Shown here: positions 1 to 32,661 of the stretch, piece after piece | Layout: every line of letters begins with the position of its first letter | Numbering within the stretch: position 1 is the first letter of the stretch | IMG/VR virus record: IMGVR_UViG_3300009320_000075 | Span: 1 to 32,661 of that record | DNA: 32,661 bases | Source: a virus | Strand: one strand, 5' to 3' | Notes under the pieces: generated by a model | What the model saw: the letters and a program-made list of their open reading frames with translations, nothing else | Told to the model about the DNA's origin: nothing | The model's database searches: none | Program-made: the position numbers and the translations under genes

Positions 1-96
1 AATAATATCAAGATCGAATATTTCTGTGTAGAGATGCGAAATTTGATTCCACGGAGCAATTGCATAAATATCTTTGATTTTATTGAAGAAAAGTGA
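1..96 (+). CDS. 3' end of an unidentified protein (partial)
   Basis: An open frame runs in from the left edge and stops at TGA 94-96, leaving 31 residues that end FDFIEEK. The family cannot be recognised from this piece. Its stop codon lies inside the upstream part of the following promoter cassette (AAGTGAAGAAAAGCTTG), an arrangement repeated at 30.15 kb. That supports it as a real gene end, but the true product is unknown. Confidence 0.5.
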   Translation, partial: NNIKIEYFCVEMRNLIPRSNCINIFDFIEEK

Positions 97-104
97 AGAA
101 AAGC

Positions 105-135
105 TTGTATAGTTCAAGTATTTTGTTTATATTCG
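105..135 (+). promoter_or_regulatory. Bacteroidota-type promoter P1
   Basis: TTG at 105-107 and TATATTCG at 128-135 are separated by exactly 20 nt, matching the Bacteroidota -33 TTG / -7 TAnnTTTG layout. The dyad CTTG-N7-CAAG overlaps the -33 element. It lies about 25 nt upstream of the gene starting at 162, placing +1 near 141-145. Confidence 0.75.
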
Positions 136-161
136 TATTGTAATCATTAATATTGAGTAAA

Positions 162-608
162 ATGAACAAAATAAAAGTAACACCAGAAATGTTAAAGGAT
201 ATTGTCAAACAATTTCCATATTTTAACGAATATCTCTGGATTGGAGTAGAGCATGATGGATTATATTGGCATTCCGATGTGAATCCAATTGAAATTGTTG
301 GTGTAAAAGGAAACACAATTGAAATCAGGAGAATGAAGATTGGTGATAATAAAACAAAAATGGAATTTATTCCAGGCGGATTCTCAGCACACTGTCTAAA
401 TAATTCAAGTCAAGATTGGGAAATTGAATCAAATCCAGACTCTCCTGTAGAAAAAGCACGCATCATTAAAATATTTGAATATAACAGAAAACAATATGAT
501 CCAGATACCAAAGGATATAAAGATGTTAAAGAATATTCAATCATACGTAATGGATTAACATATAGGTTTTCTGATAAGCCGTGTTATTATTATGATTTTA
601 ATTTCTAA
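162..608 (+). CDS. Conserved phage hypothetical protein, 148 aa
   Basis: I prefer the ATG at 162 to a TTG nine bases upstream because it follows an A/T-rich leader behind promoter P1. The protein is soluble, with no signal peptide or membrane segment. A central stretch reads MEFIPGGFSAHCLNNSSQ, a pattern I associate with uncharacterised phage proteins. The C-terminus is aromatic-rich (CYYYDFNF). It is the first gene of a short run of small co-directional genes reaching to 1203. No function can be assigned. Confidence 0.85.
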   Translation: MNKIKVTPEMLKDIVKQFPYFNEYLWIGVEHDGLYWHSDVNPIEIVGVKGNTIEIRRMKIGDNKTKMEFIPGGFSAHCLNNSSQDWEIESNPDSPVEKARIIKIFEYNRKQYDPDTKGYKDVKEYSIIRNGLTYRFSDKPCYYYDFNF

Positions 609-619
609 ATAAAAGTATC

Positions 620-763
620 ATGTCAATCTCAAGTTTTGTAATTATTATTCTTATAGTAACATCAGTAATTGGTGTTATCTATGCCGTTGGTTATAAATTA
701 GCTGAATGGTTCGAAGAAGCTGAAAAAGAAGCTGAAAAATACCAAAAAATCAATATTTATTAG
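620..763 (+). CDS. Small single-pass membrane protein, 47 aa
   Basis: The start ATG lies 12 nt after the preceding stop. Residues 5-25 form one hydrophobic helix (FVIIILIVTSVIGVIYAVG), followed by a charged, Glu/Ala/Lys-rich tail containing two copies of EAEKE. The shape is of an inner-membrane anchored peptide with a cytoplasmic or periplasmic helical tail. The function is unknown; small phage membrane proteins like this can be superinfection or lysis accessory factors, but nothing here shows that. Confidence 0.65.
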   Translation: MSISSFVIIILIVTSVIGVIYAVGYKLAEWFEEAEKEAEKYQKINIY

Positions 764-769
764 AAAGCT

Positions 770-934
770 ATGAAAAAAAGCGAATATATTACGATGAGAA
801 ATGGAGTTCGTCGTAAAATTTTGGTTGATGAAGGAATTGATTTACTACCATCAAATAAGGTTCATAAATCAAAAAAAGACTATAAAAGAAAAAAAATCAA
901 CAAACGAGAATTATTCAAATACTCAGACGAATGA
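770..934 (+). CDS. Small basic protein, 54 aa
   Basis: The start ATG is 7 nt after the previous stop and the stop overlaps the next gene's ATG (931), as expected for a translationally coupled gene. The protein is very lysine/arginine-rich from residue 33 on (KSKKDYKRKKINKR), so nucleic acid binding is possible. No family is recognised. Confidence 0.6.
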   Translation: MKKSEYITMRNGVRRKILVDEGIDLLPSNKVHKSKKDYKRKKINKRELFKYSDE

Positions 935-1203
935 GAAAAGATATTTTATCATCAGACGAAAAGGCGGACAGAATCAAACAGATTAAGTCCTTCTTAAGAA
1001 AAAGTGAATCATACCCAAACTTCACAGAATTTAGTGAAGCTTGGGAATCACTAAGAACAGACTATACGTCGAATCCAATGTATATCGGATCAGATCTAAA
1101 TTTTGAAACGTATATGATCATGAGCGGTATAGAAACAAGGAAGTTTTATGTATTGAATAAACTATCATTGTTGCTGATGGAATCAAAAATCGAAAAAATG
1201 TGA
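931..1203 (+). CDS. Hypothetical protein, 90 aa
   Basis: The ATG overlaps the stop of the upstream gene (ATGA). The protein is polar and probably helical, without membrane segments, and I do not recognise it. The gene ends four bases before the conserved start of promoter P2, so it is probably the last gene of the P1 transcript. Confidence 0.7.
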   Translation: MRKDILSSDEKADRIKQIKSFLRKSESYPNFTEFSEAWESLRTDYTSNPMYIGSDLNFETYMIMSGIETRKFYVLNKLSLLLMESKIEKM

Positions 1204-1211
1204 TAAAAAGC

Positions 1212-1242
1212 TTGTTTCGTAACGAAAAAAGTATTATATTCG
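1212..1242 (+). promoter_or_regulatory. Bacteroidota-type promoter P2 with internal palindrome
   Basis: TTG 1212-1214 and TATATTCG 1235-1242 are spaced by 20 nt. The spacer starts with TTTCGTAACGAAA, a perfect inverted repeat around one central base that looks like an operator. About 100 nt of A/T-rich leader (1243-1343) separates it from the next ATG, and I see no ORF there. Confidence 0.75.
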
Positions 1243-1343
1243 TATCGTAACTAAATATTAAAATCTCACCAACAGACGGAATTGTAATATTATAATAAGT
1301 TCGATTTAAGAAAATTTCACAAAATAATATAAATAGTAACATT

Positions 1344-1571
1344 ATGAATGATCTTGAATTATTATACCTTATATCGAAAATAAGAATTATCGATATTAAA
1401 GATGAGAAAGAAACCATCAAAAAAAGATTGGGCATTCTCAATGCGAAAATTAGAAAAGAAAATAAACATCGAGAAAATATAGAACTTTGCATTCAAAAAT
1501 TAGGTTCAGACAGAATGTACGAATTCAAAGAAATCATTGAAAAGGCTGAACATAAATATAAAATAAAATGA
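1344..1571 (+). CDS. Hypothetical coiled-coil protein, 75 aa
   Basis: A short, highly charged protein with heptad-like spacing of Leu/Ile between residues 5 and 60, consistent with a coiled coil. It is the only gene between promoters P2 and P3. No family is recognised. Confidence 0.65.
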   Translation: MNDLELLYLISKIRIIDIKDEKETIKKRLGILNAKIRKENKHRENIELCIQKLGSDRMYEFKEIIEKAEHKYKIK

Positions 1572-1594
1572 TTTTACTTAACGCAATCTCAGAG

Positions 1595-1625
1595 AAGGTA
1601 TGTAACAGAAAAAGTATTACATTCG
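1595..1625 (+). promoter_or_regulatory. Weak Bacteroidota-type promoter P3
   Basis: TACATTCG at 1618-1625 is set in the same context as the other promoters (AAAAAGTATTACATTCGTATTGTAA), but the -33 position has AAG (1595-1597) instead of TTG. It precedes the repeat-protein gene at 1658. It may be weaker than its relatives or need an activator. Confidence 0.5.
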
Positions 1626-1657
1626 TATTGTAAGAAACATTAAATAAATCAAGTAAT

Positions 1658-2089
1658 ATGAAAATCAAAAAATTATTTAGAGAAGTAAACTATCCAATTT
1701 ATCTATATGATGAAAATGGAAATGAAATCTATTGTGAAGATTCCAATGGATTTTGGGAAAAATGTGAATATGACTCCAATGGAAATGAAATCTATTGTGA
1801 AAATTCCGATAAATATTGGGCAAAACGTGAATATGACTCCAATGGAAATGAAATCTATTGTGAAAATTCCGATAAATATTGGGCAAAACGTGAATATGAC
1901 TCCAATGGAAATGAAATCTATCGTGAAGATTCCAATGGATTTTGGGAAAAATGTGAATATGACTCCAATGGAAATGAAATCTATTTTGAAAATTCCGATG
2001 GAGATATTCAAGACATTCGTCCAAAAACCGAATTAACATACCATACTTTATCAAGTTCAATCTATGGACCAAATTGCAGAGAAATTTAA
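1658..2089 (+). CDS. Tandem-repeat protein of the YDxNGNEIYxE type, C-terminus probably frameshifted
   Basis: The protein has four complete 21-residue units and one partial, each of the form YDSNGNEIYCENSDKYWAKR plus one residue, from residue 17 to about 116. This pattern occurs in uncharacterised phage and bacterial proteins. The last 18 residues do not resemble the usual ending. A TM-D/E-QIAEKFNIP-type tail is instead encoded one frame away at 2064-2126, so the gene looks disrupted near its 3' end. Function unknown. Confidence 0.75.
   Translation: MKIKKLFREVNYPIYLYDENGNEIYCEDSNGFWEKCEYDSNGNEIYCENSDKYWAKREYDSNGNEIYCENSDKYWAKREYDSNGNEIYREDSNGFWEKCEYDSNGNEIYFENSDGDIQDIRPKTELTYHTLSSSIYGPNCREI
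1706..2005 (+). repeat. 63-bp tandem repeat, four full units plus a partial
   Basis: Units begin at 1706, 1769, 1832, 1895 and 1958. Units 2-4 are nearly identical. The 63-bp length is a multiple of three, which preserves the coding frame and also keeps several shadow frames open on both strands. Confidence 0.9.
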
Positions 2090-2126
2090 TATTCCAATTG
2101 ATGAACTCAAAATCAAAAAACAATAA
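2064..2126 (+). pseudogene. Displaced C-terminal tail of the repeat protein
   Basis: This 20-residue frame reads MDQIAEKFNIPIDELKIKKQ, resembling the usual ending of such repeat proteins. It is one frame away from the repeat ORF. Removing the 25 bases 2039-2063 would join ...KTELT directly to MDQIAEKF. It is either the tail of a gene broken by a 25-nt insertion or a separately translated micro-ORF, and I favour the former. Confidence 0.45.
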
Positions 2127-2128
2127 TC

Positions 2129-2353
2129 ATGGCAATTAAAGATGTAAAAGAATTAAGAGTCGAGCGAATTAAAATTGATTTAACTGGACCAGATGGAAAC
2201 GCATATGCTCTTATGGCATATGCTTCCAAGATTGCAAAACAACAGGGGTTGGATAAACAAAAGATCATGTTTGAAATGACATCAGGTAATTACGAAAATC
2301 TGATTAGTGTATTTGATCGGTATTTTGGTGAGTACGTTGATTTGTATAGATGA
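2129..2353 (+). CDS. Hypothetical protein, 74 aa
   Basis: A compact soluble protein whose middle reads GPDGNAYALMAYASKIAKQQ. It is followed after only two bases by the tRNA-like element. It resembles small conserved phage proteins I cannot name, and the function is unknown. Confidence 0.8.
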   Translation: MAIKDVKELRVERIKIDLTGPDGNAYALMAYASKIAKQQGLDKQKIMFEMTSGNYENLISVFDRYFGEYVDLYR

Positions 2354-2355
2354 CA

Positions 2356-2432
2356 TACTCCGGTATCCCCTCAAGCTTATATCTTGTGGAAAGGGTAATG
2401 GTTACATATTGGTTCAATTCCAATGCGGAGTA
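2356..2432 (+). tRNA. tRNA-like element, possible tRNA-Ile(UAU) lacking a D arm
   Basis: TACTCCG (2356-2362) pairs perfectly with CGGAGTA (2426-2432). A perfect 5-bp T stem, ATTGG/CCAAT (2408-2412/2420-2424), carries the canonical seven-base loop TTCAATT. The total length of about 76 nt is that of a tRNA. The middle is odd. The only good hairpin is CAAG-CTTATAT-CTTG (2372-2386), which reads as an anticodon loop with T33 and anticodon TAT, but no D arm fits before it and about 20 nt follow before the T arm. CCA is not encoded. It could be a degenerate tRNA or a tRNA mimic. Confidence 0.5.
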
Positions 2433-2456
2433 CTTTAAGTAAAAAAAATAAACATC

Positions 2457-2618
2457 ATGACAAAAAGAAAATCAAGTAACGCTAACTGTGTACAGCAAAT
2501 ACATATTAGTGAATTCGTTGGCAAAACCAAAAATCAAATAAAAAAAGAAATGTTTGATAAGAACATGGACGCAAGATACTGTGGCAAAAATCAAACATTC
2601 TATATGTACGGGAGATAA
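2457..2618 (+). CDS. Small hypothetical protein, 53 aa
   Basis: The frame runs from an ATG preceded by an A-rich leader to TAA, one base before the next ATG. The protein is polar, Asn/Lys-rich, with two cysteines. The spacing to the following gene supports it being real. Unrecognised. Confidence 0.55.
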   Translation: MTKRKSSNANCVQQIHISEFVGKTKNQIKKEMFDKNMDARYCGKNQTFYMYGR

Positions 2619-2619
2619 A

Positions 2620-2943
2620 ATGAAAAAAATTATATTAGTACTAGCATTTATGATTATAAGCACATTCTGCTTATCTCAAAAAATGTGCATTGTCGAAAAT
2701 CAATATGATGCTGATTATAAAGTATATATTACATCGCAGAAATATGATGCTGACCTTTGGGTCAATATAACAGCTGATAAATATGGTGTTAAAGATAATA
2801 TTAATTCTGGAGTATGGTATATAACTCGGAATAAATATGATTGTGATTATAAAATTTATTTTGTAAAGAATAAATATGATTCTGACCTAATTATTTATTA
2901 TGTAAATAGTAAATATCAAGCGGGCAGTAGAAGAAAAATCTAA
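2620..2943 (+). CDS. Exported 7(1) septoil knot-type (DUF6150-like) protein
   Basis: I start at ATG 2620 because the protein then begins with a clean signal peptide (MKKIILVLAFMIISTFCLSQ), likely cut near residue 19. The mature part is a series of repeated strands of the form KYDADLWVNIT and ends NSKYQAGSRRK. This repeat and ending match my recollection of the family annotated DUF6150 or 7(1) septoil knot, which is common in Bacteroidota and their phages. It would act in the periplasm or outside the cell. The role is unknown. Confidence 0.75.
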   Translation: MKKIILVLAFMIISTFCLSQKMCIVENQYDADYKVYITSQKYDADLWVNITADKYGVKDNINSGVWYITRNKYDCDYKIYFVKNKYDSDLIIYYVNSKYQAGSRRKI

Positions 2944-2955
2944 AATAAAGAAGTC

Positions 2956-3108
2956 ATGAAAATAAAAGTTTTACAGTACATTGCTGACCAAATTATCAAA
3001 AAAATGAAATCGATTCCAAAAGATAACATTGGTATGTTTGAAAAATGGATGTCAATTGGTTTTATGTTTAATGATTATTGTATAAATCGAAATATTTATT
3101 TGAAATAG
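2956..3108 (+). CDS. Small hypothetical protein, 50 aa
   Basis: The ATG follows the upstream stop by 12 nt and lies in the same short-spacing array. The protein is amphipathic, with basic N-terminal and aromatic C-terminal halves. No family is recognised. Confidence 0.55.
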   Translation: MKIKVLQYIADQIIKKMKSIPKDNIGMFEKWMSIGFMFNDYCINRNIYLK

Positions 3109-3115
3109 AAAAGTT

Positions 3116-3292
3116 ATGAAACAAAAACTAAATTGTAGAAAACTGACAAGAGGCAGAGTCAGTAATGTACAATACGTGCGTTCAGAACCCGAGTTTACTT
3201 TGGTTAGTGAATATAAAACTAAAAAAGGTCATACCAAAAACCGGTATAAAAAGAATCCAAATTCAGTTGTGATCAAACAAATTAAGTTATGA
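3116..3292 (+). CDS. Small basic hypothetical protein, 58 aa
   Basis: The protein is Lys/Arg-rich (TKKGHTKNRYKKN), suggesting nucleic acid or ribosome contact. Its 3' end (CAAACAAATTAAGTTATGAA) is nearly repeated at 3368-3385 (AAACAAATTAAGCTATGAA), just before the next gene, hinting at a local duplication or a shared translation-start context. Confidence 0.55.
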   Translation: MKQKLNCRKLTRGRVSNVQYVRSEPEFTLVSEYKTKKGHTKNRYKKNPNSVVIKQIKL

Positions 3293-3368
3293 AGTGGCAC
3301 ACGTCAAAAGATGTAAGAGATGTGATTGTTCGATTATGTTTATAAAAGCAATATACGAAGATAATTAA
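3289..3368 (+). pseudogene. Possible frameshifted zinc-knuckle micro-gene
   Basis: From the ATG at 3289 the frame gives only MKWHTSKDVRDVIVRLCL. In the adjacent frame, from GTG 3294 to TAA 3366-3368, lies VAHVKRCKRCDCSIMFIK..., with a CxxCxC cluster. Adding one A after ATGAA would fuse the start to this frame. At 26 residues this is suggestive only. Confidence 0.25.
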
Positions 3369-3380
3369 ACAAATTAAGCT

Positions 3381-3716
3381 ATGAAAAGAGAAATCAAGTT
3401 TAGAGCGTGGGATGATGGACGTAGAAAATACATCTATTCAGATAGACACCTATCATTGACAACGTTTTTTATTAATATTGATAGAAGAAACATTATGTTT
3501 AATTTAGAACAATTCACAGGACTTCACGATAAGAACAAAAAAGAGATTTATGAGGGGGATATTTTGGATTGTGGTCAAGACCCGAATGCAGAAGTGTTTT
3601 GGGATCAAGAACTTGGTCAATGGTCAATATCTACTTATCATGCCATACTATCTTTATATAATAATTTGCTCAATGCAAAGGTAAAGGAAATAAATATGAA
3701 AATCCAGAATTACTAA
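3381..3716 (+). CDS. YopX-family protein with frameshifted C-terminus
   Basis: The opening REIKFRAWDD, the middle LEQFTGLHDKNKKEIYEGDI and the following VFWD...W are diagnostic of the YopX family found in many phages. The in-frame ending (KEINMKIQNY) is not the family ending. One frame over, 3687-3724 encodes GNKYENPELLKK, the expected YopX tail. One missing A in the AAA at 3683-3685 explains the switch. The function of YopX proteins is not established. Confidence 0.85.
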   Translation: MKREIKFRAWDDGRRKYIYSDRHLSLTTFFINIDRRNIMFNLEQFTGLHDKNKKEIYEGDILDCGQDPNAEVFWDQELGQWSISTYHAILSLYNNLLNAKVKEINMKIQNY

Positions 3717-3725
3717 AAAAATAAA

Positions 3726-4760
3726 ATGAAATTTCCTTATTCAATAAAAGAATTAGAGAAACTATATCAAGATGGATATCTGGCAAAACAGAAGCATCCA
3801 AAATATGATATATGGATCTATAATTACTCTCAAAAATGTCAATTTGAGCAGTTATGGAATCCAATTACTTTAATGTGTCGTGGACTTGTACTAGATTCTG
3901 ATTATAATGTATTGGCAAGACCAATTCCAAAATTCTTTAATATCGAAGAACACAAACCAGAAGAAATTCCAAATGAATCATACGAAATTCTAGAGAAAAA
4001 AGATGGATCATATATTTCAGTTTTCTGGGTTAATGGCGAAATGATCGTTTCATCTCGCGGATCATTCACATCAGACCACGCTGTAAAAGCTCGTGAAATC
4101 ATTGAAAAGAAATATAAGAAGATAATTGACTCATATAAACTAGACGAACTAAATCTAGTGTTCGAACTTGTGGCAAAATTCAATAAGATAGTAGTAGACT
4201 ATGGTGATACTGAAGATTTATTCTTAATTACTGCGATTGCAAATGATACTAGAGATGAAGTACCATATGAAGTGCTACAGGATTTTGGGTTCCCAATAGT
4301 GAAAAGGTACAAAAATCTAAAAATTTCAGAACTAAAAGAACTAAATTCTGATAATGAAGAAGGATTTGTTGTTAAATTCAAATCTGGAATGAGAATTAAG
4401 ATAAAATTTGAAGATTATGTAAGATTGCATCGTATTGTAACAAACGTATCAACTAAAACTATCTGGGAACATCTGAAGGACGATGAACCATTAGATGATC
4501 TATTAGATAATGTACCGGATGAATTTTTCAAATGGGTGAAATTCACAATCAAAAAATTCGAAAATCAATACAAAGAAATAGAAGAATACTGTAAAGAAAA
4601 CTTCAAAATTCTTGAAACAAGAAAAGAATGTGCATTGTATTATCAAACAAAGAAATATCCTGCTGTCTTGTTTAAGATGATGGAAGATAAACCATATGAT
4701 CAAATCATCTGGAAGATAATTAAACCAAAATACGAGAAACCATTTAAAATTGAAGAATAA
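3726..4760 (+). CDS. rnlA: T4 RnlA-like RNA ligase
   Basis: This 344-residue protein joins 5'-phosphate and 3'-hydroxyl RNA ends using ATP. Motif I is KKDGS at residues 91-95, with K91 the predicted adenylated lysine. An upstream RGLVLD at 52-57, a following SSRGSF, the EGFVVKF motif IV and the RIKIKFEDYVRLH motif V complete the nucleotidyltransferase core. An all-helical C-terminal region follows, as in T4 RNA ligase 1. In T4 this enzyme with Pnkp repairs tRNA cut by host anticodon nucleases. The PNKP gene is 306 nt downstream, consistent with that role. Confidence 0.9.
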   Translation: MKFPYSIKELEKLYQDGYLAKQKHPKYDIWIYNYSQKCQFEQLWNPITLMCRGLVLDSDYNVLARPIPKFFNIEEHKPEEIPNESYEILEKKDGSYISVFWVNGEMIVSSRGSFTSDHAVKAREIIEKKYKKIIDSYKLDELNLVFELVAKFNKIVVDYGDTEDLFLITAIANDTRDEVPYEVLQDFGFPIVKRYKNLKISELKELNSDNEEGFVVKFKSGMRIKIKFEDYVRLHRIVTNVSTKTIWEHLKDDEPLDDLLDNVPDEFFKWVKFTIKKFENQYKEIEEYCKENFKILETRKECALYYQTKKYPAVLFKMMEDKPYDQIIWKIIKPKYEKPFKIEE

Positions 4761-5054
4761 TGAAATGTAAAAAATGCAATAAAGAAATCAATCTACATAT
4801 ACTCGGAGCACCAGAAGATATATGTTATGGTTGTTTAAGTGAAACTGAAAAAGATGAAATTGCTGAAATTGGTGTAAGAAATTATTCAAGCAATTACAGA
4901 AGAGCTTGATGAATGTCTTTCATCAACAAATGCAGAAGTACTAAATTGGGAAGATAAAATTATTGAACTTGATGAAGAAAATCAGACGATAACTATTAAA
5001 TTTGATTATAATATAGTTGAATCAGATGATTATATTGGCTTGGCTTTTTATTAA
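4760..5054 (+). pseudogene. Frameshifted zinc-ribbon protein
   Basis: The ATG overlaps the ligase stop (TAATG). The first frame gives MKCKKCNKEI... with CxxC at residues 3-6 and CYGC at 22-25, then stops at 4907-4909. A second frame, 4878-5054, continues as an acidic helical protein (EIIQAITEELDECLSS...) with no usable start. Deleting one A in GTAAGAAATT (4874-4883) joins them into one protein of about 97 residues. It is either a real pseudogene, a sequencing indel or a programmed shift. Confidence 0.55.
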
Positions 5055-5065
5055 AATTTAAGATT

Positions 5066-5917
5066 ATGAAAATAATAGTATTAAAAGGAATTCCAGGATC
5101 GGGCAAATCAACCTGGGCAAGAGAATACTGTGCAAAAAATAAGGATTTCATCCGAGTGAATCGTGATGATCTACGTAATATGCGTGGAAACTACTGGATT
5201 CCAAAACAGGAAAAGCTGATCACTCAAATGGTGGATTCATGCATTGATTTGGTACTATCCAATGGATATAATTTGATATTAGATGAGATGAATTTGAATC
5301 AGGACAGAAATAAAGCAAGAGAAGCTAAAATCAAAGAGCAATATCCAGATGCCAAATTTGAGTATAAATTTTTTGAAATTACGTTAGAAGAAGCAATCAA
5401 ACGTGATCTACAAAGACCAAATTCAATTGGTGAAAAAGTGATCACTAACACTTATAATAAATACTTTAAAAAAGAACCAATGAAACTAAGACAAGATGAC
5501 AGTCTCATCAAAGCAATAATCGTTGATGTCGATGGAACAATAGCACTGAAAGGTGATAGAAGTCCATATGATTGGAAAAGAGTGGGCGAGGATACACCAA
5601 ATACACCGGTTGTAAATCTAGTTAAATCTCTAAGACAAACTGGATATAGAATAATATTTGTATCTGGAAGAGATGGAGTGTGCAGACTCGAAACGAAACA
5701 GTGGATTGAAGAAGTATTTCCAAATCTAATATACACTCTTCATATGAGAAAAGAAGGTGATATGAGAAAAGATACAATCATTAAAAAAGAAATATTTGAT
5801 GATTATATAAAGGATAATTTTTATGTTGAGATGACTCTGGATGATAGAAATTGCATGGTCTCTGCTTGGCGTGAAATGGGACTAACTTGCCTGCAATGTG
5901 CTGAGGGGTCATTTTAA
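5066..5917 (+). CDS. pseT: T4 PseT-like polynucleotide 5'-kinase / 3'-phosphatase
   Basis: A 283-residue bifunctional RNA-end healing enzyme. The N-terminal kinase has the P-loop GIPGSGKS (residues 8-15) and NRDDLR (32-37), matching the T4 Pnkp catalytic Asp35 region. The C-terminal HAD phosphatase has VDVDGT with the DxDGT signature at 154-158, followed by FVSGRDG and DDR near the end. It prepares 5'-phosphate/3'-OH ends for the RNA ligase upstream. Both domains are intact and near the 301-residue T4 length. Confidence 0.92.
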   Translation: MKIIVLKGIPGSGKSTWAREYCAKNKDFIRVNRDDLRNMRGNYWIPKQEKLITQMVDSCIDLVLSNGYNLILDEMNLNQDRNKAREAKIKEQYPDAKFEYKFFEITLEEAIKRDLQRPNSIGEKVITNTYNKYFKKEPMKLRQDDSLIKAIIVDVDGTIALKGDRSPYDWKRVGEDTPNTPVVNLVKSLRQTGYRIIFVSGRDGVCRLETKQWIEEVFPNLIYTLHMRKEGDMRKDTIIKKEIFDDYIKDNFYVEMTLDDRNCMVSAWREMGLTCLQCAEGSF

Positions 5918-6201
5918 TTGAAAAAATATTATTTTTTATATAAAACGACAAACAAAATAAATGGAAGATATTATATTGGTATACATGGAACCAATGACAT
6001 GGATGATGGATATTTGGGGAGTGGTGTTTTTCTAGAAAAAGCTATCAAAAAGTATGGTAAAGATAATTTTAGTAGAATAATACTAAAGTATGTAAATAAC
6101 TATGAGGAATTAAATAAGTTAGAGAGAGAGAAATAGTTACTGAGGAATTCTGCAATAATAAATATACCAATCAGGCAAAAGAAGTCATACAATTGATTTG
6201 A
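5918..6201 (+). pseudogene. Broken GIY-YIG homing endonuclease
   Basis: The frame begins at TTG immediately after the PNKP stop. It reads FLYKTTNKINGRYYIGIHGT and then GYLGSG...KAIKKYGKDNF, the GIY-YIG nuclease core with the catalytic Tyr and Arg region. It stops at 6134-6136 within REK. One frame over, from the (AG)5 tract at 6121-6130, the family continues REREIVTEEFCNNKYTN before drifting off. One extra AG unit explains the break. The C-terminal DNA-binding part is missing and no ATG exists, so this is a decayed mobile endonuclease. Confidence 0.75.
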
Positions 6202-6281
6202 ATGATGCTAGATTATTAGATCCGGATTGGGAAGTAGCAAATCCAGACAGGTTGCAGAAATTAATAGATGAAATTAATTAA
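6162..6281 (+). pseudogene. Orphan 3' coding fragment
   Basis: A frame without a start codon reads SGKRSHTIDLNDARLLDPDW and continues EVANPDRLQKLIDEIN to TAA. The amino acid composition is protein-like and well formed. It overlaps the decaying end of the endonuclease in a different frame, as expected if a deletion joined the middle of the endonuclease to the 3' end of another gene. I do not recognise the parent family. Confidence 0.4.
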
Positions 6282-6298
6282 ATACGGGAGATATAGTT

Positions 6299-6482
6299 AT
6301 GTATAAAGATGATATTATTGAGTTATGTGAATTAAATGATTATATACAAAAAAGCAATAGAGAATTTTCATATTGATGAAAAACAGTTATTTGCATCATT
6401 GGTCGCTATTTGGGAAAATAGACGATTCATTGATCAAAAGGATTTAGATAATTTGAAATTTTTTGAAAATAAGGGACTATGA
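6299..6482 (+). pseudogene. Small gene split by a frameshift in an A6 run
   Basis: The ATG at 6299, preceded by a GGAG Shine-Dalgarno-like sequence, opens MYKDDIIELCELNDYIQK and then hits TGA at 6374. The +1 frame from 6336 continues KAIENFHIDEKQLFASLVAI...FENKGL to TGA 6480-6482, overlapping the next ATG. Removing one A from the A6 run at 6347-6355 fuses both into a natural 60-residue protein. The 6336 ATG could alternatively start a 48-residue product. Confidence 0.5.
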
Positions 6483-6748
6483 AAAGTATAATTGAAGAAA
6501 AACTGTTTCTATGTGAATGCCACGCTGAAGCATTGAATATCATGTATTATAAAGAGGATATATGTGAAGGATTTGATTTCACTATGTTTAAGTGTTATAA
6601 TCATAACATCGGACTTTGGGAAAGAATCAAAGCGGCGTTTAGGATCATAACGAAAGGTAGAACTCAGTTTGATGAAATCTGTTTTGGAAGAAAAACAGCT
6701 GAAGAAATAATTGAATTTATGAGTTCAAAATTAAAATCAAATCAATGA
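6479..6748 (+). CDS. Conserved phage hypothetical protein, 89 aa
   Basis: The ATG overlaps the upstream stop (ATGA) and the stop overlaps the next gene's ATG. Near the N-terminus is FLCECHAEAL, and the centre has GLWERIKAAFRIITKG, a layout I associate with small uncharacterised phage proteins (CxC, then LWxRIKxAF). No function is known. Confidence 0.75.
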   Translation: MKSIIEEKLFLCECHAEALNIMYYKEDICEGFDFTMFKCYNHNIGLWERIKAAFRIITKGRTQFDEICFGRKTAEEIIEFMSSKLKSNQ

Positions 6749-7752
6749 AATTAAAGAAGAAATATTGCGTGGGATGTCATTTTATGTTTTACGAGGCGGA
6801 GATGCTAGAAGAATATGTTGATGGACTTCTAAATATGCTAACCGACATCGAAAATCCAGAAAATATTACGTTTGATATATGTTGGAATACCTCCGAATAT
6901 TTTGAGAAAATGATGTTCTCAAAAGAGCATTATATAACTAGTAAGTATATTGAACAGATTGAGCGATTAGAACAAACTGGGTGTAACATAAAAGAGAATT
7001 TCAAAACGAATGATGATCCAGTTTATAACATCCCAAGTTATCGTAGAGATCTGAATAACAATTATGCAAATGAAGTAGATTATGTAATCTGGGGCGAATC
7101 TGATAGTTGCGCGCCAGCACAAACATTTCAAATTATAGAGCAAATAGACGAAAATGTTAGCACAAAGAAACATATAATAAGCTTTTCTTACCGCAAAATG
7201 TGGGGTGAGGACTGGAAAATAATGGAACATCCAAAATTTACAAATGAAATATTCCAAGATACAAAAGAATGGACACTGCACAATGAAGCAAGCGAGAAGT
7301 GTACAATGTCGATCCAGCGGATGAACGAAATCAATAATGAATATATAGATGATCTTGATGTACGAATATTTAAGGAACCAAAATTCGACGGTAGTTTTCC
7401 AGTAATTAGTTCCGAACTAATAAAAAGTGGGGTACAACTACCTCTTTCTCTACTATTATGTGGAGAGGATACCGCATTTGCACAAAATGCTAAAAGAATA
7501 ATGGGAGATAATTATGTTCAGTATCATGTGAGCAATATATTGAGAGTGCATAATCGACGCAATCCCAGAAAAAGAAATTATATAGTTGATGAAGATAATC
7601 CGTGTGGATTTTGTGGGATTGACGATAAAGGCAATTGGTGGAAAGTTATTGAAACAATGAGTAAAGAGAATTTAGCTAATATAGATGATCCAAATTTCAA
7701 ATTTCATACATACGATGACTATTTTAAGAAGATAGAAAATGAAGAAAAATGA
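6745..7752 (+). CDS. GT-A-like glycosyltransferase
   Basis: 335 residues. The N-terminal half begins KKYCVGCHFMFYEAEMLEEY and contains VDYVIWGESDSCAPAQ near residue 115, whose ESDS resembles the metal/nucleotide-sugar binding DxD of GT-A folds. Further on are LLLCGEDTAFAQNA and a Cys-rich PCGFCG near 290. It looks like phage-encoded GT2-like transferases; donor and acceptor are unknown. It overlaps both neighbours by a few bases and opens the sugar-metabolism block. Confidence 0.55.
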   Translation: MKLKKKYCVGCHFMFYEAEMLEEYVDGLLNMLTDIENPENITFDICWNTSEYFEKMMFSKEHYITSKYIEQIERLEQTGCNIKENFKTNDDPVYNIPSYRRDLNNNYANEVDYVIWGESDSCAPAQTFQIIEQIDENVSTKKHIISFSYRKMWGEDWKIMEHPKFTNEIFQDTKEWTLHNEASEKCTMSIQRMNEINNEYIDDLDVRIFKEPKFDGSFPVISSELIKSGVQLPLSLLLCGEDTAFAQNAKRIMGDNYVQYHVSNILRVHNRRNPRKRNYIVDEDNPCGFCGIDDKGNWWKVIETMSKENLANIDDPNFKFHTYDDYFKKIENEEK

Positions 7753-8224
7753 TAAAATTAATTTTATAGAGGATATAAATGATCCGAGAATAACTCCAGA
7801 GAGAAAGGTTGCAATAGAAAAACATATAGCATTACATAAAAAATGCAGACAAATTTCAAGAGAATTATTAAATAATAATGATAATTGTAAGAAAGAGCAT
7901 CATGATCTTGGAATACCATGGTACGAGGATCCAATTATAGAAAAATATTCTCCAAATCCTTATGAACTTAATAATGATGAGTGGAATGAAATTAAAAAAA
8001 TCCATGGATTATTAGTTCGTAGATTAAATGGATTTATAGAGGGAGGAGGAGAATATGTTTTGGGAGCAATGATTGAATGTTATATAAAAAATGTTGGTAA
8101 AGAACCAATCGTTGATTATTTTGAACAGTTTAGTTTACATGGAAAATATTATGTGAGAATAGTAATGGATAGTGTATTATATAGATTATTACAATATCCA
8201 TGTGGTGTATACCATGATGAATAA
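7739..8224 (+). CDS. Hypothetical protein, 161 aa
   Basis: The start overlaps the end of the preceding glycosyltransferase gene by 14 nt, implying coupled translation. The protein is mostly helical, with a Gly-rich turn GFIEGGGEYVLGAMI near residue 105, and has no signal or membrane segment. It could be an accessory of the glycosyltransferase, but no family is recognised. Confidence 0.75.
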   Translation: MKKNDKINFIEDINDPRITPERKVAIEKHIALHKKCRQISRELLNNNDNCKKEHHDLGIPWYEDPIIEKYSPNPYELNNDEWNEIKKIHGLLVRRLNGFIEGGGEYVLGAMIECYIKNVGKEPIVDYFEQFSLHGKYYVRIVMDSVLYRLLQYPCGVYHDE

Positions 8225-8242
8225 AAAGACAACGCAAAATAA

Positions 8243-8329
8243 TATACAAATCGACAAAAAGATAATCAGCGTCAAAAAGAAATTGAAGAACATTTTCCAG
8301 GATGTAAATTTATAAGAATAAAACAATAA
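8243..8329 (+). pseudogene. C-terminal remnant of a phage endonuclease-like protein
   Basis: A start-less frame ends NQRQKEIEEHFPGCKFIRIK, resembling the RQ-x-x-IE-x-x-x-GCKFIRI motif near the C-terminus of several phage and viral endonuclease or BRO-associated proteins. Nothing upstream encodes the rest, so a deletion is likely. A competing 32-residue frame at 8217-8315 looks spurious. Confidence 0.35.
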
Positions 8330-8344
8330 AATAATAAAAACATT

Positions 8345-8698
8345 ATGATAGCACAAACAATAGCAGAAATTGCTGATAGATACTCAATTTGCTTACTAAA
8401 GCAAGAAAGAACTGACTTAAATGTGGATGATGAACTAGCTTATTATAAAGAGGAACTAGACCAATATCCAGATGTATGGCTTGCAGTTACAATGTTAAAA
8501 ATTATAAATGGAAATATATGGTCTCTTGAGTCTGATCTACGATTAGGAAAAGAAGGCGAACTTGGTTTGGAAGAAATCGGAAAACGCGCCATTCAAATTC
8601 GTGATTATAATAAGGAACGAATCAACATTAAAAACCGAATCAATAAAAAACATAAGCAAGGATTTCAAGAAATGAAAAGAGACCATGCAAGCGAATAG
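8345..8698 (+). CDS. Conserved hypothetical protein, 117 aa
   Basis: The N-terminus, IAEIADRYSICLLKQERTDL, is followed by WSLESDLRLGKEGELGLEEIG and a basic tail. This matches a conserved small-protein type I have seen near phage sugar/LPS-like genes; its biochemical role is not known. The gene ends two bases before promoter P4. Confidence 0.8.
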   Translation: MIAQTIAEIADRYSICLLKQERTDLNVDDELAYYKEELDQYPDVWLAVTMLKIINGNIWSLESDLRLGKEGELGLEEIGKRAIQIRDYNKERINIKNRINKKHKQGFQEMKRDHASE

Positions 8699-8699
8699 C

Positions 8700-8730
8700 T
8701 TGTATTATTCATAGAATTTTTGTATATTCG
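8700..8730 (+). promoter_or_regulatory. Bacteroidota-type promoter P4
   Basis: TTG 8700-8702, N20, TATATTCG 8723-8730. It sits 21 nt before the ATG at 8752 and would drive the next part of the sugar block. The dyad seen in other copies is degenerate here (CTTG-N7-CATA). Confidence 0.7.
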
Positions 8731-8751
8731 TATAAAATAGGATACTAAATC

Positions 8752-9108
8752 ATGGAATTAACGGCATATTGCTTTGCAACAGAACAAAAGAGGGTTCCAT
8801 TTCATGGAAAACCAATACTTGAACAAACGAAGAATGGTGGATTTATAATAAGAGGAATTGATTCCGATGGCAATAAAATGTGTGCTATTATATCAAAAAT
8901 AAACGCTCACAAAGCTGTCAGATTGGGTTTGGTGGTTGATACAATCAACATCAAAGGAAAAGTGAAAAAGCATGAATTTATGGTCAATCACGGTGATAGC
9001 ATAAATGATGTTATAATTAAAATTCATAATATACTTTATGAGTATGGAATATCAATTGATCACGATGATGGAATATATATAGTGACTAAAAGCATAAATG
9101 AATTTTAA
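8752..9108 (+). CDS. Hypothetical protein, 118 aa
   Basis: The first gene after promoter P4. It begins MELTAYCFATEQKRVPFHG and ends DDGIYIVTKSINEF, probably a small alpha/beta protein without export signals. No family is recognised. Confidence 0.75.
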   Translation: MELTAYCFATEQKRVPFHGKPILEQTKNGGFIIRGIDSDGNKMCAIISKINAHKAVRLGLVVDTINIKGKVKKHEFMVNHGDSINDVIIKIHNILYEYGISIDHDDGIYIVTKSINEF

Positions 9109-9146
9109 TAAGAATGAAACATAGTAACAATCAACGAATAAATAGA

Positions 9147-10064
9147 ATGAAAAAGATACTAATAACTGGCGGTTCTGGCACAATCGGAACATCATTCATT
9201 AAAGAATACTATGATGAATATGAGTTCTATAATGTTAGCAGGAATGGTGGTAATATTACAAAATTACAACAAGATTATCCAAAAGTAACTAGTTTTGTAT
9301 GTGATATACTAAATTTGGAATCATTGATAAATATTTTTGAAAAAGTCAAACCAGATATTGTCATACATACAGCAGCACTAAAACATATTAATATAGCTGA
9401 AGAGAATCCATCTCAAGCATCTGAAATTAATATCGCTGGAAGTCTCAATGTCATAAAAGCAAGCATAAGAGCTGTGGTACCAATAACAGTTGGCATAAGC
9501 ACAGATAAAGCATGTAACCCATCGTCATTATATGGATATACCAAAAGTATAATGGAACGTATGTTCATGGAAAATCACAATGAAAAAACTAAATTTGTCT
9601 GTGTACGGTTTGCAAATATAGCCGGAAGCAGTGGTTCAGTGATTCCAATATGGAAGGAACGAGCAAAAAGAGGCGAACCATTACAATTAACTGATCCATA
9701 TATGAATCGGTTAATGTTTTCAAAAAGAGATGCTGTCCATCTAATTCGGCACGCTATCGATGATGCTGTAAATCATAATAAAGTATCATTTATTTTATGT
9801 CAAAGGATGAATAGTGTAAATATGTTTGACTTGGCTAAAATGATTTCAGATGACATTAAAATAATTGGTAAAAGATCAGGTGAGAGATTAAATGAAACAT
9901 TAATAAGTGATTGTGAATTGCCATATACATCAAGCGTATATGAATATGTATATATATTTCCTGAAAAAACTGGTGTTAGAAATCTACAAGAAGAATTATC
10001 ATCAGCGACGGCAGAAAAATTAAATTCAACTGAACTAAAAAAGCTGATATCGCAATGCGAATAA
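9147..10064 (+). CDS. SDR sugar-nucleotide epimerase/dehydratase, CapD/PseB-like
   Basis: An extended short-chain dehydrogenase acting on nucleotide sugars. It has the Rossmann motif ITGGSGTIG at residues 6-14, VIHTAALKH, and STDKACNPSSLYGYTK with the catalytic YxxxK. It also has RFANIAGSSGSVIPIWKER followed by the LTDPYMNRLMFS stretch typical of UDP-GlcNAc 4,6-dehydratase/CapD-FlaA1 relatives. I choose the ATG at 9147; an in-frame ATG at 9114 would add 11 polar residues. The stop overlaps the next glycosyltransferase gene, implying a joint pathway. Confidence 0.8.
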   Translation: MKKILITGGSGTIGTSFIKEYYDEYEFYNVSRNGGNITKLQQDYPKVTSFVCDILNLESLINIFEKVKPDIVIHTAALKHINIAEENPSQASEINIAGSLNVIKASIRAVVPITVGISTDKACNPSSLYGYTKSIMERMFMENHNEKTKFVCVRFANIAGSSGSVIPIWKERAKRGEPLQLTDPYMNRLMFSKRDAVHLIRHAIDDAVNHNKVSFILCQRMNSVNMFDLAKMISDDIKIIGKRSGERLNETLISDCELPYTSSVYEYVYIFPEKTGVRNLQEELSSATAEKLNSTELKKLISQCE

Positions 10065-11008
10065 CTTGGTTAACTGAAGGAGATTGGACTGGTAAAATAC
10101 CACGTAACCACCGAAATATGCGTAATGATGCTGCGTGGATGTGTATTTTGGATGCAGAGCACCAACCGTTGTTTGGACAGTGGAACGATCAAAGATATGA
10201 TTTGGCAATAATTACATTACCAAAGAATAATTTGGGGCATTTTGTACAAAATAATATTGAAATTATTGATCTTGTTAGAGAAAAACTAGCAACAAAAGTC
10301 GCGGTCATGCAAGAAGGACCGTCGGAATATTGGCAGGATTATAAATTAGAAGAACAAGTATGGTTTCTAAACCAATTATTAGCAACAGATTTCATATTGT
10401 GCCATAATAAATATGATAAGGTATACTATGAAGGATTATTTCCCAATAAAGGAGTACATGTATTAATAACATTGATGATAGATGATCAGATCAATGATTT
10501 ACCAAAGGTTGAGCGTGAAAATGTAATAATTGGCGGCAATATGTGCTCATGGTATGGAGGCGCGCATAGTTTTTTGGTAGCGTCTGAATTAGAAATACCA
10601 ATATTCGCTCCATCGATGGGCAGGCGAATTCCACATGAAGAGCAACTTGGAATAAATCATTTACCATATGTGGATTGGTTGGGCTGGATGCATAAATTAA
10701 ATGAGTTCAAATATGCCATTCATCTTATGCCGACAATAGCAGCGGGCACATTTAGCTTAAACGCCGCGGCACTTTCTCTACCATGTATCTCAAATGAAAA
10801 AATAGATACTCAAAGACTGTGTTTTCCAGAATTAAGCGTTGATGTGAATGATGTTGGAAAAGCAAAGAAATTATTACTTAGATTACGAGATGATAAAGAC
10901 TTTTATAATCATTGTTCAGTTGAAGCAAAAATCAACTATGATAAACACTTCTCAGAAAAAGTTTTTATGAAATATATGAATAAAATATTAAAAGAAGAAT
11001 TGTCATGA
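10055..11008 (+). CDS. GT-B-like glycosyltransferase (group 1 type)
   Basis: 317 residues, overlapping the SDR gene by 10 nt. The C-terminal half has the layout of a GT-B nucleotide-sugar domain: IIGGNMCSWYGGAHSFLVA, a HLMPTIAAGTFSLNAAALSLP loop equivalent to the donor-binding E-x7-E region, and a VDVNDVGKAKKLLLRLRDD tail helix typical of glycosyltransferase family 4. The substrate is unknown; the adjacent dehydratase suggests a modified amino or deoxy sugar. Confidence 0.65.
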   Translation: MRITWLTEGDWTGKIPRNHRNMRNDAAWMCILDAEHQPLFGQWNDQRYDLAIITLPKNNLGHFVQNNIEIIDLVREKLATKVAVMQEGPSEYWQDYKLEEQVWFLNQLLATDFILCHNKYDKVYYEGLFPNKGVHVLITLMIDDQINDLPKVERENVIIGGNMCSWYGGAHSFLVASELEIPIFAPSMGRRIPHEEQLGINHLPYVDWLGWMHKLNEFKYAIHLMPTIAAGTFSLNAAALSLPCISNEKIDTQRLCFPELSVDVNDVGKAKKLLLRLRDDKDFYNHCSVEAKINYDKHFSEKVFMKYMNKILKEELS

Positions 11009-11181
11009 AAATAAAAGCACAAGAAGCGGTTGAAATACTCAAACAATATGCAGAAGAAAGTGGGGTACTATTAAGAAGTACAAGTGATCTAAGTCCATTG
11101 GAACAATGGTTAACGTTAAAACTCATATCATGTAACGAAAGAAACAAGGGAATAAAAACAACTATAGAAGAAAGTAAGTGA
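11005..11181 (+). CDS. Small hypothetical protein, 58 aa
   Basis: The ATG overlaps the preceding stop (ATGA) and the TGA overlaps the following GTG start. The protein is helical and charged, with SPLEQWLTLK in the middle. Unrecognised. Its tight overlaps on both sides make it credible. Confidence 0.65.
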   Translation: MKIKAQEAVEILKQYAEESGVLLRSTSDLSPLEQWLTLKLISCNERNKGIKTTIEESK

Positions 11182-11936
11182 AAAATATAAAATCAAATTT
11201 AATAGCAATATTTGTAGGGTTATTGATCGGAGCTATTGTATCAATAACTATATACTTTAGTATGCGAAATAATTACAATGAATTAGAAAATCTATATTCA
11301 GCCGTTAATGATACATTGGTGATTACTCGAAATGATCTGAACCAAGAAGTATCAAAAACATCTGTACTTGAAGCAAGAAATGAAAAGACAATTCTTGAAT
11401 TACAAACAAAAGATAAAAGTATCATACACCTACAAAATGTAATAAGAAATGAAAAATCAATTAACAAAGAATTAAGAACTGCAATTATACTATCAAATGG
11501 AATCATAGCATCATACCAGGATTCATTACAAAATACAATAACTGGATATGAAAGCATAATAGATAGTCTTGGTAATGTTGTAGAATATCCAATATATAAT
11601 CGGGATATTGATATGTTTAATGATTGGGTAACAGGACATGTAAAACTAGGCTATTCATTATTTGATATAAACATACAAACAAAAAGTGAATATGAAATCA
11701 TTATAGGAAGAGAAAGAAAAAACATATTCAAAAAATATAAATCATATGCTCAAGTAACAAATCTCAATCCATATGATTATACTGAAACGGTGCGAGTATA
11801 TAGTAAAACAGAACCAAAGAAAGATAGATTTAACATTAGTATATTCGTTGGAGGTGGAATTGGATACCACAAATCAGCGTTTATTTTGACTCCAATGCTT
11901 GGTATTGGTGTTGGTTATAGATTATTAAGTTTTTAA
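11178..11936 (+). CDS. Membrane-anchored coiled-coil protein, spanin-like candidate
   Basis: It starts with GTG overlapping the previous stop (GTGA). Residues 7-28 are one transmembrane helix. Residues 30-130 form a long coiled coil. The C-terminus (SIFVGGGIGYHKSAFIL...GIGVGYRLLSF) is glycine-rich and ends in an aromatic residue like outer-membrane beta strands. A single protein spanning inner membrane, periplasm and outer membrane would fit a unimolecular spanin, and similar proteins are common in Bacteroidota phages. The endolysin lies 6.7 kb away. It could instead be a structural or envelope-remodelling protein. Confidence 0.6.
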   Translation: MKNIKSNLIAIFVGLLIGAIVSITIYFSMRNNYNELENLYSAVNDTLVITRNDLNQEVSKTSVLEARNEKTILELQTKDKSIIHLQNVIRNEKSINKELRTAIILSNGIIASYQDSLQNTITGYESIIDSLGNVVEYPIYNRDIDMFNDWVTGHVKLGYSLFDINIQTKSEYEIIIGRERKNIFKKYKSYAQVTNLNPYDYTETVRVYSKTEPKKDRFNISIFVGGGIGYHKSAFILTPMLGIGVGYRLLSF

Positions 11937-11939
11937 GTT

Positions 11940-12188
11940 ATGAAAACATCGTACAGAAATTTTAGACTCTCTAGAAATAAAAATATAGAATTCCAGATTG
12001 AATTTAGTTGGATATGTTATAATTTAGCGGATGAGTGGTTCCGTTTTGGAATAGAAACCAAATCAAAACAGGATCATGGCGGATTATATTTCGATTTTTG
12101 TTTGATGAAAATATTTGCAATTATGATTGCATACTACGATCAACGTCATTGGGATTATGATAATGATTGTTGGAAAAAATACAACTGA
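11940..12188 (+). CDS. Conserved phage hypothetical protein, 82 aa
   Basis: A small aromatic-rich protein with KQDHGGLYFDFCLMKIF and ending YYDQRHWDYDNDCWKKY. The DHxGxxF...RHWDYxNxxW layout occurs in uncharacterised phage proteins. It starts three bases after the upstream stop. Confidence 0.75.
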   Translation: MKTSYRNFRLSRNKNIEFQIEFSWICYNLADEWFRFGIETKSKQDHGGLYFDFCLMKIFAIMIAYYDQRHWDYDNDCWKKYN

Positions 12189-12189
12189 T

Positions 12190-12798
12190 ATGAAAGCATG
12201 GATGGACCAAAAAGAAATTGATTTTGTAATTAATTATCTAAAACAAACCCCAGAAGCCACAATGTTAGAGTGGGGATCAGGTGGATCAACTATAGAGTTT
12301 TCAAATTATGTAAAATACTACCATAGCATTGAGCATAATTTAGATTGGTATGTTGATGTGAGAAAAGAGCTTGTTAATAAAAATATAGAGAATGTAGGAC
12401 ACTATCTATCATGTCATCCAAAAGGAAGAGCAGAAGTATATGCTGAATTTTTTGATAAGTGGGAACAATATTTGATTGAAGTTTCGCAAGAAGAAAATAA
12501 TAATATAATTGGATTAACTGATTATTATGATGTAAAAGACCGATTCATATGGAAAAACTATATTGATTTTATTGATAGATTTAAATCTATTAATTTTGAT
12601 TTTATATTTATAGACGGCCGATCAAGACCAAATTGTGCAAAGAAAGCATTAAAATACATTAATAAGGACTCAGTGGTATTTATCCATGATTATTTTAAAA
12701 GACCACAATATCATGTCGTAGAACAAGATTATGAAATTATTGGTGGAGTAGAAGATACATTACAAACAATAGTTGCATTAAAACCAAAAAGTAAATGA
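12190..12798 (+). CDS. FkbM-like SAM-dependent methyltransferase
   Basis: I start at ATG 12190, directly after the upstream stop; an upstream in-frame ATG at 12127 would overlap that gene heavily. Motif I reads MLEWGSGGST, followed by YHSIEHN (acidic end of strand 2). FDFIFIDGRSRPNCAKKAL and VVFIHDYF mark the later Rossmann strands. Sugar or small-molecule O-methylation is likely given the neighbouring glycosyltransferases. Its stop overlaps the phosphoesterase start. Confidence 0.65.
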   Translation: MKAWMDQKEIDFVINYLKQTPEATMLEWGSGGSTIEFSNYVKYYHSIEHNLDWYVDVRKELVNKNIENVGHYLSCHPKGRAEVYAEFFDKWEQYLIEVSQEENNNIIGLTDYYDVKDRFIWKNYIDFIDRFKSINFDFIFIDGRSRPNCAKKALKYINKDSVVFIHDYFKRPQYHVVEQDYEIIGGVEDTLQTIVALKPKSK

Positions 12799-13487
12799 TT
12801 ATTTCGTTAATTTCTGATTCACACTCCAAGCATAAACAAATCACTGATGATCTCCTCGGAGGAGATTTGATCATTCATGCTGGTGATATATCTTCAATGG
12901 GATATACTCACGAGATTCAGAATTTCTGTGATTGGTATAGTAAGTTAAATTATGATACTAAAATATTTATAGCTGGTAATCATGATTTTGGTTTTCAGGA
13001 TAAACCGATAGAAATGAAATATTTATTGGCATTATATCCAGAAATATATTATCTACAAGATGACTTATTCTTGTTAGGTGAAGATAAAGATGATTATCGA
13101 GATAGACCAAAAGTTTGGGGCACTCCTTGGCAACCGAGATTCTGTAGTTGGGCATTTAATGTTGATCGAGGCGCTGATATAAAACAACATTGGGATAAAA
13201 TTCCAATCAATACAGATATTCTTATAACACATGGACCTCCATTTGGTACACTAGATAAAGTTATTGGTAGAACTGAAAGTTTGGGATGTGAAGAATTAGC
13301 AAAACGAATTCGTGAAATCAAACCAAAAATACATGTATTTGGACATATTCACACTGGATATGGATATAAGTTTGATGGAAATACTCATTATATAAATGCA
13401 TCAATATTAAATGAACAATATAAATATACACAAAAACCATTAACAATTGATTGGAACCCAATCACAAATCAACTAAAATTTATATGA
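12795..13487 (+). CDS. Calcineurin-like metallophosphoesterase 1
   Basis: All five blocks of the binuclear metallophosphoesterase fold are present: DSH at residues 8-10, HAGDIS with D31, GNHD at 61-64, ITHGPP and FGHIHTGYG. The length of 230 residues and the motif spellings resemble the UPF0046/MPPED type. The substrate could be a phosphodiester or nucleotide. It is followed by a second, different phosphoesterase with a 4-nt overlap. Confidence 0.88.
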   Translation: MIISLISDSHSKHKQITDDLLGGDLIIHAGDISSMGYTHEIQNFCDWYSKLNYDTKIFIAGNHDFGFQDKPIEMKYLLALYPEIYYLQDDLFLLGEDKDDYRDRPKVWGTPWQPRFCSWAFNVDRGADIKQHWDKIPINTDILITHGPPFGTLDKVIGRTESLGCEELAKRIREIKPKIHVFGHIHTGYGYKFDGNTHYINASILNEQYKYTQKPLTIDWNPITNQLKFI

Positions 13488-14128
13488 AACTAAAAATAGA
13501 TACACCAGATAAACTATTCTTTACATCTGATACTCATTTTGGACATAAAAATATTATATCACTTAATAATCGACCTTTTGCTGATATGCGAGAACACGAT
13601 GAAGTTCTTATTAGTAATTGGAATGAAGTAATTCCAGAAGATAGTATAGTAATCCATCAAGGCGATTTTTTTATGGGCGTACGATCCGAAAAAATAAAGT
13701 GGGTTCTAGAATCATTAAATTTTGGTGTGATGTATCTAACCAAAGGTAACCATGAAAAAGATATAATGAAAAAAGCGTGGGTAAGAGACTATTTTGAACA
13801 AATTGCTGATAGAATAGAACTTGAAATTGATAAAATCACAGTTGTCGCTGATCACTTCCCGATGCTAAGTTGGAATAAAAGCTGTTATGGCTCTTATCAC
13901 ACGTTTGGTCATGTACATGGAAACTTGATTCATCCAAGCGATAGAGCATATAATGTTGGAGTTGATACAAATGATTATCGACCGATATCATATTATGATT
14001 TAATGGAAAAATTTAGAGAAAAACAGGGAATCACACTAAAAGATATAATCAAATCAGAAATAAAGAAATGTAGAAAAGATCCTGCATACTTTATGAATAA
14101 ATACTGTTATATCCAGCATCCAGAATGA
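13484..14128 (+). CDS. Calcineurin-like metallophosphoesterase 2
   Basis: I start at ATG 13484, which overlaps the previous stop (ATGA). It has DTHFGH at 16-21, HQGDFFMG, KGNHE, ADHFPM and FGHVHG, the complete metal-binding set. This version resembles compact phage-type phosphoesterases (DTHFGH...NWN...GNHE) and is not a recent duplicate of its neighbour, since the sequences differ throughout. The substrate is unknown. Confidence 0.88.
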   Translation: MKLKIDTPDKLFFTSDTHFGHKNIISLNNRPFADMREHDEVLISNWNEVIPEDSIVIHQGDFFMGVRSEKIKWVLESLNFGVMYLTKGNHEKDIMKKAWVRDYFEQIADRIELEIDKITVVADHFPMLSWNKSCYGSYHTFGHVHGNLIHPSDRAYNVGVDTNDYRPISYYDLMEKFREKQGITLKDIIKSEIKKCRKDPAYFMNKYCYIQHPE

Positions 14129-14634
14129 TTGAATTTTGCGAAATAATTAGGAACGTATCTAAATATACTGAAAATCAAATTGATGGTAGATATACTGGCA
14201 ATGCATCAATGTGTGGATATTCTCATGATATGCTTATAACAAGGAGCAATATACCAAAAGATGCATTACAACCAAGTGATTTTGTTGTTTCAACATCAAG
14301 TTTGGCTAGCATTGATACACCAGTTCATGTTGGAATATATAAAGAGTTTCCTGATATTAACTATATAATTCACGGACATGCTTATTTGAGTATGATACTA
14401 TCAGAAATACCACATTTGCAATTAATACAAATAACTAAAAAGAAATATAATCATGGTAGTACTAAAGTGATAGAAGAAATAAAAAAACTATCAAAATATA
14501 CAGTTGATTCTGGCGTGTCCAGTTTCTTTATGATCAATCTTAAAAGACATGGATTTATAATAGGAACAAATAATGTCGGACTTATGAAATTAATGTTTGA
14601 TAGAAAAGTAGTAACATTTAGTGAAATCAAATAG
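14125..14634 (+). CDS. Class II aldolase/adducin-like protein
   Basis: 169 residues. TPVHVGIYKEFPDINYIIHG matches the core of class II (zinc) aldolases, with the HxH pair in IHGHA and a third candidate ligand in LKRHGFIIG. The family cleaves or isomerises phosphorylated sugars such as fuculose 1-phosphate. The usual catalytic Glu before TP-x-H appears as Asp (SIDTP), so activity is uncertain. It overlaps phosphoesterase 2 by 4 nt, suggesting coordinated sugar-phosphate chemistry. Confidence 0.65.
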   Translation: MIEFCEIIRNVSKYTENQIDGRYTGNASMCGYSHDMLITRSNIPKDALQPSDFVVSTSSLASIDTPVHVGIYKEFPDINYIIHGHAYLSMILSEIPHLQLIQITKKKYNHGSTKVIEEIKKLSKYTVDSGVSSFFMINLKRHGFIIGTNNVGLMKLMFDRKVVTFSEIK

Positions 14635-14654
14635 TGTGAGAAAAGAAATAACCA

Positions 14655-14837
14655 ATGAAAGATAAAAATAATCTAGCAGTAAAAATATGGAATAAACCTC
14701 CAAATCTCAAAGGATTAATAGACCAAGATATATTAGACAGATTCAAAAAATCTAATGTATTTTGGGGAGATATCATAAATGCTCAATTAATCAAAACTAA
14801 TAAAGAGCTTGTAGCAGAATTAAAGAAACAGAATTAA
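14655..14837 (+). CDS. Small hypothetical protein, 60 aa
   Basis: A short, mostly helical charged protein (PPNLKGLIDQDILDRFKKSN). It follows the aldolase-like gene after 20 nt. No family is recognised. Confidence 0.6.
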   Translation: MKDKNNLAVKIWNKPPNLKGLIDQDILDRFKKSNVFWGDIINAQLIKTNKELVAELKKQN

Positions 14838-14857
14838 CCAATTAGGAGAGATAACAA

Positions 14858-15055
14858 ATGAGTGAAATAATTGATAAAGATAATTCAGCGGATGAATGGG
14901 AATGTCCATTTTGTAAATATGGGGGTGCATATATTATTGAAGAAACCGTACTAAAAAACGATTGGAAGGAAATACTGTGTGGCTGTCTTGAATGCAATGA
15001 AATGTATATCAGAGAATATAAATACGTTAAAACTATTAAATTGATACGAAAATAA
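14858..15055 (+). CDS. Zinc-ribbon protein, 65 aa
   Basis: CPFC at residues 16-19 and CGCLEC (41-46) form a four-cysteine ribbon in a small acidic protein. Unusually for this window it has a Shine-Dalgarno-like AGGAG before the ATG (about 14843-14847). Function unknown; possibly a nucleic acid or protein-binding adaptor. Confidence 0.7.
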   Translation: MSEIIDKDNSADEWECPFCKYGGAYIIEETVLKNDWKEILCGCLECNEMYIREYKYVKTIKLIRK

Positions 15056-15058
15056 CTA

Positions 15059-15337
15059 ATGAAAGAATCAGAAATATATGGGCAATGGAAATGCTCTACA
15101 TGTGGTTATACAAAATCATTAACAAATCCAATTACAGGATGTCCATTTTGTGATAAGGAAGAGCCAATGAGTTACACAGACCAGTTAAAGAATATGAGTA
15201 ATAAGGATTTAATGAATCAACTAGAATCAGTGGGAGTAGTATGTTCACAAGAAGGTTATGGCGAACCGACTAAGAAAATATGGAGAGAACGGGGAATATT
15301 AATTAGAGCTGAACTACTCTCTCGAATGGAACCATAA
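15059..15337 (+). CDS. Rubredoxin/zinc-ribbon-like protein, 92 aa
   Basis: CSTCGY at residues 12-17 and GCPFCDKEEP at 28-37 form a four-cysteine knuckle pair close to the N-terminus, followed by a helical tail. It starts three bases after the preceding zinc-ribbon gene, so two zinc proteins are encoded side by side. No function is assigned. Confidence 0.7.
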   Translation: MKESEIYGQWKCSTCGYTKSLTNPITGCPFCDKEEPMSYTDQLKNMSNKDLMNQLESVGVVCSQEGYGEPTKKIWRERGILIRAELLSRMEP

Positions 15338-15368
15338 AGAAAGTGTAAATTCATAAGAATAAAATATA

Positions 15369-16574
15369 ATGGAACAGTTACAGAAATCTGATATTAGTTT
15401 GGTGATTCCTTCGAGAGAGAATCTACAATATTTTAAGTGGTGTTATGAATCCATCAGAAAAAACGGAGGATCAGATGTATGGATATGTGCTGCAGATGAT
15501 GCTAGTACCGACGGAACTAAAGAGTATTTTGCTGAATTAAGTAAAATAGATAAGCATTTCAAATATATCGTTAATGATTCTGGTAAAAGGAGGGGACACA
15601 CAATTTTATACGATCTTATAGTTGAACAACTGGTTGAAACGCCTATAATGGGAATTTTTCATAGCGATATGCATTTATGTCCCAATGCATTGGAGGAAGT
15701 ACTAAAACATATAAAACCAAAATTAATCGTATCATTAACAAGAATTGAACCTTTATTACATCCAGCGGGCAAAGAAAAAGTACAACTTGATTGTGGAATA
15801 GAACCAGATAAATTCAATGAACAAAAATTATTAGAATATGTATATGCTGATAACCATGGCGAAAAAACAACCGATGGAATATTCGCTCCGTGGTTCATTC
15901 ATAAACAAGAGTTTTTAGATGTGAATGGTCATGATCCACTTCTAGCTCCACAAAGCAAGGAAGATTCTGATATATTCAATCGTCTAATGTTAAGTGGTTG
16001 TAAATTTGTACAAACATGGCGTGGATTTGTGTATCATTTAACGTGTAGAGGAAGCCGGTATCAACCAAAACTAACAACTGTCGGCAAAGAATCAGATGAG
16101 TGGTTGATACAGAATAATCGTAGTACTCGTAATTTTATCCGAAAATGGGGGTCAATGGTACGGCATTTAGAAACAATGAAACCAATAGTTCCACATAAGT
16201 ATAATATTGCATTCGTCGTCAAAAACTGTACAATGGAAATACTTAGTTTAATCGAACCACACTGCGACCGAGTCTACTTAAACAATGATATGGTTAGAAA
16301 TCAATATGTTTGGGATGAACAAAAGGCAACTAAATACGATATGAAAAAAAGAGTATTAAAGTTGGATGAAAATAAACCATTTGAAGACAATGATATCATC
16401 GTAGAATTTGATTGTGCTAGATTAAATCAAAATAATATACAGATACTACAAATGCTACCAGATATTATCACAGATTCCGGCGAAATTGGCGAAATGGAAT
16501 TTGATATATTCAAGTTCAAAATTAAGTCAATGAAAACATATGAACATACACTTATTAAAAAAGTAGAAAAATGA
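15369..16574 (+). CDS. Family 2 (GT-A) glycosyltransferase
   Basis: 401 residues. The N-terminal domain has ISLVIPSRENLQYFKWCYES, CAADDASTDGTKEYF (nucleotide binding) and GIFHSDMHLCPNAL with the metal-binding DxD-type motif, then EDSDIFNRLMLSGC, a canonical GT2 acceptor-side motif. The C-terminal 120 residues are extra and could bind the acceptor or partner proteins. It probably elongates a glycan made by the surrounding genes. Its stop overlaps a tiny leader-like ORF. Confidence 0.82.
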   Translation: MEQLQKSDISLVIPSRENLQYFKWCYESIRKNGGSDVWICAADDASTDGTKEYFAELSKIDKHFKYIVNDSGKRRGHTILYDLIVEQLVETPIMGIFHSDMHLCPNALEEVLKHIKPKLIVSLTRIEPLLHPAGKEKVQLDCGIEPDKFNEQKLLEYVYADNHGEKTTDGIFAPWFIHKQEFLDVNGHDPLLAPQSKEDSDIFNRLMLSGCKFVQTWRGFVYHLTCRGSRYQPKLTTVGKESDEWLIQNNRSTRNFIRKWGSMVRHLETMKPIVPHKYNIAFVVKNCTMEILSLIEPHCDRVYLNNDMVRNQYVWDEQKATKYDMKKRVLKLDENKPFEDNDIIVEFDCARLNQNNIQILQMLPDIITDSGEIGEMEFDIFKFKIKSMKTYEHTLIKKVEK

Positions 16575-16615
16575 AAAGAATATATAGCGTAACCGATGTT
16601 AAGTGGTTGTGGTGA
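16571..16615 (+). CDS. Possible leader peptide MKRIYSVTDVKWLW
   Basis: The ATG overlaps the glycosyltransferase stop (ATGA) and the 14-residue frame ends with Trp-Leu-Trp-stop. Its last codons form the 5' arm of the hairpin described next. It could be an attenuator leader, or merely the remnant start of a lost gene. Confidence 0.35.
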   Translation: MKRIYSVTDVKWLW

Positions 16616-16651
16616 TGAAAAGCCCGTGCGAACCACCCGCTACTGTTTTTT
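16585..16651 (+). promoter_or_regulatory. Hairpin plus T6 run, candidate attenuator or terminator
   Basis: GTGGTT (16603-16608) pairs with AACCAC (16631-16636). Outside it TAGCG (16585-16589) pairs with CGCTA (16638-16642), and CTG plus TTTTTT (16646-16651) follow. It lies in the only gap of this gene run, 17 nt before the next ATG. Local G+C is higher than its surroundings. Confidence 0.45.
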
Positions 16652-16667
16652 AACTAAAAATAAAATC

Positions 16668-17168
16668 ATGATAAATAAAGACACTGCAAATCACATAAAA
16701 GGAACAACCGGAGAACGATTCATTGCTGAATGGTTAGAAAAGAAGCCTAAAGTTGACCGAGTAGAACTATCAATTAATCCATTTGACAACAAAAAGGATT
16801 GCGTGGTTCACTTCACTGATGTTGAATCAAAAACTTTAGAGATCAAATCACAAACGCCATACATACAAAAAGAATCTATAACATTCCCATTACATCAAAA
16901 AGAGAAAATAGATAACGTGGATGTGGTACTAGTATTATGCACAAGTGATTCAAGGCAAAAAAGAAATAAATACGACGGATGGCTTCTCCAATTAAAAAAA
17001 GATTATAAAATATACGAAGTTAAAGACATGGGAACTGAGGAAGCAAGAATATTAATCAAAATAAACGAGGACAACTTCCATAGAATACACGAGTTTTCAG
17101 AAGAGGAAATGGAAGTTTTTAGAAGTTTACCATCAACATCAAATTATACAAATTTTAAAAATCAATAA
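16668..17168 (+). CDS. PD-(D/E)XK-like protein, 166 aa
   Basis: I start at ATG 16668, behind an A/T leader; an upstream in-frame ATG at 16596 would translate through the hairpin. It begins with a TTGERFIAEWL helix, then NPFDNKKDCVVHF and LEIKSQ about 19 residues later, the Asp...Glu-x-Lys pattern of the PD-(D/E)XK nuclease fold. The usual roles are restriction, recombination or repair, but catalytic competence cannot be judged. Its stop overlaps the next gene start. Confidence 0.5.
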   Translation: MINKDTANHIKGTTGERFIAEWLEKKPKVDRVELSINPFDNKKDCVVHFTDVESKTLEIKSQTPYIQKESITFPLHQKEKIDNVDVVLVLCTSDSRQKRNKYDGWLLQLKKDYKIYEVKDMGTEEARILIKINEDNFHRIHEFSEEEMEVFRSLPSTSNYTNFKNQ

Positions 17169-18634
17169 TGCACGTAACTAAAGAACAAATAGATAATATA
17201 TTAAAGCAAACAAATAGCAAAATAGAAGACTTTGATAATTTCATTGAAACTGGCACATATATGGGGGATACCATACTAAGCATATGTCAGCACTTTAAGA
17301 GAAATTATACAATTGAAATACAAATAGACCTATATCACAAAATTGTAGAACAATGCGTGGATAGAAAAATAAATAATATTAACTGCTATTTTGGAGATAG
17401 TTCTGTCGTACTAAAAGATATACTAACAAAAGAAGTGGATAGTAAATCTATATTTTATTTAGATGCTCACTATTCAGGTGGAAAGACGGGCAGGGGTAAG
17501 AAAGATACACCATTATTAGAAGAACTAAAATTAATCAATAAATATCATAATTTTGATAGTGTTATTATTATAGATGATTTTCAAGATTTTGGTGTTAAAA
17601 ACAAAAATATTAACTGGGAAGATATTACAGTTGATCATGTACTTGACTGCTTTGATAGTGATAAAGTCGTGAAGTCATTTCCAATTGTAGATGAAAAAAA
17701 TAATGGATTTATTGTATGCTTGAGAAAATTAAGCAAAAAGCATTCAGACAAGAGTATCCTGGTGAGTGGAGGATGTGGATTTATTGGGAGCAATATCGTT
17801 GATAAACTAATAAATCTTGGACATAATGTAATAGTGATTGATAATTTGTCAACCGGTAAAATGGAATATCTAAATCCAAGAGCTAAATTTATTCAAGCTG
17901 ATATCCGTTCGTCTCAAATACTTCAAATAATACGCGGATTAGATCAAATTGATGCAATTATACATACAGCAGCTAAAGGCCGAGTTCAACCGTCTCTGAA
18001 AAGCCCAATTGATTATCATAACAATAATGTAACAGGAACTCTAAATTTATTGGAGGCATGTCGGATAAGTAATATAACAAAATTTATATTTAGTTCATCA
18101 TCATCTGTATATGGTAATGAATTGACTATGTCAGAAGATGTATTACCAAAACCAACTTCACCATATGCTTTAACAAAATATTTAGGAGAATTATATTGTA
18201 AAATGCATTCTGATTTATATGGTACCAAAACAATATGTTTGAGATATTTCAATGTATATGGCAATAGAGGATGCGATGATTTGGTTTTTGGCATTTTTAC
18301 AAAACAAAAACTTGAAGGAAAACCATTAACATTAACAAACGATGGATTGCATAGAAGAGATTTTACTTTTGTTGGAGATATAGTTGATGCAAATATTCGA
18401 GCATTGAGAATTGATTTGAATAATAATCACGAAATCATAAATATAGGAAATTCAGATAATCGGTCAATCATAGAAATAGCCAAACTATTTGATCAACCAA
18501 TAGAATTTATTGGTAAAAGAGAAGAACCAAAAGAGACAAGAGCAATAATTGGGAAAGCAAACTTGTTACTAGGATGGAAACCAACTACAAAAATAGAAGA
18601 TTGGTTTGAAGAATATAGAAAAATCTTCATTTAA
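17168..18634 (+). CDS. Methyltransferase fused to GalE-like NAD-dependent epimerase
   Basis: 488 residues with two enzymes in one chain. Residues 1-190 are a SAM methyltransferase-like domain: ETGTYMGDTI, YTIEI, YLDAHYSGGKTGRGKKDTPL, VIIIDDF. From about residue 196 comes an extended SDR: LVSGGCGFIGSNIVDKL, IHTAAKGRVQPS, FSSSSSVYG, SPYALTKYLGELY with the YxxxK pair, and RYFNVYGNRG. The second half matches UDP-glucose 4-epimerase relatives. Continuous frame and no internal start suggest a true fusion that makes and methylates a nucleotide sugar. Confidence 0.85.
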   Translation: MHVTKEQIDNILKQTNSKIEDFDNFIETGTYMGDTILSICQHFKRNYTIEIQIDLYHKIVEQCVDRKINNINCYFGDSSVVLKDILTKEVDSKSIFYLDAHYSGGKTGRGKKDTPLLEELKLINKYHNFDSVIIIDDFQDFGVKNKNINWEDITVDHVLDCFDSDKVVKSFPIVDEKNNGFIVCLRKLSKKHSDKSILVSGGCGFIGSNIVDKLINLGHNVIVIDNLSTGKMEYLNPRAKFIQADIRSSQILQIIRGLDQIDAIIHTAAKGRVQPSLKSPIDYHNNNVTGTLNLLEACRISNITKFIFSSSSSVYGNELTMSEDVLPKPTSPYALTKYLGELYCKMHSDLYGTKTICLRYFNVYGNRGCDDLVFGIFTKQKLEGKPLTLTNDGLHRRDFTFVGDIVDANIRALRIDLNNNHEIINIGNSDNRSIIEIAKLFDQPIEFIGKREEPKETRAIIGKANLLLGWKPTTKIEDWFEEYRKIFI

Positions 18635-18660
18635 TTAAAAAAATTTTTGATATTTATAGT

Positions 18661-18667
18661 AAAGGAG
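18661..18667 (+). promoter_or_regulatory. Strong Shine-Dalgarno AAAGGAG deciding a GTG start
   Basis: AAAGGAG ends 7 nt before GTG 18675. Most starts here lack any Shine-Dalgarno, so this one both fixes the start of the M15 gene and marks it as translationally different. The preceding TTTTTGATATTTATAG (about 18643-18658) could hold a promoter of another class. Confidence 0.6.
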
Positions 18668-18674
18668 AACAATA

Positions 18675-19199
18675 GTGTCGAGAGAAATAGCTGATCTAAT
18701 ACCAATAATGCACCAAAAAGCAACAGATGTGCTAGCGTATTGTAAAAATATTGAGTTTCCGATAGTGATATACAGTACTAGAAGAACACTACAAGAACAA
18801 TCGAAACTTTATCGTCAAGGTAGAACTGGATCGCAAATTAGATATAAAATAACTAGGTTGAATAATTTGGGATTTGGATTTTTAGCAGAAATATTAGATT
18901 CTGTTGGTCCGCAAATGGAGAAATATAGAGTAACAAATGCTGGTCCTGGTGAAAGTCTGCATAATTATGGCGAGGCGTTCGATGCAGTACCATTAATTAA
19001 TGGAAAAGCGGTTTGGAACAATGATGAACTTTGGGAAAAATATGGTCAAGTAATTGTTAAACATGAATTAGTGTGGGGCGGCAATTGGACTAGTTTTGTT
19101 GATAAACCACATGCACAATATCGGCCGGGTGGAAATCCACTTAAATTGTTTTCACCAGATCAAATAAAGAATCTATTAGAGAGAAGTGGAGCTCTATGA
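18675..19199 (+). CDS. M15-family peptidase, likely endolysin
   Basis: 174 residues starting at GTG. The zinc peptidase signature SLHNYGEAFD (S94, H96, D103) and the later LVWGGNW...FVDKPHAQY with H146 match D-Ala-D-Ala carboxypeptidase / L-Ala-D-Glu endopeptidase endolysins. YSTRRTLQEQSKLYRQGRT is the usual N-terminal substrate groove. There is no signal peptide, so a holin or other route is needed to reach the cell wall. Its stop overlaps the next start. Confidence 0.88.
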   Translation: MSREIADLIPIMHQKATDVLAYCKNIEFPIVIYSTRRTLQEQSKLYRQGRTGSQIRYKITRLNNLGFGFLAEILDSVGPQMEKYRVTNAGPGESLHNYGEAFDAVPLINGKAVWNNDELWEKYGQVIVKHELVWGGNWTSFVDKPHAQYRPGGNPLKLFSPDQIKNLLERSGAL

Positions 19200-19930
19200 A
19201 ATTAGTTAATATATTAATGGAAGGACGCTATGATAGACTGGTTGGACAGATAACCAAAGATTTAATGCGCGAACTCAAAGGAGCTATTGTGGCTGGCATT
19301 AGTAACAAAACGTACAAGGGATATGTTGTGCGAGAAAGACCAAAAAAAGGCTATAATGTTCAAGCAATGTTAGATTCCGATCATAAAACCATTGAAATCG
19401 GTGATTATGATGATAAAAAAACTGGCATATCATTAGATGTTGAATTGAAATATAAAATGACTAATTTGGTTGAACCTGGTAAATTTTATATCACCGCGGA
19501 ATTTTATACTGGATGGACTACTCTTGAAGTTCTATTAGCAACAAATCCAAATGATGGAATAAAAATACTATCGAAAATAAACTCATATATCAGAGAAACT
19601 ATTAGACATGAAATAGAACATTTTACCCAACGTGGAGATAATGTTAAACCAAGTAAATATATCAAGAATAATAATGCAATGCGAAAAAGAATCGCGAGTG
19701 ATCCTAAGATTGGATATAAGTATTTAATATTACCAGATGAAGTTGATTCAAATATACATGGGCTATATGCAAGAGCTAAAAACAAAAAGAAACCATATCA
19801 AAAGATAGTAGATGATTATTTGGATTATTTCGTAGAAACTGGCGATATTACAGATAAACAACGAAAAATAGTATATAATGTATGGAAGAAAAGAATTCCC
19901 AAGATTGGTGGGATTCCGGCATTAAAATAA
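19196..19930 (+). CDS. HExxH putative metallopeptidase-like phage protein
   Basis: 244 residues. The opening KLVNILMEGRYDRLVGQITK and the zinc motif HEIEH (138-142), followed about 40 residues on by LPDEVDSNIHGLYARAK, match an uncharacterised family I recall in large phages. E182 or H188 could supply the third metal ligand. It overlaps the endolysin by 4 nt. It may process virion or host proteins, but no substrate can be inferred. Confidence 0.7.
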   Translation: MKLVNILMEGRYDRLVGQITKDLMRELKGAIVAGISNKTYKGYVVRERPKKGYNVQAMLDSDHKTIEIGDYDDKKTGISLDVELKYKMTNLVEPGKFYITAEFYTGWTTLEVLLATNPNDGIKILSKINSYIRETIRHEIEHFTQRGDNVKPSKYIKNNNAMRKRIASDPKIGYKYLILPDEVDSNIHGLYARAKNKKKPYQKIVDDYLDYFVETGDITDKQRKIVYNVWKKRIPKIGGIPALK

Positions 19931-19946
19931 ATAATAAAAAAAGAAT

Positions 19947-20141
19947 ATGGATTATTATAGTAAAATAGTTGACAATGGATACACCGATGTTGTCTGTGAT
20001 AATTTTAGATGGCCAAAGAATTTTACAAAACGCATGAAACGTAAATTCTTAAAGAAAATGGTCGAAAATATGACAAAACGTGAAAAATACGAGGAGTGTG
20101 CAAAGCTAAATGATGTCCTGTGCGAGATGGAGAATAACTAA
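19947..20141 (+). CDS. Small basic protein with UVR-like C-terminal helix
   Basis: 64 residues. The tail KREKYEECAKLNDVLCEMEN resembles the UVR helix-hairpin seen in UvrB/ClpC-type proteins (xYExAAxLRDxI). The N-terminal part is basic and aromatic. It is the third gene after the endolysin and precedes the ClpS-like gene by one small ORF. Confidence 0.6.
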   Translation: MDYYSKIVDNGYTDVVCDNFRWPKNFTKRMKRKFLKKMVENMTKREKYEECAKLNDVLCEMENN

Positions 20142-20308
20142 TGTATATGCTTACAAAAAATCTAAAAAATAATAAATGTATAATGTATGTATTTGATGAT
20201 AATGGAAGACCAATTTATTGTTCAACTCTTAATCAAAAATTAAAATATACATTTGGTGTTTATAAACAAAAAAATCAAAAAGATAAATTTATATTAAATT
20301 GTTATTAG
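20141..20308 (+). CDS. Small hypothetical protein, 55 aa
   Basis: The ATG shares its A with the preceding stop (TAATG). It is a Lys/Asn-rich small protein with predicted beta strands (KCIMYVFDDNGRPIYCS). It ends one base before the ClpS-like gene. Unrecognised. Confidence 0.6.
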   Translation: MYMLTKNLKNNKCIMYVFDDNGRPIYCSTLNQKLKYTFGVYKQKNQKDKFILNCY

Positions 20309-20309
20309 C

Positions 20310-20531
20310 ATGAAAAAATCACTATATATAGTAAACGATGGAAAACACGATAAAATAGAACTAGCTGATATACTGATGAATTCTTTTGGATATGCGATAC
20401 ACCAAGCAGAACAGATCATTATGATTTACTATTTTAATAATATTTGTTTCCTGAAGCGTGATAGTGAAAAAAAATTAGTTGATATTAAAGAACAACTAGA
20501 TAGATTTAAAATAAAAAATGTATTGATGTGA
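20310..20531 (+). CDS. ClpS-like N-degron adaptor or mimic
   Basis: 73 residues matching the ClpS core from end to end: LYIVNDGKHDKIELADILMN (cf. ClpS LLNDDYTPMEFVVEVL), SFGYAIHQAEQIIMIYYFNN and LVDIKEQLDRFKIKNVL. ClpS delivers N-end-rule substrates to ClpAP. Here the NDD motif is NDG and the ligand-binding His of ClpS (H66 in E. coli) aligns with Tyr, while the flexible N-terminal tail that engages ClpA is absent. It may bind Clp without delivering substrates. The fold assignment is from pattern only. Confidence 0.5.
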   Translation: MKKSLYIVNDGKHDKIELADILMNSFGYAIHQAEQIIMIYYFNNICFLKRDSEKKLVDIKEQLDRFKIKNVLM

Positions 20532-20860
20532 ATGAACTGGATTTAATAAAAAAACTGGAGATACATCGTGGAATTCAAGATAAAATAGTATCAGCTTTTA
20601 TGAATTGCTTTCACAAAAGACTATTTTCATATAAGAATTCTAATATATTTTATAAAGTAAAGAGAGATAAAACAAAAGAAAATACAGAATATGTAATAGA
20701 CCAGATTGATGTTCGAGTTAAAAAAATGATTGATTATATACATAACTGTGGAGTCAAATCATTTGAATTACGGATAGAAATGGGAGATATAGATGAACCA
20801 AAAATTAAAAAGAAACTTAATAAAAGAAAACAAAATACCGCTACACGAAGGAGTATATGA
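20528..20860 (+). CDS. Hypothetical protein, 110 aa
   Basis: It starts at GTG overlapping the ClpS-like stop (GTGA). The fold is probably helical, with KSFELRIEMGDI near residue 77 and a basic C-terminus. The last 68 nt overlap the following kinase gene in another frame, which is long for this genome, so either its true end is damaged or the kinase starts later. Confidence 0.6.
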   Translation: MNELDLIKKLEIHRGIQDKIVSAFMNCFHKRLFSYKNSNIFYKVKRDKTKENTEYVIDQIDVRVKKMIDYIHNCGVKSFELRIEMGDIDEPKIKKKLNKRKQNTATRRSI

Positions 20861-21548
20861 TCCGGGAATATTAAAAGCGGTTATATTAGCGGGAAGTGCT
20901 GGGTCTGGCAAATCATTTGTTGCTAGCACTATATTTGGTATTCCAAATTTACCAAAATTCAAATCATCGCTTAGTTCAGTGGGACTAAAAGTGGTTAATT
21001 CAGATTCTGCATTTGAAGTGTTCTTAAAAAAACGTGGAGTTAATCCAAAGGATCTAGGAAAGATGACAGATAAGGTATTCGACTATTATACAAACAGGAA
21101 TCCAGATACACCAAAATCAAAAGCTCAAAAGATTAGAGATAAATTATATGACATATATAAAGACGGTAGATTGGGATTGATCATTGATTCAACTGCCAGC
21201 AATCTATCTTCGGTAATAAAGAAGAAAAAAGAATTAGAAGAGTTGGGATATGATGTATATTTATTGTTTGTTAATACATCACTTAAAGTTGGTTTGGAAC
21301 GAAATAAAAAACGAGATAGAATACTACCCGATAAAGTTGTAAAACAAAATTATGATGAAGTTCGGGCGAACATATCAAAATATAGATCAGCTTTTGGTAA
21401 TAGTTTTTTTGAAATTGACAATAATGAAGACAAACCACCAATACAAGCAACACAAAGTAAAATATTAAGAATAGTACAACAACCCGTTAAAAATCCAATC
21501 GGTAAAAAGTGGATCGAAACAGCATTAAAACTGAAATCGTTAAAATAA
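20793..21548 (+). CDS. Zeta-toxin-like P-loop kinase
   Basis: 251 residues with Walker A GSAGSGKS (34-41), a preceding hydrophobic strand (AVILA), VVNSDSAFE (cf. the N-D of zeta toxins) and LGLIIDSTASN. It also has VYLLFVNTSLKVGLERNKKR, an arginine-bearing lid. The family phosphorylates UDP-sugars or nucleotides in toxins; the phage forms are uncharacterised. With no antitoxin nearby, a metabolic or repair kinase is as likely. Confidence 0.7.
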   Translation: MNQKLKRNLIKENKIPLHEGVYDPGILKAVILAGSAGSGKSFVASTIFGIPNLPKFKSSLSSVGLKVVNSDSAFEVFLKKRGVNPKDLGKMTDKVFDYYTNRNPDTPKSKAQKIRDKLYDIYKDGRLGLIIDSTASNLSSVIKKKKELEELGYDVYLLFVNTSLKVGLERNKKRDRILPDKVVKQNYDEVRANISKYRSAFGNSFFEIDNNEDKPPIQATQSKILRIVQQPVKNPIGKKWIETALKLKSLK

Positions 21549-21775
21549 TGAAAAATGAGTTTTTAATCGAGCCGATCGTAATTAAGACGGTCGGCAACAA
21601 TGTGGAAGAGTTCGGAGACATCAAAACAAAAGAAAATAGCATAGTTGGTGTATATTTCTTCAAAAAAATAAGCAATACTATATTCGAATCAGGTTTGCAT
21701 TTCTTTAATGGCAAAATTATATCAGATGTAAAGCAGACTCCACAGCAATTAATAGAAGGCATTAACAATGGATGA
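21548..21775 (+). CDS. Hypothetical protein, 75 aa
   Basis: I use ATG 21548, whose A is the last base of the kinase stop (TAATG); an upstream in-frame GTG would overlap the kinase gene. It is a small beta-rich protein (SIVGVYFFKKISNTIFESG). The stop overlaps the next ATG by eight bases. Unrecognised. Confidence 0.7.
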   Translation: MKNEFLIEPIVIKTVGNNVEEFGDIKTKENSIVGVYFFKKISNTIFESGLHFFNGKIISDVKQTPQQLIEGINNG

Positions 21776-22412
21776 AAAACAAAGGTTTATATTTACTGGC
21801 GATAAAAACAAACGAAGAAAGAGCGGAGCATATAATCTTACTGAAAATGAGATTAGGTATGCTATGGTAAACACGAAATCAAATTCTGAAGCAGCCAGGT
21901 TTTTTGGAATTCAAAAGAATACATATAAAAAGTATGCAAAGATGTATTATGATTCCGAGACTGGAAAAACATTATGGGAAATGCATAAAAATCCATATGG
22001 CTTGGGAGTAAGAAAACCATGGAATAAAAACAAACCGACAGCCAAAACTGGGTTACCACAAATACCAACTGAAGAGATACTGGAAGGCAAACACAGACAA
22101 CTAATGCCATGGTTCGTTAAACGAAGATTGATTAAGGAAGGGTATTTAGAGGATAAGTGTTATATATGTGGATTCAATGAACACCGAGCGGTTGATGAAA
22201 AACAACCAATAGTACTTGATTATTTAGATGGAGATAATAGAAACTACGCTATAGATAATATTCGGATGATATGTTATAATTGTAGGTTTTTGTATCGTGG
22301 CAATATGGTTGGACGCAAATCAACTGGGAAATTATCATATTTCAATGATGAAAAAACGGTAGCTATAGGTAATACTGGAATAGTAAGAAAAGAAGAAGAA
22401 TATAAATTTTAA
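21768..22412 (+). CDS. HTH plus HNH-like zinc protein, likely degenerate nuclease
   Basis: 214 residues. Residues 24-60 (LTENEIRYAMVNTKSNSEAA then RFFGIQKNTYKKYAKMY) form a helix-turn-helix. CYICGF (131-136) and CYNC (169-172) form the zinc knuckle of an HNH domain, with LDYLDGDNRNYAIDNIRMI between. The HNH catalytic His is replaced by Tyr (LDYLDGD), so cleavage is doubtful and a DNA-binding role is plausible. Such proteins are common in large phages. Confidence 0.65.
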   Translation: MDEKQRFIFTGDKNKRRKSGAYNLTENEIRYAMVNTKSNSEAARFFGIQKNTYKKYAKMYYDSETGKTLWEMHKNPYGLGVRKPWNKNKPTAKTGLPQIPTEEILEGKHRQLMPWFVKRRLIKEGYLEDKCYICGFNEHRAVDEKQPIVLDYLDGDNRNYAIDNIRMICYNCRFLYRGNMVGRKSTGKLSYFNDEKTVAIGNTGIVRKEEEYKF

Positions 22413-22416
22413 TAAA

Positions 22417-22869
22417 ATGGTTATGGAAAAAGAAATAGAAGACATGAAATATTGGGTTGACACCAATGGAAAACGCATTTGGCAAAACAAAGAAGATTAC
22501 CGGATAGGCGTAATAAGAAAAAATAAAGACTCAGATGACGTTACGTACACAAAAGATGGAAAACCAGTGGGCGCAGGATTTTTATTTGATTTTATGGAAC
22601 ACGAAGATGAATATTATGCTATACAACCAGCTCTAATAGATAATAAATTACCCAATAGTCAATTGAAGTTTATTGATGATAATTTACATAAAATTAAATT
22701 AGAGTTTTATGATCCTACAAGACTTTCAGAAATTGAAACTAATGTTGTTGAATATAATATTGATGATCCAATGCTTGAAATCATAACTAAATATGGTGAA
22801 ATAATATATTACAAATTATCAGATATAGAGCGGATTAAAATATATAAAAATAAGGAGAATCAATTATGA
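22417..22869 (+). CDS. Hypothetical protein, 150 aa
   Basis: Begins MVMEKEIEDMKYWVDTNGKR; a second ATG at 22423 is equally usable. The protein is acidic, alpha/beta, and ends KYGEIIYYKLSDIERIKIY, which resembles the SDGGVRIFNINEIRSIEI end of the next protein, suggesting they share a small beta domain. Stop and next start overlap (ATGA). Confidence 0.7.
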   Translation: MVMEKEIEDMKYWVDTNGKRIWQNKEDYRIGVIRKNKDSDDVTYTKDGKPVGAGFLFDFMEHEDEYYAIQPALIDNKLPNSQLKFIDDNLHKIKLEFYDPTRLSEIETNVVEYNIDDPMLEIITKYGEIIYYKLSDIERIKIYKNKENQL

Positions 22870-23117
22870 GCGATGGAATAACAGAAGCACACAAAGGAAT
22901 CAAACCTTACAAATCAAAGGAAAGACCAATGAAATCAGTTAAAATAACATTTAAAGACAATACAGAAAATATATTTAATGATGTAATCAGCCATCGTGTA
23001 ACTGATACTCATGTCAATATATCATATTCTGATGGCGGTGTTAGAATATTTAATATTAATGAAATTAGATCGATTGAGATTACTAATATACCACCAAAAC
23101 AAATACTTCATGGATAA
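22866..23117 (+). CDS. Hypothetical protein, 83 aa, with Shine-Dalgarno
   Basis: AAGGAG lies nine bases before the ATG, one of the few clear Shine-Dalgarnos here. The protein has beta strands KSVKITFKDNT and THVNISYSDGGVRIFNINEI. Its ending resembles that of the upstream protein, possibly an old duplication of a small beta domain. An internal ATG at 22929 would give a shorter form. Confidence 0.65.
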   Translation: MSDGITEAHKGIKPYKSKERPMKSVKITFKDNTENIFNDVISHRVTDTHVNISYSDGGVRIFNINEIRSIEITNIPPKQILHG

Positions 23118-23118
23118 T

Positions 23119-23149
23119 TTGTAATATCAAAAAAAAAGTTGTATATTCG
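23119..23149 (+). promoter_or_regulatory. Bacteroidota-type promoter P5 abutting a start codon
   Basis: TTG 23119-23121, N20, TATATTCG 23142-23149. The only ATG of the next gene is at 23151, one base after the -7 element, so transcription would begin at or just past the start codon. Confidence 0.65.
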
Positions 23150-23150
23150 T

Positions 23151-23369
23151 ATGAAACCAAACTATAAACCAGAAGACATTGACCCCTTCATTAATACACT
23201 AGATTATACTAAAGTTAATATTGATGGTAAAGAGGTAGAAGCATTACTGCTCACAAAAGAAAATAATTTGAAAATTGAATTCTTTTTAAGACATTTCGAA
23301 GGAGATTCAGCAATTCATGCTGGAGTAAGAGAATTGATATTGCGTAGGATTTTTAATATTAAAAGATGA
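23151..23369 (+). CDS. Hypothetical protein, 72 aa
   Basis: ATG 23151 is the only ATG in the frame before residue 40; a TTG at 23139 lies inside the promoter. The protein is small and alpha/beta (KVNIDGKEVEALLLTKENN). It overlaps the dCMP deaminase start by 4 nt. Its expression could be leaderless from P5, or by readthrough from upstream. Unrecognised. Confidence 0.65.
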   Translation: MKPNYKPEDIDPFINTLDYTKVNIDGKEVEALLLTKENNLKIEFFLRHFEGDSAIHAGVRELILRRIFNIKR

Positions 23370-23785
23370 AATCAGATAAACAGTTTCTAAAATGGGTCGA
23401 GGAAATAGCTAAATCAAGTAATGATCCAATCACTAAAGTCGGAGCTATTATTCTCACAATTGATTTACAAGTTATTAAAGCATACAATTATTCACTGGGA
23501 TTAATAAAACCAGAGCGTTTCATTCGTCCTGAAAAATACAATTATTTTGAACATGCTGAGCGGAATGCTATATATGAAGCCGCAAAAAATGGAATCAAAC
23601 TAGATGGTGGAACTATGTTTACACATAATATGCCATGCATCAATTGTGCACGGGCAGTCATCCAATCCGGAATAACAACTGTAGTGTGCTACGAGAGATA
23701 TAGTGAACGCTGGGGAGAAAGTCAAGCCAAAGCAGAAGAACTATTAACAGAATGCAATATACAGATCAGAAAATATGAAAACTAA
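23366..23785 (+). CDS. dCMP/CMP deaminase-family protein
   Basis: 139 residues with HAERNAI (H63, E65) and MPCINC (C91, C94), the zinc and catalytic residues of deoxycytidylate deaminases. An N-terminal SNDPITKVGAI is typical of phage dCMP deaminases. It makes dUMP for dTMP synthesis during phage replication. Start and stop both overlap neighbours, marking one operon. Confidence 0.9.
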   Translation: MKSDKQFLKWVEEIAKSSNDPITKVGAIILTIDLQVIKAYNYSLGLIKPERFIRPEKYNYFEHAERNAIYEAAKNGIKLDGGTMFTHNMPCINCARAVIQSGITTVVCYERYSERWGESQAKAEELLTECNIQIRKYEN

Positions 23786-24080
23786 AAATACAATCAAAAT
23801 GAAAGAAATCAATACTGAAACAGCAAACATAGATATTGCTCAAAAAAACAAAGAAATAATAACTAGAATGGAGAAGTGCATTGAGGAGGGAATTGAGTTT
23901 ATAATGCAAGATTCTCAGCTGGATGGTGTTGCTAAAAAAATCTACGACCACGAAGTCACTATACCATCCGGAGTAAGTTGGAATCGACTTGAAGAACTTA
24001 TAATTATAGCCGAAGGCAAAGTAGCATCAAAAAACTGTGAAAATTATCTAATAAAAAACAAATTAGTAACAACCAAATAA
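23775..24080 (+). CDS. Hypothetical protein, 101 aa
   Basis: Starts inside the deaminase end (11-nt overlap); an alternative ATG at 23799 avoids it. Helical and charged, with QKNKEIITRMEKCIEEGIEF near residue 23. No motif recognised. Confidence 0.65.
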   Translation: MKTKNTIKMKEINTETANIDIAQKNKEIITRMEKCIEEGIEFIMQDSQLDGVAKKIYDHEVTIPSGVSWNRLEELIIIAEGKVASKNCENYLIKNKLVTTK

Positions 24081-24092
24081 AAAAAGAACATC

Positions 24093-24299
24093 ATGAACAA
24101 TTACAGAATATTCAGAAGAAATGCAACATACAACTACCAAGAAATTGGTGTATTAGCACTAAATATAAGACCCCGCGTGGAGGAATATATATTCTTTGAT
24201 GGCGCGACATATCAAATAGAAAATATAGAACATTTGGGAGCACCAGAACAAATGATAACTAATCTATATTGCAATGTGGTAAATGGATTCAAAAAATGA
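24093..24299 (+). CDS. Small hypothetical protein, 68 aa
   Basis: A small beta-rich protein (YIFFDGATYQIENIEHLG). It follows after 12 nt and its stop overlaps the next ATG. No family is recognised. Confidence 0.65.
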   Translation: MNNYRIFRRNATYNYQEIGVLALNIRPRVEEYIFFDGATYQIENIEHLGAPEQMITNLYCNVVNGFKK

Positions 24300-24496
24300 A
24301 CCAAAAAACCAAAAAAGAGATTCTTGATCAATGCAAAGACCTAAGCATAGTACATAGGTTGTGCCTTAAAATGGCACTTGATCCATGGCATATAAAACTA
24401 TTGAGAAAAATTAGAGTAATTAACTGGGCATGCAATTGTATCCAGTACTGTAGGTTCAAGAAAAGTCACTTTGTTTTTTCAAAAAACATAGGTTAG
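24296..24496 (+). CDS. Small basic hypothetical protein, 66 aa
   Basis: ATG overlaps the preceding stop (ATGA). Contains MALDPWHIKLLRKIR and several cysteines (NWACNCIQYC). The end runs into a perfect hairpin TAGGTT-AGATA-AACCTA (24489-24505), so the C-terminus may be foreshortened by the adjacent noncoding element. Confidence 0.55.
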   Translation: MNQKTKKEILDQCKDLSIVHRLCLKMALDPWHIKLLRKIRVINWACNCIQYCRFKKSHFVFSKNIG

Positions 24497-24529
24497 ATAA
24501 ACCTACTGATAAACTGATAATATTAGAGC

Positions 24530-24562
24530 GATATTAAAATGATATCAGAGTGATATCAAAGT
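24530..24562. repeat. Three 11-bp tandem iteron-like repeats
   Basis: GATATTAAAAT, GATATCAGAGT and GATATCAAAGT follow each other without gaps at 24530, 24541 and 24552. Two contain the palindrome GATATC. The period is about one helical turn, as in protein-binding iterons. Confidence 0.6.
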
Positions 24563-24799
24563 GTAATCACTATTATTATGCCCGTCGTAATGAAGAGCAT
24601 TGAGAGAATTGATGTAGAAATTGGCATGCCTGGCTCCTAATCGTCCATTGAACAAATTTTTTCCAGTACTAAACTTATTCGTCATACACACTATTAGGTG
24701 TTTTATAGTGCTATGCCTACGAAATCACTTCCCACCCAAAAGTGTAAGGATCCTTTACACTATAATCGGTTTTCACGACAATTCAGTACTAAATTCATT

Positions 24800-24858
24800 A
24801 GAATGCATTCATCTCGTAGGCATGGGAGACAGAATTCATTCATCTCGTAGGCATGGGA
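24800..24858. repeat. Two 28-bp direct repeats, 31-bp period
   Basis: AGAATNCATTCATCTCGTAG followed by GCATGGGA occurs at 24800-24827 and 24831-24858 with one mismatch (N). An inverted partial copy, ATGCCTACGA, lies at 24713-24722, so stem-loops of about 10 bp can form between them. Confidence 0.75.
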
Positions 24859-24891
24859 CTAAAGAAAGATGGATCTTTTCTTATAAAAAGC

Positions 24892-24922
24892 TTGTTTCGT
24901 AATAGAATTAGTGTTATATTCG
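24892..24922 (+). promoter_or_regulatory. Bacteroidota-type promoter P6
   Basis: TTG 24892-24894, N20, TATATTCG 24915-24922. The spacer begins TTTCGTAATAGAA, a decayed version of the palindrome in P2, so P2 and P6 form a subclass. It drives the 66-residue gene and probably the AAA+ gene. Confidence 0.75.
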
Positions 24923-24944
24923 TACTGTAATTAAAATTAACACA

Positions 24945-25145
24945 ATGACAGCAACATTCAATTACCAAGGAAAACAAATCACACTCCGATTCGACCCAGT
25001 TTCATCACATGTTTTAGTATCAACAGAAGAATCAGTAATTAAGTATATTGATGTCGCTGATAAAGCGATGTTTGATATAAATGATTTCAAAGTTATTGTC
25101 GAACAGATGATCAAAGATCTTGAAATTGAACCAGTATATTCATAA
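24945..25145 (+). CDS. Small hypothetical protein, 66 aa
   Basis: The first gene behind P6. The beta-rich start (TATFNYQGKQITLRFDPVSS) is followed by a helical acidic tail. It is separated from the AAA+ gene by 63 nt of A/T-rich leader. Unrecognised. Confidence 0.7.
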   Translation: MTATFNYQGKQITLRFDPVSSHVLVSTEESVIKYIDVADKAMFDINDFKVIVEQMIKDLEIEPVYS

Positions 25146-25208
25146 AAGTAAAAAAATATATTTATCAGATAATACAACACTACCATATAAATTTATAATG
25201 CAAACGCA

Positions 25209-26516
25209 ATGATAACAATTAAAGTAACATGGAACGCCGATCAAACCCGTAGAATTGCTACTGGAGACGACGGTAAAGATTATTCAAAAATCATCGGATA
25301 TGCGATCAAAAAGAAAGCATGTGCCGAAGGTAGAGAACTCACCTATTATCCCTCTGAAAAGGAAGTATGGTACGAAGGTAAACTCGTACCCAGAGGTTTA
25401 GATGGAGTGCCAGCTAAAAAGAAATCAAAATTAAAACCACAGCCAAAAGCAATTGAACTTGATGAGCGTCTTCCAGAAGATAAACTGAAAGAACTCAAGT
25501 ATTTGCACAATGAGTCATACGCTGATAAGCCCGAATTGCTGATCATGAGTGAACTCAAGTGGAAGTATTTAGTACGTTCATGTATGCGTGGTAAGAACAT
25601 TATTATGACTGGTCCTTCTGGTTGTGGTAAGACAATGGCTGCTCGGTCAGCTTCTCAAGTGATGAAAAAAATGAAGGACTCAGAATTCTTCTATTTCAAC
25701 TTAGGAGCATCACAAGACCCCAGAACATTTTTGATTGGTAATGTCCAGTTTAATTCTGAAACCGGTACTTACTTTTCAGAGTCCTTGTTTGTTAAAGCGA
25801 TTCAAACACCAAACGCTGTTATCCTTCTTGATGAGCTAACAAGAGCTCACCCCGAAGCAGCAAACATTCTTATGACTGTTCTTGACGCCGGTCAGAGGTA
25901 TTTGAGACTTGACGAAATTGGTGATTCAAGTAAATCGACAATCCGTGTTGCAGATGGTGTATCATTTATCGCTACTGCAAACATCGGGGCTGAATATACT
26001 GGTACTAAAATTATGGACCGGGCTATCAAAGACCGGTTTACAATCATTGAAATGGACACATTGACCTCTATAGAGGAAATTGGGTTGTTAACTAAAATGT
26101 TCCCATATCTTCATGAGAAAAAAATCACTGCAATCGCTGAAGTTGCTGAAGCCACCCGTATTGAGGTAAAGAAAGAAGACAGCAAAATCAGTACAATCGT
26201 TTCCACACGTGCCACTGTTGAAATGGCAGAACTTATGACTGACGGGTTTACATTTACAGAAGCTTCGTCAATTGTTGTGGCTCCACTATTTGACGCCGAC
26301 GGCGGTACAGAAAGTGAACGGGCATACATCATGTCAATCATCCAAAAATATAATGAAATTGATGATATCAAAGACATCTTCAATATCGATGATGAACCCA
26401 CTCCTGTAGCTGATATGTCTACTGGCAATGCTGAATGGAGTAGTGGTATTTTCGAAGAAGCTGAAAAAGAAGCTAAAACTGACAGTGGTCTGTTTACTAC
26501 AGATGATATCAAGTAA
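25209..26516 (+). CDS. MoxR/CobS-like AAA+ ATPase
   Basis: 435 residues. An approximately 100-residue N-terminal region with a basic linker precedes the ATPase core: Walker A GPSGCGKT (135-142), Walker B VILLDEL (204-210) with RAHPEAAN after it, and sensor FIATAN near 258. A downstream RAIKDRF carries the arginine finger. MoxR/CobS ATPases act as rings with VWA partners, and such a partner follows in the next transcript. Codon and base composition are visibly richer in G+C than in the neighbouring small genes. Confidence 0.88.
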   Translation: MITIKVTWNADQTRRIATGDDGKDYSKIIGYAIKKKACAEGRELTYYPSEKEVWYEGKLVPRGLDGVPAKKKSKLKPQPKAIELDERLPEDKLKELKYLHNESYADKPELLIMSELKWKYLVRSCMRGKNIIMTGPSGCGKTMAARSASQVMKKMKDSEFFYFNLGASQDPRTFLIGNVQFNSETGTYFSESLFVKAIQTPNAVILLDELTRAHPEAANILMTVLDAGQRYLRLDEIGDSSKSTIRVADGVSFIATANIGAEYTGTKIMDRAIKDRFTIIEMDTLTSIEEIGLLTKMFPYLHEKKITAIAEVAEATRIEVKKEDSKISTIVSTRATVEMAELMTDGFTFTEASSIVVAPLFDADGGTESERAYIMSIIQKYNEIDDIKDIFNIDDEPTPVADMSTGNAEWSSGIFEEAEKEAKTDSGLFTTDDIK

Positions 26517-26549
26517 AATATATGTTGTTGATTTCTGTGTTTGCGTTAT

Positions 26550-26574
26550 GGGTGGAGCCGTCCTGGTTCCACCC
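26550..26574 (+). terminator. Strong hairpin terminator
   Basis: GGGTGGAGCC (26550-26559) pairs over ten positions with GGTTCCACCC (26565-26574) around a five-base loop and is followed by ATTAATTAATTG. It lies between the AAA+ stop and promoter P7, so the two genes of the pair are on separate transcripts. The U-tract is poor. Confidence 0.75.
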
Positions 26575-26606
26575 ATTAATTAATTGCAAAATAAATCAGA
26601 AAAAGC

Positions 26607-26637
26607 TTGTATAGTTCAAGAAAAAGTATTATATTCG
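26607..26637 (+). promoter_or_regulatory. Bacteroidota-type promoter P7
   Basis: TTG 26607-26609, N20, TATATTCG 26630-26637, with the dyad CTTG-TATAGTT-CAAG identical to that in P1. The ATG of the VWA gene is 19 nt downstream. Confidence 0.8.
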
Positions 26638-26656
26638 TATTGAAAGAAAGATTAAT

Positions 26657-28693
26657 ATGAAACGCGAACAAGATTATTTCACAAATTACTGGCTTGACAG
26701 CATCGACCGTGACTTAGTCATGACTGAAGGTTGTGGATCATCCACCAGCAATTTGATTTATAAAAATAAGCTGAAAAGAGGAGTTGATAATTTTGTGAGA
26801 GCCCTCTCCAAAAAATCAATTCCAATTCAGTTCATGGATAATTGGGAAACAGCGGCCACAGACTTCAAAACCATATTTATTCCAGGTAACATATCAGACA
26901 AGAATTTTGATATTGTAATTGGGCTAGCATTACACGAAGCAGCTCATAATTTATACTCAAAGCCATTTATGACAAAGGATGAATTTGTTAATTATCTCAA
27001 AAATCACAAATTAGATATATATAAACTACTAAAGAAAAAGTATATAATATTTTATAAGAATGGATTATACAATGATAAATATGATTTTGATTATTATACA
27101 TTAGGTACATATTATACTAAGGTATTTCATCCACTGGTTAATATTATTGAAGACCGTAGGATTGATAATCTAGCATTTCATACTGCTCCAGGGTATCGTG
27201 GTTATTATCAAGCATTATATAATAAATATTTCATTAATCGTGGAATCAACAATGCAATCAGAGACCAAAAATTCATAAATGAATCTTGGGACAGTTACAT
27301 ATTTCATCTGACTAATTTTGTTAATCCAAATCGTCAACTTAAATCACTCAAGTATCTGCCGTGGTTATGGAATAAAGTTGATTTGAAAAATATGGATCGT
27401 CTAAAATCAACTGACGATGTTATTAGTCTGGTATTTGAAATCATTAAATTTCTTGAAACAAACACTATTCCAGTTGAAAAGCAAGATGATCAAAAACCTG
27501 AGCAACAGCAACCAAGCGATCAGCAACAAGGTAATGGTGAAGATCAAGAGCAGCAACCAAGCGATCAGCAACAAGGTAATGGTGAAGATCAAGAGGATGG
27601 CAGTGACCAAAATAATAATGATAGCCAACCCGATGATCAAACCATTGAAGATAACAAAAATTTCAATTCAAACGAATCAAACAAAGAATATAACAACGCA
27701 AAGAAACTTATAGTACGTGAATATGAAAAAGTATCTGGTATATCTAAATTAAGCAAAGCAGATAGAAAAAGAATGAAAGTTATTGAAAATACAAATACTA
27801 CTGAATTAGAAGTAATATTGTCTAATGATTATAGTAGTGAACCAACCAAAATAAAAGTGTTTGAATATTTCGTTCGTCAAAAAAATTCTATTGTGCCTGG
27901 CATATCATTATCTTGTCCTTCTGAACGACGTGGACAAGCGTATCAGCGCGGTTTGAATATTGGAAAACGGCTAGCAAAAAAACTGATACTTCGTAATGAA
28001 GATCGCAGTGTCATTTATTCACGTCTAAAACGTGGACGCATTGACAGCCGGTTGATTGCTGAAATTGGGTATGGTAATGAAAAAATCATGAATCGTACTA
28101 TTACTACTACTTACAACCCATCGTTTATTCACATATCAATTGATAACTCTGGTTCAATGGGTGGTAGTAGAATTCATGAATCGATCGTAACAGCAACTGC
28201 AATTGCTGTTGCATGTAGTATCGTTGGTTCAGTTGATGTCCAAATTTCAATCAGAACAACCAATCACCAATCAAACAGAGAAGGTGAAGTATTTATTAGT
28301 TATATATATGATAGTAGAATACATGATCTAAATCACTTGAAGTACTATATGTCAAGAATTGAATGTCCTGGTACTACTCCTGAAGGACTGGTGTTTGGTT
28401 CGATTCTGAATCAACTAAACAAAATACCAAATAATGTTGATAAGTACTTCATTAACATTAGTGATGGTACACCGCAAATCAACCGAGCGACAGATAGGAC
28501 ATCTCTCATAAGGCATACTAAAGAAATGGTCGGGAAAATCAGGAAAACAAATACTAAAATCTTGTCATATATGATCCAAAACCAATCAGAAAGGTTCAAA
28601 GAAATGTATGGCAAGTCAGCTGAATATATTGATGAATCAAATATATTTGAAATCGCAAAAACAATCAATAAGCATTTACTTCAATCAAAATAA
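26657..28693 (+). CDS. CobT-like protein with HEAAH and VWA/MIDAS domains
   Basis: 678 residues. The N-terminal domain has ALHEAAHNLYS with HEAAH at 93-97, then IIEDRRIDNLAFH near 172-184, a metallopeptidase-like pair also seen as degenerate forms in CobT relatives. Residues 275-335 are a Gln/Asp/Glu-rich linker with a 15-residue repeat. The C-terminal VWA domain has the MIDAS HISIDNSGSMGGS (D near 496) and a CPGTTPEG threonine. CobT/CoxE-type VWA proteins couple metal-bound targets to MoxR ATPases, so it is the likely partner of the upstream AAA+ protein. Confidence 0.85.
   Translation: MKREQDYFTNYWLDSIDRDLVMTEGCGSSTSNLIYKNKLKRGVDNFVRALSKKSIPIQFMDNWETAATDFKTIFIPGNISDKNFDIVIGLALHEAAHNLYSKPFMTKDEFVNYLKNHKLDIYKLLKKKYIIFYKNGLYNDKYDFDYYTLGTYYTKVFHPLVNIIEDRRIDNLAFHTAPGYRGYYQALYNKYFINRGINNAIRDQKFINESWDSYIFHLTNFVNPNRQLKSLKYLPWLWNKVDLKNMDRLKSTDDVISLVFEIIKFLETNTIPVEKQDDQKPEQQQPSDQQQGNGEDQEQQPSDQQQGNGEDQEDGSDQNNNDSQPDDQTIEDNKNFNSNESNKEYNNAKKLIVREYEKVSGISKLSKADRKRMKVIENTNTTELEVILSNDYSSEPTKIKVFEYFVRQKNSIVPGISLSCPSERRGQAYQRGLNIGKRLAKKLILRNEDRSVIYSRLKRGRIDSRLIAEIGYGNEKIMNRTITTTYNPSFIHISIDNSGSMGGSRIHESIVTATAIAVACSIVGSVDVQISIRTTNHQSNREGEVFISYIYDSRIHDLNHLKYYMSRIECPGTTPEGLVFGSILNQLNKIPNNVDKYFINISDGTPQINRATDRTSLIRHTKEMVGKIRKTNTKILSYMIQNQSERFKEMYGKSAEYIDESNIFEIAKTINKHLLQSK
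27506..27595 (+). repeat. Perfect 45-bp tandem duplication in the acidic linker
   Basis: The units 27506-27550 and 27551-27595 are identical and encode QQPSDQQQGNGEDQE twice. The frame is kept. The linker length may vary between related phages by copy-number change. Confidence 0.9.
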
Positions 28694-28699
28694 ACAATC

Positions 28700-29032
28700 A
28701 TGAAAGTAATATTAAATACACTTGCAATAGACAAATTATCAGATATAGAGCGGATAATGAAGCCAGATGAAATAGAGGATATATTATTGACAAAAATTAA
28801 AGAAGAGGTTTATAAAATTCTAAAAAACCCAAAAAACAAACAATCAATTATCAATGGAGCAGAAAATGGCTTCGAATTAGAAGAATCTGACCTAACCGCT
28901 GGTTCTGTCAATTACGATTCAGATCCAAAGGACTATATAAAAGTAGTATTTAATGATGGTACACCATCTTTTTATATTCATACAAATATTAAAATAAACA
29001 AAAAAAGAAATAGCACTAATGAAAAAGTATAG
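28700..29032 (+). CDS. Hypothetical protein, 110 aa
   Basis: Starts six bases after the VWA gene stop and is probably co-transcribed. A helical N-terminus is followed by FNDGTPSFYIHTNIKI, a beta segment, and an ESDLTAGSVNYDSDP loop. It overlaps the next small membrane protein by 14 nt. Unrecognised. Confidence 0.7.
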   Translation: MKVILNTLAIDKLSDIERIMKPDEIEDILLTKIKEEVYKILKNPKNKQSIINGAENGFELEESDLTAGSVNYDSDPKDYIKVVFNDGTPSFYIHTNIKINKKRNSTNEKV

Positions 29033-29189
29033 CACACTAATAGTAGTATGGATAGTATATGCAACAATAATAACATTGCTAGCAATTCCGAGTCCATACT
29101 CTTGTATCATTTCGTTTATTGGCGGGCTCATATTCGGGTTCTTTTGGAATAATATATGGCAGTGGATTACTAAACCAAAAAACAAATAG
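29019..29189 (+). CDS. Small two-helix membrane protein, 56 aa
   Basis: Residues 5-24 (STLIVVWIVYATIITLLAIP) and 27-48 (SCIISFIGGLIFGFFWNNIW) are two hydrophobic helices with a short turn, and both ends are basic. This hairpin topology fits a small holin-like or immunity protein, but there is no lysis gene next to it. Function unknown. Confidence 0.6.
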   Translation: MKKYSTLIVVWIVYATIITLLAIPSPYSCIISFIGGLIFGFFWNNIWQWITKPKNK

Positions 29190-29195
29190 CAACTG

Positions 29196-29270
29196 ATGAA
29201 ATCAAAAACATACATTGTAAACAGTGACGGATCAATTTCCGAAAATAAACAAAAAAAGAAACACCACTAA
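29196..29270 (+). CDS. Micro-ORF, 24 aa
   Basis: MKSKTYIVNSDGSISENKQK and then a basic tail ending HH. It lies between two other short frames with typical spacing, but at this length it may not be a functional gene. Confidence 0.35.
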   Translation: MKSKTYIVNSDGSISENKQKKKHH

Positions 29271-29271
29271 A

Positions 29272-29391
29272 ATGAACTCTGAACTAAAAAAATTAACTGA
29301 TCCATTTCTAACTACTATACTACCAAAATCACTATATATAACAACAGACAAAACTACTATCGACTACTTCAACGGCGTATGTGTACTTTGA
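29272..29391 (+). CDS. Micro-ORF, 39 aa
   Basis: Begins MNSELKKLTDPFLTTILPKS and ends NGVCVL. It starts two bases after the preceding stop. Low complexity and short; it may be the remnant N-terminus of a larger gene now followed by noncoding DNA. Confidence 0.4.
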   Translation: MNSELKKLTDPFLTTILPKSLYITTDKTTIDYFNGVCVL

Positions 29392-29584
29392 TCTTGTAAA
29401 ATGGCCGACTAGAGAATGGCGTAATTAAGCTTTTCCACCTAATTAATTGTAAACCGAAGCAGGAGAAAAAAATTTTAGAGGACACCTAGTAGGCAAACAC
29501 ATCGACCTCACTTTTTATATCCAGCAAACATTCTTTCTAAAAATATAGCAAGTAACTTTTTATATCCACTAAAAATAATTAATT
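29392..29584. other. Intergenic segment with a repeated ACTTTTTATATCCA box
   Basis: No gene is seen. ACTTTTTATATCCA occurs at 29510-29523 and 29555-29568 (45-bp period) shortly before the next ATG, and a small palindrome CCTAGTAGG lies at about 29485. None matches the TATATTCG promoters, so these could be elements of a different promoter class. Confidence 0.45.
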
Positions 29585-30151
29585 ATGAAAGAATTAGTAT
29601 TAACAAATAGCGTAATACGCGGGACTAATTCTATTTACATTAAAGCCACTGATATCATAACAGTGAATGGTAAAATAATACCACATAAAAAGATTAAAGA
29701 AATCAACTTTTTAGACCATCAAGTAACAGAACATATTTCTAAATATATATTTCAGAAGCATTATAATTATAAAGAAAATGAAGTACTAATCGTTAATGCA
29801 CATGGGCATGATCTAATTACTATAGATGGTATTAAAATCGAAGTAAAGAAGTTAACCAACGGCAATACATTTAAGAATGTTGGACCAAAACGCAAAGGAG
29901 AATCGCATTTATTTAGTTTAGTAGTAATAGAAACTAATTTAGTATATATTGTCCAATCACATATAATATTTAACTGCGAAACTACTATGCAATATAAAGA
30001 TCCGGATGTACAAGATTTATCAGTTGCACGGTTAATGGACATCAATAATTGTAATAGCAAAGATACAATAACAAAACGCAATACAAATCTAATTTTAGAT
30101 AATGCTCTAATAGTCAATTATAAAACAAATAAAGTCATTCAAAATAAGTGA
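29585..30151 (+). CDS. Hypothetical protein, 188 aa; weak PD-(D/E)XK resemblance
   Basis: The central stretch DLITIDGIKIEVKKL has an Asp followed by Glu-x-Lys (IEVKK), as in PD-(D/E)XK nuclease cores. It is followed by GESHLFSLVVIETNLVYIV, which could be the next strand. The N-terminal region GKIIPHKKIKEINFLDHQV is of unclear type. The nuclease idea is tentative. The stop codon lies inside promoter cassette P8. Confidence 0.6.
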   Translation: MKELVLTNSVIRGTNSIYIKATDIITVNGKIIPHKKIKEINFLDHQVTEHISKYIFQKHYNYKENEVLIVNAHGHDLITIDGIKIEVKKLTNGNTFKNVGPKRKGESHLFSLVVIETNLVYIVQSHIIFNCETTMQYKDPDVQDLSVARLMDINNCNSKDTITKRNTNLILDNALIVNYKTNKVIQNK

Positions 30152-30159
30152 AGAAAAGC

Positions 30160-30190
30160 TTGTATCTTTCAAGAATTAGTATTATATTCG
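30160..30190 (+). promoter_or_regulatory. Bacteroidota-type promoter P8
   Basis: TTG 30160-30162, N20, TATATTCG 30183-30190, with dyad CTTG-TATCTTT-CAAG. It lies inside a 59-bp sequence (30141-30199) repeated exactly at P9. Confidence 0.8.
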
Positions 30191-30209
30191 TACTATAAAA
30201 GAAAGCATC

Positions 30210-30308
30210 ATGAAAATCGCAATCCAAATCAATGCTAGAGATGTTAAACGAAAACTCAATGCATATCCAGAACTCAAGCAACTAAAAGATAAATACTTCT
30301 TAATATGA
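30210..30308 (+). CDS. Small basic protein, 32 aa
   Basis: MKIAIQINARDVKRKLNAYP and then ELKQLKDKYFLI. It begins right behind P8 and its stop overlaps the next ATG (ATGA). It may act as a leader gene for translation of the next protein. Confidence 0.5.
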   Translation: MKIAIQINARDVKRKLNAYPELKQLKDKYFLI

Positions 30309-30910
30309 AAAATATCTATATACAAATAGACACTAGATATCAGTATGACGAACTAATGTCGTATTGCAAACAGGCTGGAATATTTTGGGCAGATGGATCC
30401 ATCTGCATGAATCATAACGATAGGAAGACTACAAGTTATAATTACAGTAAAGCAGGAAACTTGATTAAACCATTAATTATTTGGATCTTAAGTAATAGAT
30501 TATCTTATTCTGACAAAGATTTTGCACTCCACAGAAATCGTAAAATAACTCCATTCTCTGAATTCAAATCAAAATACATGAAAACGATACCAATTGATGT
30601 AAAATTAAAGTATATTAAGATACTACATACGGGTTTATCAACCATATCTTTAGAAGATTTTTATAAAAATTATCCACATATTACTCCATGCACGTGTGCA
30701 GATTCAATCGAAAGTTTAACTGTAACAAAAAAGAATATACATATATTAAATACATTTGTCAAATTATTTTCACGCAGCGGTATTAAAAAAGAATACAATA
30801 GACTTCAATTAGCTGATGAACACTATACAAGACATTCAAAAAATATTCAATCTCGATTAAACAATGATGATAATTTACATGAAATTCGTAATATATATTT
30901 TAATAAATAA
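30305..30910 (+). CDS. Hypothetical protein, 201 aa
   Basis: Starts by ATGA overlap. The N-terminal part (IYIQIDTRYQYDELMSYCKQ, then AGIFWADG) resembles small phage proteins with a two-strand/one-helix fold. The rest is basic and helical with ITPCTCADS near residue 127. No function is recognised. Confidence 0.7.
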   Translation: MKNIYIQIDTRYQYDELMSYCKQAGIFWADGSICMNHNDRKTTSYNYSKAGNLIKPLIIWILSNRLSYSDKDFALHRNRKITPFSEFKSKYMKTIPIDVKLKYIKILHTGLSTISLEDFYKNYPHITPCTCADSIESLTVTKKNIHILNTFVKLFSRSGIKKEYNRLQLADEHYTRHSKNIQSRLNNDDNLHEIRNIYFNK

Positions 30911-30957
30911 AAACAATAATAACATACAAATTATTTCAAAAATAAGTGAAGAAAAGC

Positions 30958-30988
30958 TTGTATCTTTCAAGAATTAGTATTATATTCG
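30958..30988 (+). promoter_or_regulatory. Bacteroidota-type promoter P9
   Basis: TTG 30958-30960, N20, TATATTCG 30981-30988. Bases 30939-30997 are identical to 30141-30199 (P8). ATG 31007 follows 19 nt after the -7 element. Confidence 0.8.
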
Positions 30989-31006
30989 TACTATAAATTA
31001 TATATC

Positions 31007-31177
31007 ATGAAAAAAGACATTCAAACATTCATTGACGAAAATCGTGAAGTTCTAACTGACCACATTCGTTACTTCGTACCAAAAAATTACATCATCGACG
31101 ATGATGAAATAGAAGAATGGATCTTCAATGATGCATACTTATATGCATGGGCATTGGGAGAGGGAGTAGAAATATAA
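31007..31177 (+). CDS. Small acidic protein, 56 aa
   Basis: A strongly acidic small protein (YIIDDDDEIEEWIFNDAYLY). It has its own promoter. Small acidic early phage proteins are often inhibitors of host nucleases or other DNA-binding proteins; nothing more specific can be said. Confidence 0.65.
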   Translation: MKKDIQTFIDENREVLTDHIRYFVPKNYIIDDDEIEEWIFNDAYLYAWALGEGVEI

Positions 31178-31189
31178 AAAAATAGAATC

Positions 31190-31381
31190 ATGGCACGAAC
31201 ATATGAGCATATCAATAATACCACTACTTGCATTAATTGTGGGAAAAAGATAACTTATGATGAGTGGACCGGATACTGGATGCATGAGTTTAGTCGTTGG
31301 GAAAAAGATAATGGATATCATTGTAATGAAGATCAAAAAACCATTGCAAAACCAAGAATCGTAAATTTCAGAATAGTATGA
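31190..31381 (+). CDS. Small zinc-binding protein, 63 aa
   Basis: CINCGKKITYDEW at residues 14-26 gives a CxxC knuckle, and later H32, H44 and C45 (GYHCNED) could complete a zinc site. It overlaps the SWIM gene by 4 nt. Unrecognised otherwise. Confidence 0.65.
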   Translation: MARTYEHINNTTTCINCGKKITYDEWTGYWMHEFSRWEKDNGYHCNEDQKTIAKPRIVNFRIV

Positions 31382-31674
31382 CATTCACAAACTATAATCT
31401 TCCAGCAATAGCTAACCTTCCACGTGGAAAAGTAGTTGTATGCAATGAAGGATGGATTCCAGTTCCAGATAATTTCACATATAATGATGTCCGGAAATAC
31501 TGGAAGAAAGCAGTTCTAAAATCTCAAGCTAAAGACAAAATCATAACAGTAAAATCTAGTTCATCCAACCAAAAATATACTATTACTATTGAACGTGGTG
31601 GGTATCATTGTACATGTCCTGGATTTGGATTTCGTAGAAAATGCAAACATGTTGATCAAATTAAACTTGTATAA
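31378..31674 (+). CDS. SWIM zinc-finger protein, 98 aa
   Basis: The C-terminus YHCTCPGFGFRRKCKHVDQI has the SWIM pattern CxCx8CxH (C78, C80, C89, H91). SWIM fingers bind DNA or protein. The preceding 75 residues include KIITVKSSSSNQKYTITIER, a beta region. It is coupled to the upstream zinc protein. Promoter P10 starts inside its last codons. Confidence 0.75.
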   Translation: MTFTNYNLPAIANLPRGKVVVCNEGWIPVPDNFTYNDVRKYWKKAVLKSQAKDKIITVKSSSSNQKYTITIERGGYHCTCPGFGFRRKCKHVDQIKLV

Positions 31675-31697
31675 TTCACAAATTCTTTGTATATTAG
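31667..31697 (+). promoter_or_regulatory. Bacteroidota-type promoter P10
   Basis: TTG 31667-31669, N20, TATATTAG 31690-31697 (one change from the usual TATATTCG). The -33 element overlaps the end of the SWIM gene. A TTGT-N7-ACAA dyad is present. The ATG is 17 nt beyond. Confidence 0.6.
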
Positions 31698-31714
31698 TAT
31701 AAGACTAAATCATT

Positions 31715-31879
31715 ATGAAAAATATTAGATTTCGTGCATACGACCTAAGAATATTAAAATACTTTATTGAAATCATAGACTTCGGTTTAGAAATTATAAC
31801 TATACTCAATAAGGGAGATGAATATCCAACTGAGATACCCTTTAAATATATTGAATTGCACCAAATCATAACATCATGA
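31715..31879 (+). CDS. Small hypothetical protein, 54 aa
   Basis: MKNIRFRAYDLRILKYFIEI resembles the N-terminus of YopX-type proteins (IKFRAWD) but lacks the FTGLHDKNGKEIYEGD core; it may be a shortened relative. Stop and next start overlap (ATGA). Confidence 0.6.
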   Translation: MKNIRFRAYDLRILKYFIEIIDFGLEIITILNKGDEYPTEIPFKYIELHQIITS

Positions 31880-32052
31880 CCGACTTAAAAAAAGTTTTAA
31901 TGGACCGAGATGATTTAACAGAATGGGAAGCTCAAGAATTAATTGATATGATGCGTGATTTAGTACTCAACGAAGGATATCATCCAGATGACGTATTAAT
32001 GGAGCATGCTGGTTTGGAACCAGATTATTTGGAGGATCTGTTATATGATTAA
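31876..32052 (+). CDS. Small acidic protein, 58 aa
   Basis: A strongly acidic helical protein (MDRDDLTEWEAQELIDMM and LEPDYLEDLLYD). Overlaps both neighbours. Unrecognised. Confidence 0.65.
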   Translation: MTDLKKVLMDRDDLTEWEAQELIDMMRDLVLNEGYHPDDVLMEHAGLEPDYLEDLLYD

Positions 32053-32335
32053 TTTCTTAGGATATAAGTGTCAAGTAATATTTAGTAAGTATCGCAATGG
32101 AAGAACAGCAATCAGATTAATTGATACTGAAGATAGTTCTCCCGTATTAACTGCAACGATTAATATACCCGATATAAAAAAATTAGGCACAGATGAAGCA
32201 ATCATTAAAAACTATTCTGAAAATGAAGGAGTATTAGATACACTAATCGATGCAGGATATATCAGTGAACCAATATATTGGATTACGACGGGACATGTTT
32301 CTTATCCAGTCTGCAAATTGCTTAAAACAGAATAA
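32045..32335 (+). CDS. DUF4313-like protein, 96 aa
   Basis: I start at ATG 32045, overlapping the previous stop. The sequence KYRNGRTAIRLIDTEDSSPV, TATINIPD, IIKNYSENEGVLDTLIDAGY and GHVSYPVCKLL follows the pattern of a small protein family I know from Bacteroidota mobile elements as DUF4313. The function is unknown. It supports a Bacteroidota host link. Confidence 0.7.
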   Translation: MINFLGYKCQVIFSKYRNGRTAIRLIDTEDSSPVLTATINIPDIKKLGTDEAIIKNYSENEGVLDTLIDAGYISEPIYWITTGHVSYPVCKLLKTE

Positions 32336-32511
32336 TGAAACCAAAACCAATTCATATTTGTACTTCTTGTTTAGAAGAAATTGCAGACCGAGAAAGATTA
32401 TTTTGGAGATTCAATGAACGAAAAACTGCATTATTATTAACTTGCGACGAATGTACAGAAGATCGAAGTAAACCATATATGAAGCCAAGAAAGAAAAAAC
32501 CAACAAAATAA
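32335..32511 (+). CDS. Small zinc-ribbon protein, 58 aa
   Basis: CTSC at residues 9-12 and CDEC at 37-40 form a zinc ribbon, followed by a basic tail (KPRKKKPTK). ATG shares its A with the preceding stop (TAATG). Possibly nucleic acid binding. Confidence 0.7.
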   Translation: MKPKPIHICTSCLEEIADRERLFWRFNERKTALLLTCDECTEDRSKPYMKPRKKKPTK

Positions 32512-32529
32512 AAACACTTAACGATATTA

Positions 32530-32661
32530 ATGGGAAGTGGAGCAACAGGAGTAGCTTGTAAGAATCTAAACAGAAACTTTATAGGCATTGAATTAGATGA
32601 GGAGTATTTTAAGATAGCAGAAGACAGGATAAAAAATTATCAAGTACAACCAGATTTAGGA
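32530..32661 (+). pseudogene. 5'-truncated DNA methyltransferase fragment
   Basis: The frame from ATG 32530 reads [20 protein letters not shown] then [14 protein letters not shown], the SAM-binding (FxGSG) C-terminal end of a beta-class N6-adenine/N4-cytosine DNA methyltransferase. In this class the DPPY domain comes first, but a stop at 32509 precedes the fragment and no such domain is encoded upstream. The frame runs off the window edge. It is a remnant unless it continues unusually to the right. Confidence 0.65.

Follow-up and report, generated by a model that had tools for sequence, protein, structure and literature searches.

T4 promoters are read through -35 and -10 boxes, and the middle class exchanges the -35 box for a MotA box. 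In the promoter-stem-loop (PeSL) cassette, a stem-loop is joined to a promoter. Passages of two publications define sigma-A promoters by the -7 box TAnnTTTG (PMC9723704; PMC7366714). Regarding T4-like Bacteroidota phages, no description of promoter use was found among the literature matches listed.

In the present study, we analyzed a stretch of 32,661 nt (positions 1 to 32,661 of IMG/VR record IMGVR_UViG_3300009320_000075; hereafter, the window), in which a preliminary description had proposed a family of ten promoters of the Bacteroidota -33/-7 form. Similar to Bacteroidota sigma-A (sigma-ABfr) promoters, with TTTG at -33 and TAnnTTTG at -7, these sites have a -33 TTG, a spacer of approximately 20 nt, TAnnTT at -7, and a position immediately before genes; in contrast to them, the box ends in CG instead of TG in nine of the ten copies, conservation extends well into the flanks, and a start-site element is present, neither of which was seen in the host sets. 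Numerous copies, an extended consensus, and a predicted use for early and middle genes are shared with the early and middle promoters of T4, whereas the -33 TTG, which the T4 middle class would have exchanged, is kept in nine of the ten. A stem-loop of the PeSL type is found in some relatives (see below) and not in the window copies. The cultured phage Immutovirus immuto (Flavobacterium phage vB_FspM_immuto) has comparable sites, with TTG at exactly N20, an altered box, and a conserved start-site sequence before small ORFs; they differ from those of the window in the box, TTTA, and in the start-site sequence, GGTATCAATAATTAAAAC. No published description of the immuto promoters was found in the literature searched.

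Results

The ten copies and one non-member are listed below, with the leave-one-out (LOO) score against a position weight matrix (PWM) from which the scored copy was removed.

105..135, + strand: copy 1, TTGTATAGTTCAAGTATTTTGTTTATATTCG, start-site element GTATTGTAA; before ORF 156; LOO 38.6
1212..1242, + strand: copy 2, exact TATATTCG, start-site element GTATCGTAA; an ORF ends at 1203, next ORF 1344; LOO 36.2
1595..1625, + strand: copy 3, degenerate, AAG for TTG, TACATTCG, GTATTGTAA retained; before ORF 1658; LOO 14.0, the lowest
8700..8730, + strand: copy 4, TATATTCG, without GTAA (TTTTTGTATATTCGTATAAAA); before ORF 8752, the sole copy preceding the long sugar operon; LOO 30.0
23119..23149, + strand: copy 5, TATATTCG, without GTAA; next ATG 23151; LOO 22.6
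24892..24922, + strand: copy 6, TATATTCG and GTACTGTAA; before ORF 24945 and the cobS-like ORF 25209; LOO 40.5
26607..26637, + strand: copy 7, TATATTCG and GTATTGAAA; before the cobT-like ORF 26657; LOO 47.7
30160..30190, + strand: copy 8, TATATTCG and GTACTATAA; LOO 42.1, computed with copies 8 and 9 both removed
30958..30988, + strand: copy 9, TATATTCG and GTACTATAA; before ORF 31007; LOO 42.1
31667..31697, + strand: copy 10, TATATTAG (A for C), without GTAA; before ORF 31715; LOO 26.3
18650..18658, + strand: non-member, late-type motif ATATTTATA; before the M15/VanY-type peptidase ORF 18675

The + strand carries all ten sites and 55 of the 60 ORFs found by a greedy gene call; the sites are inside or border gene gaps in one shared register. 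Copy 6 overlaps the terminal part of a questionable ORF that begins with TTG (24621-24902), and copy 10 the final 8 nt of ORF 31378-31674. Since the ATG at 23151 just precedes the predicted +1 of copy 5, this copy may give a leaderless RNA or serve an alternative start. The scarcity of sites across the sugar operon, as previously noted, was borne out: after the single site at 8700, the next is at 23119.

The exact pattern TTG-N20-TATATTCG occurs eight times on the + strand of the window (105, 1212, 8700, 23119, 24892, 26607, 30160, and 30958) and never on the - strand. Order-3 Markov sequences of equal size gave a mean of 0.065 and a maximum of two matches per window on both strands (200 simulations). 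Among the 11 occurrences of TATATTCG on both strands of the window, eight are preceded by TTG at a distance of exactly 20 nt (binomial P ~1.6e-11). The remaining two sites deviate in sequence and keep the register: TTG-N20-TATATTAG, ending in TTAG, at 31667, and TACATTCG at 1595, where the rest of the pattern is intact and AAG stands where TTG was expected; the -33 box at 1595, previously called weak, is thus absent. LOO scores of the ten copies ranged from 14.0 (1595) to 47.7, with both members of the identical pair 30160/30958 removed together, and the best non-site place on either strand scored 7.7. When the bare two-box pattern was allowed up to two mismatches, 34 matches were found against a shuffle mean of 23.5, and four of 100 shuffles reached 34; because this barely exceeds chance, the signal consists of the exact box and its extended context.

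The full length of the repeat, approximately 40 nt, had been overlooked in the preliminary description; it extends from approximately 10 nt upstream of TTG to approximately 8 nt beyond the -7 box, with the extended consensus AAAAAGCTTGTAT..TTCAAGaattAGTaTTATATTCGTAyTGTAA. The -33 TTG is present in nine copies and lacking at 1595. None of the ten boxes is TAnnTTTG: the C of TTCG is kept in nine, which end in CG, and the tenth (31667) has A and ends in AG. A GTAA start-site element is exact in four copies (105, 1212, 1595, and 24892), one base off in three (26607, 30160, and 30958), and missing from three (8700, 23119, and 31667). Copies 30160 and 30958 are identical from TTG to the box, and upstream halves are common to 105/26607 and to 1212/24892; since such copies resemble recent duplications, part of the conservation may reflect descent.

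Host DNA was represented by Prevotella (400 kb), in which the TTTG box was found 32 times at N20, 16 at N19, and four at N21, and by Flavobacteriales plasmids (200 kb), with 17, one, and three, respectively. The 20-nt spacer, which holds in all ten copies as had been claimed, therefore does not set the family apart: N20 is the commonest spacing in both Bacteroidota sets, and we discarded the spacer as the novelty of the family. The unusual feature is the replacement of the usual TTTG by TTCG: both host sets use TTTG and neither has a TTCG peak at N20. In Prevotella, other endings were mildly raised at N20 (TTCT 8, TTGT 7, TTTC 5, TTGA 4, and TTGC 4). A sigma-70 consensus scan of window positions 1-10000 gave 66 sites against 65.1 expected. 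A strict pattern, which only five of the ten window copies fit, matched once when 84,980 species genomes were scanned; the match lay in the metagenome-assembled genome (MAG) of a Planctomycete and, judged by eye, was taken as chance and rejected as a clue to the host. This search bears on the extended motif, not on TTCG boxes in hosts. The host of the window phage is probably a member of Bacteroidota, as suggested by its relatives and by the promoter form.

The same layout recurs in related phages as well as in host DNA, which gives good support to the Bacteroidota -33/-7 form proposed earlier. In immuto, which has eight of 39 genes in common with the window, all 26 TANNTTTAG[AG]TA sites on the + strand have TTG at exactly N20, mostly before small ORFs at 60-77 kb; these are TANNTTTA boxes ending in TTTA, with no TTTG peak. 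The uncultured relative G009 (12 of 39 genes in common) uses TTTG, TTAG, and TTTA endings, while the cultured phage Mel-JY01 has TTTG 22 times at N20, never at N19, and once at N21. Another relative, G001, has four TTCG boxes at N20 in noncoding DNA, with one site ending in TTTG (35917) and one in TTTA (53959); the register is not absolute, because its TTCG copy at 8853 has TTG at N19. In 58 CobS loci, with near-identical loci retained, TATATTTG had TTG 64 times at N20 and never at N19 or N21. Late regions are not enriched in this family, since 80 capsid-gene loci (1.09 Mb) showed no N20 peak for TATATTTG (seven at N20, seven at N19, two at N21, and ten at N22). TTG-N20-TATATTNG was absent from two of 15 CobS-relative records and infrequent, on both strands, in several others; six RNA-ligase relatives, excluding a near-identical record, had few sites and no TTCG at N20, and no N20 peak was found in the first 50 kb of Cellulophaga phage phiST. 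A megablast of window positions 1-25000 gave no cultured DNA relative, and a typed 66-nt promoter consensus used as a query had no match. A pattern search of viral contigs matched 66 stretches, of which 12 loci had a site above a PWM threshold of 15: five belong to the window's own lineage (L014, L022, L055, L065, and L071), six have a recurrent single site (L028, L034, L038, L045, L052, and L063), and one, L013, was assigned to neither group.

In T4-like Bacteroidota phages, we define an M class by an altered box ending and a GTAA start-site element, with tandem TTAACA-N5-TTAACA upstream. In G009, 15 sites combine GTAA with upstream TAACA boxes; eight of them end in TTAG, seven in TTTA, and none in TTTG. 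In the CobS loci, sites with GTAA and tandem TAACA comprised 33 TTAG, 19 TTTA, and no TTTG; those with TAACA boxes and no GTAA, 10 TTAG and eight TTTA; and those with neither element, many of which are chance matches, 72 TTTG, 29 TTAG, and 81 TTTA. Since TTAG and TTTA sites also occur without one or both elements, the split by box ending is not clean. The tandem TTAACA-N5-TTAACA was found 121 times in 992 kb of relatives and not in 600 kb of host DNA. M-class sites precede cobS in 27 of 51 loci, and the 31 M-type sites there end in AG (23) or TA (8), never in TG; relatives have an M-type site near the place matching copy 6. The window family resembles this class in its altered box, in its position before cobS/cobT, and, for the seven copies that carry it exactly or one base off, in the GTAA element; it differs from the class in having TTCG instead of TTAG or TTTA and in the lack of the tandem TTAACA, of which the window has none.

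The motif ATATTTATA, which has no -33 element and appears to be the late promoter of this phage group, occurs in none of the ten copies and stands elsewhere in the window, at 18650. It has 25 places on the + strand in G009 and 16 in immuto, with at most one on the - strand of each. The bias is not general: G001 had 16 on + and 12 on -, and Mel-JY01 22 and 8, in tallies that score a place double when G or C precedes it; the values 25 and 16 above are the listed + places. ATATTTATA may represent a third, late-type promoter-like class of this phage group.

A TTG-N7-CAA dyad seen by eye in the window copies had suggested a hairpin; arm-swap folding, applied from 12 nt upstream of TTG through the box, did not bear it out (z -0.3, n=10). 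No such signal was borne out in G001 (z -1.5), Mel-JY01 (z -0.8), the TATATTTG sites of the CobS loci (z 0.8), Prevotella (z -1.5), or the Flavobacteriales plasmids (z 0.0). A terminator-like hairpin across the -33 region is present in immuto (z -6.4, n=26) and in the M class of the CobS loci (z -10.6, n=66), and G009 gave weaker signals (TTTG z -3.3, TTAG z -3.6, and TTTA z -3.0). Half of the 26 immuto sites fold below -3 kcal/mol over this region, versus approximately one third in the host sets.

Discussion

We consider it likely that the ten sites are one promoter family of a T4-like Bacteroidota phage, built on the sigma-A layout, read by the host in the early or middle phase, and compensated by its flanks. 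Because the -33 TTG in nine copies and the 20-nt register and TAnATT box in all would allow the sigma-A holoenzyme to place itself, the host RNA polymerase with its primary sigma factor may be positioned on all ten predicted promoters, seven of which have a start-site element (GTAyTGTAA, exact or with one base changed) directly after the box. The contact that sigma-A loses at the off-consensus box is probably compensated by the flanks, in the window by A-rich DNA upstream together with the start-site element, and in relatives by tandem TTAACA boxes. Judged from gene position, the family would yield short transcripts, early or middle in timing, that cover small ORFs as well as cobS and cobT, ahead of a late programme run from ATATTTATA. 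The final two -7 bases, CG here and TG in hosts, may drift as a signature of the lineage. This reading has to contend with the departure of the box from TAnnTTTG and the lack of a TTCG peak in the host sets, the ATG at 23151, the missing -33 at 1595, the N19 copy of G001, the CobS relatives with few or no sites, the apparent duplications, and the ATATTTATA tallies of G001 and Mel-JY01.

Chance recurrence in AT-rich DNA, to which the small excess of the two-mismatch pattern might point, is a negligible prospect in view of the Markov simulations, the spacing P value, the LOO separation, and the presence of the family in other records. The copies may instead be operator or recombination cassettes repeated between small ORFs, such as mobile promoter-stem-loop cassettes, and the shared segments among copies as well as the -33 hairpins of immuto and the M class are consistent with this; it is nevertheless very unlikely, as the window copies fold no better than arm-swapped sequences and the TTG-box register, which is that of host sigma-A, stays constant while the spacer drifts. 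That the host's own sigma-A favors TTCG, making the box a local host consensus, is an unlikely reading. The identity of the host leaves room for it, as do the C kept in nine copies and the four TTCG sites of G001; it is opposed by the TTTG boxes of Prevotella and Flavobacteriales, by the TTAG, TTTG, and TTTA endings at window 31667 and G001 35917 and 53959, and, for the extended motif, by the single Planctomycete match.

A more serious alternative, although still a doubtful one, is a factor-dependent class comparable to T4 middle promoters, in which a phage or virion protein retunes the sigma-A holoenzyme so that promoters combining a TTAG, TTTA, or TTCG box with a start-site element are active while TTTG promoters are silent. 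The exclusion of TTTG from sites with GTAA and TAACA in G009 and the CobS loci and from M-type sites before cobS, the restriction of tandem TTAACA to relatives, and the lack of a TTTG peak in immuto argue for it. Against it, the window lacks the tandem and has TTCG without the start-site element at 8700 and 23119, and the split in the CobS loci is not clean. A candidate factor was not found: Sigma70_r2 (Pfam PF04542) exceeded the cut-off in none of 15 phage records, including the window and G001, with sub-threshold matches in two (E 0.008 and 0.016), although such records may be incomplete and the model could miss a gp55-like factor. Furthermore, if the immuto family is transcribed first, only an injected protein could by then be phage-made.

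The TTCG ending, which the preliminary description suggested might suit a particular sigma factor or a phage-modified polymerase, proved the fruitful part of that description: changes at these two bases recur among related viruses, where the altered box tracks a separate promoter class. As a tentative extension, which we regard as possible rather than probable, T4-like Bacteroidota phages may have a second, deliberately off-consensus class, with -33 and N20 intact, counted boxes that are never TTTG, and a start-site element, read by a sigma-A polymerase that a phage or virion factor has retuned and separating phage genes from TTTG host promoters, each lineage rewriting the last two bases. The present results map three promoter-like classes in this phage group, of which immuto is a cultured member, and raise the question of why phages retain the host -33 and spacing yet change two -7 bases that the host sets conserve. 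The different alterations of this box among related viruses hint at how such phages take over gene reading. These sites also offer promoter parts for Bacteroidota genetics, and TTG-N20-TATATT plus its ending is a signature that may aid the host assignment of uncultured phages.

Putative Promoter Copies in the Window

The ten promoter-like copies of the preliminary description (105, 1212, 1595, 8700, 23119, 24892, 26607, 30160, 30958, and 31667) are all present at these positions, on the plus strand. The exact two-box pattern, TTG-N20-TATATTCG, stands for eight of the ten, and not for 31667, the box of which ends in TTAG, or for 1595, which has AAG in the TTG position and the box TACATTCG. This pattern occurs eight times on the plus strand of the window and not at all on the minus strand. 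TTG lies at exactly N20 for 8 of the 11 TATATTCG occurrences in the window (P ~1.6e-11), and the TTG-to-box spacing is significant by itself. Leave-one-out PWM scores were 14.0-47.7 for the ten copies, and the highest score elsewhere in the scans was 7.7. The repeat extends over ~40 nt, AAAAAGCTTGTAT..TTCAAGaattAGTaTTATATTCGTAyTGTAA.

The window, an IMG/VR virus record, is 32,661 bases long and AT-rich (GC 0.31), and a greedy gene call placed 55 of 60 ORFs on the plus strand. The phage-type genes include the following:

3726, Rnl1-type RNA ligase
5066, PNKP
18675, M15 peptidase
23366, deaminase
25209, CobS-like AAA protein
26657, CobT-like protein

The window also contains a period-63 tandem repeat at 1715-2002 (4.6 copies, within the ORF 1658-2089), in which a 21-residue protein unit is repeated, and a tRNA-Ile with the anticodon TAT at 2339-2433 (called length 95 nt).

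Gene gaps hold eight of the ten copies; of the other two, 31667 shares 8 nt with the end of an ORF, and 24892 overlaps a doubtful ORF with a TTG start. A passage on F. psychrophilum locates +1 at 5 nt past the box (PMC9723704), and under this rule, with the next ORF taken from a hand-made gene list, six copies have a predicted leader of 13-18 nt, 1595 one of 28 nt, 1212 one of 97 nt, and 30160 one of 110 nt, where a nearer ATG starts no listed ORF of at least 50 aa. At 23119, an ATG lies just upstream of the predicted +1. Leaderless mRNAs are likely at some promoters of relatives, where the ATG coincides with the predicted start or lies a few nt from it (35917 in the phage record G001 and 65383 in the uncultured relative G009). 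The scarcity of copies over the sugar operon was borne out, with 8752-23117 being preceded by copy 8700 only; the sugar operon of the cultured Flavobacterium phage immuto (49-60 kb) has no intergenic copies and one match inside a gene. Sugar-nucleotide and glycosyltransferase-like genes occupy 9114-18634 of the window, and some of them have relatives at 80-88 kb of G009 and at 56-60 kb of immuto.

Box Ending and Putative Reading by the Host Polymerase

The ending of the -7 box is the variable part of the promoter among phages. Noncoding counts at N20 were TTCG 7 in the window and 4 in G001; TTTG 17, TTAG 12, TTTA 11, and TTAA 7 in G009; and TTTA 39 and TTAA 9 in immuto, which has no noncoding TTTG peak at N20. 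In immuto, TANNTTTAG[AG]TA on the plus strand has TTG at exactly N20 in 26 of 26 cases, most of which share a start-site sequence resembling GGTATCAATAATTAAAAC and precede small ORFs at 60-77 kb. Promoters of the Bacteroidota type (noncoding TTTG 22 at N20, 0 at N19) also occur in the Microcystis phage Mel-JY01 (PP395634; L277-L286), which was recorded on a cyanobacterium and has a head protein 61% identical to that of G001. A Bacteroidota companion present in that culture may be the true host of this phage. Another TTCG box at N20 is a single site, TTGTAAATAnnAAAAAAATATAnTATATTCGTAAACAATT, that recurs in other viral contigs (L028, L034, L038, L045, L052, and L063).

The sets taken for the putative host group (host sets) were 400 kb of Prevotella DNA from one record and 200 kb of plasmid DNA from Flavobacteriales. 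TTTG boxes with TTG in noncoding DNA numbered 32 at N20, 16 at N19, and 4 at N21 in Prevotella, and 17 (12 after deduplication), 1, and 3, respectively, in the plasmids; therefore, N20 is the normal spacing there. A passage on B. thetaiotaomicron describes the spacer as variable (PMC7366714). TTTG is the sole strong noncoding box ending at the right spacing in both sets. In Prevotella, a small number of other endings rise slightly, and TTCG at N20 shows no rise in its noncoding DNA; thus, TTCG is not a host form within these sets.

Most likely, the host polymerase with sigma-A would bind TTG at -33 and, at the usual distance from it, the TATATT portion of the -7 box, with the conserved flanking sequence compensating for the altered ending. 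Reading by sigma-A retuned by a phage factor is a further possibility, which we consider rather unlikely. No Sigma70_r2 domain was found above the cut-off in 15 records, and no papers on the promoters of these phages were recognised among the matches listed in literature searches.

Relatives Carrying the Family

In 58 viral loci chosen by a CobS relative (46-57% identity), TATATTTG with TTG occurred 64 times at N20 and never at N19 or N21, near-identical loci being kept in the counts; TTAG boxes likewise peaked at N20. Among 15 records scanned for TTG-N20-TATATTNG, G009 had 24 on the plus strand and none on the minus strand, two had none, and several others had few, on both strands. The family is not common to every CobS relative.

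The record G003 (17.8 kb) has an RNA ligase identical to that of the window and four of its sites. G001 (75 kb), which encodes a T4-type major head protein and tail sheath, shares the promoter family: a window-only PWM gave three plus-strand sites scoring 28-39 bits and a fourth with 20.3 (simulation maximum 18.5, 100 runs), with two weaker sites (17.6 and 14.3) below that maximum; at one of these sites, 8853, TTG is at N19. One G001 site recurs in contig L014, the IMG sample number of which is that of G003. With just 2 of 39 window genes in common, one of these by a 14-residue match, G001 may be another part of a similar genome. The window genes shared number 12 of 39 for G009 (169 kb) and 8 of 39 for immuto, of which 150 of 160 kb were searched. 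The named phages nearest by the G001 major head protein are Mel-JY01 (61%) and immuto (52%), with Rhodothermus phage RM378 further off (43% over 71%).

Timing

No N20 peak was found in 80 capsid-gene loci (1.09 Mb), where TATATTTG had 7 at N20, 7 at N19, 2 at N21, and 10 at N22. A third motif without a -33 element, ATATTTATA, occurs on the plus strand 25 times in G009 and 16 times in immuto, with at most one on the minus strand in each, often shortly upstream of genes, including the immuto tail sheath and tail tube; it was not found before the immuto major capsid gene. Mel-JY01 shows a weaker strand bias for this motif, and G001 shows hardly any. In the window, it lies at 18650, upstream of the M15 peptidase. 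On the basis of the capsid loci and this placement, an early or middle role may be assigned to the promoter family and a late one to ATATTTATA.

A Second Putative Promoter Class

Relatives also carry sites with an altered box ending plus a GTAA start-site element and/or tandem TTAACA boxes (M class). G009 sites with GTAA past the box and upstream TAACA boxes (n = 15) end in TTAG (8) or TTTA (7) and never in TTTG. The CobS loci hold 578 distinct TTG-N20-TANNTT sites, many being chance or coding; those with GTAA and tandem TAACA are TTAG 33, TTTA 19, and TTTG 0. Their 80 TTTG sites comprise 72 with neither element, 5 with GTAA without boxes, 2 with one TAACA, and 1 with the tandem. The tandem without GTAA accompanies TTAG 10 and TTTA 8 times, and neither element is present at 29 TTAG and 81 TTTA sites; the class split by box ending is not clean in these loci.

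The number of TTAACA-N5-TTAACA occurrences is 121 for 992 kb of relatives and 13 for G009; there are none in 600 kb of host DNA or in the window. These boxes, 11 nt apart and directly upstream of -33 in one class (G009 and CobS loci; e.g., G009 114869), are probably an activator or alpha-subunit site.

A GTAA- or tandem-bearing site lies upstream of cobS in 27 of 51 partly non-independent loci with enough upstream sequence (31 sites: 23 AG, 8 TA, and 0 TG), and none was found by the same rule in 24. An M-type site directly precedes cobT at G009 120635. In the window, 24892 (TTCG with CTGTAA) precedes cobS and 26607 precedes cobT. Position and start-site element suggest that the window copies with GTAyTGTAA resemble the M class, except that TTAACA boxes are absent and the box ending is of a third type, and that 8700, 23119, and 31667 resemble the plain class.

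Part of the immuto (L272-L274) and M-class (L075-L132; G009 L176-L184) promoters have a terminator-like hairpin and T run across the -33 box and spacer, such as AGGTTTGG-TTATT-CCAAACCTTTTTTT in G009. A fold below -3 kcal/mol was found in approximately half of immuto and M-class promoters versus approximately one third in the host sets, and arm-swap z values were -6.4 for immuto (n = 26) and -10.6 for the M class (n = 66, related loci). With such a hairpin across -33, a single element could terminate the upstream transcript and begin the next.

Follow-up and report, generated by a model that had tools for sequence, protein, structure and literature searches.

Surveys of marine viruses list gene pairs of the cobS/cobT kind among the vitamin B12 auxiliary metabolic genes; these genes are part of the cyanophage core genome, and such a pair is usually labelled as the B12 cobalt-insertion enzyme. 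What the pair does for a virus is the question raised by a virus contig from IMG/VR, 32,661 bases long (the whole stretch analysed, hereafter the window), on which a gene for a MoxR/CobS-like AAA+ ATPase precedes one for a CobT-like protein (Table 1). If the CobT-like partner is a metallopeptidase, the metabolic inferences about B12 drawn from viral cobS and cobT need revising, and one point mutation, in the Glu of HExxH, would suffice to test a function that is widespread in phages. In our reading, a motor-driven protease or chaperone is a more probable role for the pair than cobalt insertion.

Such pairs are of a known kind and have been read in two ways. Viral CobST was proposed to hijack the CobN of the host, and the cyanophage cobT was described as "mistakenly annotated as a peptidase" (Liu 2021, PMC8651126). 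The idea of a MoxR ATPase paired with a vWA protein that has an N-terminal metallopeptidase was published in the same year for group 2.2 jumbo phages, with a suggested role in virion assembly (Iyer 2021, PMC7824862). What is added here is the strength and breadth of an HExxH...E signature in the sequences, and with it evidence that the peptidase label may be right.

Table 1. Positions of the two genes, their motifs and the signals around them in the window.
Feature	Position	Strand	Remarks
Promoter-like copy TTG-N20-TATATTCG	24892..24922	+	Precedes the ATPase gene and a small ORF (24945-25145)
MoxR/CobS-like AAA+ ATPase, 435 aa	25209..26516	+	Matches to AAA_5 and phrog_249
Walker A GPSGCGKT, residues 135-142	25611..25634	+	No variation at G135, G138, G140, K141 and T142 in 19 sequences
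Walker B VILLDE, residues 204-209	25818..25835	+	No variation at D208 and E209 in 19 sequences
12-bp hairpin, possible terminator or mRNA stabiliser	26548..26576	+	Between both genes
Promoter-like copy TTG-N20-TATATTCG	26607..26637	+	Stops 20 bases short of the cobT-like start codon
CobT-like protein, 678 aa, in three parts: putative metallopeptidase (N-terminal), acidic linker, VWA (C-terminal)	26657..28693	+	
HEAAH, residues 93-97, putative zinc site and catalytic Glu	26933..26947	+	
NIIEDRRID, residues 162-170, with proposed third zinc ligand E165	27140..27166	+	
Low-complexity Q/N/D-rich linker	27473..27694	+	pLDDT <50 in full-length model
VWA domain	28118..28693	+	MIDAS D496/S498/S500 at 28142-28156, T574 at 28376, D603 at 28463

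An intact ATPase and a barely recognised partner

The first-pass annotation had placed the ends of both open reading frames exactly, and the CobS/CobT-like resemblance that it saw in the pair is borne out by matches of the two proteins to phage protein families. The ATPase matched phrog_249, labelled 'porphyrin biosynthesis' and equivalent to phage CobS (E 3.6e-28), and exceeded the cut-off of Pfam AAA_5 (E 8.1e-18). Its profile matched the solved CobS structure 9ujv_A (E 3.7e-10), and NorQ, CbbQ and midasin were also among the profile matches. Besides the Walker residues, the sensor and arginine residues N258, R276 and R334 are invariant in 19 viral sequences; the protein is an intact AAA+ ATPase, placed in the MoxR/CobS group by its matches. 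Relatives at 45-57% identity were found at 58 viral loci.

Sequence families barely recognise the CobT-like protein. It matched phrog_1576 (2.6e-10), phrog_5298 'cobalamin biosynthesis protein' (2.8e-9) and the 'peptidase' family phrog_459 (0.005). Pfam CobT_C scored 15.6 bits, below its curated cut-off of 21, CobT itself was a weak match (E 6.9), the MIDAS region being weakly CobT-like, and searches of this protein returned no match in NCBIfam and no peptidase family in Pfam. The MIDAS of its VWA domain is complete (DNSGS at 496-500, T574 and D603), and D496, S498, S500, T574 and D603 are invariant in a 26-row alignment. An exact 45-base tandem duplication (27506-27595) lies inside the linker.

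A conserved HExxH...E signature in the partner

The observation that the VWA protein keeps an HExxH motif was confirmed and extended across its relatives, which are under strong constraint at this site. An alignment-based search of viral contigs identified 390 relatives, 80 of which were fetched. HE[GAS]SH was present in all of the full-length viral relatives (114/114), and an EDRRID-like motif with a conserved Glu followed downstream of HExxH in 111 of the 114. Only three relatives of at least 500 residues lacked HExxH, and all three begin where their contig ends. Across the 26 aligned rows, whose identity to the window protein is about 30%, H93, E94, H97, N162, E165, D166, I169 and D170 are invariant. 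Judged by this conservation, the HExxH of the CobT-like protein is not due to chance.

The same arrangement recurs in proteins that already carry the peptidase label. The 'peptidase' family proteins of cyanophages syn9, P-SSM4 and S-PM2 contain HEVGH, followed after some 20-25 residues by NV[LI]EDARIE, so that HExxH...E was found in all three that were read, and they also have a MIDAS-type DWSGS. In syn9 the 'peptidase' gene lies 0.8 kb before cobS; the linkage of AAA+ and VWA genes is common to the window, viral CobST (Liu 2021, PMC8651126) and the cyanophage cobS and 'peptidase' genes (phrog_249 and phrog_459). In Bacteroides phage BS162P1, a protein with HEGCH and NILEDERIE is encoded next to a relative of the ATPase and is homologous to the CobT-like protein over both halves (hhalign prob 99). 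The motif common to the window, cyanophage and BS162P1 proteins is HExxH...N-x-x-ED-x-RI-E. Because the hhalign alignment with the cyanophage peptidases was confined to the EDxRI region and the helices that come next (prob 74), full-length homology to these rests on PHROG matches and motifs. The motif evidence presented here points in the opposite direction to the verdict that the peptidase label is a mistake, and favours the peptidase assignment over it (Liu 2021, PMC8651126).

Unlike the window protein, the CobT-type relative of Pseudomonas phage Nican01 contains no HExxH. A VWA protein without HExxH was also seen in a Burkholderia plasmid pair, the identity of which is uncertain.

Structure models of the two halves

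The full-length model of the CobT-like protein was of moderate quality (pLDDT 64), and the N-domain, modelled from 60 sequences, was predicted with confidence (pLDDT 90.4, pTM 0.87). HEAAH lies on helix 57-73 and E165 on helix 118-149 (fragment numbering), both well predicted; E165, on a helix downstream of HEAAH, is the putative third metal ligand. A PDB structure search with the N-domain model gave no match below E 0.001 (best E 0.51). Among the 22 weak matches (E<=10), ten were zinc metallopeptidases, at ranks 1-6, 8-10 and 20; they included the minigluzincins selecase and abylysin, thermolysin, vibriolysins, PprI, neutral protease and myroilysin. Foldseek also scores residue identity, and the HExxH motif itself therefore aids these matches. 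In a viral structure library, the N-domain model matched phage proteins annotated as 'CobT', 'cobalamin biosynthesis' or VWA, including one of haloarchaeal virus HHTV-2, and then, weakly, metallopeptidases; its fold is common to the 'CobT' of phages and of HHTV-2. When the N-domain was searched by sequence against the PDB, all matches were chance-like, among them mitofusin (E 0.003), in which HExxH is not kept.

For the VWA half, the best PDB match was the VWA domain of NorD in its complex with NorQ (9qh6_G, E 1.4e-7). NorD and NorQ insert iron into their target; a finger of the VWA domain is clasped by the ring, and the twist that ATP drives is passed on through the linker (PMC13036017). The window shares with NorQ/NorD, CbbQ/CbbO and RavA/ViaA a MoxR-type AAA+ protein and a VWA partner laid out as N-domain, linker and VWA; the VWA fold matches that of NorD, and the ATPase profile matches NorQ and CbbQ. 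The pair might be a cofactor-insertion chaperone like NorQD, whose N-domain binds a metal in order to deliver it to a target metalloenzyme, or to recognise one, and does not cut peptide bonds. The match to an iron inserter and the shared domain order speak for such a chaperone, but E94, the putative catalytic Glu, is invariant together with the His residues and would be needless in a pure binding site. Moreover, the NorD N-domain was not among the PDB matches of the N-domain model, and we consider this reading unlikely. The account of NorD mentions no HExxH peptidase domain (PMC13036017), and sequence identity between NorD and the window protein is very low.

Reductases, CobN and the cobalamin reading

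The window resembles the aerobic CobS/CobT/CobN system in that its ATPase profile matches solved CobS and its MIDAS region is weakly CobT-like, and differs from it in the weakness of the CobT match and in the absence of CobN from 36 records. The first-pass annotation had held that a phage has no obvious need for cobalt insertion. As worded, this was not supported: in the 20 records in which ribonucleotide reductases were sought (the window and 19 relatives), a clear adenosylcobalamin-dependent RTPR-type reductase was present in nine, four of them over the curated cut-off. The window contig itself contained no ribonucleotide reductase. Four marine contigs with the pair matched class I-type reductase models, two of which were confirmed by a family scan, and syn9 and S-PM2 encode long non-RTPR reductases. 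As the pair accompanies RTPR-type and other reductases alike, it does not track the B12-dependent enzyme.

These data bear on the published proposal, which is also the usual 'auxiliary metabolic gene' reading, that the pair replaces or boosts the cobaltochelatase subunits of the host, uses host CobN and raises cobalamin, for example for ribonucleotide reductase (Liu 2021, PMC8651126). The labels of phrog_249 and phrog_5298 and the nine records with an RTPR-type reductase agree with it. However, CobN was found in none of the 36 virus records with the pair, many of which are fragments, although a control search detected it in five genomes; host CobN could yet be hijacked. The co-occurrence with other reductases and the CobT_C score below cut-off also speak against the proposal, and known cobalt chelation gives no reason for a conserved HExxH...E. 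On balance we regard it as unlikely.

Genomic linkage and neighbourhood

Both genes were found within 6 kb of each other at 92 fetched loci, always on the same strand; the ATPase-based and partner-based searches overlap in part, so that this number counts loci and not independent genomes. The VWA gene comes first at 76 of these loci and the ATPase gene at 16, the window having the latter order, whereas most loci run from T to S. A linkage that survives changes of order argues for joint function. The AAA+/VWA gene pair is common in tailed viruses. A search of 84,980 cellular genomes yielded two matching contigs, both short and in metagenome bins, which are probably mis-binned virus.

The pair of the group 2.2 jumbo phages (ASV44728/44729), compared by its published description (Iyer 2021), shares the domain architecture and gene pairing of the window; a search of jumbo phages Atu_ph07, SCTP-2, GAP32, CBB and ME3 gave no match to the window family. 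By analogy with this MoxR-vWA-metallopeptidase pair and with ATV p618/p892, the window pair could be a virion-assembly chaperone and processing protease, a special case of a protein-remodelling machine with its target named. This role has been proposed in print (PMC7824862) and the domain architecture is the same, but the pair lies outside the structural module in the three annotated genomes: between gp46 and gp45 in syn9, between ligase and Pol III in Nican01 and near DNA polymerase in BS162P1. This position is weak evidence against such a role; the flanks of the marine loci gave no virion genes, and a role in virion assembly seems to us quite improbable. Because the pair lies near replication genes in these three genomes, its target is no less likely to be a protein of the host or of replication than one of the virion; a search among the neighbour genes of the pair yielded no substrate.

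A motor-driven peptidase as the favoured reading

Taking the lines of evidence together, we think it slightly more likely than not that the pair is a two-component protein-remodelling machine of the NorQD kind to which a gluzincin-type peptidase is fused. The AAA+ protein would form a MoxR-type ring and, given the similarity of folds, engage the partner at its VWA half, as NorQ does with NorD. ATP would be used to pull or twist the VWA half, and the flexible acidic linker would transmit the force to the N-terminal domain or position it. This motion may activate or position the N-terminal domain, a putative gluzincin-type peptidase in which HExxH and E165 would bind zinc. A target captured via the MIDAS would then be cut or processed by the peptidase domain. 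The explanation is weakened by the lack of a significant PDB match to the N-domain, the lack of a Pfam peptidase match and the Nican01 relative without HExxH, and HExxH...E may instead have a structural role or serve to deliver metal.

Tentatively, the argument can be carried beyond the window. It is quite possible, if short of probable, that many viral 'CobT' proteins, including the product of the cyanophage core gene, are ATP-driven metallopeptidases and not chelatase subunits, and that their long-standing reading as B12 auxiliary metabolic genes is wrong. The peptidase, tethered by its VWA domain, would then be gated by an AAA+ ring and offer an alternative to Lon, FtsH or Clp that needs no compartment.

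Transcription signals around the pair

The first-pass annotation had further proposed that a strong terminator and a separate promoter divide the pair. The hairpin between the genes is real, and no other local hairpin in the window is as stable (z -4.7 with flanks). As a strong terminator it is plausible, but not a canonical one: its tail is a T/A mix with no T run, and a terminator scan of the window did not list it.

Separate promoters are well supported by a promoter-like copy before each gene. TTG-N20-TATATTCG occurs in eight exact copies in the window, all on the + strand, with 0.02 expected from shuffles, and six of the eight are included in a longer 59-base repeat. Its layout fits the -33/-7 promoter consensus of Bacteroidota, TTTG/TAnnTTTG, save for one base, a C for T in the -7 element (PMC6847099), and judging from this layout the phage host is likely to belong to the Bacteroidota. 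The window differs from viral CobST in its probable host and in having its own promoter-like copy before each gene, an arrangement that makes separate expression of the ATPase and its partner possible.

Promoter-like sequences and other contig features

Across the whole window, TTG-N20-TATATTCG occurs in eight exact copies, all on the plus strand. This set represents putative phage promoters of a Bacteroidota-like type, and the individual copies probably mark transcription units. The RNA ligase and polynucleotide kinase constitute an RNA repair pair, and the genes found alongside a glycosyltransferase possibly form a surface-sugar or glycosylation cluster with it.

Locations of features in the window
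Feature	Position	Strand	Basis
TTG-N20-TATATTCG copies	105-135, 1212-1242, 8700-8730, 23119-23149, 24892-24922, 26607-26637, 30160-30190, 30958-30988	+	exact sequence match
63-base tandem repeat, five copies, within an ORF	1642-2019
tRNA-Ile, anticodon tat	2339-2433
T4-type RNA ligase, then polynucleotide kinase	3726-5917		PF09511 (ligase), phrog_505 (kinase)
Glycosyltransferase and genes for nucleotide-sugar dehydratase/epimerase	9114-18634
Exact 45-base tandem duplication, linker of the CobT-like gene	27506-27595

Because its two copies are identical, the linker duplication appears to be a recent event.

Relatives in other sequences

Relatives of the VWA protein are encoded on contigs L178 and L179, which were binned as Nitrosopelagicus and Wolfebacteria, and both bins also hold a relative of the ATPase. 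These contigs are probably mis-binned virus contigs. CobT-type proteins related to that of Pseudomonas phage Nican01 are common on plasmids of about 110 kb in Klebsiella, Escherichia, Salmonella and Acinetobacter. Since the Nican01 protein lacks HExxH, the phage and plasmid proteins may represent a separate CobST branch lacking a peptidase site. Two relatives, records L181 and L182, encode an adenosylcobalamin-dependent ribonucleotide reductase, which in L181 scored above the family cut-off.
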